Of a DNA stretch of 64,000 bases, positions 1-64,000 are shown piece by piece. Made by a program: the position numbers and the translations under genes. Source of the stretch: Rhytidiadelphus loreus (taxonomy: Eukaryota > Streptophyta > Bryopsida > Hypnales > Hylocomiaceae); assembly GCA_947034895.1 (NCBI GenBank), contig OX344763.1, positions 67,165,093 to 67,229,092 on the forward strand, given 5' to 3'. Numbering within the stretch: the first letter of the stretch is position 1; the number at the start of each line of letters is the position of its first letter. The notes under the pieces were generated by a model. That model did not search any database, had not been told where the DNA came from, and worked only from the letters and a program-made list of their open reading frames with translations.

Positions 1-738
1 GAATGCCTAGTAGGGTGCACATGAACTTGTGAGGTTATAAGAAGACAAGTGTATGCACTATTTTCATAGCACGTTGTCCCACCCTAGTGATTGAGCAAGT
101 TATAATTTCATACTATAATTAATTTAACTTGATATTTTTGGCGCTAATATTTTGGCACCTTATGATTCTTTAAAGAATGGAAATCAATAAATTCATTCAA
201 CTCAAAGGGAGGGGGGGGGAGACTTCTAGAAATCTACTTCCACACATTTTCATGCTAGAGTATCAAAACCTTTGCAAGCCCCTAATATCCCCTAAACCCA
301 AAATACCATTTAAAAGAATTTTTGTCTTTGGTTTTGAAATGACCATTTTATGAGGTGTTGACATACAAGAAACAAACCTCGTAGCTTCATTTGGACAATG
401 AGAAGCTTTAAGTTTTTTCTTGAAGTTCAAATAAGTAGAATTAAATTACCGTGTGTTCAATTTTTTATTTCATTTAAAAATTTATATCATAGGAAATTCA
501 ATTCCATCCCTAGAAAATAAGAGAAAATTATAAATTCAATGCATGCACGTAAAAACAACATACAAAAATATGTGAATCTTTTAGATAATTCCTAAATTCA
601 CACATCCTTTTTTCTATTTATTTTTTAATTTTTAGATCAAATGAAATCCCAGCACCATTATCACAAAGGAACCACATTAAAAATGAAATTGAACCGGAGG
701 GCCAGCCAGCTGGTGACATCAAGGATTCAAAGACCCCT
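1..738. other. AT-rich stretch without a recognisable gene
   Basis: No open frame of useful length and no family motif is visible on either strand. There is a short run of G near position 212. The base composition is AT-rich, like the other non-coding spacers in the window. It is probably old transposon or intergenic DNA. Confidence 0.5.
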
Positions 739-772
739 AAGGCCGTAATGATCAATTTGGGCGGGATGCACT

Positions 773-1110
773 TCAAAATCCCACCCCCGTCCGCTTAGGC
801 GGACCCTGCCGTCCTCCGTTCCCACGTTGCCGTCCGCCTGTCAGAGTCGCCGTCCGCGTGTTGCAGGCCGCCGTCCGCGATTTCGGCGCTGCCGTCCGCG
901 TCGCGGAGTCGGCGTCCGGTTGGGCGGTCTGTTCTAGTCGTCCGATGAAGCGGACTGCCGATCCGTCCGTTTGATCGGACGGCCGAAGTGAGGCGGACCG
1001 TTGGCCGTCCGCTTTTGGGGTCCGTCCGCTCGTGCGGACCTCGAGGCCGTCCGCCTCATATAAGGCGGTGCGGACGGCCCGTCCGCTCTCACTTTTGCCT
1101 TCCCCCTTGT
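773..1110. repeat. Left GTCCG/CGGAC motif array (about 19 copies)
   Basis: About 19 copies of GTCCG or its complement CGGAC lie within 340 bp, often as facing pairs such as GTCCGCTTAGGCGGAC. The array is much more GC-rich than the AT-rich DNA around it and ends over a TATA box (1058-1064). A second array of the same motif lies at 5088-5490, so the two arrays bracket the kinase-like gene and the facing ORF. The Arg/Pro/Ser-rich open frames inside it, on both strands, are by-products of the repeat. The layout recalls the subterminal binding arrays of plant DNA transposons, but binding is an inference. Confidence 0.8.
1057..1065 (+). promoter_or_regulatory. TATA box for the kinase-like gene
   Basis: CATATAAGG lies at the downstream edge of the GTCCG array, about 225 bp upstream of the kinase-like ATG at 1289. 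It is set in a small GCGG-flanked palindrome (CCGCC...GGCGG). A pyrimidine-rich possible 5' leader follows. Confidence 0.55.
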
Positions 1111-1288
1111 ACTTTGCAAGAGAGAGTGGAGAGCTTGGTGGTTTATCCTCCATTGGCTCCTTTCGTAGGGAAGGTAGGAGTTGGATTTTGGGGGCCTATA
1201 TTTTGCCCATTTTTTCCAGTTTATGTGTACTTGGTGGACTGTAATTTTTTATGAATTAAATTGGGACTAAAAATTCATACTTTCTACG

Positions 1289-2774
1289 ATGCCGAGACCG
1301 AAGAGAGCGGCGAAGGGGAAGAATGTGGTGCCCGATATTGACTCAGTACGTGAACTTCCTTCCAATGCTTGCAAAGCATTCTTGATTGAATACATTGTGA
1401 AGTTTTATGAGGTGGAAACTACTGTGTCTCTTCACACTAAATATGTGAGATACCAAGAGGAATGTGTAGACAAATTCAAGATGGATATGACACAGAAGTT
1501 CACGGATGCTCTAAACCTTCCAGAATGGATTCATGAAATGGAGAAGAAGGGCTTCCAACAATTTCTAAAGAACAGGGTGCAAGACGCATTGTGGAATGCG
1601 AAGGTGATTCTAGATTAATACGGGAGGGAACACCGTGCAAGTGATGAAAGCTTTGAACAAGTCATTCTCAAAGTTGACTTGTTTGTTCGTCGTTGCGCTC
1701 CGTTTGCAAAGAGATGCAATCGGCGAGGGTCATTGGATTGGTGGACTTTGGATGAAGGAGATGTAGAATTGCAACGTGGACGACGGCATCTCATAGCACT
1801 ACCAGACACAGCAAGGGTGATTCTACAAGATGACAAAATCTTGAAGGGCGGATATGCAACAATTCACAGGGTTCGAATTGAAGGATGTCATGAGATTCCG
1901 TCATTTTGGGAATTTGCTGCAAAAATATCTCATCAACAACGGATTCGTCCTCAACTTGCGAAGTTGGAGCACCAAAACAAATCAATGTCAGTGAGGATTC
2001 CACATGACGGAGTTATTCGGTTTGCCACTGTCCATGCAACAAAACAATGAAGGGTATGCATATTGGTGGAATGGTGGTACATTGCGGCAAATGTTGATTC
2101 TCGATAATGATTATCTAGATAACATTGCCACTCGATTGTCTTATTCACGACCAACGCCCGAAGAGGTGATTCAAGCTTTCCGTCTTGGTCGATGGAGAAA
2201 GAAGCGCACCGAGTTGGCATGGGCATTGGTGCATATCATGAATGCGGTCCACAATGCGGGTCATCTACACAATGATATTTCTCCCGACAATATCATGTTT
2301 CACTTTCCTGAGGATGAATCACGTGTTTACATTGGAGTTTGTGATTGGGGCATGTCTACGGTTCGTACTGAACCAATGAAGTCTTTGTATACGTTCACAT
2401 CCGCGGCAGATCGGGATGCAGCTTTGAACCGAAGGTGGTCGGTGGACCCTTCAATTGCATACGTGCACCGCAAAGATGCGGATGTGGAAATGATTCCAAC
2501 TTTGTCACGTAAATCGGAGGAATATGCCGTTGGTCGAATAGCTCAACGGATCAACAAACTATGCATGTCAGAGGCCTACACATCGCTTCATCGTGAAAAT
2601 GAAGGACATACGAGGTTTAGCCACCACAATTTGGCAAGGGTATTTCACCTCTACTTGGATCGCCTTTGCAATTCAGTGATTGCGGAGCGCGGAAGTTTTT
2701 CCGAAATCATCCAACAATTTACTAATTCTTACAATTGGCCTATTCCAGATGACCACTTCCGTCACTCATATTAA
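1289..2774 (+). pseudogene. Protein-kinase-like gene, disabled by one nonsense codon and one frameshift
   Basis: The start is ATG at 1289, giving a basic N-terminus (MPRPKRAAKGK). An in-frame TAA at 1616-1618 interrupts the frame, which then runs on to 2050. A one-base frameshift near 2040-2048 moves the rest into another frame, which ends at 2774. The joined frames contain a glycine-rich loop (GGYATIHRV), a candidate ATP-binding lysine in EFAAKIS, a catalytic loop HNDISPDNIM (HxD...N, with HND in place of HRD) and a metal-binding DWG in place of DFG (about 2341-2352), followed by EEYAVGR. This pattern is a eukaryotic protein kinase fold, divergent from standard receptor or MAP kinases. The gene faces the ORF at 3810-4943, and both promoters sit in GTCCG arrays, so it looks like cargo of a mobile element rather than a host gene. 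The specific kinase family is not recognised. Confidence 0.72.
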
Positions 2775-3809
2775 TATATGAGTGTGCTACATAGTACTAT
2801 AGATTATAGAAGTAATCGATAAATGTATCAGTGAGGATGTACGTTATTATGTGTGCTAACTATAGACTATATATACACCATCAATGTATGCCAATATATG
2901 TGAAATTGGCTTTCCGTTTTGAACATTTTGTATTTTTCGGAACACAAACTATTTAAATACAAAACATCTTTTTTGGGTGGATGAGAAATGTAGACTTGGA
3001 ATTCTTCTTCTTGATGTATCATTGATGTTGGATTGTTGGGTACCTAGCCACCTAAGTTGGCAAGGTGGTGTGCTAAATTGTATGATCTATCATGTAAATG
3101 TACATGGCACATGCAAGAGAATCCCCCAAATTTTCATTGGGGGGCAACAAAGTAACAACACCATTTGTATTGAAATAATACAATTATACAATATGTTGTT
3201 TTGCGAAGTTGATTTTGTTTAGGAGAAGCTTAAGTGCCAAACTCCTTGAATCAATTTTCCGTTCATTATTCTAGAACCCTAAATGAAATTAAAATTCCAA
3301 AGCATAATTGGGTTGTGGTCTTGTAAATTAAACCGAAATTGCAGATTTTAATTTGTAAAAAATTCTTTACTCAAATTTTGTTTGAGATTAAAGGCGTTCT
3401 CAATTTCAAATGCAGTGCTTAGAATGCCATATCTTTCAATCCATGCGGTCAAAATTTTTGAAATTTTGGCGCCATGCTCTCAAATAAGTTATGTACAACA
3501 TACTTTATTTAAATTCCCCCCAGAAATTGATGTTTATGTTTTTCTACGGTATATAAAGTAGAAGTGGTCCGAACAAATCCATTTTTCTAAAAACATCCAT
3601 AGGGCTTTAGGGCTTAATTACAATATATTTTATTCATAATTTACAAATAGGAAAATACTATTTGTTAAGAGCCAACATCTTTGTGTCGTGCTTGTCAGTT
3701 TCTATATTATGTGGCAAGAGATTACAAATTTACAATCACTTGATTGTATTGTGAGACAACAACTACAATCTTACAAATGTCCAATAGTCCAATTATAGTC
3801 CAATCTACT
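2775..3809. other. Convergent 3' spacer between the kinase-like gene and the facing ORF
   Basis: This is AT-rich DNA between the two convergent stop codons and presumably holds both 3' untranslated regions. A short open frame at 2977-3222 has no recognisable motif and looks like chance. No repeat or RNA gene was seen. Confidence 0.5.
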
Positions 3810-4943
3810 TCACTCAGATTCTGATTCAGTGTCATCTTTTTGGCTTGGGCCTGTACTAGTAGACCTATAAACATTGAGAAATGGTCCTCCGCCATAGTAG
3901 TCGTCTCCATATCTGTTTTGCCCACTTGCTTGTCCATAATTTCCTTGGTATGGACCTCCAAAAGTTGGAGGAGGAATTGAATCATTGTGAGTAGATGCTC
4001 CTTGAGTTGAACCGCCATAAGAAGGGCCTCCTTGAGGTTCATGAGAACCACCTCCAGTAGACATAAAGTTGTATTGGGAGCCTCCCTGGTTACCTTCAAA
4101 ATGATGCGTGGTTCCGTGGCTTGTCCTTGAGCTGTGATACCCCCCTTGAGGGTCATTATCGTAGTGTGAAATACTTCGCGTATCTTGCGAGCCATATGCA
4201 CCACGATCGGGTCTGTACACCCCATGATGGCCATATTGTCGACCACGGTCCTCTAGGCTTCTTTGCATTGCTTCTCGCATTTCTTGTTGGTATTGAATGT
4301 TCTCCCGATCTTCTGTATGCTCGTGCCTCTCTTCCATCCTCACGGGTGTTGGAGTGTCTTTCTCATCATCATCACCTGACCATTCATCTTCTGCATCCGG
4401 CAATACAACCGGTGGAAATCCAAACTGGCCTCGATTAGACCACTTTGGCATGCAATCGCTCGGCCCAGTCCAACTGGTATAAAGTACCGCATCACTGCGA
4501 TTCAAGTGGGTAACATCTTTTCCGTAAATTGTGCGCCAATCTACATCTTTGTGGAGTACAATCTCCGCCCAAACCATGCTCATGTTGGAATAGTTCATTA
4601 AATTCGGTTTGGAGTCCCGTATTTGAGCTGAACGTGTTACTTTCTCGTATCGATGAACAAAGTGTTTGCTTTGGCATGTGGAAATTTGTCCTTCCCAACG
4701 ACGAACTTGCACCTCTGCGCGTTCTTTGGACCATATTTTGGAGAGGTGCGTCATTTTGATGTACTTCTTGCACGTTGTGCAGTCCCAAGTTTTTTTGGGT
4801 TCTTCTTCCCATCCCGGTTCAGCTACATACATTTGGTTGTCCCAATCATCCCAATTTATGTCTTGGGATTTGCCCTTTTTACTGGACTTCGATTTGTTAT
4901 CGCGAGGCATGGTAAGCTTGCTTAAATGATTAATGATTCGCAC
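3810..4943 (-). CDS. Uncharacterised ORF with Cys-pair N-terminal region and Gly/Gln/Ser/His-rich tail
   Basis: An uninterrupted 377-codon frame. A second in-frame ATG at 4910 gives MPRDNKSKSSKKGK, sits in better start context (ACCATGC) and gives a basic N-terminus like that of the facing kinase gene, so it may be the real start. Residues about 55-110 hold a CxxC pair followed by spaced Cys and His (WDCTTCKKYIK ... STCQSKHFVH), which could bind zinc. An acidic middle (DAEDEWSGDDDEKD) is followed by a low-complexity tail of about 150 residues rich in G, Q, S, H and Y, ending TESESE, probably disordered. A TATA-like element lies about 165 bp upstream. No family is recognised. It is the only clearly unbroken long ORF in the left unit and could act in its mobility or expression. 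Confidence 0.6.
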   Translation of the reverse strand: MRIINHLSKLTMPRDNKSKSSKKGKSQDINWDDWDNQMYVAEPGWEEEPKKTWDCTTCKKYIKMTHLSKIWSKERAEVQVRRWEGQISTCQSKHFVHRYEKVTRSAQIRDSKPNLMNYSNMSMVWAEIVLHKDVDWRTIYGKDVTHLNRSDAVLYTSWTGPSDCMPKWSNRGQFGFPPVVLPDAEDEWSGDDDEKDTPTPVRMEERHEHTEDRENIQYQQEMREAMQRSLEDRGRQYGHHGVYRPDRGAYGSQDTRSISHYDNDPQGGYHSSRTSHGTTHHFEGNQGGSQYNFMSTGGGSHEPQGGPSYGGSTQGASTHNDSIPPPTFGGPYQGNYGQASGQNRYGDDYYGGGPFLNVYRSTSTGPSQKDDTESESE

Positions 4944-5076
4944 TTACACTTGAAACAATTTAGGGTTCGATCACAATCATTTGTACACCAAAACGGAAGA
5001 GGCGCACAGAGCCTTAGGCACTAGATCACCCACTCCGCAAGGGAAACGATTGTGGCAAAATAAGCTGTGCTCTCCG

Positions 5077-5087
5077 CTATTTATGTA
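5077..5087 (-). promoter_or_regulatory. TATA-like element for the minus-strand ORF
   Basis: On the minus strand this reads TACATAAATAG, about 165 bp upstream of the ATG at 4910. It lies at the inner edge of the right GTCCG array and mirrors the TATA box at the inner edge of the left array. Confidence 0.45.
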
Positions 5088-5490
5088 GTCGGACGGCATG
5101 AATCCACGTACAGAAGCATCGGACGGCACATAGGCGGAAGGCAAGATCGAACGGTGGAAAATCGGCGTCCGTCACATCGCACGGTCACCGTCCAAAGCGG
5201 ACGGGCCCCCGGCGGGTGGACGGACATCCGGTCGCCAGTCCGCCCCTGTTCCGTCGGGCCGTCCGCTCCTACCCCGTCGGCCTGTCCGCTCCTGCTCCGT
5301 TGGGCCGTCCGCTTCCGATCCGACGGGGCGTCCGCTCCTGTATTGTCGGCCCGTCCGCTGCTGTTCCGTCGGAAGAATCGGCCGTCCGCCCGTCCAGCGG
5401 TCGGACGCCATCTACCGCCAGGTATGTCAAAAGACGTCCTGGGGTCAGCGTCCGCGGACTCTGGACGTCCGGACGCCCTGTCAACCCTGG
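5088..5490. repeat. Right GTCCG/CGGAC motif array
   Basis: At least 16 copies of GTCCG/CGGAC occur here, many in the form CCGTCCGCTCCTG or CGGACGG with a spacing near 22 bp between 5238 and 5360. It is the counterpart of the array at 773-1110, in roughly mirror orientation. Arg/Pro-rich frames on both strands are repeat by-products and not genes. Confidence 0.8.
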
Positions 5491-5520
5491 GTATCAGAAC
5501 AAACATTGACCTTCATATCC

Positions 5521-7984
5521 CGCACGAAAGGCATTTGCTTCTTATGTTTTAATGGAAGGTATCTCACTACCAAGACTTAAGAATTGAAGCTGCAAAAGTC
5601 CCAGTTACGTAAGCAGAAGTGTGCCTCCTTTCCATTGAAATCCTTCTATAATTGCCATGCTTCACGAAGTGCATGGCCCAACACTCTCATCCAATCTGGC
5701 CAATCAAATAGGAGGAAATTTAGGTCCCACAGGAATGGTCGAACTACATTTTTGTCTGTCTTTTCCAACTGAAACATTGAAGGACAAAGAGAGAGATGCA
5801 TACTTCCAAGACACACCTACATATCAATGAAATGCTACACAATGCCTATGAAAACATCTATGCAGTTCTAATGAACGACGACTTTGTAGAAGCTACAGGT
5901 GCATGTCCACAAGCAGTCCTAGTACTGCAAAGGGAATGAAGAAAACGTCGTCACCAATTTCAGTGGTGTCGAACACGTGGAGCTTCATGTTTTGACGACG
6001 GCATCTTGTGCCTGCACATGCAAAGTAAGGCATTCAATAATTTAAACTTGTGAATGAAAGGTCTTATTCCCTAACGGTACTGATGATGTCAAAGAAAACT
6101 GGAACTTCCTGCATAATTGGAGACCACAAACGATGTTCACGGACACATCTGAACAGCGAGACAATGATTTGTTCTAAACAATGGCGACCACATCATCGAA
6201 GCGTCGTCAGCCATGCATTTCTCCTTTTCCATTTGTCTATTGTCTTTGTCAACTTCCGTGGTTTCTCTTTTTGGAATGCAATAGAGCGGCCAAGGAAACA
6301 AATGGCCACGACATACTTCCGGTCCTTCCAAGTTTGATAGCAACATAGTTGCCTTCATGTAAGATGCACACACAAATGGATTATAGTCATAGAATTCAAT
6401 GGACAAAGATAACAAATGCAGCGTCACATTGCACTAACAGTGCATGGGTTTCAGTGAACACTTTCCGTGAGGTCACTGTCCTAAGGCTTTGTTGTCAATC
6501 CATGCAAGAAGATGTGTAACATGACACTTAAAAAATGCTGAAGTGTAAGGACATCATGGAGTCTATCACCTCTCCCATTCACAGTGACTCACTATACAAG
6601 CAATGGAAGAATGTGGACTTGGCAAGTGAACTTGTACTACAAACAGAACAGAACTGAAAAAACAGAGAACATGATGTAGGAAAAGAAACAAGTGCACATG
6701 TTGAACATAGCAGTGGACATTCCGTCTGCATTGTACTGAACATTACTAGTCCAAAACGCAATTGCAGCAATGTCTACCATTTTCGTTTGCAATTGCCGTT
6801 ACTTAGCTACTGTTGTAGTACCTGAAAGCAAAAGAGGGCACTATGAAAATAATGCCATGTTCTGTTCACGAGCATCGCCGGTGTCCTGAACTTAGCAACT
6901 TGCTAAACATGCGAGGCACAAGAAATCAATCCCACTGCATTCAGTATGTATATGCATGCAGTAAACTATTATTTACAATAAGTCACTTCTCATAGTTGCT
7001 CATATGTCGCCTGTATAGTGTATTTGCACTTATGCATTCCTACATCCTTCATATATAGGGATAGAAGAGGCACACATTACTTTCTACATGGAAGACCTAC
7101 AAAAAGAATGTTGTCTTGGAAAACTTTCGTGTCATTATCACGCTGAGAGCAATTGACATTGGCCTTGTCATCGCCATGTACAGTGACCTCCTGTACACAC
7201 CTTCGACCAAAAAGTGAAGTTCTTCACTTCTTCTTCGACGCGTTGCCTTTCTTGCCAACCACAATCTGCAATCCCAACATGTCAAAATTCGACTTCTGCT
7301 TTTCATCATGGCAATGTGCGGATAATTCTAAGTATGTAGTAACGACTAGTGCTATCAATATATGCTGACTTGCAATTGAAGTGCAATGACGCTAACCATA
7401 GACATCACTAGGCAAAAGCAAAACGCCGTAGACGTGAAAGACCTTAGAATTGTTGTCTGCAGATTTGGATGGAGTCGGCCCTTTCATGACAATGGACTTC
7501 GGCGTTTTGAATGTCGTTGCTAACTTTGCAGGAACCCCCTTCGACTGACTCCTTATAGTGCGTCTCCCTTGTACCGCTGAATCTGTTGCACCTCACATTG
7601 TTGGATTCTCCTACATGTGCAATAACATGTTCAACATACAAAGCAGGATAAGCATGCTCAAATTCACATGGGTAGGAAAGGTAATTAGAATACCGTCCCA
7701 AAGACACATACATGAACAATTGAACACAGACGAAAAGTGCAATGGAGTGTGCGCATGGTCCACAGTATACTGTACCACAAGAATTCCTTTCATGATATGT
7801 GAGCTGGAATAGACATTACTGATGCAAGGGACTGCAACTCCAAACTAGCCAAAGTGAGGATGCTTCCGTATAGTATCCTCCTCACTAAAGACGACGTAGA
7901 CAACGTGCTGGACTTGCATACTCATTGCTGTCTTTCTGACGTCGTCGACCAAAGTTGTTCATTCAAACAATTATACTAACGAGG
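5521..7984. other. Non-coding spacer downstream of the TNPA-like exons
   Basis: No long frame with recognisable motifs. The base composition matches the TNPA-like region that follows, so it is probably the 3' flank and subterminal DNA of that decayed CACTA element. The short frames at 6050-6427 and 7444-7812 show no motif I can name. Confidence 0.4.
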
Positions 7985-10900
7985 CTATAGTATCTTGGAT
8001 TTGTCATGGACCTTTGTTTCGAAATTTTTGGTACAACAGTTTGGATGGCTGCTGAAACTAACCTTGGTAACGATGGCATTCTCTTCAACAGAGACTTGCA
8101 AGTCTATGGGGTCGACAGTGCCAGTTTCATCACCAAGTGCGTACACATCTTCGTCCTCCACAACAGCATCTTTGAAATTGCCTTCAGCAATAGAATCGAC
8201 GGAATCCGCCGCTTCATGGTGAGAGTTCAAAGCAGCTAAAGATGCAATTTCCACAACCTCCTTCCCTAATGTCATGGGTACGACGTCCACTGCGTCAAGA
8301 ACTGCAACTGTAGTACCGCCTACTGTTGTTGTGCCTTCCTGTGTTGGCTCATCAGTACCACTTTCAAGAAGTGCATTCATTTCAGCGGAGGTAAAGCATG
8401 TGCATTCTTTCGAAGCAAGCACTCCATCGTCGGCGGTTTCCAACAGGCTAGGCTGCAGCAAGTCGGGTACACTTTTGCTTCCATTGCTAATATGATTGCG
8501 GAACGCATCCATGAGTAACGCCTCTAGCCGTTGCTGCAATGCATCAACCTTAGACTGGTGAAGCGCCATTGAAAGCTCAATGGCATTCAGGCGTGTGTGC
8601 ACGTCGTCCATGTCCACTACGAGATCAAGAGGACCTCTGCGTTTCTCTTCTTGTTGCCGAGTGAATTCAACCGCAACTGCGGCCTCTACCTCCACAGGAA
8701 GTGGAGGACGCTTCTTTGACAATGTCTGCGAACACGAAAAAATTAAAAGGAGCATTACAGATGAATAGAGCATCGGAAAAAAACGCCTGCACTACAGTGA
8801 CGTCACATCATTCTAAGCTACAATTCAATGTAGAGTCCATGACATGTTCATTGACAAGGCCATCCTCTGCAGTGTACAATGGAGGTGCAACATGCACTAC
8901 AGTAGTAGAATAATAGTTCAGCAAAGGAGCTTACCAACTGCACAAGCATGTCCCTCTCAATTGTTTGCAGTTGTGCAGCCCTAGAGACCTTGCTTTTTGA
9001 AATAGACCTCATGTGCTCCGATAGCTGCTTCGATTCCTCTGTTTTCCACTTTGCACACAATACATTCCACTATTCTGGGTCGACGTCAACAGGCCTTTTT
9101 TTACCATGATCTATGAGCTAGTTGATTTTCTAGCGAGCATGGATCAAAGCCTTCGTGATAAGCGGTGCAAGCCAATGGTTGCTTATCTTTGTGGATGGGC
9201 CGATGAGACGCCACTCTGCAATTACAAGTACTGAATATATGAAATGCAATTCAACTTCTTTGCTCAATCATTCACACGGAACGGGAGAACAGACATAGTT
9301 ATGAGCGTGCATCCACCTTCTATCATGGATGGATTTCTTGAAATAGACGCTACAATGTGGACAATTTCTGAATGTTCAAAGACATTGCTAGCGATTGTTG
9401 CTACCATCAATGACAAAACTCTCTTGGAAACACGTGCCCAATAACAATTCTATAAGATGTTCGACATTCAAAAAACAGTAGTGGTTGGCATACCTGCATA
9501 CAGTTTGTCGTAGAAACGTTTGCAGTCTTGCTTATCTTGCTGCTCCCAGCCCATTGTCACATCCAGATCGGCAGCAAACAAGCGGACGTCTTCCCGCAAT
9601 GTTTTCATCATTTTCCCATGCAGGAAGCCGATGTCGTCAACCATGACTGGTTTTTTGATGACCTTCCCACCAACGTCCATCAACTGTTGCATGGGGACCT
9701 CCGTGTTGTCGTCATCGTCACTTATATCTTCGTCTTCTTGATCTGTGTCCTCTGCACTCCTAGATGGAAGGATGCACACATACAAAATGTGTTGTAGAAT
9801 TTATGTCTCTCTACTGTAATACCATTGCACGTGCCCCTCTACGTTGTTGTGAACATCTTGCAAAGCAAACGTACATATGTGATACGTATACAATGCCAAC
9901 CATGACAACATGCTGCAGTCCACCTCCTACTAAATTGCAACGTGGATGGGAGGTCTGTCTGTTGAGGTGTCCAAGAAGACATGGACGTCCACAATGACGT
10001 CTACGAAAACAACGTAGACGTCCACAATGATGTCTATAAAAACAACATGGACGTCCACGACAACGTCCACCATAACATAGCCGGTACTCTTAGCCCTCTA
10101 CAATACTACGTTGTTGGACTCCTGTTCCAAGCGACAACTCAAACAGCAGTAATACGTTATTGCAAAGTAAGTTGACAACGTCATTGTCGACGACTACTTT
10201 CCTTGTATGACATATATGCATAACGTGCATGGCAGAGAAAAACTGACGACATTCACCTGTCATTTGCAACTATGGCGTGAGCTCACTCAGTTCGCGATAC
10301 AGATCGCTCTTCTTCTGAGGAAGACGGATCCTCCTCAGCCAAAGCCTTCCGTTTCCTAGGCCGTACCGTCGAAGGAGAAGCCTTGCCCTTTCCCTTTCCT
10401 TGGCCCCTACTCATCACCTGTTTATCGTGCATTCTCTTACTACGCACCTCATCCACAAGACGCATGTTCGCCTCCTTGGGGTATCTTTGCAAATTGTCAT
10501 TGTCTTTGTCACTACTTCCTTGGACATGTGCTTGGGAACTCAGTTCCATTTTCGATCGCCCAGGCGTTGGTCTCAGCGAATAGTACCCTGCAACCTACAA
10601 ACACAATGGTAACTGAAGTGTAGCACCAAATTTGGTATGACATGACATCACTTCACTATGGAAATCAGTGTGTTCAATGTTGCATGCGGTGAGCACACTT
10701 ACACATGCGGTGTTCATGTCCATGACTGCCGCACTCTTTATGCACTAATGAAGCTTCACCGTGCTATTCATAATATTTTGTAACAATGGCATAGTATGCA
10801 GGAACACGCACTAATTGTAGGTGCGCATCAAGACTACAAGAATGCGGAATTGTACAAGTCCGCAATATTCACCAAAACTATACCAACGCAAATAACAGGG

Positions 10901-11806
10901 TGCAAAGCAGATTTGTCCTTCTTAGGATGCGCATAGTCTAAGAACTACCACTATGTGCATACACAGGTATGATGCCTACAATTGTAAGGTGAATGCATTC
11001 GAAAGAAAATACATTTACAATAGCAGTTGCAGCTATACAGTATGTACTATCAGCGACAGCAGCCAAAATTCATGCTGCAGGAGCTCATAAACAATGGATT
11101 TGAATGACCCAACACACAGAACAGAAATACCTTCGCCGCAAGTGGAGGACGTGAAGAATAATTGATGGGGAATGTTGTGCACTTCGTTGCGCTTACATGC
11201 AAGTGAAAAAACTAATTCAAGCAGCAGTGGTATGAGGAATGCTGTCGTGTAGAACATATGAGGCAAAGTTAATGTATTGGACAACAATATAGCCATGAAA
11301 AAACCCTATTGTGGTGGCTCTCCTATAACCGCTGGTCCTATCACTATCCATGGCTGATCACTACGGGCTATGGCGCAGTAATGGACATAATTGGGACGGT
11401 AGTGCTGTGAGCCACGAATCCGTGTACAACACACATTGTAATGACTTCTGCATATGCACGGTAAAATTAAAAGCAAGTACACGCTGAGGAATGCATGTTA
11501 GGGTTCTAGTATTGCACATACCATAGGCATAGGTTTGGTGGCGCAGGGAATTCTCTGCGACGACGTACCAGCGCTTCGTTTGATCGCAAGCTCCATTGCT
11601 GTCGCGCAATCCGAAGTCCCCAAGAAAGCTGCGGTACTTGTCGTTGGACCTGTTGTGGATGTAAACAACGCTATTTGTTGGACGAAGTTGTCAAATAGAC
11701 GCACTGCAGCATCCGTCACGCACATGTCAGGTCGTGTGGTGTCAAGTAAACCTTGCTGAAACCCTCGCACAAGATCTCCATCACGCATTGTTGAATTCAA
11801 TGTCAT
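7985..11806 (-). pseudogene. TNPA-like (Transposase_24-type) CACTA accessory gene, decayed
   Basis: Five exon-like blocks run leftwards: about 11806-11522, 10590-10283, 9785-9480, 9090-8936 and 8728-7985. Splice signals are visible, for example a donor after ...DMLVQL near 8935 and an acceptor before TLSKKRPPLPVE near 8728. Each later block has a homologous block in the same order at 59.7-61.9 kb: PVMVDDIGFLHGKM against PVKIGPNGFPYGNM, WNVLCAKWKTEESK against WNTLVRNRASPALR, and RQQEEKRRGPL against RQEEQQRDDPV. The W-N-x-L...S...R...K pattern fits the plant En/Spm accessory family (Transposase_24). A TAG at 9070-9072 stands where the other copy has Gln (EQW). The last exon predicts a coiled coil (MDDVHTRLNAIELSMALHQ) and an acidic tail. 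In known CACTA elements TNPA binds subterminal repeats. Confidence 0.55.
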
Positions 11807-12810
11807 TGTAGACTACAAAGACTCCACTATGCAGAATGAGCTGCGGGGCGATAGTATTTCACTACATAAAAGAATATGTGCAGGTTACCTTGCTCTAACA
11901 CTACGTGCAGTGTTGGACACGTGGTTCTATGAGAAATAGCGCGACAAGTGACAGTACAATAGTCAAACGCGTTGAACGTTGCGTTCCAAGGGACGTCCTA
12001 CAAGACGTCACTTTGTTTGTTAAAACATCCTCCTATTCGTGACGACATCGTCTTCAACGTTACGATACATGCTGCGTGACGGTATGCAGGTTTGTACAGT
12101 GCCACTGTCAATCTACAGTGTCCAGAACCTGCAATGACGACAGTACAACGTAGTAGAATTAGTTTTTGTGTACACTTGCTTACAACAAGCTTAGAGGGCA
12201 CTATGCAACAGCAGTGGTTGTGTGCAAATGTACAGCCAATTGAATACAGGCTGTACATATTGATGGCATCACAAGTGTCCACTTCATGCATTGATTAGTA
12301 ATGCATGTATTTTGAACGCACATGTCAGTCGGTGTTGCTCTTATTCACTCACAAGTGCACATTTGTTTTGTACTACAGCAGTCGTGGACAACCATGAAAA
12401 AATTCAAAACAGACATACAAAACTTTGTGAACGTTCATTCTGCAAGGCCGAGGTGCACGTCAAACAGTGCTCGTACTGTACATACAAAAGTGCTGATGTA
12501 TTGAAGTGGGCTACTTATGTTCGTCACCTTCTCTGGTGACAGTAATTGGTGGACGTCTTCAGTGTCTTCAACGTCTTCATAGTTTGTGTCACAAGCAATG
12601 TTGCCTTCACGTTTACAAGTGATGCACGTCACGTACTTAGGAAAAGGGACATCATGTACAACGGTAGTGTACCATTGGGTACTCGGCCTTTTCAGCATGT
12701 GTAGAAGAACAAGGACAGTTGCAAGTTTCCATTATACATAGTTCTTATGGAACACATGTATTGTTGTAGTTCTGCAGGATGTGTTCCAGCAGACTTTAAA
12801 ACTAACCTCC
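11807..12810. other. Spacer upstream of the TNPA-like exons
   Basis: There is a possible 5' exon on the minus strand at 12435-12698, with a Cys pair (ITCKREG) and an acidic stretch, but no firm splice join. The stretch ends at the CTC target-site copy (12808-12810) of the CACTA element inserted at 12811. Confidence 0.35.
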
Positions 12811-13023
12811 ACTAGTAGAAAATTATGTCCAAATCAACAGAAAATCATCAAAAACTTGTTGATTTGGATACTGCAATGACCATTTTTACATTTTTTTGTT
12901 TATTTGAACCCAAGCTAAGACAATGGTTAACAAATTTTTGTTGATTTGAGTACAAGTTAACAAAATGGTTTAACAAATTTTTGTTCATGTGAATAGTGCA
13001 ATGACCAAATTAACATGTTTTTG

Positions 13024-13310
13024 TTGAATGTTTTTGGGTTGTTTTTGGGTTGTTTTTGGGTTGTTTTGGAGTTGTTTCGAGGATTATTTGGGGGTTGTTT
13101 GGGGGGTTGTTTGGGGGTTGTTTTGGGGGTTGTTTGAGGGGTTGTTTGGGGGTTGTTTGGGGGGTTGTTTGGGGGTTGTTTGGGGGGTTGTTTGGGGGTT
13201 GTTTGGGGGGTTGTTTGGAGGGTTGTTTGGAGGGTTGTTTTGGGTTGTTTTGGAGTTATTTTGGGGTTATTTTGGAATGCTTTTGGATTGTTTTTTGGAA
13301 TTTTTAAGAA
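13024..13310. repeat. G-rich minisatellite (GTTGTTTGGGGG)n
   Basis: About 25 imperfect units of GTTGTTTGGGG(G), with runs of 4-6 G about 7-8 bases apart on the plus strand. It yields Gly/Phe/Leu-rich frames in several phases, which are artefacts. G runs of this spacing can in principle form G-quadruplexes with long loops. It lies within the left part of the 4.9-kb CACTA element. Confidence 0.85.
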
Positions 13311-15336
13311 TTTTTCAAAAATTATGAATTTAGAGTTCAAATTGTATTTTATTTTCAATTAGATTTTGAATTCCATTGAAGATCTAATTAAATTCATAAT
13401 GTAATTCAACTTTGATTCAAATAATTTGATTGTATCAAAGTTTTCAACATATGAAAGACCCATAATTGCTTTTAAATATAAGTCTTGAAAGCAATGCTGA
13501 AATCTTCATTTATGTTTATTTTTTCAACAGATTTAATTAGATGATCTAGCTAGTATTTATTTTGACCTATTATTCCCTCTTGAAATTGTAAAATGAAAAA
13601 CTTCACCAATTGCAACATCATGATACTTGGATTTTTTTAAAAATAGTATTTCATTCATCTCAAATGATTAAATTTTATTTTTCTAAAATTTTATCCGAAA
13701 AATTAAGGTATATATCTATTCTACAATTTACAATTTTCCATCATATGCTAAAAAAATATATTAGAGAATCTATATTAAAAGTTGCAACAATAAATATTTT
13801 ATATTCATGCTTGGAGAAAATAATAAGTGGATAGAAATTGAGATCGATTTACAACATTCAATGAAAAGAATTCTAGTTATGAAACTAAAGATTTCCAAAC
13901 CTAATGGTTGCAATGTACTAATGTACATGTTGTAATCAACAATTTGCATCCTATTTTTAAAATTTTTTTTTAAAATATTTAAAATTGTATTCAATAAAAA
14001 AATTTGAAATTTATTTAAGTGTAGAAATTCCACTTTAAATTGGGTTTTGAAATTCTTCATGAGTTTTACCTCCCTAATCTATATAGAACGATTTGAAACT
14101 TCTCACAAAATTAACATTTTAGAAAACCAATTTCAAATTCCTATTTATTTGAAAAATGCATTCAAATCTACTTGGCTTACATGCATACATACCTAGAAAA
14201 CCTATACATCATACAATAACTTTCTCATGATGTAATCAGAAGTTATAAAACTTGTGAGTCCTTCAAACTATCCCTTCACCGCATGTTCTATAAAAATTTT
14301 AAAGGAAAAAAAAGGGAATTCAATTTCTAAATACATGACCAAAAACACAAGCTATATTGTCAAAAAAAGTCTACTTTGTTCTTTAGGGGTCTAAATTTTA
14401 ATTTTAATTTCTCTAACCTCTAAAGGACCATTGTCCCCTCGAGGGACAAAATAGATTTTGGGTAGGTTTGTATGATTTAAATTTTTAGTAAAACTTTTTG
14501 AAACTTTCTCATAAAATAGGAAAATTTATTAGCCTCGTGAGAATATAAATTTTATTTCAATTGGTGCCCAAGAGCAAAAGTTATGGCATCTTAAACATAA
14601 TTTTCACGTCACCGCCTCACCGGGTAGAAAAAGAAATCTACAAAAACTTCAAATTAAATTTTAAATTTTTTTCTTCTTGAAGATCATATTTTTGTGTACA
14701 TGTGAAGCTTTGATTCATTCCATTTTGATTAGTAATGTGAAAGTTACGAACAATCTTGTTTCTCGGGCAATTTGAGCATCTTCTTGAAAAAATAACTTAT
14801 AGGATTCAATTTTGAATGCAATTTTCACAATTTTTCAAAAGAAATTGTTTAACAAGGTTAAATTTTCTATTCAGAAAAATCTCACCATTGACATTATTGT
14901 GTTTCAATCCCATTCTAGAGCTATTAATGATTTAATTTTTCTTTCAATCTTAGACCTACTTCTACTTAATAATTTAAAAAAAAATGAAAATCAAGCGTTT
15001 TTATTTTTATTCTAGTTTTAATTCTATTTTTTCAACACAATTCTTCAACATAATTTTTTTTTAAATATTTAAATTCTAGATGAAGAATTTTCAAATTCTT
15101 ATTTTAGAGCTATTGAAATTGTATGTTCTACATTACAAAAAACTTGAATATAAACTGTGTCTAAATCACCTCCTAGTAAAATGTTTGCCAAATATTCATA
15201 ATATCTTAACTTGAATTGAAGTTCTTGTCACTAAAATTTCATGTAGAAATGTTTAAACCACCAAGTTTGACATTCTATGTGTAATAGGAATATTTTCTAT
15301 TAACTTAGTAATTCACAATTCAGTCTTTTTCCAACT
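13311..15336. other. AT-rich interior of the 4.9-kb CACTA element
   Basis: Very AT-rich filler with no frame showing family motifs on either strand. Confidence 0.5.
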
Positions 15337-15684
15337 CAGCAGACTTTAGAGGCAATTTTCTCATAGTATAGTAACTTTTTTCATAAAACTTGAAACTAGT
15401 TAAAGTTTTAAAATCAAGTTAAGTTTCATCTCCAACAATCATTTTGAGATTTCAAGTTTCCAATTGAAAGTTATGGGCAAAATTCAGAGACGGTTTGGAA
15501 TGAAAGTCTTTTTTGACATTTGTAAACACTGTCTCTGAATTTTGCCCATAACTTTCAATTGGAGCCTTGAAATCACAAAATGATTGTTGGAGATGAAACT
15601 TAACTTGATTTTACAACTTTTATCAGTTTCAAGTTTTTTGAAAAAAGTTACTATACTATGAGAAAACAGCCCCCAAAGTTGACT
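15337..15684. repeat. Fold-back (hairpin) repeat, family A copy 1
   Basis: Two inverted arms of about 150-160 bp face each other across a spacer near 15500. The outer ends read CAGCAGACTTTAGAGGC and, reverse complemented, CAGTCAACTTTGGGGGC. The inner arm contains CCAATTGAAAGTTATGGGCA and its complement. It shares sequence with the fold-back at 16721-17072, so the two form a family. No clear target-site duplication was found. Confidence 0.7.
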
Positions 15685-16129
15685 GATTTGAAACAACAAG
15701 TGACAAAGATTGAAAATCGGAAATAAATAACTATTTGTTCATGTTTAAAACATATACAAGTGTATATGGTGCAATGGATAGACCTAATATCATATATTAA
15801 TGAAAGTTCAACATACTCATTTTTGTGTGAACCAAAAATTTTACTCCAAAAAGGCTCTCAAAGTTTATTGATGTTGTTTGGCGAGATTGAATGAGGATAA
15901 TTTTTTCTTTTTAGAAAAAAAAATAACATAATCTTTCAATCCACGTGAGCATATAATTTTAAATTTTTTCTACACATTACATTATTCATTTTATATACTT
16001 TTGTATAGGTTGATTTAAAAAAAATGTTTTAATTTTAGACAATGCATCACATATTGGTGGTTTTAGACTTTTCTTCTTCCAAACGCCTCCGACCTTCAAG
16101 GATTAATAACAAATTTTCCATTGAACACT

Positions 16130-16279
16130 CACTAGTAGAAAATCTGAAATTTCTGTCATTTTGGACGCGTTGTTTTGGACAAAATCTAACAGAAATTTGT
16201 TGTTTTGGACAGATTTCTGTTAGATTTTGTCCAAAACAATGCGTCCAAAATGACAGAAATTTCAGATTTTCTACTAGTG
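16130..16279. mobile_element. CACTA-type MITE, 150 bp, TSD ACT
   Basis: Nearly the whole element is an inverted repeat. Both ends read CACTAGTAGAAAATCTGAAA and continue identically for about 39 bp, then with few mismatches to the centre. The flanking 3 bp are ACT on both sides (16127-16129 and 16280-16282). It is nested within the larger CACTA element, which has a CTC duplication, and so inserted later. Confidence 0.9.
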
Positions 16280-16720
16280 ACTTCAAAATCTTCACTAAAA
16301 TAATACAATGAATGTTTTAGTCAATACAAGTGTGTTTAACACATATGACATCAAAGATTGTAATCAAATGAACTATAAACTCTATCCTCATGTTATATAA
16401 TTTTTGGTTTATTGAGTCTACTATTGTAAACCTCCTTATTCATGTAACGTAATAATTTTTGCCACTTGTGATCAATGTCTTATCTTTACGCTTTATTCTT
16501 TTGATATTTACATTGTAATTAGTATTATGGCACAATTTCAATGAACTACCTTTCTTTGTAGATTTTCATTTATTGTATTCATTTTTGTTCAATTCAATTT
16601 ATAAATTTTTCAAATAAATTTTCATCATTTGAACAATGTTTATATCATCATGATTGCACTTCTATGTATTATGGAACTTTTTAATTTAACTTAAACATTC
16701 ATTATGTAGTATTTTTGAAA

Positions 16721-17072
16721 TCAGCAGACTTTGGAGGCCGTTTTTATATAATAAATCAAGTTTTTTGAACAAACTTCAAATTAAGAAAAGTTGTAAAATC
16801 AAGTTAAATTTCATCTCCAAAAATCCGTTTGAGATTTGAAGCCTCCAATCAAAAGTTATAAGCCAAAATCAGAGTGTATGTTTGAAAAGTCATTTTCTCT
16901 TACATTTTTTAACGTACAGTCTGATTTTGGCTCATAACTTTTTATTGAAAGCTTCAAATCTCAAACGGATTTTTGGAGATGAAATTTAACTTGATTATTC
17001 AACTTTTCTTAATTTGAAGTTTGTTCAAAAAAGTTGATTTACTATATGAAAATGGGATCCAAAATATGCTGA
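16721..17072. repeat. Fold-back (hairpin) repeat, family A copy 2
   Basis: Two arms of about 160 bp. The outer end is TCAGCAGACTTTGG and the right end, reverse complemented, TCAGCATATTTTGG. The inner arm segments CATCTCCAAAAATCCGTTTG and TCAAAAGTTATAAGCC recur inverted on the right. It is diverged from copy 1 at 15337-15684 but has the same arm order and length (352 against 348 bp). Confidence 0.7.
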
Positions 17073-17140
17073 CTTTAAAAATTAGAGAAAAAAAGTAAAT
17101 AAATTTAAAAAAAAGCCCTTTGTAGTCACTTCACATGGTG

Positions 17141-17330
17141 TGTGGTGCAATGGCAAGAGCCTTGCACCTCAAGTAAGAGGTGCAAGGTTCGAACCCTTGA
17201 GCCCCCACCTGCATACGTGGCTTTGACGATCGCCACATGGCGGTTGTTCATTGGTTGGACCCCTTGGGGTTGCCTAGGTGGCAGTTGCCATGTGGTGACT
17301 TTTGATTGGCTAAATTTTTTTTTTAATTTC
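17141..17330 (+). repeat. tRNA-like / possible SINE segment
   Basis: A box-A-like stretch (GTGGTGCAATGGCAAGAGC) is followed about 35 bp later by a good B box (GGTTCGAACCC), with a stem-forming GCACCTC...GAGGTGC between them, like an RNA polymerase III promoter derived from a tRNA. A tRNA-unrelated body follows and ends in a T-rich run near 17320. The acceptor stem is not convincing, so a functional tRNA is unlikely. A tRNA-derived SINE relic is the best guess. Confidence 0.4.
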
Positions 17331-17383
17331 ATTTTGTTGAAGTCCAAATTAACAAAAAAATTCAACACTTCTTTGTTGAAAAT

Positions 17384-17654
17384 CAACACTTTTTAGTTAA
17401 AATTAACAACAAATTTAACATTTTTTTGTTAGAAGACAACCAAAAAGTGTCAATTTGGATGTTAAAATCAACACTTTTTAGTTAAAATTAACAACAAATT
17501 TAACATTTTTTTGTTAGAAGACAACCAAAAAGTGTCAATTTGGATGTTAAAATCAACACTTTTTAGTTAAAATTAACAACAAATTTAACATTTTTTTGTT
17601 AGAAGACAACCAAAAAGTGTCAATTTGGATGTTAAAATCAACACTTTTTAGTTA
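17384..17654. repeat. 85-bp tandem repeat, three full copies plus a partial
   Basis: Units starting CAACACTTTTTAGTTAAAAT begin at 17384, 17469, 17554 and 17639, an exact 85-bp period. Copies are nearly identical, so the amplification is recent. Each unit contains inverted GTTAAAATTAAC-type and TGTCAATTTGGATG segments resembling the element's subterminal repeats. It lies about 100 bp inside the right CACTA terminus. Confidence 0.9.
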
Positions 17655-17798
17655 CAGAATGTCCAAATCAGCACGTCCAAATCAACAACTAAAATCAACA
17701 CTTTTTTGTCTACAGTTGTTGATTCGGACATGATTTTTTCTACTAGTGCTCTTCTTTGATGTCGTTTGTATGGTAGTGGCAAACAAAACTGCTCATAG

Positions 17799-18233
17799 TT
17801 GAGTCCATCCGAAGACATGCAGGACAACTTCCATATGCACATGGACATTGTTAGTGACAACATGGCAGGCACTCCATTTCTGCAGCACATGTGTACAGAG
17901 GCGGGCGTAGTGTACAGTGACGAAGATGTCATCGTCAGCAGTGTAGGGGAAAGTATAGACGTGCACGAAGACAACTTTCTGGATGAAATGGGTGCCGACC
18001 TGTGCACTTACTTGGAGGAACTAGTGGGCCATTACATAGTGCACATGTACTACTACGATTGTGGTATTGTAGGGGGAAACAATTTTCTGCCAAACAGCAT
18101 GGACGACATGTACAACGAGCACATGTACTGCATGTCGTGGTTCTATGACGGTTGTTACCCGTTCGACCAGTGGGAGGAAGACTATGAGACCTACTTATAT
18201 GAGCAAGTGTGGGCAGCAATGGTAGAAGTGTAG
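17799..18233 (+). CDS. Uncharacterised acidic, Met/His/Tyr-rich frame
   Basis: A 144-codon frame with an unusual composition rich in D, E, M, H, Y and C (for example NEHMYCMSWFYDGCYPFDQW). It lies in DNA that, once younger insertions are removed, falls between the TNPA-like exons and the TNP2 gene. I recognise no family. It may be a relic exon of the decayed CACTA element or a chance frame. Confidence 0.25.
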   Translation: MSPSEDMQDNFHMHMDIVSDNMAGTPFLQHMCTEAGVVYSDEDVIVSSVGESIDVHEDNFLDEMGADLCTYLEELVGHYIVHMYYYDCGIVGGNNFLPNSMDDMYNEHMYCMSWFYDGCYPFDQWEEDYETYLYEQVWAAMVEV

Positions 18234-18318
18234 TATAAGACGTGGACAAAAAATCTGCTTCGTTGTAAGACATTGTGTATTTGGCAGAAATGGCATGTTT
18301 TCGCAATGCCCTCTACAT

Positions 18319-18812
18319 AAGGCCTTATTCGTTAAATTGAGACAAAATGGTCCTTTTGAGACTTTGCAAAATGAAGAGCGAAGATCATTGAAATATTAGT
18401 TGTTGAAGTCAACACTAAATGAAGCACGACTAACACCAATCATAGAGTTTTTGTAGCAGGTGCCCAAAATAATTGCCTCCAAGCGAGACAAGTACAGGAA
18501 CAATCGGAAAACAATTACTCGCAGAAATTGTCCTAAATCAAGCAAATTCCATTTAAATTCAATAAGCTCGAACTCCTCGAGGTATGAAGAACACAAAAAG
18601 TATATAAGTCTTGCCTGCACAAAATGGCACCCAAATGGTATGAATTATGAAGTGCTCAATCTATCAATAATGCCGATCTAGGAACGGAGTGGCTCACTAT
18701 ACATAAGGCACTCTTGTTTCCATCACGACTTTGTATGGACTATTTACGTTCATTCTATTTATAGTAAGAGGGACAAAGGATCCCAAGGCATCCAGAATAT
18801 TGCCCGTTGGCG
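18319..18812. other. Left subterminal DNA of element 1
   Basis: It contains the AAGGCCTTATTC terminus and a second GAGAC-containing subrepeat, then AT-rich DNA without a recognisable gene. The right subterminal DNA likewise has several GAGAC/GTCTC words. Confidence 0.5.
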
Positions 18813-19747
18813 TTACGCATCGGTGTTGGCTATGTCTTTGCTCTTCGTCGCCTGTAACGCTTTCAGTTTCGCTAGTCCCTTGAAGATATCGTCGCGTCGA
18901 GAATGATGGTGGGGCCCACTCTCACCGTCCACTCCCGTGCAGACGCCCGCACTCTGAAATCCACTCCCTTTACGCTTCAAATCGCGAAAATTTTGAGTAA
19001 CCTGAGAAGAAGAAGGCGATCTAGACCCAGAAGTAGGCGGCTTCGGGAGGAATGCATTCACATCGCCTTTGTATGGAGGTCCACTTCTAATCGATATAGA
19101 GTGCAGAGAGCGGCGTTGGTCCCTAATAACCCTCTGACGGAAAATGGAATCGGTGGAAGGTCGTCGTCTTCCTCCAGCTGACGCCGAAGGCCGAGGCGGA
19201 TTATTCTCGAGCTGAAGTAACTGAGGTCTAACCGTTGGACCAACTTGTTCGCTCTTCGTGTACCCTCCCGAAGATGACATCCGCAAAAAATCTCTCACGG
19301 GGACAGACTGAGGCACTTCGGAGGCCAGGAGATTATCATCGACTCGAGGACCCACTGAAGTCCCGCCGACGAACAAGTTCAGTTCCGGTTCGTCGCAATG
19401 TCTACTCGCGAAGTTGGAGAGAACGACCCTCTTCGAGTCGACGATGTTTGCTTGAGCGGGGACGGGGAGGCGACGGGCGTCCTTCCGTGCCCGCGACTAC
19501 GAGGACTATCGACGACGCCATCTTCAATGTCCCCCTTGGAGTAGTCTATAGCGGCTGATGCGGCGTCAGCGACTGAGCGCAACATGTACAGTTTGGACAC
19601 CGGCGCGGGTCCGCAGCTCCCTCTTGCCGAATCCGAGCCGTTGGAGAGCAACCTTTTCGACCCAGAAAGCAAGCTTCTAGTGAACCTCCGCTTGGGTGTT
19701 GGCAAATTCAAATTGGGAGCCCGAACCTGGAAGTAGCACATACTCAA
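18813..19747 (-). pseudogene. Ser/Arg/Pro-rich uncharacterised gene of element 1, probably frameshifted
   Basis: The first part (19747-19379) starts just after a splice acceptor (CTACTTCCAG) and reads RAPNLNLPTPKRRF... in one frame. The second part (to 18813) lies in another frame that is open from 19496. The switch near 19450 joins ...ASPSPLKQ to NIVDSKRVVLSNF and looks like a one-base indel. The protein is rich in S, R, P and G and probably disordered, with a Lys-rich C-terminal helix (DDIFKGLAKLKALQATKSKD). Two diverged palindrome copies lie inside the coding region (19334 and about 19429). It lies downstream of the phosphatase-like gene on the same strand. No family recognised. Confidence 0.45.
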
Positions 19748-19977
19748 TTACAAGAGACCAGTAGACAATATCCAGCAAAGGAAGGACGGCAAGGGAAGCA
19801 GGTAAATAGTAATCCAAAAAGGAAAACCACAGAAAGAAACAAGCCGAGCGGGAATGCGAAGACATAGAAAAGCTAGGTCCAAACTGAATATATTATTTAC
19901 AAAAGAACACAACATACAAGATTATAGAATACAAAATGTAATTATTGTTATCCGAACGTGGGTTCTACCGCGTTACT

Positions 19978-20942
19978 CTACGTTCTACGACGGCCTCTTC
20001 CAATGACCAAATTCACTGTCGGCAGTTCGTAACAGGCTCCCACGTTGTGTGCGGATTCTCTCATGGCATCTACAATTCGCGCGTGATTGTAGTCCCTAGC
20101 GACCAGGGGCTCGAGCCCAATCCGGTTGGCCTCTACGTACTCTCGCAGTCTCCCGGGTTGGCAGTTCGAGATGAGATGCCGGAGCCACGGTAGGAGGTCT
20201 CCCATGAGGAAGTTGTCCCTCCGCTTGGTGTGACTCCAAGTTTCGAGAATCACGGTGTTTCCCCTCTCATTACAGATCCCCTTCTCGGGGGAGTCATCGA
20301 TGAGGAGGGTGTTGTCCGCAGTGAAAGACGTGTCCCCGCTGGGATTCATGAACAAGGTCTTGGACAGAACCTTCATGAAGACACCTTTGGTGCCAAAATG
20401 AAGAAAATTCCCCGCTGACACCTCTATTTTTTTGCACTGATCCTGGCTCAGCACATCGTAGGGGGCCCTGCCCCCGCTAAACAGGTGTCCAGCAATGGGT
20501 TCCGTGTTCGACTTGAACATGGCGCTCCATACTAGCACCCTGTTCGCGATGTTGGAAACCTCTCGCAGGAAGCCCTCTAAATTCTGTCGAGCGAATACGG
20601 CCTTGGGTCCGACGATGGTGGGGTTTCTATGGCAGAGAACTTTGTCTTCGAGTTGGTAGGGTTGGAATTTTCCATTCGTGCCATACGCCCTGGTGGCGAC
20701 TTGGCAGAGCACCCCATTCAAGTCGAAGACAATGTTCAGCCACTTCCTCCGCGGTAGGGGCACTAGAGGCGCTACATTCCTCGGGACGACCTCTCTCTCG
20801 TCCTTCGATTCTACCTCATCAAGTCAAGACAACATAGAAATAGAGTTACCTGATTGAACGCAGAATCATGTGAGCTAGAAAACGGGAGGGAGTAGTGAAA
20901 TCCACTAATCGTTTGCTTGCTCCCGTTAGGGTGTGCTTTCAT
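19978..20942 (-). CDS. FCP1/NIF-type HAD phosphatase-like protein
   Basis: The main frame (20763 to 19978) reads KWLNIVFDLNGVLC at its start, the HAD/FCP1-homology motif I with DxN in place of DxD. It then has FLREVSNIANRVLVWSAM (motif II region, Ser near residue 80), FMKVLSKTLF (Lys region) and LLIDDSPEK (the acidic motif, Asp 156-157). This order and spacing fit the NLI-interacting-factor/FCP1 phosphatase domain. An upstream in-frame leader DEVESKDERE... and an ATG at 20942 (MKAHPNGSKQT) suggest a longer N-terminus, but a one-base shift near 20825 separates them. The Asn in motif I may weaken catalysis, although similar DLNG forms occur in plant homologues. As cargo it could act on phosphoserine targets, but that is inference. 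Confidence 0.65.
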
Positions 20943-21315
20943 AGGCAGCGGACGATGCACGCTTTTATGTTTTTTGAGCTGAGCAAAAAAACATGGAAAG
21001 CAAAAGACAATTAGACTTTTGAGTCCATATTTTGTAATTTCAACCGATATCTTTTATTTACAAGTGAAATATATTACATACATATGTTTTTGTTTTCATC
21101 TAGAGCCGCCAAAACTATACATTCATGTCTATGCTACACTAGTCTACACGCATTGCAGCCACAGACGGGTTCGCCGTCCGCGCCCGATCAATCAAGGAGT
21201 GGCCACACCATCCTGTCAGGCATCATGCATCCGAATGAGATTTCAGACCTATGAGAAGACTTCTGTTTCCACTCGCAAAACAAGACAATCATGCATGACT
21301 CTGCGTATGCGAGAG
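20943..21315. other. Short spacer between the phosphatase-like and ParB-like genes
   Basis: It holds the upstream region of the phosphatase-like gene and the 3' end of the next gene on the minus strand. No other feature seen. Confidence 0.4.
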
Positions 21316-24300
21316 TCAATCAAAACTGTAAGGATCTGGTGGTTGTACCTTTGATGATTCCAGACCTTCTGGAACATTTTCCACCTGCTCCTCGGCGGCC
21401 ACTGCTTCCACTTGCTGGCTTACATCTCCGCCGACGTCCTCTTCACTCTCGCCGTAGTCCACCTTCTCTTCCGAAGAACAGGGCGAATCCAACACCAAGC
21501 CGAACGGAGCAGTCGCAAGTGTCATCGGTTTTTTTGGCGCCATTGGCAAAATGCCAAGGACGGCATCCCGCATAGGCTGCAACGTCCCCTCAACAGTATC
21601 GTCGAGTCGAGGATGACTCGACTCATCCTTTCTAGTGTCCTTCAAGAAAGAGGCGCGTTGTGTCTCCGGGATAACTTCAAACCTGGCTTGGTCAGGAGAC
21701 GGCACCCTGTCCACCTGAGAATCGGGAGGTAAATCATGGACGCCCCCCGATGGGGGAGGGACATTGCCAACCTTATCCTCGAGTCGAGGATAGGGAAGTC
21801 CCGAGACCAATTCTTCGACCTTGTTGACTTCGACCTGACTAGAGGAGGTCACAGGCGCCCATTGTTGAGAGGCCTCGGAAAGCGAAGGGAGGACAAGCGA
21901 GCCGCCAGATTGAGATTGAATTGCGGCAACCAATTGCTTCAATTGTGTCTCGAGAGAAGAGATCTTGGCGTTGGACTCTTGCTGCACCTCGGATATTTTG
22001 GCATTCGCCGCTTGGCTGCACGCAACAGCCTCAGCAAGCTGTTTGTCTTTCTCTTCCCTCGCCTGCTGCCTCACTATCCTCCGCTTTCGGGCTTCCTCCT
22101 GGTGAGTCCACCAGTCACCCTCGACCTTGACCTTCCCGTCTGGTAGGAGGATTGGTTTTTTGTCGGGTTTGGGGGGCATGCCTTCGACATCGTCTTCGTC
22201 GGAGGAATGTGGGCGATCTATGTCATCCTCGTCACTGATGTCGATGATCTCTGATGACTGCACCTTCCATCGTTTCTTGGGCGGGGAAGCCGGGCGTTCC
22301 ACTGGTAAATCATTACCAGCTGCCTCTCTTGCGTCACTTGGACGCATATCCTGCAACGGAGGCTCAACTTCCCTTCTTCGAGTCAGCGTTGAATGTCGAC
22401 GCACCAGTTCGTCAAACTCAGTGTCCGTTTCCACGTCCTCCTCACGAACGAGTGCCTGCTGCGCTTCTGATGGCTCCCCACGGGCACCCGATTGGGTCCC
22501 CCTAGACTCTGATGGGGCTCCCTCAGACCTAGATGGCACACCATGCACCCCAAGAGGATTCACCTGTGCAGCTGAATGCTCCCCTCGCGAGCCTGCAAGG
22601 CCTCTTAGAGACCCAGGTCGTTGTTGTTGCAGTGCATCCGGCACAGTAGGCGAGTTCATCCACATACAGACCTGGAACGTATTTGTCCCAAATTCGTCTA
22701 TGCCCTCCACGCCAGGATCATTGGTCAATTGTGGGCCAATGGCTTCTCTCTCTCGCTGCCTCGGTGCTGGGATATCGGCTGGTGACTCGTAGGTGGGCAA
22801 CGGTGACGGGGGTGAATTAGAGTTAACCACCACCGGAATACAACTGGGCGGTTTGACATACGCCAGTGAATAGGGCGAATTTGAGAACATGAAATCATTC
22901 ATGTCCATTTTATCCGCCAGATAAGCAATTTTGTGGTAGCTCCTCGCATCATCCCTATCGCAGAAACCATAAAAATACGCTCCGAACATCTGATACAAAG
23001 ATCACAATGAATTAGTAACTGTGCCAAATTTAACAAGATGTCCTATCCTCGAGTCGAGGATAAGTCGGGATCTCCATTACTGACAATTGAAAAGGTCAGG
23101 AGACACTGAAATCTATTATACTTCTATACATCAAACGTTTCCATATGTATCCTCGAGTCGACAATAAGTATTCTTCATGTTAAGAGACGAACCTTGGCGG
23201 CCAACATAAATTTCGGCCCGCAGAAGAGACCACAGACGTTCTCTTGAGGTGCCGCAAAATCCTGGAGGATTTGTAGGTAGAACTCCATCCTGAGTTCTTT
23301 CGCGGTGATCCTCCACTTCGCCTCCGTGTTCTTTGACACTTCATTGTAGTATTGGCAGTTGTCTAGCGTTTCGTATTCACGCTTCACACAACCCCGGACT
23401 GAAGTGGCAAATTCATTGTCCTTGCGGAACAAGAACAGGAGAAGAACGTCGTCAGCTATGTTGCGATTTGTGTAGTTGTCCAACATCTCTGCCTTAGTTG
23501 GCACGTAAGATGACTGCACGCAATCATAGTCCTTTAACTTGTAGGCCACGAATTTTATGGTAGCCTTCATGTCAACCTTGCTGCGCAAAATGAAGAGCCA
23601 GACTAGTGGCTCTGACATTTTCGGCTCCATAACGTCTGAGAGAAACTTGAGCAGCGGGTCAATTTCAACTATTTTGTTGGTGACCTTGCTCTTCGGATAC
23701 TCTCTCACGTCCAACAACGCCAAATAGATCTCACGTTGCTGGTACTGGTACTGCGTACTGGTCACCAGTGCCTTTGCCGCAATATCAATGCCCCTGACCT
23801 GGACACCTCCAGCTGGTTCTAGAAGCCTGTACTAACTTCAGTCGCATGAACTGAGAGAACATATGAAGGACCTCGGGAAAATTCTTCCCCAGATCCTTGG
23901 CTCGTTTACTCCAAGTGTCGTTTTGAAGCCTCTTCTTGAAGTATTCGTTCTTCGGGTGCGAGATGAGGAAGTCCCATGACGCGGATGTAAACCTGTGTCG
24001 CGCTTTCCAGGACTTCCATGTCCTTTCAATGACATCTCCCCCATTATCTATCAGTTTCAGGGCGGTTTTGATGGCTGCGAGGTCCTGGATGACCACTTTC
24101 TTTCTCTTCCTTCGCTCCACCCAGTCCCCAGCAACCATGTTATCGGGGACTAGGATTTTTGTCTTGAACACGGACACCTTCGGATATGTGGCTATCCGTT
24201 TAGGCGTTTCACCGAGCAAGTGCTGCGCAAATACTCCGTAGTCCTTGTCTGTGAAGTGTCCACAGTGACGGAAGAACTCTCTCTTCAGAGACATTGCTTT

Positions 24301-26174
24301 CCTCTTGAAGCCTTTCAGATCCTTGAATTGTAGCCCAGTTATAGGCTCAATTAACTCACCCTCTGCATGCTTCGTGAGGAATCTCTCCCAAAACGCGAAG
24401 AGATCATCGGGTAATGTGATGATCTGAATTTCGTTCTTCAGATCGTTCAGACTTTTTACACAGGCTCTTTCTCTTCCTGGGTTAAGATTCTGATATCGAT
24501 CGAGAACTGCAATGGTGAATTCCTGCACGACAAATATATTCACGAGTATTAGGAGTGTTCAGTTCTGTGACATTCATAAAAGACATAGTATCCTCGAGTT
24601 GACGATACCTGTTAACCCACAATTTTTGACCAACACACTAATTCGTAGAACACTCTGTGTCCCACAACTGTTCCATATGTCCATTTATCATTGGCTCAAA
24701 CACTGGTACTATCGTCGACTCGACGATACTGAAAAATTATTTCGCCTCACCTCATACTTCGCCAAGTCGTATACTGCTTTATTACTTCGAGTCACCGCCT
24801 CTGTTGCTACATCTATGGCTCTCTGGCAGGTCAACCAGATATTCCGAAGGCTGATTATCTGATTTCCCCATGTCGGCTGGGCATGGTCAAGGTGATTTGT
24901 GCAGTTGTAGAACTTGGAGATGTTCCTTAACTTGTTTGGATTCAAGGACCACACAATCCAAGCGTCCCAGGTTTGGAGCTCTACCCTCCTAGCCTCACCG
25001 CACCCTTCCTTCTGAAGCTCTTTTGAAGCGGTTACGCTATGCTAGCCATTAATTATCATGAATTTGCCAGTTCTTATGTCGTCCCATTTCTTCGGCTTCC
25101 TCTGCAGCAGCTCATTATTTAGATCCACAAGAGTAAGACATAAAATTTGATGCTGCTTTTTGTGCCCAAGTTACACAAGTTCATTTTTTACTGACTCCAC
25201 TATGTCAATCTGTAGTGTCCGAATGATGTACTGGTCTTGCGCTATTATGCACTGCTTGATATGGACCTGTACAACCTCTTGGTCTAGAAGGAAGCAAGAC
25301 TTGTGATCAGTCCAGAAATCTCGTTGATAGATGGCAACTTTTCGTGCTCTTTCATTTTCGATTGTGATGTCGACGGTGTTGCTTCTGCTGTCGTCAGAAT
25401 CGACCCCGAACTTCCTGCCCCGGCAGTTCCACCCGGAAGGTTTGATTTTCTCCTCTTTCTACTTGATTCTCTTGGTTGTTGTTGGAGTGAATCCCGCTGC
25501 CTAGGTTGGGACAACGCTTGTGATGGTCTGGTTCCGCGACTACCCTCCCCTGTACGCGCAGAAGGAGGTTGCTGCCCAGCATCTGATGCTCTCTTCGTTT
25601 CTCTGGACTGATTCCCACCCACAGTTGGGAGAGGAGAGATATTTGTTAACGCGTAATGGTCTAGCGTTTGCCAAATTAGTCGCAATCTACTTGCGTTGGA
25701 TTTGGCACTACCGTTCCTCTAAGGAACGTATCCACATTTTTCAAACTCTTCGTTCAAGGAATCCATTTCGGATCCCTCTAGGAAGGTCATGAGGTTTTCC
25801 AGGTCAAACTTGCCGTGGTAAGCATTGACGTCTATAACGATAGAGTGACAGTGCTTTCCTGGGTTCCCAGCATCGTCAACATCGCGTAGGACTATGATGA
25901 CGTAGTTGCTCTGGTAATCGTCAATTAGGATGACCTTCTCTTTCATGTTCTACGAGAGGTATTGGGTTTTTCCCTGAGCTCGATATCGTAAATATACGTA
26001 ATTCTTCCAACGGCTAACCCCGAAACTCCACGTACTGATGTGCTCTTTTAGTTGCCATAATTTTCCATAGGTGGCCTCCATTTCAAGCAGGAATGGTTCA
26101 TCGTCAATGGGGTTGTTGAATGGCTCGAGGTGACGTTCAGTCACGGAGTAGTTGTACTCATCTGCAATCGCCAT
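21316..26174 (-). pseudogene. Multi-exon gene with ParB/DGQHR-like motif, element 1 copy, decayed
   Basis: The frame starts at ATG 26174 (MAIADEYNYSVTERH) and can be followed in one phase to about 25320 through stops at 25950-25952 and 25719-25721. Another phase then carries FWTDHKSCFLLDQE... to a donor after LAKYE (near 24750), with stops at 25171-25173 and 25042-25044. The second of these falls inside GKFMIING*HSVTASKELQ, where the homologue at 50.1 kb has Gln: the box is I-I-x-G-Q-H-[ST]-V-T-A, like the nucleotide-binding box of the ParB/sulfiredoxin/DGQHR fold. Later exons: 24530-23785, a frameshift near 23825 into 23765-23190, and 22985-21316. The last exon is acidic, with a coiled-coil-like stretch (EEARKRRIVRQQAREEKDKQ). 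It is divergent from the transposase at 33.6 kb. Confidence 0.55.
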
Positions 26175-26984
26175 TGCTTGATTCTTGTTTTCTGCAAGTT
26201 CAGATACATTCTTAGTACATTGAGATATCGTCGATTCGAGGATAGACTTTGTAGAATGCTATGTACACTATATAATCGCTTCCAGAAAAGGTATTGGGTG
26301 TAGACTGACAAACCTTTAACTGAACTGAGTCTAATTGCACAAATCTACGTGGGTTTAGGGTAATTTATGTATGTTATCTATGTTAAATGGAATATTTTTA
26401 TGTTATTCGAACTTACTTGCTTTTTGTGTTTGTAATGTATCATCGAGTCGACGATAGGTTCTGCTTTGTTTGGTATTAAACGATTTTGTAGGCCTTCCGC
26501 GTTTGTTATTTTGTTCTTGACTTCATTTTCTATTGTTTTGAGCAATGTCATCAATGACTTGTTGGTTCCTAATTATTTGATGACAATCTTAGTTTCTGGT
26601 CATTATTTTATTGTGTTACTTTTTTTTTGAGTTGTTGTTATCTTTGAGGCGACGATAGACTCTTTGTCTGTCCCAATATTAGTGTATCGTCGAGTCGATG
26701 ATAATCCTTGTCAATGTGCAAGAAATTTATCAATTGATCAGAAACCCTAAGTTCACAATATCAAACAACTCTATTTTCCACATAGATGAAGGTATTGCAA
26801 GGAAAAGTAACTACCACATTTGAGACAGGGATTAGAGTGTTCTTTATGTATAATATTGAAGAGCTAATTGAACTGAAACCCTAAATCCTTCATTTGAAAC
26901 CAAAATTGAATTTCAACAAACTTGAACACAAATTCCAGCAACAGTTCACAAGAATCAAAAATTGCAAAATGTAAACCACAAGCA

Positions 26985-27340
26985 ACAAGCAACAATTGCA
27001 CAGTGCAGAAACAGAAGCGGGAGAAAAGAGCAGAAGAAACAAAATTCACAAGCACGACCAAATCCTAAATCCGTATTGAACAATCGCAAAACTCAGAAGT
27101 GCACAATGTAGAGCTAGAAACGGGAGGAAGGACCCTGAGAACTTGAAATTCACAGGCACACACCCTAAACCCTAAATTCCTATTGAACAACTGTACAAAG
27201 CAGAACTAGAAGCAGGAAAAAGGACACTAAAAACTTGAAATTCACAGACACACTAACTGAATCCTAAATCCCTATTCAACAATTGCCCACTGCAGAACTA
27301 GAAGCGAGAAAAAAAAAAATTTGAAATTCACAAACAAACC
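26985..27340. repeat. Degenerate tandem repeat of about 85-105 bp, four units
   Basis: Units share CCTAAATCC..TATTGAACAAT, then TGCAGAACTAGAAGC and ACTTGAAATTCACA. The last three begin near 27064, 27170 and 27254. It lies in the palindrome-free middle of element 1. Confidence 0.6.
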
Positions 27341-27354
27341 TGCTACCTTGACGA

Positions 27355-27830
27355 CTTCACCTCGCACCTCGCAGCCCCACGCACCTCGCAGGTCGCAGGT
27401 CGCACGTCGCAGCTCCTCCTTGGACCTCGGAGCTCAGAGCTCACCAACGTCGCAATGCAGGTACCCTAAACCCTAAGCCTCCCAAGCCTTCACCAAGAGA
27501 GTTCACCCTAAGCCTCGCAAGCCTTCACGAAGCAAAGCAAAACTCGCAGCGCATCCGACTCCCACCGCAAGAACTCGAAGAACTCGCAAAACTCACAACG
27601 CATCCGACTCGCAGAACTCGCAGCACTCGCAGCTCCTCCGACTCGCAGCTCCTCCGACTCGCAGAACTCGCACCCCTCGCAGCGCATCCGACTCACAGCA
27701 GTCGCAGCTCCTCCGACTTGCAGAACTCGCACCCCTAGCAGCGCATCCGACTCGCAGCTTCTCCGACTTGCAGAACTCGTAGAAGTCGAAGCGCCTAAAC
27801 TCGTAGAACTCACAGCAAAGCAAAACTCGC
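27355..27830. repeat. CTCGCAG-type minisatellite
   Basis: Repeats of ACTCGCAGCTCCTCCG and CAGAACTCGCACCCCTCGCAG, with higher-order units of roughly 50 bp (for example CGCATCCGACTCGCAG). It is GC-rich against AT-rich surroundings. The Cys/Glu/Ser-rich minus-strand frames here are repeat products and not genes. Confidence 0.75.
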
Positions 27831-30800
27831 AGGTCGCACCTCGCAGCGCAACATGGAGTTGCCAACAACGTACGCAAAACACAGCGCATCCGAATTCCGA
27901 GGAGGGAGAAGACTCTCCAAGCCTATGCCGAGCCGCCAAATCATAGCCGAAGCAAATTACCGAACTTGTGGCTGAACCCGAGGCTGAGCCCCGTTTACCG
28001 AAGCCGAGGACAAACCTCGCCGAAGGTAATTACGAAACATAATCCCCAATCCCCATGTGCCAAGTTTAATGATGAACCGGAAACTTACGAAAGCAAACTT
28101 AAACAAAGCTTACTAAACCTATCGAGCTTTAAACAAAATGCTTTGAATAGAATGAGGCACCTTTTGGGGAATTGGCACTATAGAGCCAGATTTCACCATT
28201 TAAAAACATTTGTGTACTTTTGACCAGGTAAAAGTAAAAAAAAATTGCCTCAAATTTCCTCTTCGTATTCAAAACGTGGATGAATTTGCCAAATTTGCAT
28301 AAAGAAATACATGAGTAGGAATGAAAAGTATTTTTGGGTCCAAAACATGGATGAATGTAGAAATACAGTGCTACCAATATAACTCAAAGGGTAAATTGCA
28401 ATTCTTAAAAAGTGTACAACTTATAGTTTGTACTACTTCCAATAAGGTAAGTATACCTAAAATAGCAGAAATGAACTATTCAAATGGTTTTTATTACTGT
28501 ATTGGACAACTTTCTTTATACGATGGTCATTGTTTCCCTCATTGTAGATTCTTTTAGAAGGCAATTTTTAAAAAAAATTAGAAGGAACTTTGACGTTCTG
28601 ACGTGTTGAAGAAACTTAAGGCGTTCATAATAGAGATCATAGATTCTCAGAAATTGTTTATTTGTGCAAATGAATTTGAAATTAGTTACATTTGGATAAA
28701 TAACATACCACTTTAGCATGCAGGACAAGAAAACAAGTATTTACAGTCCAAAAAATTGTATGACAAGGAGATCTCTTGTACATATCATTCGCGTCCAATA
28801 CGTGCTTGAACAATATTTTCAATGAACAATGTACACTTCAATAGAATTATAGATCATTACTACTCTAAAAAAACTCGTCATTGGAAGGTCTACATATTAC
28901 ATGTAGGGTTGGCATTGTGTGAAAATTTGAAAAAATTTGTACTTTTATTTTTAGAAACCAAATAGTAAATTTTTAGTTGCTAATTTTAGATATTGAAAAA
29001 TTATTATTGCAAATTTTAAAAACAATCATGAACTTAGAAATTTATAAATGAATAGAAATTAATTCCATGTGTAAAATAATCCCACGTGCATGATGAGCAA
29101 GCTTTTAGTATGAATCTTTTTTAATTAACTTCTAAAGGATTTTGAATTTTTCTGGGATTCCCATCTCCTTCAAGACACCCAAAAATCATCCATTTCATGG
29201 AACAAATGTAATGAACATAAAAAAAATGATAGACACAGGGTTTAGGCGTCCTGTTTACTGTAAGACGCTTTGGTGTTCTATTTTTATAAAATTACAGAGC
29301 ATGTCTCATTGTTTTCATGTTTTATCTTCCAAAAAAAAATGATAGAATTATAGTGTACCCTAAACTCTTACAAGATTGTACTTGTGCCAAACGTATAAAA
29401 CTTTGACATATTTATGTGAACTTGAATTCCTTCTAAGTATGTGACTTACAGAAAAAACCCTATTGTAAGTTTTGCTAAGATTGTAGAATTAAATTACAAA
29501 ATACTATCAAAACAATTCTTAATCGAAGAAGACGTTGTACAACATAAATTGTTTAAATTCAAAGAATTTAGAAGAGTTTGATGTCATGACCATTGAACAT
29601 TACTCTTATTTTCTTCTTTAATTTAAAATAGAGAGGACCTTTGGAACAACCCTAGGCTATATAGTTCACTTAAAGTGGATATTATGTACCTTACATGAAG
29701 GGTGTAGGAAAAACTTTAATTTAGTTTGACTACAACATTGAAATAATTAATAACACACTTTGTACAAAGAAGTAATCATGTTTAGTACTATTAAGGCATC
29801 ACAATCCATGAGTTGAAGTATAACTCACTTCAAAGTGCACCATGATTGTATTAGGACATTGCAATTACTTATGGTCTTTGCAATTGTGACCATTTCTTTA
29901 TGTCATAGTGATAATGGATCCATGCTAGCACACTTGAAGCTATTCTTTAATGTGTGTTGTTTAAAAAACAGTAAATACAAGTATGGTCAATGTTGAAGAA
30001 GTCACTCTAAAGTTCTTAAAAGTAAGACCAATTAATTTTTTTTATCTCCATGATAATATTGTTCTTGAAAACCACACTAATCCTTTTTTAATTTTTTTCT
30101 AGAAAATTATAAAAATTGTTTCAAAATTTTTGTTGTGCAGATTATATTTTCAATAACAAGCGTACTTTGCCCTGAAAACTAGCATTGCCCATAACGTTCC
30201 TATCTAGCATTGCCCATAACATTCCTATCACTGGTTTCAATGTACATAACCAAAGCTCTAATTTTGAAAAGCAAGAACAAAATTAAAAGGTATTATGACT
30301 TTTTCCAATTGTTCACTACTAATAAACACATACAACCTTTACCTCATGTAAATAACTTCCTCAACTTCTTGTAATCATAAATATGCAACCTATTCCAATT
30401 TCTGGGACCCACCTTGTAACACGTATTGTATGCCATGTATTTTTGGACTTCTGTTTCTACAGTACCAGTCATAGAAATATTCTTTTTACATCAGGATTAG
30501 GAGGTACATCACAATAAATATTAGCATTAACCTTATTTGATCATGGACCCTCCATCTCAAGAATATTTAGAACTTATTCCTATTTCTTTGGCCTCTGCTG
30601 ACACACATATTACATGCCATTAATTTTGTTCCTTGAATTTAGAAACTACCAGTCATGGTTTAATTCCTTCAACACCAGTATTACATAGTACTGATTTTAA
30701 AATACACTTCAGTTGGTTTAAATACATGTAGAAGTTTTCAATGTTTAGGAGCTGTACAGTTTGTGATAGAAATCATTTCAATGAACACTATTGTATTTGG

Positions 30801-31650
30801 TTTCCAAGGTGAATAACTCATGAACATGAAAGTCCATACCTTATAGTTCAAAAAATCAAATGTATTTAATTCATATGAGGAAGAAGAGAAAAAAAATATT
30901 AGTTATAAGATGTAGAGTTCAATGCATTACCAAATTTAGTTTATTGAACACTACGTTGAACCCTAAACTTATTACTATGTACACATCTTAATTATTCAAA
31001 AATGAATCTATAGGATGAATATTGTAATGCAACTTTTACAATTTTGCGAAAAACATTGTTACAGAAGGTGAGGTTCATTTGAACTATAATTCTCTAACTT
31101 CATGCTACACACATGAACTATTAAACTTTAGGGTGAACTTTGAACATAGTTGTACTTATCAATTCTTTGAATACTAATTTCTTTCCTAATGTTTCTTTTT
31201 CATCCATTTTCACTAAATTTCTCAACCGAAAATCACATGAACTTTTCAAGCTTTTCTTAGTCACAAATTTTGTAGATTTCACATGCAAGAAGAGAATTCA
31301 AAGATACTCATAGTTTTAACACCCTCAGGATAAAACATTCTAATCCTTCAACCCTTAAATGATTTAGTGGTGTTTTTTCTTTTCCTTTGAGATCTCAAAC
31401 ATGTCTACTTTAAATTTGTAAGGTTATAAGTTTTTTTAAATGACACAACATACCAAATAGTTGTCTTATAGTCGAATTTAGAGCAAATTCTTTGAGGCTC
31501 AAAACATATCTTGGGCATTTAGGGGTAAAATAGGCCAAACAAACATGATTTTAGGAAGTTCTTCTTTCCTTGCAAAAGAAATTTTGTATTTTAGAGAGTC
31601 ACCTAATGGAAAAAATAAAATCGGAAAATAAGAGGTCAAAAACCGAAAAC
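27831..31650. other. Long AT-rich stretch without a recognisable gene
   Basis: Nearly 4 kb with only short motif-free frames. It lacks the element 1 palindrome, which is present on both sides of the 26.8-32.5 kb block, so the block may be a later insertion into the divergent promoter region of element 1 or old spacer. Neither inverted ends nor a target duplication was found. Confidence 0.4.
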
Positions 31651-31715
31651 CGTAAACCCTGAAGACCCGAACCCCGAACCCTAAAAATCGTAAAGCCTAA
31701 ACCCTAAACCCTAAA
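31651..31715. repeat. Interstitial plant telomere-like repeat (CCCTAAA)n
   Basis: About eight degenerate to perfect copies, ending in three tandem CCTAAAC units at 31696-31715, the plant telomere repeat. Shorter CCCTAAACCCTAA pairs occur at about 27165 and 27465. It may also resemble a telo-box promoter element, since it lies about 1.9 kb upstream of the transposase ATG. Confidence 0.75.
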
Positions 31716-32039
31716 TGCATACCCACTTGTCTAAAACCCTGAAATCATGGTGAAAGGCTGAATCTGAAATAGACAGAATCGAAAGAAAGCACTCCTAAAA
31801 AGATGGCACTTTTTCATTTGTGTCCAAAAAAAAGAAAAAGGATGTTACTTTTTTTTTAATGCTCTGACAGCGAAGCGCATCTCCTCGAGGTCAACGGAAT
31901 ACGGAAATGGAGGGCAACTGTGAAGGAAAGGAATCTTCTTTTATTGTATTCTTGTCCAAAAGTCTTCAAAAGCGCTCCCGAAAACGGGAAGCATTTAATT
32001 ATTGGTGTCAGTGCAAGTGCATGAATTAGTCGTTAATAT

Positions 32040-32328
32040 GCCGTTGATTTCTACAAATTTTGAATTCTAAAATGTTGGCGCCCAATCTTTCCCGCCCTTC
32101 CTACGGTAGAGATTCCTAGTTTCTATTGGGTACCTTCATGCTGCGCCCTCGAATTCGCTTTGGAACCGCGCACCTGAAGTTCTTCTCCTCATTTTCTTGC
32201 AGCTCGAGCACTTGCGGACACCACGTTTTCTACTTATTTCACGAGAAGTCTTTGTTTTTCTGTTGTTGGTTATGCAGTTTGTGGAGAGCTCTGGACTACC
32301 TCCCGTGGTCCTTCATTCTCAGAGCTAG
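32040..32328 (+). promoter_or_regulatory. Probable promoter and 5' non-coding exon of the element 1 transposase
   Basis: Two E2F-like words, TTGGCGCC (32075-32082) and TTTCCCGCC (32088-32096), lie close together. A presumed transcribed stretch ends at a good donor (CTA/GTAAGT at 32329). The matching acceptor TTTTTTTGCAG ends at 33624, two bases before the transposase ATG. The intron between would hold seven palindrome copies. Transcript data are needed for the start site. Confidence 0.45.
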
Positions 32329-33625
32329 TAAGTTGTATTTTGATTTTGGCTTTTACACAGTACTAATATTTGTGTACATGTTTCTGCTTCGAGTCGTTTC
32401 TGCAATGATCCTATGTTCATATTTGTGATGCAAGTATTTGTCTGTTTGTAGTAATGAATGAGTTTTTGGACTTGTGGTATGGAATGACGATGTGTGTGTG
32501 AACTCTATCGCTTTGACTAGGTTTGGGAACTTCCGATTAATACGGCGGAAAATGCGGAAATATGTTCTGTGTAATTATTATGTCTTGTATACACTGTATT
32601 GTCGAGTCGACGATAACACCATTCAGTCATGAAAATCTCAGAGTCATAGTTAAGTTGACAATACCCTTGAGCACCTAATGATGGAGGTTCATTGTAAAAT
32701 CCAAGATACCCATTCTCCATCAAATTTTGGAGGGTTATCGTCGAGTCGACGATAAAACATTTCAATGGAATTCTTCGGGAATCCTGGAGTTGATGAAATT
32801 CCACGTCCACCAAATTCTAAAGAGTATCATCGAATCAACGGTAGAAAATTCCTCACTAATAAAATTGTTCGGAATTAACTGTTTTGATCGAGGGATTCTA
32901 AGTATGTATAATTTTTTGGATAATAATTATTCTGGAAATATAGTTTATTTAATTAATTCTCTTGGCAACAATAGTAAAATTCCATCCCTTTTATTTTAAG
33001 TTTTCAATGGAATCCCAGAATAGTGCTTTGCCATCACCTACTTCATCTTATCCTCGAGTCGAGGATAAGCTGGAGTTCTCCTTTAGTCAAGGACCCTAAC
33101 TACTTTGACATTGATGTACACTCCTGTAGTAAAACTATCGTGTTCAACTGCAATCGAAAAATCAATATACTAGACAGATATGTCGTTGTTGTTTTAATTG
33201 TGTTTAATTACTTGTTCTTTGAGATGACATGATGATTACTGGAATTGAGACATACACTCTTAGTAATGAAAATTAATGATTATTACTTCATCCTTGAGTT
33301 GACTATATTTACATGGATTGTGTTGATCATGAAGTTCAGGTATTGTGCTTTAATGAAAGTCTCATGTCACGTAGGGAATGAATCTAATAGAGTAATTGCC
33401 TAAAATTTGTGGTCCTCTGCTTTCTCTTTTCTACCTATGAATTTGAACTTGAACTCATTATTGTCGAGTCGATGGTATTGATGATCCACTAATCACATAA
33501 AAAACTAGTTATGACAAGTTTCAGTACAATTTGGAAAGAATTTCGTGACTTGCATTTTACATTTGCAATTTGTTTATCGTCGATTCGAAGATTAATCTTT
33601 CTAAAGTCATCTGTTTTTTTGCAGA

Positions 33626-36499
33626 ATGGATATTCATGGACCTGATGAATTTGCGGTTCCAGTACCCATATTACCTCCTGGTGTCGTGGGCTGCGAAGGT
33701 TTGCCTCGGCAGTCCTGGATTACGAAATGCGTCACCCTACGAAATGAAGCAGGAGATGACGTTGCAAAAGGAGTTTGCCAAAGTGTTGATGTGGATCTTG
33801 TCATCGACAGTGATGGGAAGCCTCTAGGTGATGACCGTGTTGCAGTGCAAATTGCAGAGTCACTATGCGCGGCAGAAGTCTCTTCGGGGTGGATGTGGTC
33901 AATGAAGGCATGGCACATCAAGCAAGTGTTCTTGAATGGTATCAGTCTGTATGACCATGACCAGACACATATATACAATACGGCTATGAATGCCCTGAAC
34001 CGCCGCATTCGAGTTGGTGTACGTTCTTATGAGACGTCTCGGGAGAGGAGGGAGCAAGTCTTGCCTCCCAAAAAAGAATCCCTTCTCACTCCACAAGCAA
34101 TTATTGAAGTGTCTACAAAACCATGTTGCCAGAAGAACTACACACAACATTTCCTGCGTCACGAAATTGAGTCTATACGGTATCAATTTCACGTGAAAGG
34201 TGGAGTGTATGTCCGCAAGCTTTGCCTTCTTGAAGCACATAGGCAGTCGCACAAAGACACTGCTGGAAAGGAATGGATAACTTTGAGAAACATTGATGTA
34301 TGTCTCACTGCGTGGTGGACCATCCATGGGATTTCAAAAGCTACCTTCTACAGGTTCAAGCACATGGCCAAAGAGGGGAAGGAAGCAAAGGCACATGGGA
34401 ATTTGGGATTGAAAAAACCTCGTACACAAACTCTACAAGCGACTGCTACACTTCGGACGTTGATTGTAGGCGAAGCCGACAAAATGCCACACAAATCAAG
34501 AACACTAGATTCTGGGGAGAAAGTCCCTGCAATGGTTTTGCCATCAGCGTTTCGTTGGAGTGAGCAACTTCCCAAAATCAACAAGGCTAATGAAGCATTC
34601 AATTTGCCTCCAATCTCCTCCAGTGGTTTAAGCAACATTCGGCGTGCATCTTTCTCTGAATATGCTGCAAAGGCTCGCGGAGACTCTTTCTCTAGATGTG
34701 GTTTGTGTGATACGTATAAGCAGTTGAAGAGTGCTTGTACTCCGTTGTCCATTGCACAAGACAAATGGGCGAGAATTTTAACTACCCATCTTAGTGGGCA
34801 AAAGGCCCATAGGGAACTTTATTATGGATTCAGGCAAATATCTGAGGAATTCCCTGAAAAATTGTTGTGCATCATCCATGACAAAATGGATCACTCCAAG
34901 ACCGCCTCACCTCACTTTTCTCACAAGACAAAAGCAACTGATTCTTTTATGAAAATGCCTGTGGATATAACGGGTATGATTGCTCACGGTCATGGCGATG
35001 TTCGGTATGCTCACTACGGCTTAGACATTTTTCCAACGGACTCAAATCATATTGTTGGATCTATTGCAAGGTTGTTGCGTGATCTCGAAGGGGAGCCCAA
35101 AAATTCATCGCGTACATTATTTTCAGAGGAGAGGAGTCAATCCACTTTAACTCATGCGTTGTTGGAGGGCTAAGACATTTGCTTAGATTCTCTCCTTCCT
35201 CCTCCTGAAGAACCAATCCCTTCTAGGCCTCTGCCGCCGATATTGGCCCTCCAACTTGACAATGCCTTAGGGGACAACAAGAATCGATGGGTTTTTGCTT
35301 TTTGCTCTCTAATGGTTTACGAAGGCATTTTCCGCGAAATATATATTAACTTCCTCATTGTTGGCCACACTCATGAAGACATTGATGCTCTTTTTGGTAG
35401 ATGGAGCACAATGTTGAAGAGCAAGGATTATCCTACACTTCCTAAGCTCATGAAATCTTTTATGGACTGTGAAACCCACCCCGTCATTCCTCATTTCATT
35501 GAAGAAGTTCCTGATTTCAAGCAATTTGTGCAAGGGTACTTGGGTACAGGCGGGGATTTTTTGGAAGGTCATTCAACATCACAACAATTCAAATTCTACA
35601 TGGATTCAAGTGGATGGCCCTTGATGGAGTACAAGAACTTGTGTACAGACAAGGACTGGTTGCCACAACATAGTAGAGGAATTCGCTTATGGGCGGAAAC
35701 TGAAGATGGGCGTCCCAAAGTGCCGAGCGGTTCCCCACCACCTTTGGCTCCCCAGCAGATGAAATCATTGGGAGAGATCAAAAAGGGTTTGGATGGTTTC
35801 ATTGCACATTGGAATAGAATGGCCAACAACGAAGATTCTGGATCTTTTGGGCGAAAGAATGACCCCATAAAAGATTATTGGAAGGGTGTGAGAACCGCTC
35901 TAGATGAACCACTACTGGTGCGTGAGACCTTAAAAGATGGATTTTGGCCGGCTTCTAGGGTCACGGAAGCACTGGAAGACACAAGGCGAGAAGATGGCAC
36001 GGTGCGTGAAGAGTTTGCGGAGGATCCACCTTTTGTTGGACGCAGACGTGATAGACCTAGACCTTCATTCCGTATTGCACGTGATGTATTTGCAGGTTAT
36101 TTTGTGGTAGTACGTCCCGCTGATGAAGATCCAAAGCCGTTTTGGCTGGCGAGGGCGCTGACAAATCCGAATCCAGATCCAGGGCATATTCATCAGATCC
36201 AAATTCAATATTGGACACCTATTTCTGGTTGTCACATTGATTTGGATACATATGCTGGATGGGACACAAAAGCAGGGAATGTGTGGCGCGAGGACCGTGT
36301 CATCCTACTGTGTTGGTCAAATACGGACTGTATAATGACAGCTTTTAAGCCACGTGGAAAAAGGGGGGCCGAAGATCAACCCCAAGTTATTACAAAAGTT
36401 ACAATTCCAAAGCCGCAGATCAACATCATCAAATCATCAGTGGAGGCCTTTGTGTCTAATTCAAGTAATGGTGCTTCCTCGGTTGGAGAAGAAGAATAG
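33626..36499 (+). pseudogene. DUF7869-type DDE-like transposase, one in-frame stop (element 1)
   Basis: A single phase of 957 codons, broken only by TAA at 35171-35173. ATG 33626 directly follows a splice acceptor. A Cys/His-containing region (CCQKNYTQHFLRHEI..., about residue 165, and CGLCDTYKQLKSAC, about 355) comes before the RNase H-like core: CIIHDKMD (Asp419), LQLDNALGDNKN (Asp545) and VGHTHEDID (Glu584/Asp585/Asp587). The spacing suits a D-D-E/D catalytic triad. A C-terminal YFVVV...FWLARAL...YWTP region (about 825-890) resembles a chromo- or Tudor-like barrel. The GHTHEDID box is what I know as DUF7869, a family of unknown function in name. Its transposase role is inferred from the triad and the element context. 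The homologue at 52856-56994 is far more decayed. Confidence 0.68.
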
Positions 36500-37076
36500 T
36501 TTGTAGCTATGTTAGTGAGTGAAGTATTCTTGTTGCCATGATTGGGACAAAGTGACAAACTATGAATTTTGCATGTTAACATTTTAAGAGATTTGCAAGT
36601 ATATGTTGTGTAGACAATATTATGATATTATGGCCATGTAAAACTCTTCATTTCTATTAATAGTATATTTTCATCCTGCATTAAAGTATAATGCATTCAC
36701 ATTTTTTTCCAACTTCTATTTTGTTGCCAATCATGAATATGAAAAGAAATGTATCGTTCTACAAATATGTAGATTAGTATTTTCTTCAAGGTATTTTCAC
36801 ACAAGGTACTTTCAATTTTAAGGAAATGTTTTACTTTAAGTATAATATCTTCATGTACTTTATTTCTGTGCTTATAATGAATTAAACAAATCAAAATGTT
36901 AGTTGTTAGTTGTAGCTCCTTTTTTTAAAAGTACCTAAACAAATAAAATAGTGTTTTGACATTTTTGAGTCTCAATTTATTGAACAGTCTCAATTTAATG
37001 AACACTAAATGCACTCTAAATATAGAATGAATTAAAATGAGACTCAAACTTGTCTCAAAATAATGAATAAGGCCTT
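36500..37076. other. Right subterminal DNA of element 1
   Basis: AT-rich 3' flank of the transposase. The last 130 bp hold repeated GAGTCTCAATTTA, GTCTCAATTTAATGAAC and GAGACTC words, ending in the inverted AAGGCCTTATTC terminus at 37065-37076. Confidence 0.6.
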
Positions 37077-37080
37077 ACAT

Positions 37081-39419
37081 GTTCTCTAGTGCTTCTGCGC
37101 AGGGTATCCCACTCAATGCTGCTACAATGTTTGTCACACATATTGTGCGCACTCTGCGGATGTATAAAGTGATGCTAAATTCTAATGGAACATGTATGCT
37201 AACACAACGGACAATGACGTTGGACAGGACTTAGAATATGTTTGTTGTGTTATATTCATATCATATAATAGACAAGTGCTAGACTGTACAGAATGTGCAG
37301 CATACACGGTACAATTGCCATATATGAAACTGCTTCCCCGTTGTCATACAATATATGATTTCATGAAAACATTTTGTGAAACATCGAAGAAGACGTGCTT
37401 CACACATGTGCTTCTATGAATGCATCAGGAGCACAGAATTTGCAAGTGCGTATTCTACACACTGAACATGTGTCATATATTCTGACTGCACGACATCCTG
37501 ACTGCAGTGCATCTTGTGGCAGAATTGGGAATTCAGAAGGAGCGTGGTGAGGGGATAATGTCAGAAAAGAGGAAAAGTTCAAGAAAGTGTCGTGCTCGGA
37601 ATTGTTGTGAATCGCAGCGACTATGGACTTCGGCATGTACAAGTAAGTATTTTGACGACATTCAGAGTATGCCTTCTTTTCTTCCAAATGACACACAATT
37701 GTGCACGAAAGAAGAAAGTGCAGTCACTGAGGATTGACTGGAAGGAATGATGTACTATTCGTGCAAGCGAATGGTGTAGCAATCATGGTCATTATTGGTA
37801 ATGTATTTCCTTAGTGTCGGTGTAGAGCTCACACAACTTGTGCAGAAATTGAACCTGATGTGGAAAGTCCGTTATTGACAACATTATCCATGACACTCTG
37901 TAGCAATGAATTCCATGTCAACGGCAATGACAGTGGTACCATTACCCCATTACTTGAAATAAATATGTAAATTTCGTGATGTCCATAAAACAGAAGGCAA
38001 GGGATGGACAAAGGGAACAAATATTTGTGAAGAGATGTTAGATAGGTTGGTACGTATAGCTCCCTATGCGTGTGAATGATCATTTCCAAGCTAGAAGGAG
38101 AAGGTGCACATTCAGTGCGTTGATGGAATTCACGTTTACAATGTTCTGGTTCTCATTAGAACACGATATTCGTTATTTTGGGAGTTTTCCTATCTCCCAA
38201 TTTACGTCGGTTTGTGCTGATCTGAATCACAGATTGGGAAACTAGAATTTTCGAATGGCCATAACTTACTCAAATTTTGTCCAAAGTGGGCATATGAGGT
38301 GTTTTTTGACATCTACAGATTCCGTAGATGTCAAAAAACACCTCATATGCCCACTTTGGACAAAATTTGAGTAAGTTATGGCCATTCGAAAATTCCAGTT
38401 TTCCAATCTGTGGTGCAGATCAGCTCGAACCGAGCTGAACTGCATACTCCCAAAATCATGGAATTCTCCCGAAATAACGAATATCGTGTTTTAAAACTAC
38501 AAGGAGAAGTGAAATTGAAAGTACTCTGTGCGCTTGTTATTTCATTGTCTGAATACGTAGTACAAATATAAAAGTGTGAACAATGAATGTATAGTTTGGT
38601 TTTTCGAAATCAGAAATGAGCGCGAAAATAATTGTTTCAGTGCGTGTAGGGATCTCGGGGACTTACTCTAAAGAATGTCATGACAATGTGTTTGGAAGAC
38701 CACAAAGAGAACTGAACTGCTGCCACAATATAGTTTGAGCACCTTCTTGCAAGCATACTTATAGGATGTCAAAAAACAGTGCAGAACATGTCTAATACGT
38801 AAGCACACATTTCATGGACAGCAGCAGTGTCCTCGATTTAGGAACGATAGCCTTCTTGGACTTGCCTTCATAGATATTATCGAGGTTTTTGAGCCTTGTG
38901 ATGTATAGAATATGAACACATACACATTATTGTTCATGACTGTTGCATCGCTTCCTAATGCGTCTCCAAAACTAAAATATAGTGACTTAGACATGTAACG
39001 TACGCTATGTAGGTGTACTAATTGTGTCGAGGCAATGTCTATATGAAATGAATGATACAGAGTGGAAGGCATGCATGCTGACAAGCATTTGAACACTGTG
39101 TTGTACTAGGTGTTGAATGTCTATGTGCAATCCTTCCACGTTCATGAATGACGGTAATGTGTACAGGTGCACGTGAAGAGTACCTTCCATCATGAGGCTT
39201 CAAGTGCATAAGCGTGCTACTAGAGTGCGCATTGCCAACGACGGGCGCACACTACGACACATCCCAACAGGCGACCTCATTCTCCAAACTGAGTGGCGAC
39301 AGAGCAAAATGTGCATGCATTTTTTTGCCCCTGCCAAGACTGCCATGGAGGTTTACGAAAAAGTGTGGAAGTATGCAACATCTAGAAAAAGAGAAAAAAA
39401 TAGATAATAGTAGCTATAT
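37081..39419. other. Residual spacer, probably from the decayed CACTA element
   Basis: No recognisable gene. Composition resembles 17.75-18.3 kb and 43.3 kb onward, as expected if these are pieces of one element split by younger insertions. A short Arg-rich frame at 39192-39407 has no motif I can name. Confidence 0.35.
38160..38490. repeat. Fold-back element with near-perfect arms, 331 bp
   Basis: The ends read AACACGATATTCGTTATTT and its exact complement. The inner arms, from about 38245 to 38320 and from 38327 to 38405, are almost perfectly complementary over about 75 bp around a loop near AGATTCC. The outer arms are more diverged. No convincing target duplication was found, so the class is uncertain. 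Confidence 0.8.
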
Positions 39420-39913
39420 AGAGTAGAAATTTTCAAATTTTTTGTAATAGGTAGGGAATAGGAAATCCAGAACTAGAATTAGAAAATAGAGCCTTTACAA
39501 AAACCCTTAAACTGTAATTAGGGTTATAGTTGGATCCAGAAATCCTAACCAGAAACCCTAATTCTAATCCGAAAACCGGAAACTTCCGGCCAAGTAGGCC
39601 CTAGAACCTAGTCCGGCTAGGGAACTTACGGGAACACCGACCCCGAAAACTACTTAATCCCCGTTGCCTCCATCATTCTTCCTCTTCCTCCCGCGGGATT
39701 ATCGCGTGGCGCTTAGTGAGTGAAAGTGTGGTGAGATAGGGACGCGTTAGGGAGAGAAAGGGAGGCCGGTGCCGATCACACCGGAAAGTAGAACGGAACT
39801 GACGACGGAAGGTTAGCGGAAGGTTAGCGGAAGTAAGTCGGAAGTGAAGACGGAATATGTCAGTAGTTATGGCAGGGCCTAGTGTGCAGCGGAAGTTAGG
39901 GATTACCGCCTAG

Positions 39914-41594
39914 ATGATCAGTCCGGAAATCCCTGAGAATCCAGAATACCACCGGCAACTAGAGGACGACCTGACGGATATGGGGTGCCTTGGTCTCCTA
40001 AAGAGACCTTGGAACATCCGGAGTGAGGATATGATAGATGAAATAGTATACGGCGCTCCCAACCAGTACCATCTCACCATCAGGGGTCGTCCAAAGTCTT
40101 GGACAGTAGAAATGTGGGCGGGAGTCTACTTTGCGTCCACTAGAGGATCCGGATGGGCCGGACGAACGGATAAGTTCGCGGCAGATAGGTTCCGGAACCC
40201 GTTCGACCCAAAAGAGGATTACGCCGCGATTGACTGCCGGAACCCTAGAGATTAGAGGCTGCTAGAGTTCCTCAGTCCGATCCTATATCCAGAAAAGCCT
40301 AGCCGGATTACAGTCACCTTGGCAAATACGATTTTCGAAGTCTTAGGGGAAAGAGGAAAACCGGCCTCTAGACTAGTTAGCTGGGGGTTCATTATAAACT
40401 CCATTGTGGAGAAACTTTCCGGAAACTTGGTGGGGAAGAAGTCGAGCCCCATCAGCCCGTACCTCCTCCACTTGTATCACAAGCAGGAGGTACTTAGTGA
40501 TCCGGAAGACATCATCTAGCGGCAAGGGGATAGCTTGTTGAGGTACAATCTTCCCCCGGATCCGGATCTGGCGGAAGATGAACTAGAAGAGGAAGAGAAG
40601 CCGGAATCGGAGCATGACTCGCCGGATAAGCACGACTCCTGCCGGAAGAGTACGAATCTGGATGCACGGGGGAAGAGCCACCTTCCGGATCTTGTTCCAT
40701 TCCGGAACACTGAGCCGGACCAAGACGTATTTGAGGCCACGATCGCTTGGTTACGGAATCAGAAGACAACAAATGAACGGATGGCAACACTAATCCGGAG
40801 CGTCTGCGCGACGTTGAGGGTAGCGGACGAGACAGAGATTTTCGAAGCGATCAACAGTAAACCGAATCTGAAGATGGTTCGTTTACTGGAGGGCAGGATC
40901 CGGAGTTTGGAGGCCGAGCGGGATCATCTCCAAAATCGCGCGACTTGGGCGAAAGGGGAGATCAACACTGCCAACAAATGGGCGACGGATGCAACGGAGC
41001 TTGTCCGTAAACTAAGGGACCTCATTGACCCACCGGTGGATGTTATCACCACATCCGCACTCTGGAACAACCAGATGAGCCAAGAAGGTCACATCATTGG
41101 AACCAAGGTTCATTAGAAGAAAACTACATTTCAGCCAACAAAAGCTGGAAGACAGTTTCGCTGACTACAACGCAGTTTTCAAAAAACTGCGTTATTATCA
41201 ATGCGATTTTTTGAAAACTATGTTGTAGTCAACAAAACTGTCTTCCAGCTTTTGTTGGCTGAAATGCAGTTTTCTTCTAGTGGTTGTCAAGATCTTGGTA
41301 GACTTCAAAGCACGGATGGAGATTGCGCTAAACGAGATGCGCCAATTGGTGGGCCACTTCGATCCGCTCATGGGATTAGACGCCTTTATATTTCTAGAAA
41401 TTCCTGGAGGCAAGTTCACGGAGGCGACTCAGCTCAACCTTGGAACGCGGACGTCTACCCAACCAGTACCCGCACCCAGAAGGACCTCGGTGCAGAGGGA
41501 GATCACGGATGGGAGGAAGATTCCGGATCCGGTCCTGACTCCACGGACCATCTCTTCCCACCTCTTCCAATTTCTTCTGCAGAAGTTACGGTAG
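39914..41594 (+). pseudogene. Uncharacterised coiled-coil ORF of the TCCGGA-rich unit, interrupted by a MITE
   Basis: One phase runs from ATG 39914 to 41110 with two TAG stops (40253-40255 and 40517-40519). Removing the MITE at 41111-41282 with one GTT copy joins ...IGTKV directly to VKILVDFKARMEIA in frame, and the frame continues to 41594. A short frameshifted tail (41708-41893) reads DLTKKKASKWKV with an acidic end. The N-terminal part has YHLTIRGRPKSWTVEMWAGVYF. The middle is acidic (EDELEEEEKPESEHD) and is followed by a coiled-coil-like stretch (MVRLLEGRIRSLEAERDHLQ). The layout suggests a gag-like or plant mobile-element structural protein, but I do not recognise the family. Confidence 0.5.
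41111..41282. mobile_element. CACTA-type MITE, 172 bp, TSD GTT
   Basis: The right terminus, reverse complemented, reads CACTAGAAGAAAACTGCATT. The left reads CATTAGAAGAAAACTACATT, with one change inside CACTA. Arms of about 80 bp nearly match. GTT flanks both sides (41108-41110 and 41283-41285). It lies inside the reading frame of the TCCGGA-rich unit's ORF, and removing it with one GTT restores the frame. Confidence 0.9.
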
Positions 41595-42387
41595 CAATGG
41601 AGATTCCGGGTGGGATTCAGAACCTGACTAGGACCCATCCGGAGGAGTTCACACACATGTAGTAGCGTACACCTCCCCGGCCTCCTCCTCCGACCTCTAC
41701 GGAGTTCATGGACCTGACAAAGAAGAAGGCCTCCAAGTGGAAGGTTCCTAGTGATCCGGAAGAGGTCCTGGAATCAGAAGAGGAGGAAGCGGAAACCAAC
41801 TCCACTTCTGGATCGGAGTACGCAGAGACGGATCCGAGTCCGCCAAGGACACGATCCACGACAAAGACCACACCGACGAAGCAGATCCGTTAGAAATTGG
41901 CAACTCAGATTTCAAAAGGCGGAACATCATCCAAGAAGGCTTGGAAGGGCAGATGACTTATTAGTGCAGTTGGTTTGTTAGTTTTGGTATTTTGTTTCAG
42001 GCGCGGGTTTTCCGGATGTAGGACCCGCTAATCCGGAATTTTAGGAAGTTCCGGAATTCTAGGAGTTAACGGCTTTCCGCTTTTTCCGGAACGGTCACTT
42101 GGCCGTTGGCCGGGTTTTCAGCTGGCCATTGGCTGCGTTTTTCTTTGGACCATTTTGGTCGTGTTGTTTTGGTTTTTAAAGGGCAGGCCGGCTTGTGGCC
42201 TGTCATTCCTTTCCTGTCATTTAATCTGAGCACCTAAGAAAACACCTTGGGAATCATTATCTTGTGTATCGCGTCTTGGTTACTTGTATGTGGGTGTGTA
42301 CGGGAGAGTGTGCAAGGAAGGAGTCAAGAATTGGTTGGTATCCGGATCCGGCTAAAGATGTTCTGCGGAATAGTTTAGATTGAACTT

Positions 42388-42794
42388 GAGGAGCTGCGCA
42401 CGGTGCCTTTAAATTGCTAGAACGGTGATCCGGTGGGATCCGGTAGTGGTTAGGGAGCTAGTCTGGAACTCGAGAATAGTTCTGTGCGGAAGTGAGCAAC
42501 CGCTAAGTGGAACATTCCCAAACCATCGGAAGGTCTGCCAACCTCAAGAACGGTCGATAGCTAGGAAGTAAGTCCTTTAGTTCCGGAATCCAACTATCCG
42601 CGGTTATTTTGCGGTTGAGTCCAGTTTACAAGTGAGGAGCTGTGCGTGGTACCTTTAAATTGCTGGAACGGTGATCCGGTGGGATCCAGTAGAGGTCAGG
42701 GACCTAGTCCGGAACTCGAGAGTAGTTCCGTGCGCAAGTTGGCAACCGCCAAGTGGAATATTCCCAAACCACAGGAAGGTCTGCCAACCCCAGG
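42388..42794. repeat. Direct duplication of about 155 bp, offset 246 bp
   Basis: GAGGAGCTGCGCACGGTGCC at 42388 recurs as GAGGAGCTGTGCGTGGTACC at 42634. The two copies run parallel through AACGGTGATCCGGTGGGATC and TCCCAAACCA to about 42540 and 42794. It is in the 3' part of the TCCGGA-rich unit. Confidence 0.8.
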
Positions 42795-43346
42795 AGTAGG
42801 CGAAAACTTGATCCGGAAAATAGCTGAGTGCCGTTGTAGTAAGGGCAGGTGAGGGTATATCTCTGAGTGACCTACCTTCCGGGTGGCCACCCGGAAAGTT
42901 GTGAGAGTGACCATCCTTCCTCCTTACCAAACTGAGAACTTTGAGGACGGATGTGTGTTTGATGTTTAGGAGTTGATACGTGTGGTACTTGAGTGGTAAT
43001 GTTCCCTACCCCTCGGAAAGAGCAAGTGAGGACCCTCTGAGGATAAAACAGAGGTACCAAAAACCGGTGTGACGAATAATGGAAATAGAAATCCGGATCA
43101 AGGCAGATCCGGATTTGATTCCGGAAGGCAATATCTCCGGAACTTGGTGTTTGTATTGTGCTGGATCATACAACGGATTGTCATTTCCGTTTAGATCCAT
43201 AGTTTCGGAAACATATCTATTGCGACAACATCTGAGATTCCCTGGGACGATAACTTGTGTCATCTTAACGCTTTTGTGGTGTTAAAGATACCTACGCCTA
43301 CACTGCACGTGCAACAAAAAGCATAGCAATTATTCGAAAGCATCAT

Positions 43347-46300
43347 GTGTCGGTTGGACGCGATCCCTTTTTAACAAAGTCCATGCTAGGAAGAGACCCA
43401 CTTGAGGGGTACCCTGCTCGCGGCATTTGGGTTGAAGATGTTGCATATGATGACGACGTTGTCGATAGTGAAGAAGCCTTACATGTATCGGATGCTGATG
43501 TACTTGATGATGTTCCAGAGGTGGAGGGGGGTGACCCATCCAATAATGTTGAGGCTTCATTGGATGTGTGCCACGACGTACAAAGGCAAGTCATGGAGGC
43601 ACTTGATCGAGGAGACGCTCTGCACAGGGAGAGCTTGCCAGCTGACATAGTGCAAGAGAACAACAATATGGAGACTGAGGGCTTAGACGGCTTGGAAGAT
43701 CTGTACGAACAAGCGACGATCCCATTGTATCCAGGTGCAAAGACAAGTGTTGTTTCTGCAACTTTCGTGATTATGAACATGTGCCTTGTATTTTGCGTGA
43801 GCAACAAATTTGCCGACGAGTTGCTGCATTATTTGTCAGAAGATTTGTTGCCCATGGGCAACAAGCTTCCCGGTAGTCATTACGCTCCGCGCAAGACAAT
43901 TCGACGGTTGGGTTTGAACTACAACAATATTCACGCATGCCCTGATGGATGTGTACTGCACGACGGTGAACATGCGTCATTGGAAAGTTGTCCACAATGT
44001 CGGAAGTCGCGGTGGTTGGAAGGTAGCTCCACAATTCCAGCGAAGGTCATTCGCCACTTTCCACTCATACCTCGTTTGAATTGGATGTGGCGATCTAAAG
44101 AAATTGCACAGATGCTCTTCGGTTACACAAAACATGTCAGCGAGGATGGTGTGATGAGGTCAGTAGTGGATAGCCCAGCACGGAAGTACATCGACAATGA
44201 TGTCGCATTTGGCAACTTTGGCGTTGAGAAAAGAAACATGCGCCTTGCATTAGCATTGGACGGCGTCAATCCTTTCAAGCTGAGCAATACAAATTCGTCG
44301 ACGTGGCCAGTGCTCATTTTAATTTACAACTTCGAGCCATGGTTTGTTACGAAGAAGTTCTTCATTTCATTATGCATTCTCATCTCTGGAAAGCATTCTC
44401 CGACTGTGAAGAGCATTGGTGTTTTTCTGCAACCACTGTTGAAGGAGTTGAATGAATTGTGGGATGGCGTAACAGCATTGGATTTCACACAACCTGAGGG
44501 CTCTTGACGTTTTCTACTTCGCACTGTACTGATGTAGACAATTTCTGATTTTCCTATGTACGGACTTATAGCAGGTGTATGTTATAAGGGATACAAGGCT
44601 TGTGTGTCCTGTGGACCAGAGACAGACTCACGAATGGCAAAAACCGGTGATGTTCTAGTAGATGGACGTAGTTGAGGTTCAAAGGTTGTATACGGCCGTA
44701 TGCGACGATACTTACCACGACATCATCCATACCGTCGCAACAAAAGGTTTAATGGCAAAGCAGAGCATCGATGTCAGCCTCCTATCATGTCAAGCTTGGA
44801 TGTTATGAGGTATGCTGCTTGGAGACAATCGTACCTCGACCTTGGTGGGAAAGAGAATGCAAAAGATGATCCGGTTCATTTCACAGGCGTGAAATTACTA
44901 CTAGCATTATTTATCCTACCATATTGGCAGGTACGTATTACATAATGAATTGAGAAGTCTAAGTGTACATGCATAGCGTATGCAAAGAAGTACAGTACGA
45001 CACAATTATGAAGAATACAATCTCTACTAGTTTCGTGTGCACATTGTATTGTGCATGTGCTATGTGCGGGGATGTCTTGTTCTCAGGACCCATGGTAATG
45101 TATGAATGATAGAGTACGACAGCGTCATGCCAATCCAATTCCTGCATAGTGCAATACGTGACACGCCATTGTGACTTGACAATGCATGTTGAAAATGGGT
45201 TCCTACAGAATTGATGCATGTCCTCAGATAATGTGTACAAGAAGTATTTGTGGTTGAACCTAATGTACGTGTTGTACGTTGTGACGCAGCATCTTTTAGC
45301 CCCACACATTTTGGACGTCATGCACTGCGAGAAGAATTTATGTGAAAACATTTTGAAGACTATTCTGGGTATGAATGACAACGCTGGAAGTCAACAAGAT
45401 GTGCAAGATTTACAAGTACGGGAAGAGATATGGCTGCAACCAGGAAGGCAGCATCGAGACGAGTTCTACATGCCGCCTGCACCTTTTGTATTGAAATCGG
45501 ACGAACGAAGGGAGTTTGTGGACATAATATCTAATATTCGCACACCAACGAACTACGTGGGCTCCATTCACAAGCGTTTGAAAGATGGGAAATTGCAATA
45601 CATGAAAACCCATGACTACCATGTATTAATGCAGCAAGTATGGCAGCCCTCCTTCTACAACCTTCGTATGAACTATGTAATTGCATCGAAGAAAGCGTCT
45701 ATTTATTACAGTTTTTTGTTCATGTGCTGAGCAGTACCACATACTTCTGAAAACCACATTTGAAGCGTTGTATACTATATAGAGGTTCAGCATTGGATAT
45801 GTTGAAGCACGTCCGCTATAGCTTGCAACAGTGTTTGTAACGAGAACGAGAACATGACTATCATCTAATACGGACGCTATAGAACAACAAAGCATGCTTC
45901 ATCATTGCAACATATTGTAAATAGTGTTCTCAATCAATAATCAATGTTCACATTATGCAATGTGTAATTAGTGTTGTTTGTATTTTCCTATCCTGTAGAT
46001 ACTCCCAGTGGCGGTTCGAAATGTCTTGGATGAGAATGTTCGCTTGGCAATAATTAAAATTTGTAGAGTTTTCCAAAAACTATGTGAGAAAGAGATATGC
46101 CATTCGGAACAGGAACAACTCCTACGAGATGTTGTTCTAGCAACGTGCATGCTGGAGAAGGAATTTCCACCGACGTTTCTGAACATAATGTCACATCTTC
46201 CTGTGCATCTTATTCAATAATTATTCATATGCGGTCTTGTTCATTGTCGATGGATGTATCCCATTGAGAGGTACATGAAGACATTAAAGGACCACATTCA

Positions 46301-47711
46301 TATGTTAGCACATCCTGAGGGCAGCATCGCGGAGGGTTACCGAATGAAGGATGCATTAGGATTTTGTACAGAATATTTGAAGCAGTATAAGGGAACAATG
46401 CACCGCGTTTGGGACTCTATGGAAGATGCAACCATGAATGATGAGGTACTGCGTGCAAATGTCGTGAAAAAGCGCAAACTGACTGACGATGTGCGCCAAT
46501 ACGCACACGCATTTGTTCTTGACAATGCAGCAACATTGGAACCTTTCCGACAATGAGTGTTTTCTACTATAACTCTAAGTTTGTGAGTCCACCATTATTG
46601 GCATTGAATACGAGGCAATGCTATTTCCATGTTCAATCATGTATCATGTACAACTGTTTCAATGTGTGCTTTATATGGAACAACATGATGATATGTACAA
46701 CACTACAGGCAAACTTCCAAGAGTGGGTAGAATAGCAACGTTTTGGACATGCAGTTAGTATTGTCTACAAATTATCTATTGTTCACATTAGGCTTCTGAG
46801 GTAAACATTCATGGACAGCCATGCCGTATGCAGGGTAACGATTAATTGGTATTTCATGAATTTGCAGGCAGTACATAGAAGCGAAGGGACGTAGATGGGC
46901 TAAACGAGAGGCATTTCGTGTACAATCACATGGAGGCCGCGGGAGGCATGCTGTAAGCTATCCGCCCAAATTGAGAGACTTGCCCTACTTTGCAGATTGG
47001 TTGCATTTTGTAATTAGAGACGCATTACGTGCGGGAGAGCACGTGGATGCTGACGTTGCGCAGTATGCACAACCACCTGAGAGGTATGCCGTATTGCATA
47101 GACAAATGTATGCGTTCGGGATGCATTTACGAGTACGAAGTTCTGAACATGCCCTTGTCACGCGAGATTCTGGTGTCGTCGCAACATTCACGCGGCAACT
47201 ACGTTGGGGTCTAGTAAATGGGATGCCAGCCGAGTGTACTGATGACTACGTTGGCTACATAGAGGAAATCTTGGAGTTGGATTACCGAAATCATTGCACC
47301 ACTGTCCTTGTCTACGATTGTGTGAAGGCCAGCCATAACATTCGTTACTCAACCATTCAACGAGATCGTTGTGGCTTCAGCTTGGCCAATTTCAACCACA
47401 TGGATGGCAACGTGTATGCAGACTCCTTTGCGTTCCCCCTACATTGCCAACAAGTGTTCTTTTCTGACGATCCACATAGACAGGGCTGGAAGATCATATG
47501 TAGGACCGACGTCAGAGGTAGACGTGGCGAACTGCAATTTGCTGAATGTTCTCCAAACGTCATCCATGTAGGCAATGACAACAACTTCATGGGTCTGCAG
47601 CCACGAATGTTTGAGGTAGACTGGACGAGGCTACCAGCGACTGTTGGTGGGCAATACATTACAGTCATAGAAGGTACTACTGCGGAAGAGGGCAATGTAG
47701 TGGACGACTAG
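43347..47711 (+). pseudogene. TNP2-type CACTA transposase with DUF4218- and DUF4216-like regions, decayed
   Basis: One phase from 43347 carries the TNP2 core: LGLNYNNIHACPDGCVLHDG, CPQCRKSRW, KVIRHFPLIPRL, LALDGVNPF and TWPVLILIYN. The frame continues past stops at 44505-44507 (TGA), 44535-44537 (TAG at the Trp of LM-W-TISDFP) and 44673-44675 (TGA) into RRYLPRHHPYR. After an intron come PHILDVMHCEKNLCENIL and KTHDYHVLMQQ (45.3-45.65 kb). Next is a DUF4218-like exon (46000-46556: VRNVLDENV, RWMYPIERYMKTLK, PEGSIAEGY) with TAA at 46218-46220, then a DUF4216-like last exon (46869-47711: ELDYRNHCTTVLVYDC, DDPHRQGW). This is the standard order of an En/Spm transposase. It cuts and rejoins CACTA ends when intact, and this copy cannot be functional. 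Confidence 0.88.
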
Positions 47712-49756
47712 GAAACATGAGGATGAGCTTTGTTGTCATGCCTACATTGTGCTCAACGTAGGGAAGACTGTTGTGTTCATTTCCATGCACTTCCATAGAA
47801 CATTGCAAAGCTGGCCTGTATGTAATACTCAAGCATTTCTATAAGCATACCAGTACAACTGATTCGATGAGAAGCATGTCAGAATGCATGTCAGATTGCG
47901 TGTCAGATTGCATGTATGGGTGCTAGTAAATGCATTATTGACGTACCATGGCATTGCTTCAAAGCATATTCGCAAGGTCAAAGCTTTCAGTGTTTTGTAA
48001 CACACATGTGCCATGAACAACATCCTTATCCTCTTCACGACACATGTGCATCCTTTTTGGTAGTGACACTCTGAACATTATACTAACAGTGTTCACAATT
48101 CACTTGCTTGTGATTCAAGCGTTGGGTAGGCCAACAAAGAACTATACTATAGAACGCTACAGAAATTGAATAATGTTCTCTATAATCATTCTTACAATCT
48201 GCCTATTTATAGATATGAAACGTATTTTTTGCACAATAGAACTATGTTGAATGATATACGAATAAGTGGCATAGTTGAGATGTGGAAGCCCACCTTGTTT
48301 AAACATTTTCAATTGTCTGTTAATTTTAATCATTTCCTCTTTGCCCCATGGACAGTAGTGGAAATTTTATTTTCATAAGTGGTGCACAGTGGACATAGAG
48401 GAAAAAGCATGGACCTTTTTTGTATGGTACATCCTCTCTATAATGACATCTACATTTTGAAACAAATTTAACAAATCCCATATTTCCAACATATTTTTGA
48501 AACATGACACGAACAATAGACATATTGCACCATACTTCAGTACAATACCATATACTTGGTTTCCTGTACTTAAAGATGGAGATTGAACTCAAACTTTTTC
48601 TGCCATGTCCTTCATTTTCCTGAAACAAATTGATACGTAGCATAACTACTTCACATTCAATTCGCTTTTTCAATTCATGCAATGCCCCCCTTTACAACAA
48701 AATATAAAAAATAAAAAATAAAAAAAAGCTCAAACCTTCCAAAAGTTCACAGAAAATGTACCGAAAAAGCATCCTGCACATGCTGCTCTCTCTTGGTGAA
48801 CACTGATTGCGCTAATTCAGAGCTTTCAGAACAGAATTAATCCTTCAACGAAAGTATACATTCAACGGGGACGAATGTACTGTCTAGTAATTTCTACAAA
48901 AGACGGTCATGTCCATTTTCATGAAAGAAGGTACACGTGTTAATTATTTATGGCTTTGGATTTTAATGATAACCACTGCTTCATCTTCATATAATTTCAA
49001 TAATCAATTTTTTTTTTAAACATTCACAAAACATTCATTTCATCAAGCTTCATGTCCTTCTACATTTCTGATTTGTTATAAGAGAGCTCTCGAATAATAA
49101 GGCGGCACTCTCAACTGTCCATTTCCTCATTATTTCTATAATAAAAGCAATAATAATTCTTCTAGTTACACATGAGTATCTTTTTCATCTACAGAACTAA
49201 ATATTTAATTCATGAAATTTTCCTTTCCCAACGTATTCAATTGGGGACAAACAGAAAAAAAGGTTTACAAGACTATAGTATGATGAGAATTGGTCCAATA
49301 ATTATTCAAGAACTATATATAGTATTTTCTAAATATAAGAATTTCTAGACATAAGTGGGTCCAGACACTGGTACTCCATCCAGCCATAGGGTGCTTTTTA
49401 TGCACCCTGTCTGAAAGCGGCCCCTCCTTTGTGCTGACAAGACCTGGGTAGACTTTTACCTGAGGTCGAAATTTTTTACTCGAACTGACCTGCAGTGAAC
49501 AGAAGTTACTTGCCGACGTGGCAGTGTTTTCTTTTCGAAGACGTCCAAAAAAACGCACCGTCATTTTGTACGATGTCTCCTGCAACATCTACATTCCGTT
49601 TGACATGCACTAGTTCTTTTCCTGACATCCACACGTTTTGTACAACATGGCAGGCAATTCTAACTCCCATGGCCGGAAACAAAATTTTTGCTTGCTGTTC
49701 AAATAAACGCTCTCGCTGTATCGTAACATCTACAAAAACGGTCTCTTCTACTAGTG
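47712..49756. mobile_element. Right arm and terminus of the TNP2-bearing CACTA element
   Basis: Non-coding DNA after the TNP2 stop ends at 49756 with a terminus that, reverse complemented, reads CACTAGTAGAAGAGACCG, the CACTA signature. The next three bases are TAA, the expected target copy. The matching left terminus was not found in the window. The terminus sits inside an intron of the ParB-like gene of element 2, so this CACTA inserted into element 2. Confidence 0.75.
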
Positions 49757-51306
49757 TAATGAACTGGTATCGGCTGGCGGCCAACACAATAGTAATATAT
49801 GTAATGAGATGTTCTTGAGGGTGAGTCATCATGAAAACAAAAATGAAAGAGAAGTACCTCAAAATCTGGCGAAGGCTTGCCTCCACCATGATGCGGCTCC
49901 GGGCAGCCAGCCTTAACCCACGCCGCCCTTTTCATCTCGGCACAGGATCGGAAGGTCTCCTTGGCGACCTTCTCCGCGATGTTCAAGTTTAAGGCGTTCG
50001 ATACACGGACTAGAGTTCTCGGGTCTCTAGATACTAAATACGGGGATCACTTCAAACTCCAGGAGATCCTTCCTTGCGTCCGAACCTTCGGGGTGTTGTT
50101 CGGCAAGTTCCCGTCAAGCCGTCACGGTATGCTGCCCCCCAATAATGTACCACTGCACATTTGGTGCCTTCCACCATGGCATTGATTCACCATTCTAAAC
50201 ATGATCTCCATCCTTGGCGGACAACTGTCCATGACCGCGTTGAGCCCCTTGTCAGTTGGTAATGGAGCTCGCTTTAGAGGAATACCATGAATCTCCGGCT
50301 TCTTCCTAATGGACCCGTATCCCTTGTACATTATCTTCACCTGAAATGGAAGAAGACAGGATTGTTAGAATTGACGACAGAAAGTGTTGGCTGCCAGCCG
50401 ACAGATCAACTACGCAACGGATGAATGAGAGACATAGTGATGGCATAAATTTCAGATCAAATACCTGACCAAGGCGGTCCTTTGCAATCTCGCGGTACTT
50501 CAACTCGTCAAGTGCGATGTGCAGCTTGTCTACAAAAATGACGCCCGGCAATCGCTCCTTCTTGTATGGGAAAGCGTGCGTCAACCCTGCCTCTAGCGCC
50601 TGATAGATGGCGGTCACCTTGTTCTCTTTGGTCTTCGTTGTGAGGTGATTTCCCCAAACCAATGCCTCGTCTAGTGTAAGCTTCATGACCCTGTTGGAGT
50701 AGTCCTTGCCCTTGCCCTTCTTCTTGGGTTTGCTTGGGGATCCAGTCTCAACCATAGTAGTGTCGTCTTCAGCTATTGTCAACTTGGAAGCCTTTTTCCG
50801 CCCCTGGAAGCCTTCTTCTTGCCCTTCTGCTGGTCCCAATGGATGAGCAAATTCTTATTGTCCATCTCTGCCTTCAAAATTTTCCACCCCTAGATGAGGT
50901 CATCAACATTGGATGGCGATGCTCCATTAAATGTCATGCCCATTGACATTGACATTTCGCCACATACTTCCTTTGTGCATGTACAGAATGGCAACTCCAC
51001 CGCAAAATAGTTCGCTGCAGCCTCCAGATTGTGGATCGGATGAAAACAGATCAGGACATGCATGTTCTCATCCATGGCCATCACTGATATCACATTGCCA
51101 TGACCAAAGATCATGTTCCCCTTCAGCTTGAAGGAACACGCAATCTCCACATCACTATCCAGGAATTCCCTCCAGCACAATCCCAATTCTTGGATGGCTG
51201 AATTTGCTTTCCAGGTAGCACTTGGACGAATTCCGTCTGCCACTATTGGTGAGTTCGCAATTCGCTCTCCCAAAAGTCTACCCAATAGAGTCGATTTCCT
51301 ACACAA
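49757..51306 (-). pseudogene. Gene with ParB/DGQHR-like motif, element 2 copy, truncated by a CACTA end
   Basis: Exons run leftwards: about 51250-50480, with a stop at 50890-50892, a frameshift near 50800 and a donor after DRLGQ near 50466; then 50340-49870 with a donor after PSPDFE. The second exon, after a one-base shift near 50190, reads WYIIGGQHTVTA*REL, with a TGA at 50114-50116. This aligns with FMIING*HSVTASKEL in element 1. It continues SRDPRTLVRVSNALNLNIAEK, which aligns with SLNPNKLRNISKFYNCTN. The intron after PSPDFE holds a palindrome copy and is then cut by the CACTA end, so the remaining exons are missing. Lys-rich KPKKKGKGKDYSNR could be a nuclear signal. Confidence 0.52.
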
Positions 51307-52855
51307 TAGTATTCCGAATTTTGAGCAAACAACAAAGGTATCAGCTGCCAGCCGATAGAACTAAGCAATGCATTTCAGAGTGTGCCAAGTGTGTCGGCTG
51401 CCAACCGATATGGTTTGGTAACCAGATCAATACGTTCACTGCACATAATGTCAACTAGCAACCGACACAAGGTTCATGTGGTCCTACACACACACCACAC
51501 TAAATCACCCGAAATCACTCTAGGAAATATATAATGAATACAAATGAAGATTGAAAATGTATCAGCTGCTAGCCGACACAGTGAACTGGAAAATACTTGA
51601 TAGTTTCAGGAGTTGAGGACGCCATCGTTGCAGGCACCTCCCTTATCGGTTGGCCACTGACACCTGTCGGCCACTTACAAGATGCAGGCTCCTCGAAGGC
51701 CTACAATATCAACCGCGCGTTAACTCGTATCGGCTGCTGAGATACTTCAAATATATTGCTTGCAACTCAAAGACAGCGTATCGGCTGCGAGTCCAAAACA
51801 GAAGAGGAAAGGGTAGCAGAGAGCAAGGGAGAAGAAGAATGGGAGGAAGAGAGAGCGAGAGAGCGAGAGCGAGAGTAAGTGAGGCAAATGAAAAATGAAC
51901 ACAAATGAAAGTAGCCAGGGGAGTATACCCCCTCTCCTCACTAAAGTGACGGCTACCAACTGGGAAGGGTACTCATGAGCATTCATCCAAGTTTTTCATC
52001 CATTACTTGTTTTTCATCCAAATCCAGTACTTCACTTCCAGCCAAGGACATGGGAATAACAATCACTCATTGCAAGAAGTTGCGTAAGTTTCGATTCTTG
52101 ATCCTGAAACGTACGTTCAGGTCGTTTTTGTAATCACAACAAATTCATCCTCCTGCAAATTTAAATTTCAAACGCCAACTTGCTTCTCTCCCCTCCTCAC
52201 TTAGGTTCAATTCTTAGAGGAGTTCATTCTTTTAGTTTTGTTTGCTTCTTCTAGGCTCTCAGCTAGACCGTCTGGAATGCTTTTAGGATGCAGTGGAATG
52301 CAGTGGAATGTTGGGCGGGCTATAGGGGAATGCAGAGATTGTAGGGGAATGCACAATAGCGCAACAGTTTTCAGTGGGATGCAGGGCAATGCAGTGAATG
52401 ATACGGTTGCAATGGGGTGGATTCCATGACACAGAGCCCAGTAGTTCAGGGCGTATTCTGGGTTAGTGTAGGAAACAAACTGTCAGGGATTCATATCATT
52501 TTTAGCATCATTTAGTTGAGATGGTTGGGGCATATTATTGAAATCGCATTATCTGATTTGAATTCTGGGTTGAGGAATGGATTTCTAGTTCACATCTGTA
52601 CGTCATAGGGTCAAGAACTTGTCCGTACAGTCATCCTTGTCGGCCGGCAGCCGATAAGCAGCTTTCATGTCGGCTACCAGTTGATACAGTCTGCAGTACC
52701 GAGGACAGGGAGAGAACTAGTTGCCATTGTGCGGAAATTAGTGATATACTTCTCGGTTGATTTCCAAGGTATCGGCTGCCAGCCGATAAGTTATTCTGGG
52801 GACTGACTGCATCAACAGACTTGTCACTACCCTTGGCGCCGTAGTCTTTGACATC
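51307..52855. promoter_or_regulatory. Divergent promoter region of element 2
   Basis: This separates the minus-strand ParB-like gene from the plus-strand transposase and holds ten palindrome copies, the densest cluster. It also has a GAGAGAGCGAGAG microsatellite (about 51840-51885), TCATCCA repeats near 52000, and a GGAATGCAGTG repeat near 52280-52400. The dense sites between divergent genes suggest that both are controlled by whatever binds the palindrome. Confidence 0.5.
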
Positions 52856-55800
52856 ATGGATGGGTCTGTAGGCTACGATCTGAGTGCAATCGAGACGTTT
52901 ACCAGAAATGGAAACTCAGGGAGACTGAAGTTGTGGAAGGGAGTTGTCGTTGCTCTAACCCTCGAAGGACTGTACTATGCTGGGTGGGCTATTGTGGAGG
53001 GACGGATGAACGGGAAGCCCCACCTTGTCCACGTTCATGTACTTGACGTCCCACAAAATCTGGACATGGAAATTCCATTTCTTGAGGGAGACTTGGTCTT
53101 CCTCCGCCATTACCCGGGAAGGTCAATCCTCTGGAAGGCGAGCAATCTTTATCCACATGTTGAATCAGAAGGGTCTACCTCTGTTGGTGTCAGCCGCCAG
53201 CCGATACATGTGAAAGCGGATAAGAAACCCGTACAGCAGTTCCTTTCATTCACTGTCAATATGGAGGTCGCTCTTCTGCTGACTGTTGGAACCAACCTTC
53301 GGTATGTTGGTTCCGGCGTAATTAATGAATTTTCTCTAAAGGGTTATTGGGAAGGTTTCCGGGTTCTTCACAGCTTCTTCATGGTGGTCAGGCTACTACA
53401 TGTCCTGGATGAATTCAAGGATCAGGTTGCCTACTGCGAGATTCCAGATTACATCACAATATATCGCTATGTTGGGTACAAAATACTGTGGAGTGGTTAC
53501 AAGGTCAGGCCTATCGATGCTTCTAATGTGGAGCTACAAGTTGTCGGCAGCCAACCAATAGGTACTTCACAGACTCATTTGAACCAACCACCTCAAGATG
53601 GTAATTCCAAAAGCGATGGGAGCACTTCTGATGTCCTTCCGGAATTTGCAAAAGCGGCACACACAGACATTCCTGCCGTTGCATCAGACGAAGATGATCG
53701 ACAAGATAGGTTGTATTCATCTAACAAGTCCGCTGATCGTTTGCCCAATGTCCATGGTTTTAGTAGCGATGATGACTCTGGATCTGGTCCTAGCACTGAT
53801 GAGAGCTTAGTCGATTCGGAGGCTTTTAATCGAACTGGAAGAAGTAATGACCGACGAGGCAGCTTAGATGGTGTTCAGTCGGGGCTACCTTTTCCTAATA
53901 GACCACTCTGGAGAAATCAATACTGTGAACTTCCGAATGACGACTTCTCTTTCTTTGGAAGGGCGATGATCCAGGTATGCCTTCCAAACAAGGCCTGCGA
54001 CGATGGCGTCCTTGGAGACTTAGACGTGGGAGTGATGTTTGTCTCTGACAATGACGCACTGCAATTGACAACTATACGCTGGAGGTTGACCCATGCAAGA
54101 TTAGAGTTGGGAAGGCTACTTTCTGAAATTGTCACGCTCTACTCAGAGGCGGCGGAGGTGAATGGTTCTGACGACGACGAAATGCAAGGAGTACCCAAGA
54201 ATCCAAACCGGTCAGTCCGTCGAAGGGTACTTCCCAAGGATTCTAAGACATTGTCGAAACTACAAAAGAAGACGTCGGAGCTTGACATACGCAAGGTCAG
54301 CTCCCAAAAGTGATGTAGGCTCAGATGCTGCCAGACGTTTCCCTGGGAACACACGAGAAGTCTACGACAAAATTTCTATGCCTGCAACTTCAAGTCTAGG
54401 AGGGAAACGGCATATGCCATCTAAAGTCAGCTTCATCCAGGTTTTGTTCCAAGGAAGAAGTTCATCACTTTGGCAAATGTCGATGTCTTCGAGAATGCTT
54501 GGTACATCATTCACGGGGTCTCAAGGTCGGCCTATCATATATATAAGGCTGCGGCCGTTGGAGGAACCTTTAGCAGGTCGCACGGGAATGCGGGGGCTCA
54601 GCAACCATGTTCGCAAACTATTCAAGCTCAAGCAACTCTCACAACGATTATCAATGACAATGTTAACCAGATGCCAAACGAATTCAGACTAGTGGGAAAC
54701 AAACGTGTGGACAATCTCAAGATAGTCCCCTCAGCAATGAATTGGAATCACATGCGTGAGCAAGTCAATTATGTATGTCTCCGTTTCCTTCCTCCTTCCT
54801 TTGCAGTACGCGTTTACTTCTGTCGGCTGTCAATCGACACTTCTCAATCCAGATGCACTAGGTCCAGTAGAATATCGATTCCTTACATGTGTGCGGTAGT
54901 CCTATTTCGGTTGGTTTGTCCATGCATTTCAAGTCTATCGGTTGGCAGCCGATATAGTTTCTCTCCATTGGCCGTGTCTCATATACCTGGATGTGCGCCC
55001 CAGGTCAATGGAATCTGTAACATGTTGCCAGTCTCGCAGTCTGCCATTAGCCGACTTTGGAAAGCTCATTTTAAGAACGTCGAGGGCAAGCCTGTGGGAA
55101 ATAACTTCTCCAAATGTATAGAGTGTGACTTCCTTGTAGAGTTCATTGCAAAGTATCCGAGAGGGTGTGGCGAGTGGTAGGCGCTAGTGGATGACAGAGA
55201 GAGACATCTCAATTACCAGCGCGCTTGTAGAAATGTCTACGGTGGATGGACTGCGCAGTTTGTGTAGAACCAGTTGGAGTTCCTTTGCATCATTCACGAT
55301 AAGATGGACACCACGAAGACCGCTATTCCCAAGATGCAGCGAATCACCAAGGCTACCATAGGGCTCGGCCAAGTTCCAATCTCATGTACTGGCATGCTCA
55401 CACATGGGCATGGCGATGGCGCGTATGCGCATTACTCCACATCACTGTGGCCGAGGGATTCCAATTTTACCATATCGTCGTTGCGGAGGGTCTTTCGTGC
55501 TCTCGAGCTGCCACCTGTTTGAGAGTCAAAGATCTTGTTCTCAACTCCACCCTTGAACAGCTTCTTCAAGGCACTACTTCATGGAAAATCAAGATGCAAC
55601 TCATCAATTCCTACGGCCTCGGACAAGTTCACAAACACTCCAGGGCCTGGATGGCCACATGTTCCTCTTCCAAGGAAGCTTTTTTTGCAACTAGACAACT
55701 GAGCAAAAGACAATAAAAATAGGTTTCTCATGGCCTTCTGCTCATTGCTCACTGCCATGCGCATCTTCAAGGAGGTCACTGTTGGATTTCTCATTGGATC

Positions 55801-56994
55801 TTCAAGGAGGTCACTGTCGGTCATACGCACAAAGACATTGACGCACACTTCAGTTATCTATCTAAACTAATCAAAAGAAAAAACACTTACGTTCTTGCAA
55901 ACCTCATGAAGGCGTTCATGGATTCACAGAAGACTGTCGCCTTCATCCCGGAGTTTGTTCAAGAGGTGGCGGACTTCAAATCATACCTCATGGGCTTTCA
56001 TCATGATGGTGTAAACAAGATTGTGGGACTCGGGGATAAACACCTGTTCAAGTTCTACGTAGAGGAGTCCGGAGATGATCGAAGGTGGCTAGTCATGAGG
56101 TACAAGAAAAGGACAATGGATTCTTCGTGGCTTCCTCCGGGGCCACCTGTCAAAATGTGGATAGCGGACAAAGATGGGGGACCGAAAATTCCGCAGGGTG
56201 ATCCGGTACCTGTTTCGTTCAAAGCCCTCTGGAGAAGCGTCGACATAAACCCCAGGAAGTGAAACGTAGACAAGGAAGTCGCTAGGGCTAGCGAATGCAA
56301 TGATAAGCAGACCTTCATTAAGAATGGAATCGCAAAATACATCGAGTTTTGGAAGTCGGGTCTGGCCAGAAACAAAAGATATGCCGAGGAAATGGCAGGT
56401 TGTGTTGCATACTGGGAACAAATTCATTCGGAGATTTGTTCGTCTCTACCTACAACACCCACTTCGCTTCAATAGGGATTTTGGCCGATGTCTGATTGGA
56501 AAAGAGATCACGCTTCTGCATTTCCTGAGGAAGGGGCAGATCCAAACAATCTAGTGGATACCACTCCCGAGGACAACCCAGAACCTACTCCATTCTACGG
56601 GCCTACGAAGGACAAACCGAAGTTGAGCTTTAATTCGTTCCGGGATGTTCTCCTAGGGGACTTTGTTCTCTATCAACCTTGTCACAATAATTACTTCCCT
56701 GTGTGGCTTGGCCGGGTATTGGAGTGTGTGAACATGACTCAAGGACCATCCTATGGCACTTTCAAAGTCGAGTGGTGGACTCCAATGAAAGCCAAGAGGG
56801 AGTGTAAAGCGGTTGTCGCAAGGGAGTGCTGGACTCGACGATGGCATAAAGAACTCCATCTTCCGCAAGTTGTTCATGTGCGCATTGTCCTTTACTCGCA
56901 CAGGATGCCCTCACATGCGAAGAAGGGGCCTCTAACATCTCATCTTATTCTGGAGTCCTCCGTCAATCCGTCATTGCTGCAATTGCGAATCTAG
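52856..56994 (+). pseudogene. DUF7869-type transposase, element 2 copy, heavily decayed
   Basis: ATG 52856 opens a 485-codon frame (LKLWKGVVVALTLEGLYYAGW..., then an acidic Ser-rich linker). It stops at 54311-54313, but the same phase continues as the transposase middle (FKSRRETAYAI, NVDVFENAWYIIHGVS), so this is one long protein with a larger N-terminus than the element 1 copy. An intron lies at about 54771-55011. Core motifs survive: CIIHDKMDTTKTA, LQLDN*AKDNKN, GHTHKDID. Further stops are at 54422, 55178, 55265, 55520, 55700, 56260 and about 56473. A 35-bp duplication (ATCTTCAAGGAGGTCACTGT at 55763 and 55798) shifts the frame. The C-terminal barrel-like part (GDFVLYQPCHNN...FKVEWWTP) matches element 1. 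Non-functional as it stands. Confidence 0.72.
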
Positions 56995-58400
56995 AGGTCG
57001 TGGGGTCAACTGAGGACAGAGATGCTGACGACAAAGGAGAGGACTGACGCATTCAATCTGCTGTGTTCTATCAGCTGCCAGCCGATACATCGCTCCTTGT
57101 TCAACAAATTGGCAATGGGTGGAGTTGTCAGTTGCCAGCCAATATGCTAGACAATGCTGCGTGTTCATGGCACCGCCCTTTAAATTGATCATCTTTTCTC
57201 GTTGGACCCTACCGTCATGTCCCTCTGTCATTTTCATGTCCTGGTTGACGTCAACAGTAGTTTCTAATTCTAGGTCACTATAATCTGTGTTGATTTGACT
57301 TACCATTACTAATGGCAATCCGCATATACTCTTAGCAACTACATGACAAGCATTTGTAACCACCGTCATTTCTAGTCGGACTATAACATCTTGTTTTCTG
57401 TTGCTAGAATGGAAATGGGTATGTACTGTGTTCTTATTTATTATATTGAAGCTCTACTACGTCCGTATTTCAAATTGTCTCGATTCTGTACACTCTCGGA
57501 GTGTTGACTCTTCTTTCTATGACATCCTCTGCTTCTGTTAGATTTGACTACATACCATACTCTAGGCCCTTCTACTGGATACCTGCTCATACCTTATCGG
57601 CCGCAGCTGCTGGCTGAGATGTTGATGAAGCGAGATCTGACGAACGCCTCATGTCTTCTTCTACTGTCAACTGCCAGCCGATATGCCGGAGACTTGTGCT
57701 TATGCAATGTTAGCACAATAGGATTTAGTCTTTTTGTCGGCTCCCTGCCGATACAATTAGCGATTACGACCAATGCAATATTAGCTCTTATAGTGGCTCA
57801 ATCGTCATAGTCTGACGTCTCCTCCTCTATCGCTGGAATGGCAACGGTTATATGCGCTCTCGTGTTCAATTTAATGAGGCTCCTCTGCGGGCGATTTCCC
57901 AGATGCTTCTATTTACTGCGCTCTCGGAATGCTCACTTTGCCTTCATTGATGGTCAATGCATTGCTCTCATTTCACCTCATACGATACTATCAACGCTCT
58001 CATCGGCTACCAGCTGATACGTCTTTTGCGTGTTTCCTTTTCACGATTGCAAAGTCATGCGATATTTTACTGCGGGCTTTGTTCAAGGGATTTGCCTCTG
58101 CTTGTGTGTCACGGTTATAGGCATCTCTTCTGTTGTCTCACGGTACATCTTGCACCAAAATGTTGTCTCACGGTACATCTTGCACCAAAATTATATTTGT
58201 ACTTGTGGATTCTATTAACATCCAACGGAATGTCCTTCTTCAATCCACTTTTTTAGACAACCAGTTCAAATGGACAATGTGTAGGTGGGCTACCGACACT
58301 TTTCTTTGATTTCTATCACTTATTTCTCTATTCTTACGTGATTTTGGACTTTGAATTTGTCCATAAATGGTGTAATTGTCCATAATTAGTTAAATATGGG
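56995..58400. other. 3' flank of element 2
   Basis: It contains the last six palindrome copies (57069-58019) and a direct repeat of TTGTCTCACGGTACATCTTG near 58132 and 58162. No gene recognised. The right end of element 2 should lie at or beyond about 58.1 kb, but I could not find a terminus. Confidence 0.45.
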
Positions 58401-58419
58401 TTCTTTTTTTCAATCCACT

Positions 58420-58740
58420 TTCATGAGTTTCATCCATGTATTTGAACCGCCTTCATCCACTTTTTTCATCCACTTCAAAGTCATCCATTTTCTTCATCCA
58501 CTTTTTTCATCCACTTTCATCCATTAATTTGAACTTCCTTCATCCATTTTCTTCATCACTTTCATCCGTTTATCCTCAACCCATTTTCCAAACCTTTTCC
58601 TAACAAACATCCATTTTTCCGACCCTTTAATGTGATTCTTCTTTATATTTCATCCATTTTTTAAGAATTCCTTACAAATATTTATCCATATTTTTAAAAC
58701 TTTTTTTTTAATTTTCATCCATTTTTTTCAATTAGCCCTT
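58420..58740. repeat. TTCATCCA-rich simple repeat
   Basis: Many irregular copies of TTCATCCA(C/T)TTT occur over about 320 bp, AT- and pyrimidine-rich on the plus strand. The same word appears in a small cluster near 51990-52020 in the element 2 promoter region, so it may be an element 2 subterminal feature. Confidence 0.6.
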
Positions 58741-59734
58741 CCTCAAAATTCCAAAAATATCACATCCTGCTCACCAATCCCCACTCCCTGCTCTACGCTC
58801 CATGCTCCGTACTCATGTACCAGCATTCTTCATCCATGCAAGTATGAAAACAAAAAAATTAAATCACACCATCCGAAGCTATGACAGTCATCAATGAACT
58901 CCCACCCGCAAAAATTAGCACCCGCCCGCACTACCTGCTAAAACCACTTTCCTCCATCGTCATGACCTACAGCGACAACATATCAACATTAGAAAGAGAA
59001 CTTCTATTACTTCTACAACTATAGTACTGAAAAAACAGATTGTGAAGCTCTAGTTACTCTATTCCCGTAAGCTATGTTGTCATATATTGATTTAGAAAGC
59101 CACAGTTCAGTATTTTTTCTAAAAGTCCCAGAATCATTTCCGAGTACAAGACAGCCATCTGTAAACGCAAAGGCAAGTAAGAATCTAAATACTTCTCAGC
59201 AAAATAGTTTACTTAGGTCCTACCTTCTTGTCACTTCTTGCGTGCATTCTTAGTTTTCTTCGAGTTGGTCACCTACATCATTGCATCCAAACTGCATCAA
59301 TATTAACTTGGACAAGGGCTACTGCTTCAAGCTCAGTGAACATGGTAGGTCTACAATGGAGAAAATCTTGGCGGTCACTTAGTCATGTGACTTCAACCAA
59401 AGTACCCTTAACTTTCTAGAAATGCTATTCAAATAGCTGAAGAATATTTTCTCAATGTTCACGATTGTTACCTTGAGGATTGCCTGTACAACGATAGGGA
59501 TAGATGAGTTTCTAACAGGAGTTTGCTTCATTGTTTTTGTAGGCCCTACGCACCTCGTTCCACTTGGCGGTTGGATGTTTTTCAGCAGACGACGTCCTCG
59601 TATAGGAAAGTCGACACTCCCATCCACTTCCTCCTCCTGCTTGAAAATATAAATGTTTACTAGATTAAACAAAAAGATTCCACCCTCTACAAAATTACCA
59701 ACTTGTCTCTCCACAGTAGTGTTGCAAAATGTAC
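58741..59734. other. Spacer without a recognisable gene
   Basis: Short frames only. A possible small minus-strand exon at 59379-59714 (RRLLKNIQPPSGTRCVGPTK) may belong to the 3' part of the following TNPA-like gene, but no family motif supports it. Confidence 0.35.
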
Positions 59735-62700
59735 CTACTCTGGTTTCTCCACAGGTTTTGGTGTAGGACCTTGCGTTAGAGAGACGTGATCGATGTTGTA
59801 CACATCCCCTTTGTCCGGATTCTGCACAACACCGACGGCTGCTACGACGTCATGAACCCCTTCAGTAACACCCTCTATGTTCATGTCATCCCTTTCCTCT
59901 GTAGGGACGCTTTCAAAAATGCCGTCAGTCAGATTTCCAACAGCAGTGACATTGGTGGCCACAGCAGACTGCACTTGCGCTCCAAAACTGCGTTCAGTTC
60001 CCTCATGAGCTTCTACAGCGACTCGCTCAACAATTGAGGCCAATCGCTCTATAGATGCCCTGCTATTTTCCGTTGGATTGCCGATCATGTTACGCAGCAA
60101 GTCCTCCAGACGTGAATGTTGAAAATCCATTTTTCCCTCTAATCTCATCATCTCCCCTCAATGAAATTCACACGAGATGTCATTCCCGTACTGTAGGTGA
60201 CTTGTAGCACTGGGTCGTCTCGTTGTTGTTCCTCCTGGCGTCAATACTCTCTAACAACCTCATCCGTTATCTCACAATCAAAGGGTGCATGCTTGTGTTG
60301 TATGCTCTACATCCATCCAATTAGAATCACGTTAGACCCCCAAACCAGTCAACCGTAGAAAACATGAAGTTCAAACCCGAATTCAATACTTGCATTGAAG
60401 CCAAATTGACTGCTGACTCTAGTATATAGATTTCAAAATGAACCCTTGTATGAAACAAATACCTTTGTTGCTACCAAAAAGGATGTAAATGGTACAGATT
60501 GAAGACCAGCAGTGCATAGGAAAGAACTTAATTACCAACTTCATGATTGCATCTTTCTCGATACACTTCAACTGTAATGCCTTGGAACCCTTGCCAAGGG
60601 ATATAGCACGCTTGTGTTTGAACATCTTCCGCAAAGCTGGTGAAGCACGGTTTCTGACTAGTGTGTTCCATTGCTCCTTCGTGACCTCAGGAGGCTTGCG
60701 TTTGCAGTTGTCAATCAAACAGTTCAAGCGCCAACAACTATTTATTAATATCTTGGTGATTATGGGTGATACCCACTTCTCACTAACTCCAGTTCCTTTC
60801 CCTTTCATTGTCCAATCTGTACACACAGAACAACATGGACACTAGTAAGAGTCATACAAATTGGAAAATGTTGGATCTCATGAAACAAAAGTGGAAAATT
60901 GAAGTCATACCTGAGTAGAGACGTCTGAAAAAATGGATCCTTTTACCGCCAAGCTGCCCTTCCTAGCTTGTGGTTGGATCTAAGTCCTTTGCGTACCGCT
61001 TAATGTCGTCCGCCAATACCTCTCGCATATTGCCGTAGGGAAAGCCATTAGGCCCAATTTTGACGGGTTTCTTGTCGTCATTTCCTCCACGGCGTTTGCG
61101 ACTACGCTTCAAACTCTGGTCTTTGTCGGTGCTAACGTCACTATCCAAATCGCTGCTCCTGTTGTCGTCACTGCTGCTTAAGGCATAACTTCCGTGAAAA
61201 ACCTGTTACATCTCAATGTACTCATAAATTTCAATCATTTTTTGGCATTGAGGTACGTTGGTGACTAAAGACATGCTTTCCAACATGAAAGACCCTTCAA
61301 ACAAATTCTGGACGTTCTTGAACATCAACTAAGCAATAACATATTCCTGAGCAAGTTACAACCATAAGCAGCATTCATGAAATAATGAATGATGACGCCA
61401 ATAATTGGGATTGACTCCTTTTGTGGACGGGCTCACTACTGTGCTTAAACCTTCATATGATAAGACAAGACTCCTCGCTAAGCTGGCCTCTACGACCAGT
61501 TCATCGACAAGATATGCTACTGCGAGGTCAAGCTGCATTCTTGTAAACAACGGAATTGATGGACAGCAAGTTCGTGTAATCCATAATTCACTACTGCAGC
61601 AACTAGTAAGAGACACTTACCCGGACTCGGTGTCACTCTTTTTTTTGACGTCCAACAGCGGAGTCCTTGGAGGAGGTACACGCTCGGGGGACGAAAAATC
61701 CGAAGTGATATATTGACATTTGTGTAGTGGAATAGGTCCAGGTACTAGATCCGGAGAAACTACTGTGGACTTACCTTTTGACATATGTATGTCATGCTTC
61801 TCCCTCATTCTGCATTCACTGAACGCATGTTGTCGCATCAGCTGCTGTATGCTTCCAGCTGCCTCGATCACATTGTCTTGTCCTCCCTGTTGCGTACATA
61901 ATACCAAAAAAATGGATGCATTAGCTCATGAGAAATAAATTACGCATGCGTCACAAGTTCACGCACTTCAGTTCTATGTGGACTTCCACTACCAAGCCAC
62001 AAAGGAACACAACACAAACAACTGCACAAGATTAATAGTAAAAAAAATAATGACCGTAATTTACTAGAACTATGACTTTGCTTTTGTAGTTACAGACCAC
62101 AATTGGACTTATGTTTTGGCCTCAACTTCTGGCGTACATGCAGAACAAAATTGAATCAGTCGACAGTGGAACTACAAAACCTACGTGAAAGCGACAACTT
62201 AGCGTGACTGGCAGTTTAGAATCAACGTACGTCTTCTCCAATGCAGACAGCGAGCGACTACGTACTTGCTAGAATGAGCAGGCACTGAGAAATTGAACGA
62301 GCAGTAGTGAAAGATAGAAGTGCATGGACAATAAGCTTTGATCAACTAACAAACAATACACTAGAGAAAACATGAATTAACTCAGACATGAGTTATCTTG
62401 AAGCGCTTGTGTTTATATAGAAGGTCTTTCACAGAGATGGTCGGCCCTACCTTCCAACGAATTGGACGTCCAATGGAACATCAACGGACTCTCTTTCCTG
62501 GACAATTGTTTATCCAAGTTTAAATCCCAATCCTACAGCAACTGAGGTGAATGTCCCCTGTCGCATGTACCCTAAGCCCGTGACACCAAAACACCTAAAC
62601 CTGTACTTCGTTGAGGCATATATTTCCTGTTGCGCACGCCATAGCCAAGTTTGGAGAACAACAGCGCCTACTGCCTTTGTAGTTGCAACTGAGATTATGA

Positions 62701-63079
62701 ACCCCTACGGACCCTGAATTAAGCCCACATGAGTCACCAAAGTGCATTCAAGACTCTCCGAGATCTGGAAAGTTCAGGATTCACCTTCTTGAACTGTGCA
62801 TGGTAGAGTGCGGCCGCTTGTGTAGGCTCTTCAATTCCTTGTCCTTCTTGGTCGAGCCCCTGCAATCACGTTCTCCTTCGTCGCCATCTCCAAGCCAAAT
62901 AATTCTCCTTCATCTATGGTATTGAAGGTACCTGAGCTTCGGCAACGATCTGGAGGAGGAAATTCTTGAAGTCCAGGACCGTAGACTGTGTCACCAAACC
63001 GTCTAGCTGAACTTCCACAGGTGAGAGTTCATTGCAACTGTAAATCCTAGGAAAATTTGGTCTGGGCTTGCGCACAACC
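59735..63079 (-). pseudogene. Second TNPA-like CACTA accessory gene
   Basis: The best start is ATG 63079 (MVVRKPRPNFPRIY), with a donor after IVAEAQ near 62937. Further exons: 62861-62786 (GLDQEGQGIEEPTQAAALYHAQFKK, donor GTGAAT), about 61900-61770 (GGQDNVIEAAGSIQQLM...HMSKGK), 61148-60925 (KKPVKIGPNGFPYGNMREVL), 60826-60530 (KEQWNTLVRNRASPALRKMF) and 60290-59735 (RQEEQQRDDPV, then MDFQHSRLEDLLRNM). Exon order and motifs parallel the gene at 7985-11806. At 60963-60965 a TAG replaces the Trp kept in the other copy (LDPTTS* against LDVTMGW), and more stops lie near 60160-60240. Known TNPA proteins bind CACTA subterminal repeats. The rest of this element, including any TNP2, would lie beyond the right edge. 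Confidence 0.52.
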
Positions 63080-63109
63080 ATGGCTACTTTGCGATGGATC
63101 CAGGTCAAT

Positions 63110-64000
63110 AAGAGACGTTGTTGCTAAGAGACGTGTTTTGCACCAGTCTACATGAAACTTTAGGTTTTTCTAAAAATTCCGTCCACTGCAACAGACAGAC
63201 ACGTGTACCACGGGTGTTGGGCAAAGCTAATCACTAGAAATTCCTTTCGCCATTGTGCACGGAGGTGCCTAGTGATGTTAAAGTTGATAGGAGCATATTC
63301 AATCTGACGTTGAGAAATCCATTACGAATTTGAAATAATCAGACAAGAAAAAGTAACTACAAAGTTTGCTCGAAATAGGAATTCTGTGGTACATCTTGGC
63401 TAGACTCATAGATGACAAATTCGAATTCAAGAAATTACGGGGTTTAACACTTTATGAAACTAAACCCTAGCAATAATGCAGATCGAGGAACCAAGTTAGG
63501 GACGGGAGGTCACTTGCATTGAAGGAGTTCCTCTTGCTGTATTAAAGGAGAAACACTCCAAATCACTGATCTTGTCCCTTCCGTGAAATTGTGAAATCGG
63601 TCACTTTTTTTTAGCAATAGAATGGATTGTGAAGCACGGAAAACTATGCTTGTACAGTGCCGACAGTACACATGCCATTGGAAGTGCGAAAATGGATCTT
63701 TCTGGATTCTCACAACTGAACAACCAATAATTCTAACTATCTCTCCCGTGACATTTGCATAGAATTGTATTGAAATTCGCTCCATGTACTGTGCTGGTTT
63801 TAGTGCTCTCAGTCAATCATCGAAATCAAAAACAATGCTTCCCATGTCTTAGGGCAAGGAAGTACTGACAACATTGGAAAAAATTGTGATGGCTAAGATT
63901 CTAGCTCACTTCAATGAGGCAACCCACCCTGTCCTTTGCGAAGTGGACTCATATGTCGACTATTGATAAGAATAATCAGGAAGCAGAGAGTTCGATTAAG
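63110..64000. other. Right-edge spacer
   Basis: Upstream region of the TNPA-like gene and AT-rich DNA. A motif-free minus-strand frame lies at 63510-63785. Nothing else could be supported. Confidence 0.4.

Follow-up and report, generated by a model that had tools for sequence, protein, structure and literature searches.

The window, a stretch of 64,000 nucleotides on contig C3 of the 407-Mb Rhytidiadelphus loreus genome, contains a complete DNA transposon of 18,758 bp at 18319–37076 (element 1), recognised by its inverted ends and a full-length second copy. Its 27-bp terminal inverted repeats begin AAGGCCTTATTC, and the left one (AAGGCCTTATTCGTTAAATTGAGACAA, 18319–18345, plus strand) matches the right one (37050–37076, minus strand) at 24 of 27 positions; the target duplication ACAT borders both (18315–18318 and 37077–37080). 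The second copy, at C4:13471737–13490490, is collinear over 18.8 kb, 96.8% identical and flanked by CAAG. A third, shorter element (C1:28119998–28129552), flanked by ACAA, retains 484 bp from the right end plus the divergent gene described below; no transposase match was found there, and it looks like an internal-deletion derivative. Target duplications of 4 bp were present in all three elements with both ends read, a length that is a trait of the Sola1 superfamily and that element 1 and the two relatives share with it. The accessible text of PMC9033089 lists a Sola1 from Physcomitrella.

Genes of elements 1 and 2

The plus strand of element 1 encodes a DUF7869 transposase of 957 codons (33626–36499) with one in-frame TAA at 35171–35173. 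The Pfam profile of DUF7869 (PF25273) matched element 1 in its second frame at 1.8e-37 (148 bits, cut-off 26) and element 2, described below, at 7.1e-13 (49 bits), confirming that both carry a plus-strand protein of this type, as a preliminary description of the window had proposed. In the modelled fold, the strands follow the RNase H order, with HDKMD on strand 413–420, LQLDN on strand 539–545 and EDID on helix 584–599. Residue D422 of HDKMD is invariant in 43 aligned sequences, and D545, D585 and D587 are kept in at least 90%. The conserved acids thus lie on strand 1, strand 4 and the last helix, as in DDE/D (RNase H-like) transposases, and the element-1 protein probably has an RNase H/DDE fold. 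Its N-terminal region resembles Tudor folds at a low score. DUF7869 proteins of Ceratodon purpureus and Physcomitrium patens are 42–56% identical and carry only the source names 'hypothetical', 'predicted' or 'DUF7869 domain-containing'; the literature searched, which covers few subscription papers, does not mention DUF7869.

The genome search for DUF7869 scored 150 of 1806 candidates. A separate, more distant class (loci L027 and L036) has open frames of up to ~1083 codons that are 26–31% identical to element 1. It occupies several equal-scoring genome places among the 150 scored candidates and may be a recently active family.

Element 1 also carries a NIF/FCP-like HAD phosphatase ORF on the minus strand (19978–20823; PF03031, 7.4e-10), present in other copies, and, at its left end, conserved minus-strand ORFs (18813–19747). 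Across the scanned ORFs of both elements, only DUF7869 and NIF exceeded the Pfam cut-offs.

Divergent from the transposase gene, at a start-to-start distance of ~7.4 kb in element 1 as well as in its C2 and C3 counterparts, lies a minus-strand gene that encodes a ParB-like domain, as judged from fold. Its first exon (24712–26258) is interrupted by stops in element 1; for exon 1 of an intact relative (L019:3827–5290) a ParB N-domain fold was found, which bears out the earlier suggestion of a ParB-like gene on this strand. Exon 1 matched no Pfam family at E up to 5, so that Pfam leaves the ParB N-domain unrecognised by sequence. The peptide I-I-x-G-Q-H-[ST]-V-T-A, previously ascribed to both elements, is intact in element 2 (IIGGQHTVTA); in element 1 (25027–25056) its Q codon is a TAG stop at 25042–25044. 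In the alignment of ParB-like proteins, N377, G378, Q379 and H380 are invariant, but genome copies do not all preserve this NGQH, which reads NGQY in the C2 copy and contains the stop in element 1. The usual CTP box of ParB carries arginines; in the alignment, an arginine-free sequence of the NGQHSITA type occupies that place. In bacterial ParB, it is not the N-domain that reads sequence, and we located no DNA-binding domain and no helix-turn-helix (HTH) in the ParB-like protein.

The later exons (24558–23785, 23831–23175 and 23001–21316) together span 21316–24558 on the minus strand. By eye they show a skeleton like that of N4/N6 DNA methyltransferases, without catalytic and SAM motifs. Neither Pfam nor PHROGs returned a methyltransferase match for them, and their single match to a PDB profile, a weak one (E 1.5), is a methyltransferase.

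Element 2 (~49.7–58.0 kb) consists of decayed pieces of both genes in the same head-to-head order; no ends and no target duplication were found for it. Decayed exons of its ParB-like gene lie on the minus strand at 49702–51360, with IIGGQHTVTA at 50117–50146 and a relative at locus L037 that is 52–88% identical in each exon's main match. On the plus strand, an ORF immediately after a perfect palindrome B (52790–54313) corresponds to the N-terminal portion of the region that holds the transposase gene, with a 31-residue piece that is 54.5% identical at locus L038; DUF7869 transposase fragments, matched by the Pfam profile, lie at 54206–56793. The transposase of element 2 shares 37% identity with its element-1 counterpart, 34–38% with other members of the element-1 (A) clade and ~25% with the more distant class. 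The two had been presented as sister transposons. Element 1 is indeed a transposon, and its gene pair recurs in element 2; at 37% identity between the transposases, however, 'sister' is too strong, and the two are distant cousins. Homology also links the ParB-like proteins of types A and B.

At C1:8005500–8019499, a B locus in better condition retains an open exon of the B-type ParB-like gene; it holds 15 B sites (≤3 mismatches), and A-type sites are absent. In the position of its first gene, no more than a short stretch of the element-2 ORF was found, and no intact B transposase was recovered.

Elsewhere in the window, a tnp2 transposase ORF (PF02992, 6e-30) lies between the two elements, at 43269–47711, along with an ORF that weakly resembles DUF4216; this is probably a CACTA-type element. 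A minisatellite of GGGTTGTTTGG units lies at 13029–13272, and AT-rich inverted repeats are found near it at 15.3–17.1 kb.

Two 19-bp palindromes

Each element contains its own dispersed 19-bp palindrome, and the initial count of about 20 copies per element proved accurate. Allowing up to five mismatches and ignoring the centre, palindrome A (TATCGTCGAGTCGACGATA) occurs at 20 places in the window, all within 18887–33593, and palindrome B (TATCGGCTGCCAGCCGATA) also at 20, of which 19 lie within 49768–58019 and one, a weak site at 47217, lies outside element 2. Shuffling predicts 0.00 (A) and 0.01 (B) sites per window at three mismatches. An ab initio palindrome search that was blind to A and B recovered both motifs, with 20 and 18 copies, as the top repeated palindromes of elements 1 and 2, respectively; Markov-shuffled controls (three each) yielded at most two copies. 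The two palindromes had been described as sharing the outer letters TATCG/CGATA. TATC/GATA is indeed common to both, but palindrome A is variable at position 5 (mostly G, C or A), which limits the shared outer part to these four letters on either side.

Ten A sites with ≤3 mismatches (centre ignored) lie on the side of the divergent gene, in its coding exon, introns and 5′ region (21597–26703). Six more, together with one that has five mismatches, are placed just 5′ of the transposase start (32597–33593), and three degenerate sites with four mismatches occur at 18887–19446. The intervening spacer of ~6 kb (26704–32596), AT-rich in part, has none. Ten of the 15 unique sites fall outside the listed ORFs; as these ORFs cover half of element 1 (9301 of 18760 bp), the preference for non-coding sequence is slight.

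A 19-bp palindrome with a one-base centre fits a protein dimer on double-stranded DNA, whereas a fully paired hairpin of this form would have no space for a loop. Covariation between the two sides of A sites was weak: of nine tests, positions 5/15 gave p 0.014 and the other eight were non-significant (150 sites counted, after removal of three near-duplicate loci and repeated identical 19-mers).

Sites of this kind might be passive repeats with no protein partner, spread by tandem duplication or by insertion of a tiny element, and tandem arrays with a spacing of ~29–40 bp at three loci (L028, L031 and L032) are what such an origin would produce. The sites within element 1 are 82% alike, however, and their flanks are 33% alike, which is background; each site has thus been kept or made individually. 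The dyad form also persists across variants and into metagenome relatives. We give the passive reading very little weight.

In the metagenome relatives, palindromes read as peptides gave 10 matches in 9 of 71 proteins and 6 matches in 6 of 48, compared with 0 and 0 for the reversed control; a second reading frame gave 13 and 8, against 0 and 0. Most of these peptides lie in tails that follow the corresponding exons. Among 87 transposase relatives, the two frames gave 0 and 1 (control, 0 and 0). One ParB-like family member with a palindrome in its tail, P0122, is labelled as uncultured cyanobacterium and is probably plant DNA in a metagenome bin.

Site types and gene clades across the genome

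At up to two mismatches, the genome contains 1912 sites for palindrome A and 1503 for palindrome B, whereas the reversed patterns gave 3 and 0. To relate sites to genes we used 137 listed ParB matches, divided at 50% identity into 98 B-type and 39 divergent ones; the B-type search scored 150 of 562 candidates, the A-type list had 89 rows, of which one short fragment was left out, and the site lists comprise the first places in the genome. The 50 listed exact B sites come from contig C1 and from the first 44.5 Mb of C2. For 46 of these 50, a B-type ParB match lies no more than 10 kb away, compared with 0.29% of random places; as far as the list goes, palindrome B is thus not common away from such genes, as the preliminary description had anticipated. 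Among the matches listed, none of the 50 lies within 20 kb of an A-type match. Grouped into clusters, the B sites have a B-type match within 10 kb in 16 of 20 cases. Conversely, 15 of 18 B-type loci in C1 and C2 to 44.5 Mb carry an exact B site.

For palindrome A, an A-type ParB match occurs within 10 kb of at least 19 of the 43 exact sites (random places, 0.73%). This figure is a lower bound because only 88 of 1093 A-type candidates were scored; the other 24 sites have no A-type gene within 10 kb among those 88, and the window's own broken A-type copy is absent from the scored list. Exact A sites near a B-type match numbered 0 of 43 within 10 kb and 1 of 43 within 20 kb, among the matches listed. 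These data support the proposal that each palindrome accompanies its own ParB-like gene clade, the two types being separated within 10 kb among the matches listed.

The listed A-type ParB exons are unevenly distributed: 52 of 88 lie on C3, 49 of them beyond 40 Mb. Half of one chromosome (C3, 40–85 Mb) thus seems enriched for A-type elements, and it is perhaps a sex or otherwise non-recombining region.

We also examined loci picked from the DUF7869 list when their sites were not yet known (L027–L036), besides seven other A loci that were picked for having A sites. In each of the eight further A-clade loci, between 6 and 16 palindromes that conform to TATCnTCGnnnCGAnGATA lie on the transposase promoter side, with locus-specific letters at position 5 and the centre, and tandem arrays in some. 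As L030, L033 and L034 are close copies, and likewise L028 and L031, the eight represent about five independent loci. By contrast, both loci of the distant DUF7869 class (L027 and L036) had no palindromes in the 4–5 kb read, so DUF7869 alone does not predict an array; this is half of the outcome that the preliminary description had named as speaking against it. Site profile correlated with transposase distance in a Mantel test (r 0.56, p 0.0001, n 16), falling to r 0.27, p 0.04 once near copies were collapsed to 10, and shared descent alone could explain the correlation.

At L023 (C5, ~21.809 Mb), a degenerate terminal repeat at ~8871 stands exactly where the transposase breaks off (residue 846) and is followed by another element's genes; one member of the family has probably inserted into a second one here, giving a nested arrangement.

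Candidate binders of the palindromes

The DUF7869 transposase might itself bind the palindromes, as internal transposition or autoregulation sites, leaving the ParB-like protein another role. In the 16 A-clade loci that were read and have a transposase, sites cluster within ~1.5 kb upstream of its start, the low-scoring Tudor-like region lies at its N terminus, and transposase distance correlates with site variants. We nevertheless regard this as unlikely: sites occur mid-element and in the introns of the other gene and are not terminal, the element without a transposase match retains them, and the distant DUF7869 class had none in the stretch read at either locus. A host transcription factor recruited by the elements for their expression would account for the many sites upstream of both genes and in introns. 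There are two cores, however, one per element family, and 46 of the 50 listed exact B sites lie near a B-type gene. Such a difference by transposon family would not be expected of a host factor, which makes this origin improbable.

The ParB-like gene follows the sites best, and is supported as tracking the palindrome better than DUF7869, because it is present in the element without a transposase match and because, among the matches listed, the site type found within 10 kb of it differs between its A and B clades. We infer that the ParB-like protein binds the palindromes as a dimer and that they are element-specific self-recognition sites, probably controlling silencing or expression, a reading to which we assign a probability of roughly 0.57. 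Each element would be, or have been, a giant DNA transposon of the cut-and-paste kind, encoding a DUF7869 transposase (probably DDE/D) and, divergently, a ParB-like accessory protein. The 19-bp palindromes, in both promoter regions, introns and part of the coding sequence, would be cognate sites bound in the manner of a parS array, each family's protein recognising only its own site variant. By marking its own element, the protein could keep expression open against host silencing or regulate itself.

We take the palindromes to be recognition sites of the ParB-like protein from their association with its gene, from their placement and from two described systems. In Ectocarpus, the 21.5-kb Sola1-1_Ec32 has a gene with ParB-like and methyltransferase parts, encoded on the other strand from its transposase, and the protein was suggested to bind and modify its own transposon (PMC12477816, accessible text, which also cites green and red algal transposons of such kind). 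That giant DNA transposon resembles the moss elements in having a ParB-like accessory gene opposite the transposase, and the gene combination therefore has a precedent. It differs in that no palindrome is mentioned in the accessible text of PMC12477816. None of the profile libraries used, in turn, picked out a methyltransferase half in the moss gene.

The second system is found in the VANDAL elements of Arabidopsis, which are Mutator-type. Their VANC proteins use family-specific short motifs for anti-silencing, located mainly in introns and intergenic regions and often in tandem; the motifs differ between related families, and binding and hypomethylation were shown experimentally (PMC5735166, accessible text). 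The moss system would resemble VANC in pairing an element-encoded protein with family-specific dispersed motifs. As far as the accessible text of PMC5735166 goes, VANC motifs are 8–9 bp long and non-palindromic, and VANC has DUF1985 and DUF287. Neither these domains nor a Mutator-type transposase were found among the scanned moss ORFs. Bacterial ParB–parS shares the ParB N-domain fold and palindromic sites with the moss system, which differs in having no indicated partition role, identified HTH or conserved CTP-box arginines. The odd-centred 19-bp moss site is one that we take to differ from the parS sequence.

More tentatively, and with somewhat less than an even chance in our estimation, this may be a plant transposon form of ParB/parS-like self-recognition, a radiation of element families whose ParB-fold proteins have diverged in step with their dispersed palindromic operators, each family protecting or regulating only itself; the protein would perhaps derive from a ParB-methyltransferase with a decayed catalytic half. 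In the literature searched on moss DNA transposons, palindromes and ParB, which covers few subscription papers, we found nothing among the papers listed on such a gene–site pairing. If true, the moss system would join VANC as another case of a transposon protein and a scattered motif that diversify by family, here with a ParB fold of prokaryotic type. With ~1500–1900 sites each, two unmixed motif–protein pairs and graded variants, one moss genome would offer a natural series for studying joint change in a DNA-binding protein and its site, and for asking if anti-silencing is served. It also suggests a testable function for the ParB-like accessory genes of algal transposons.
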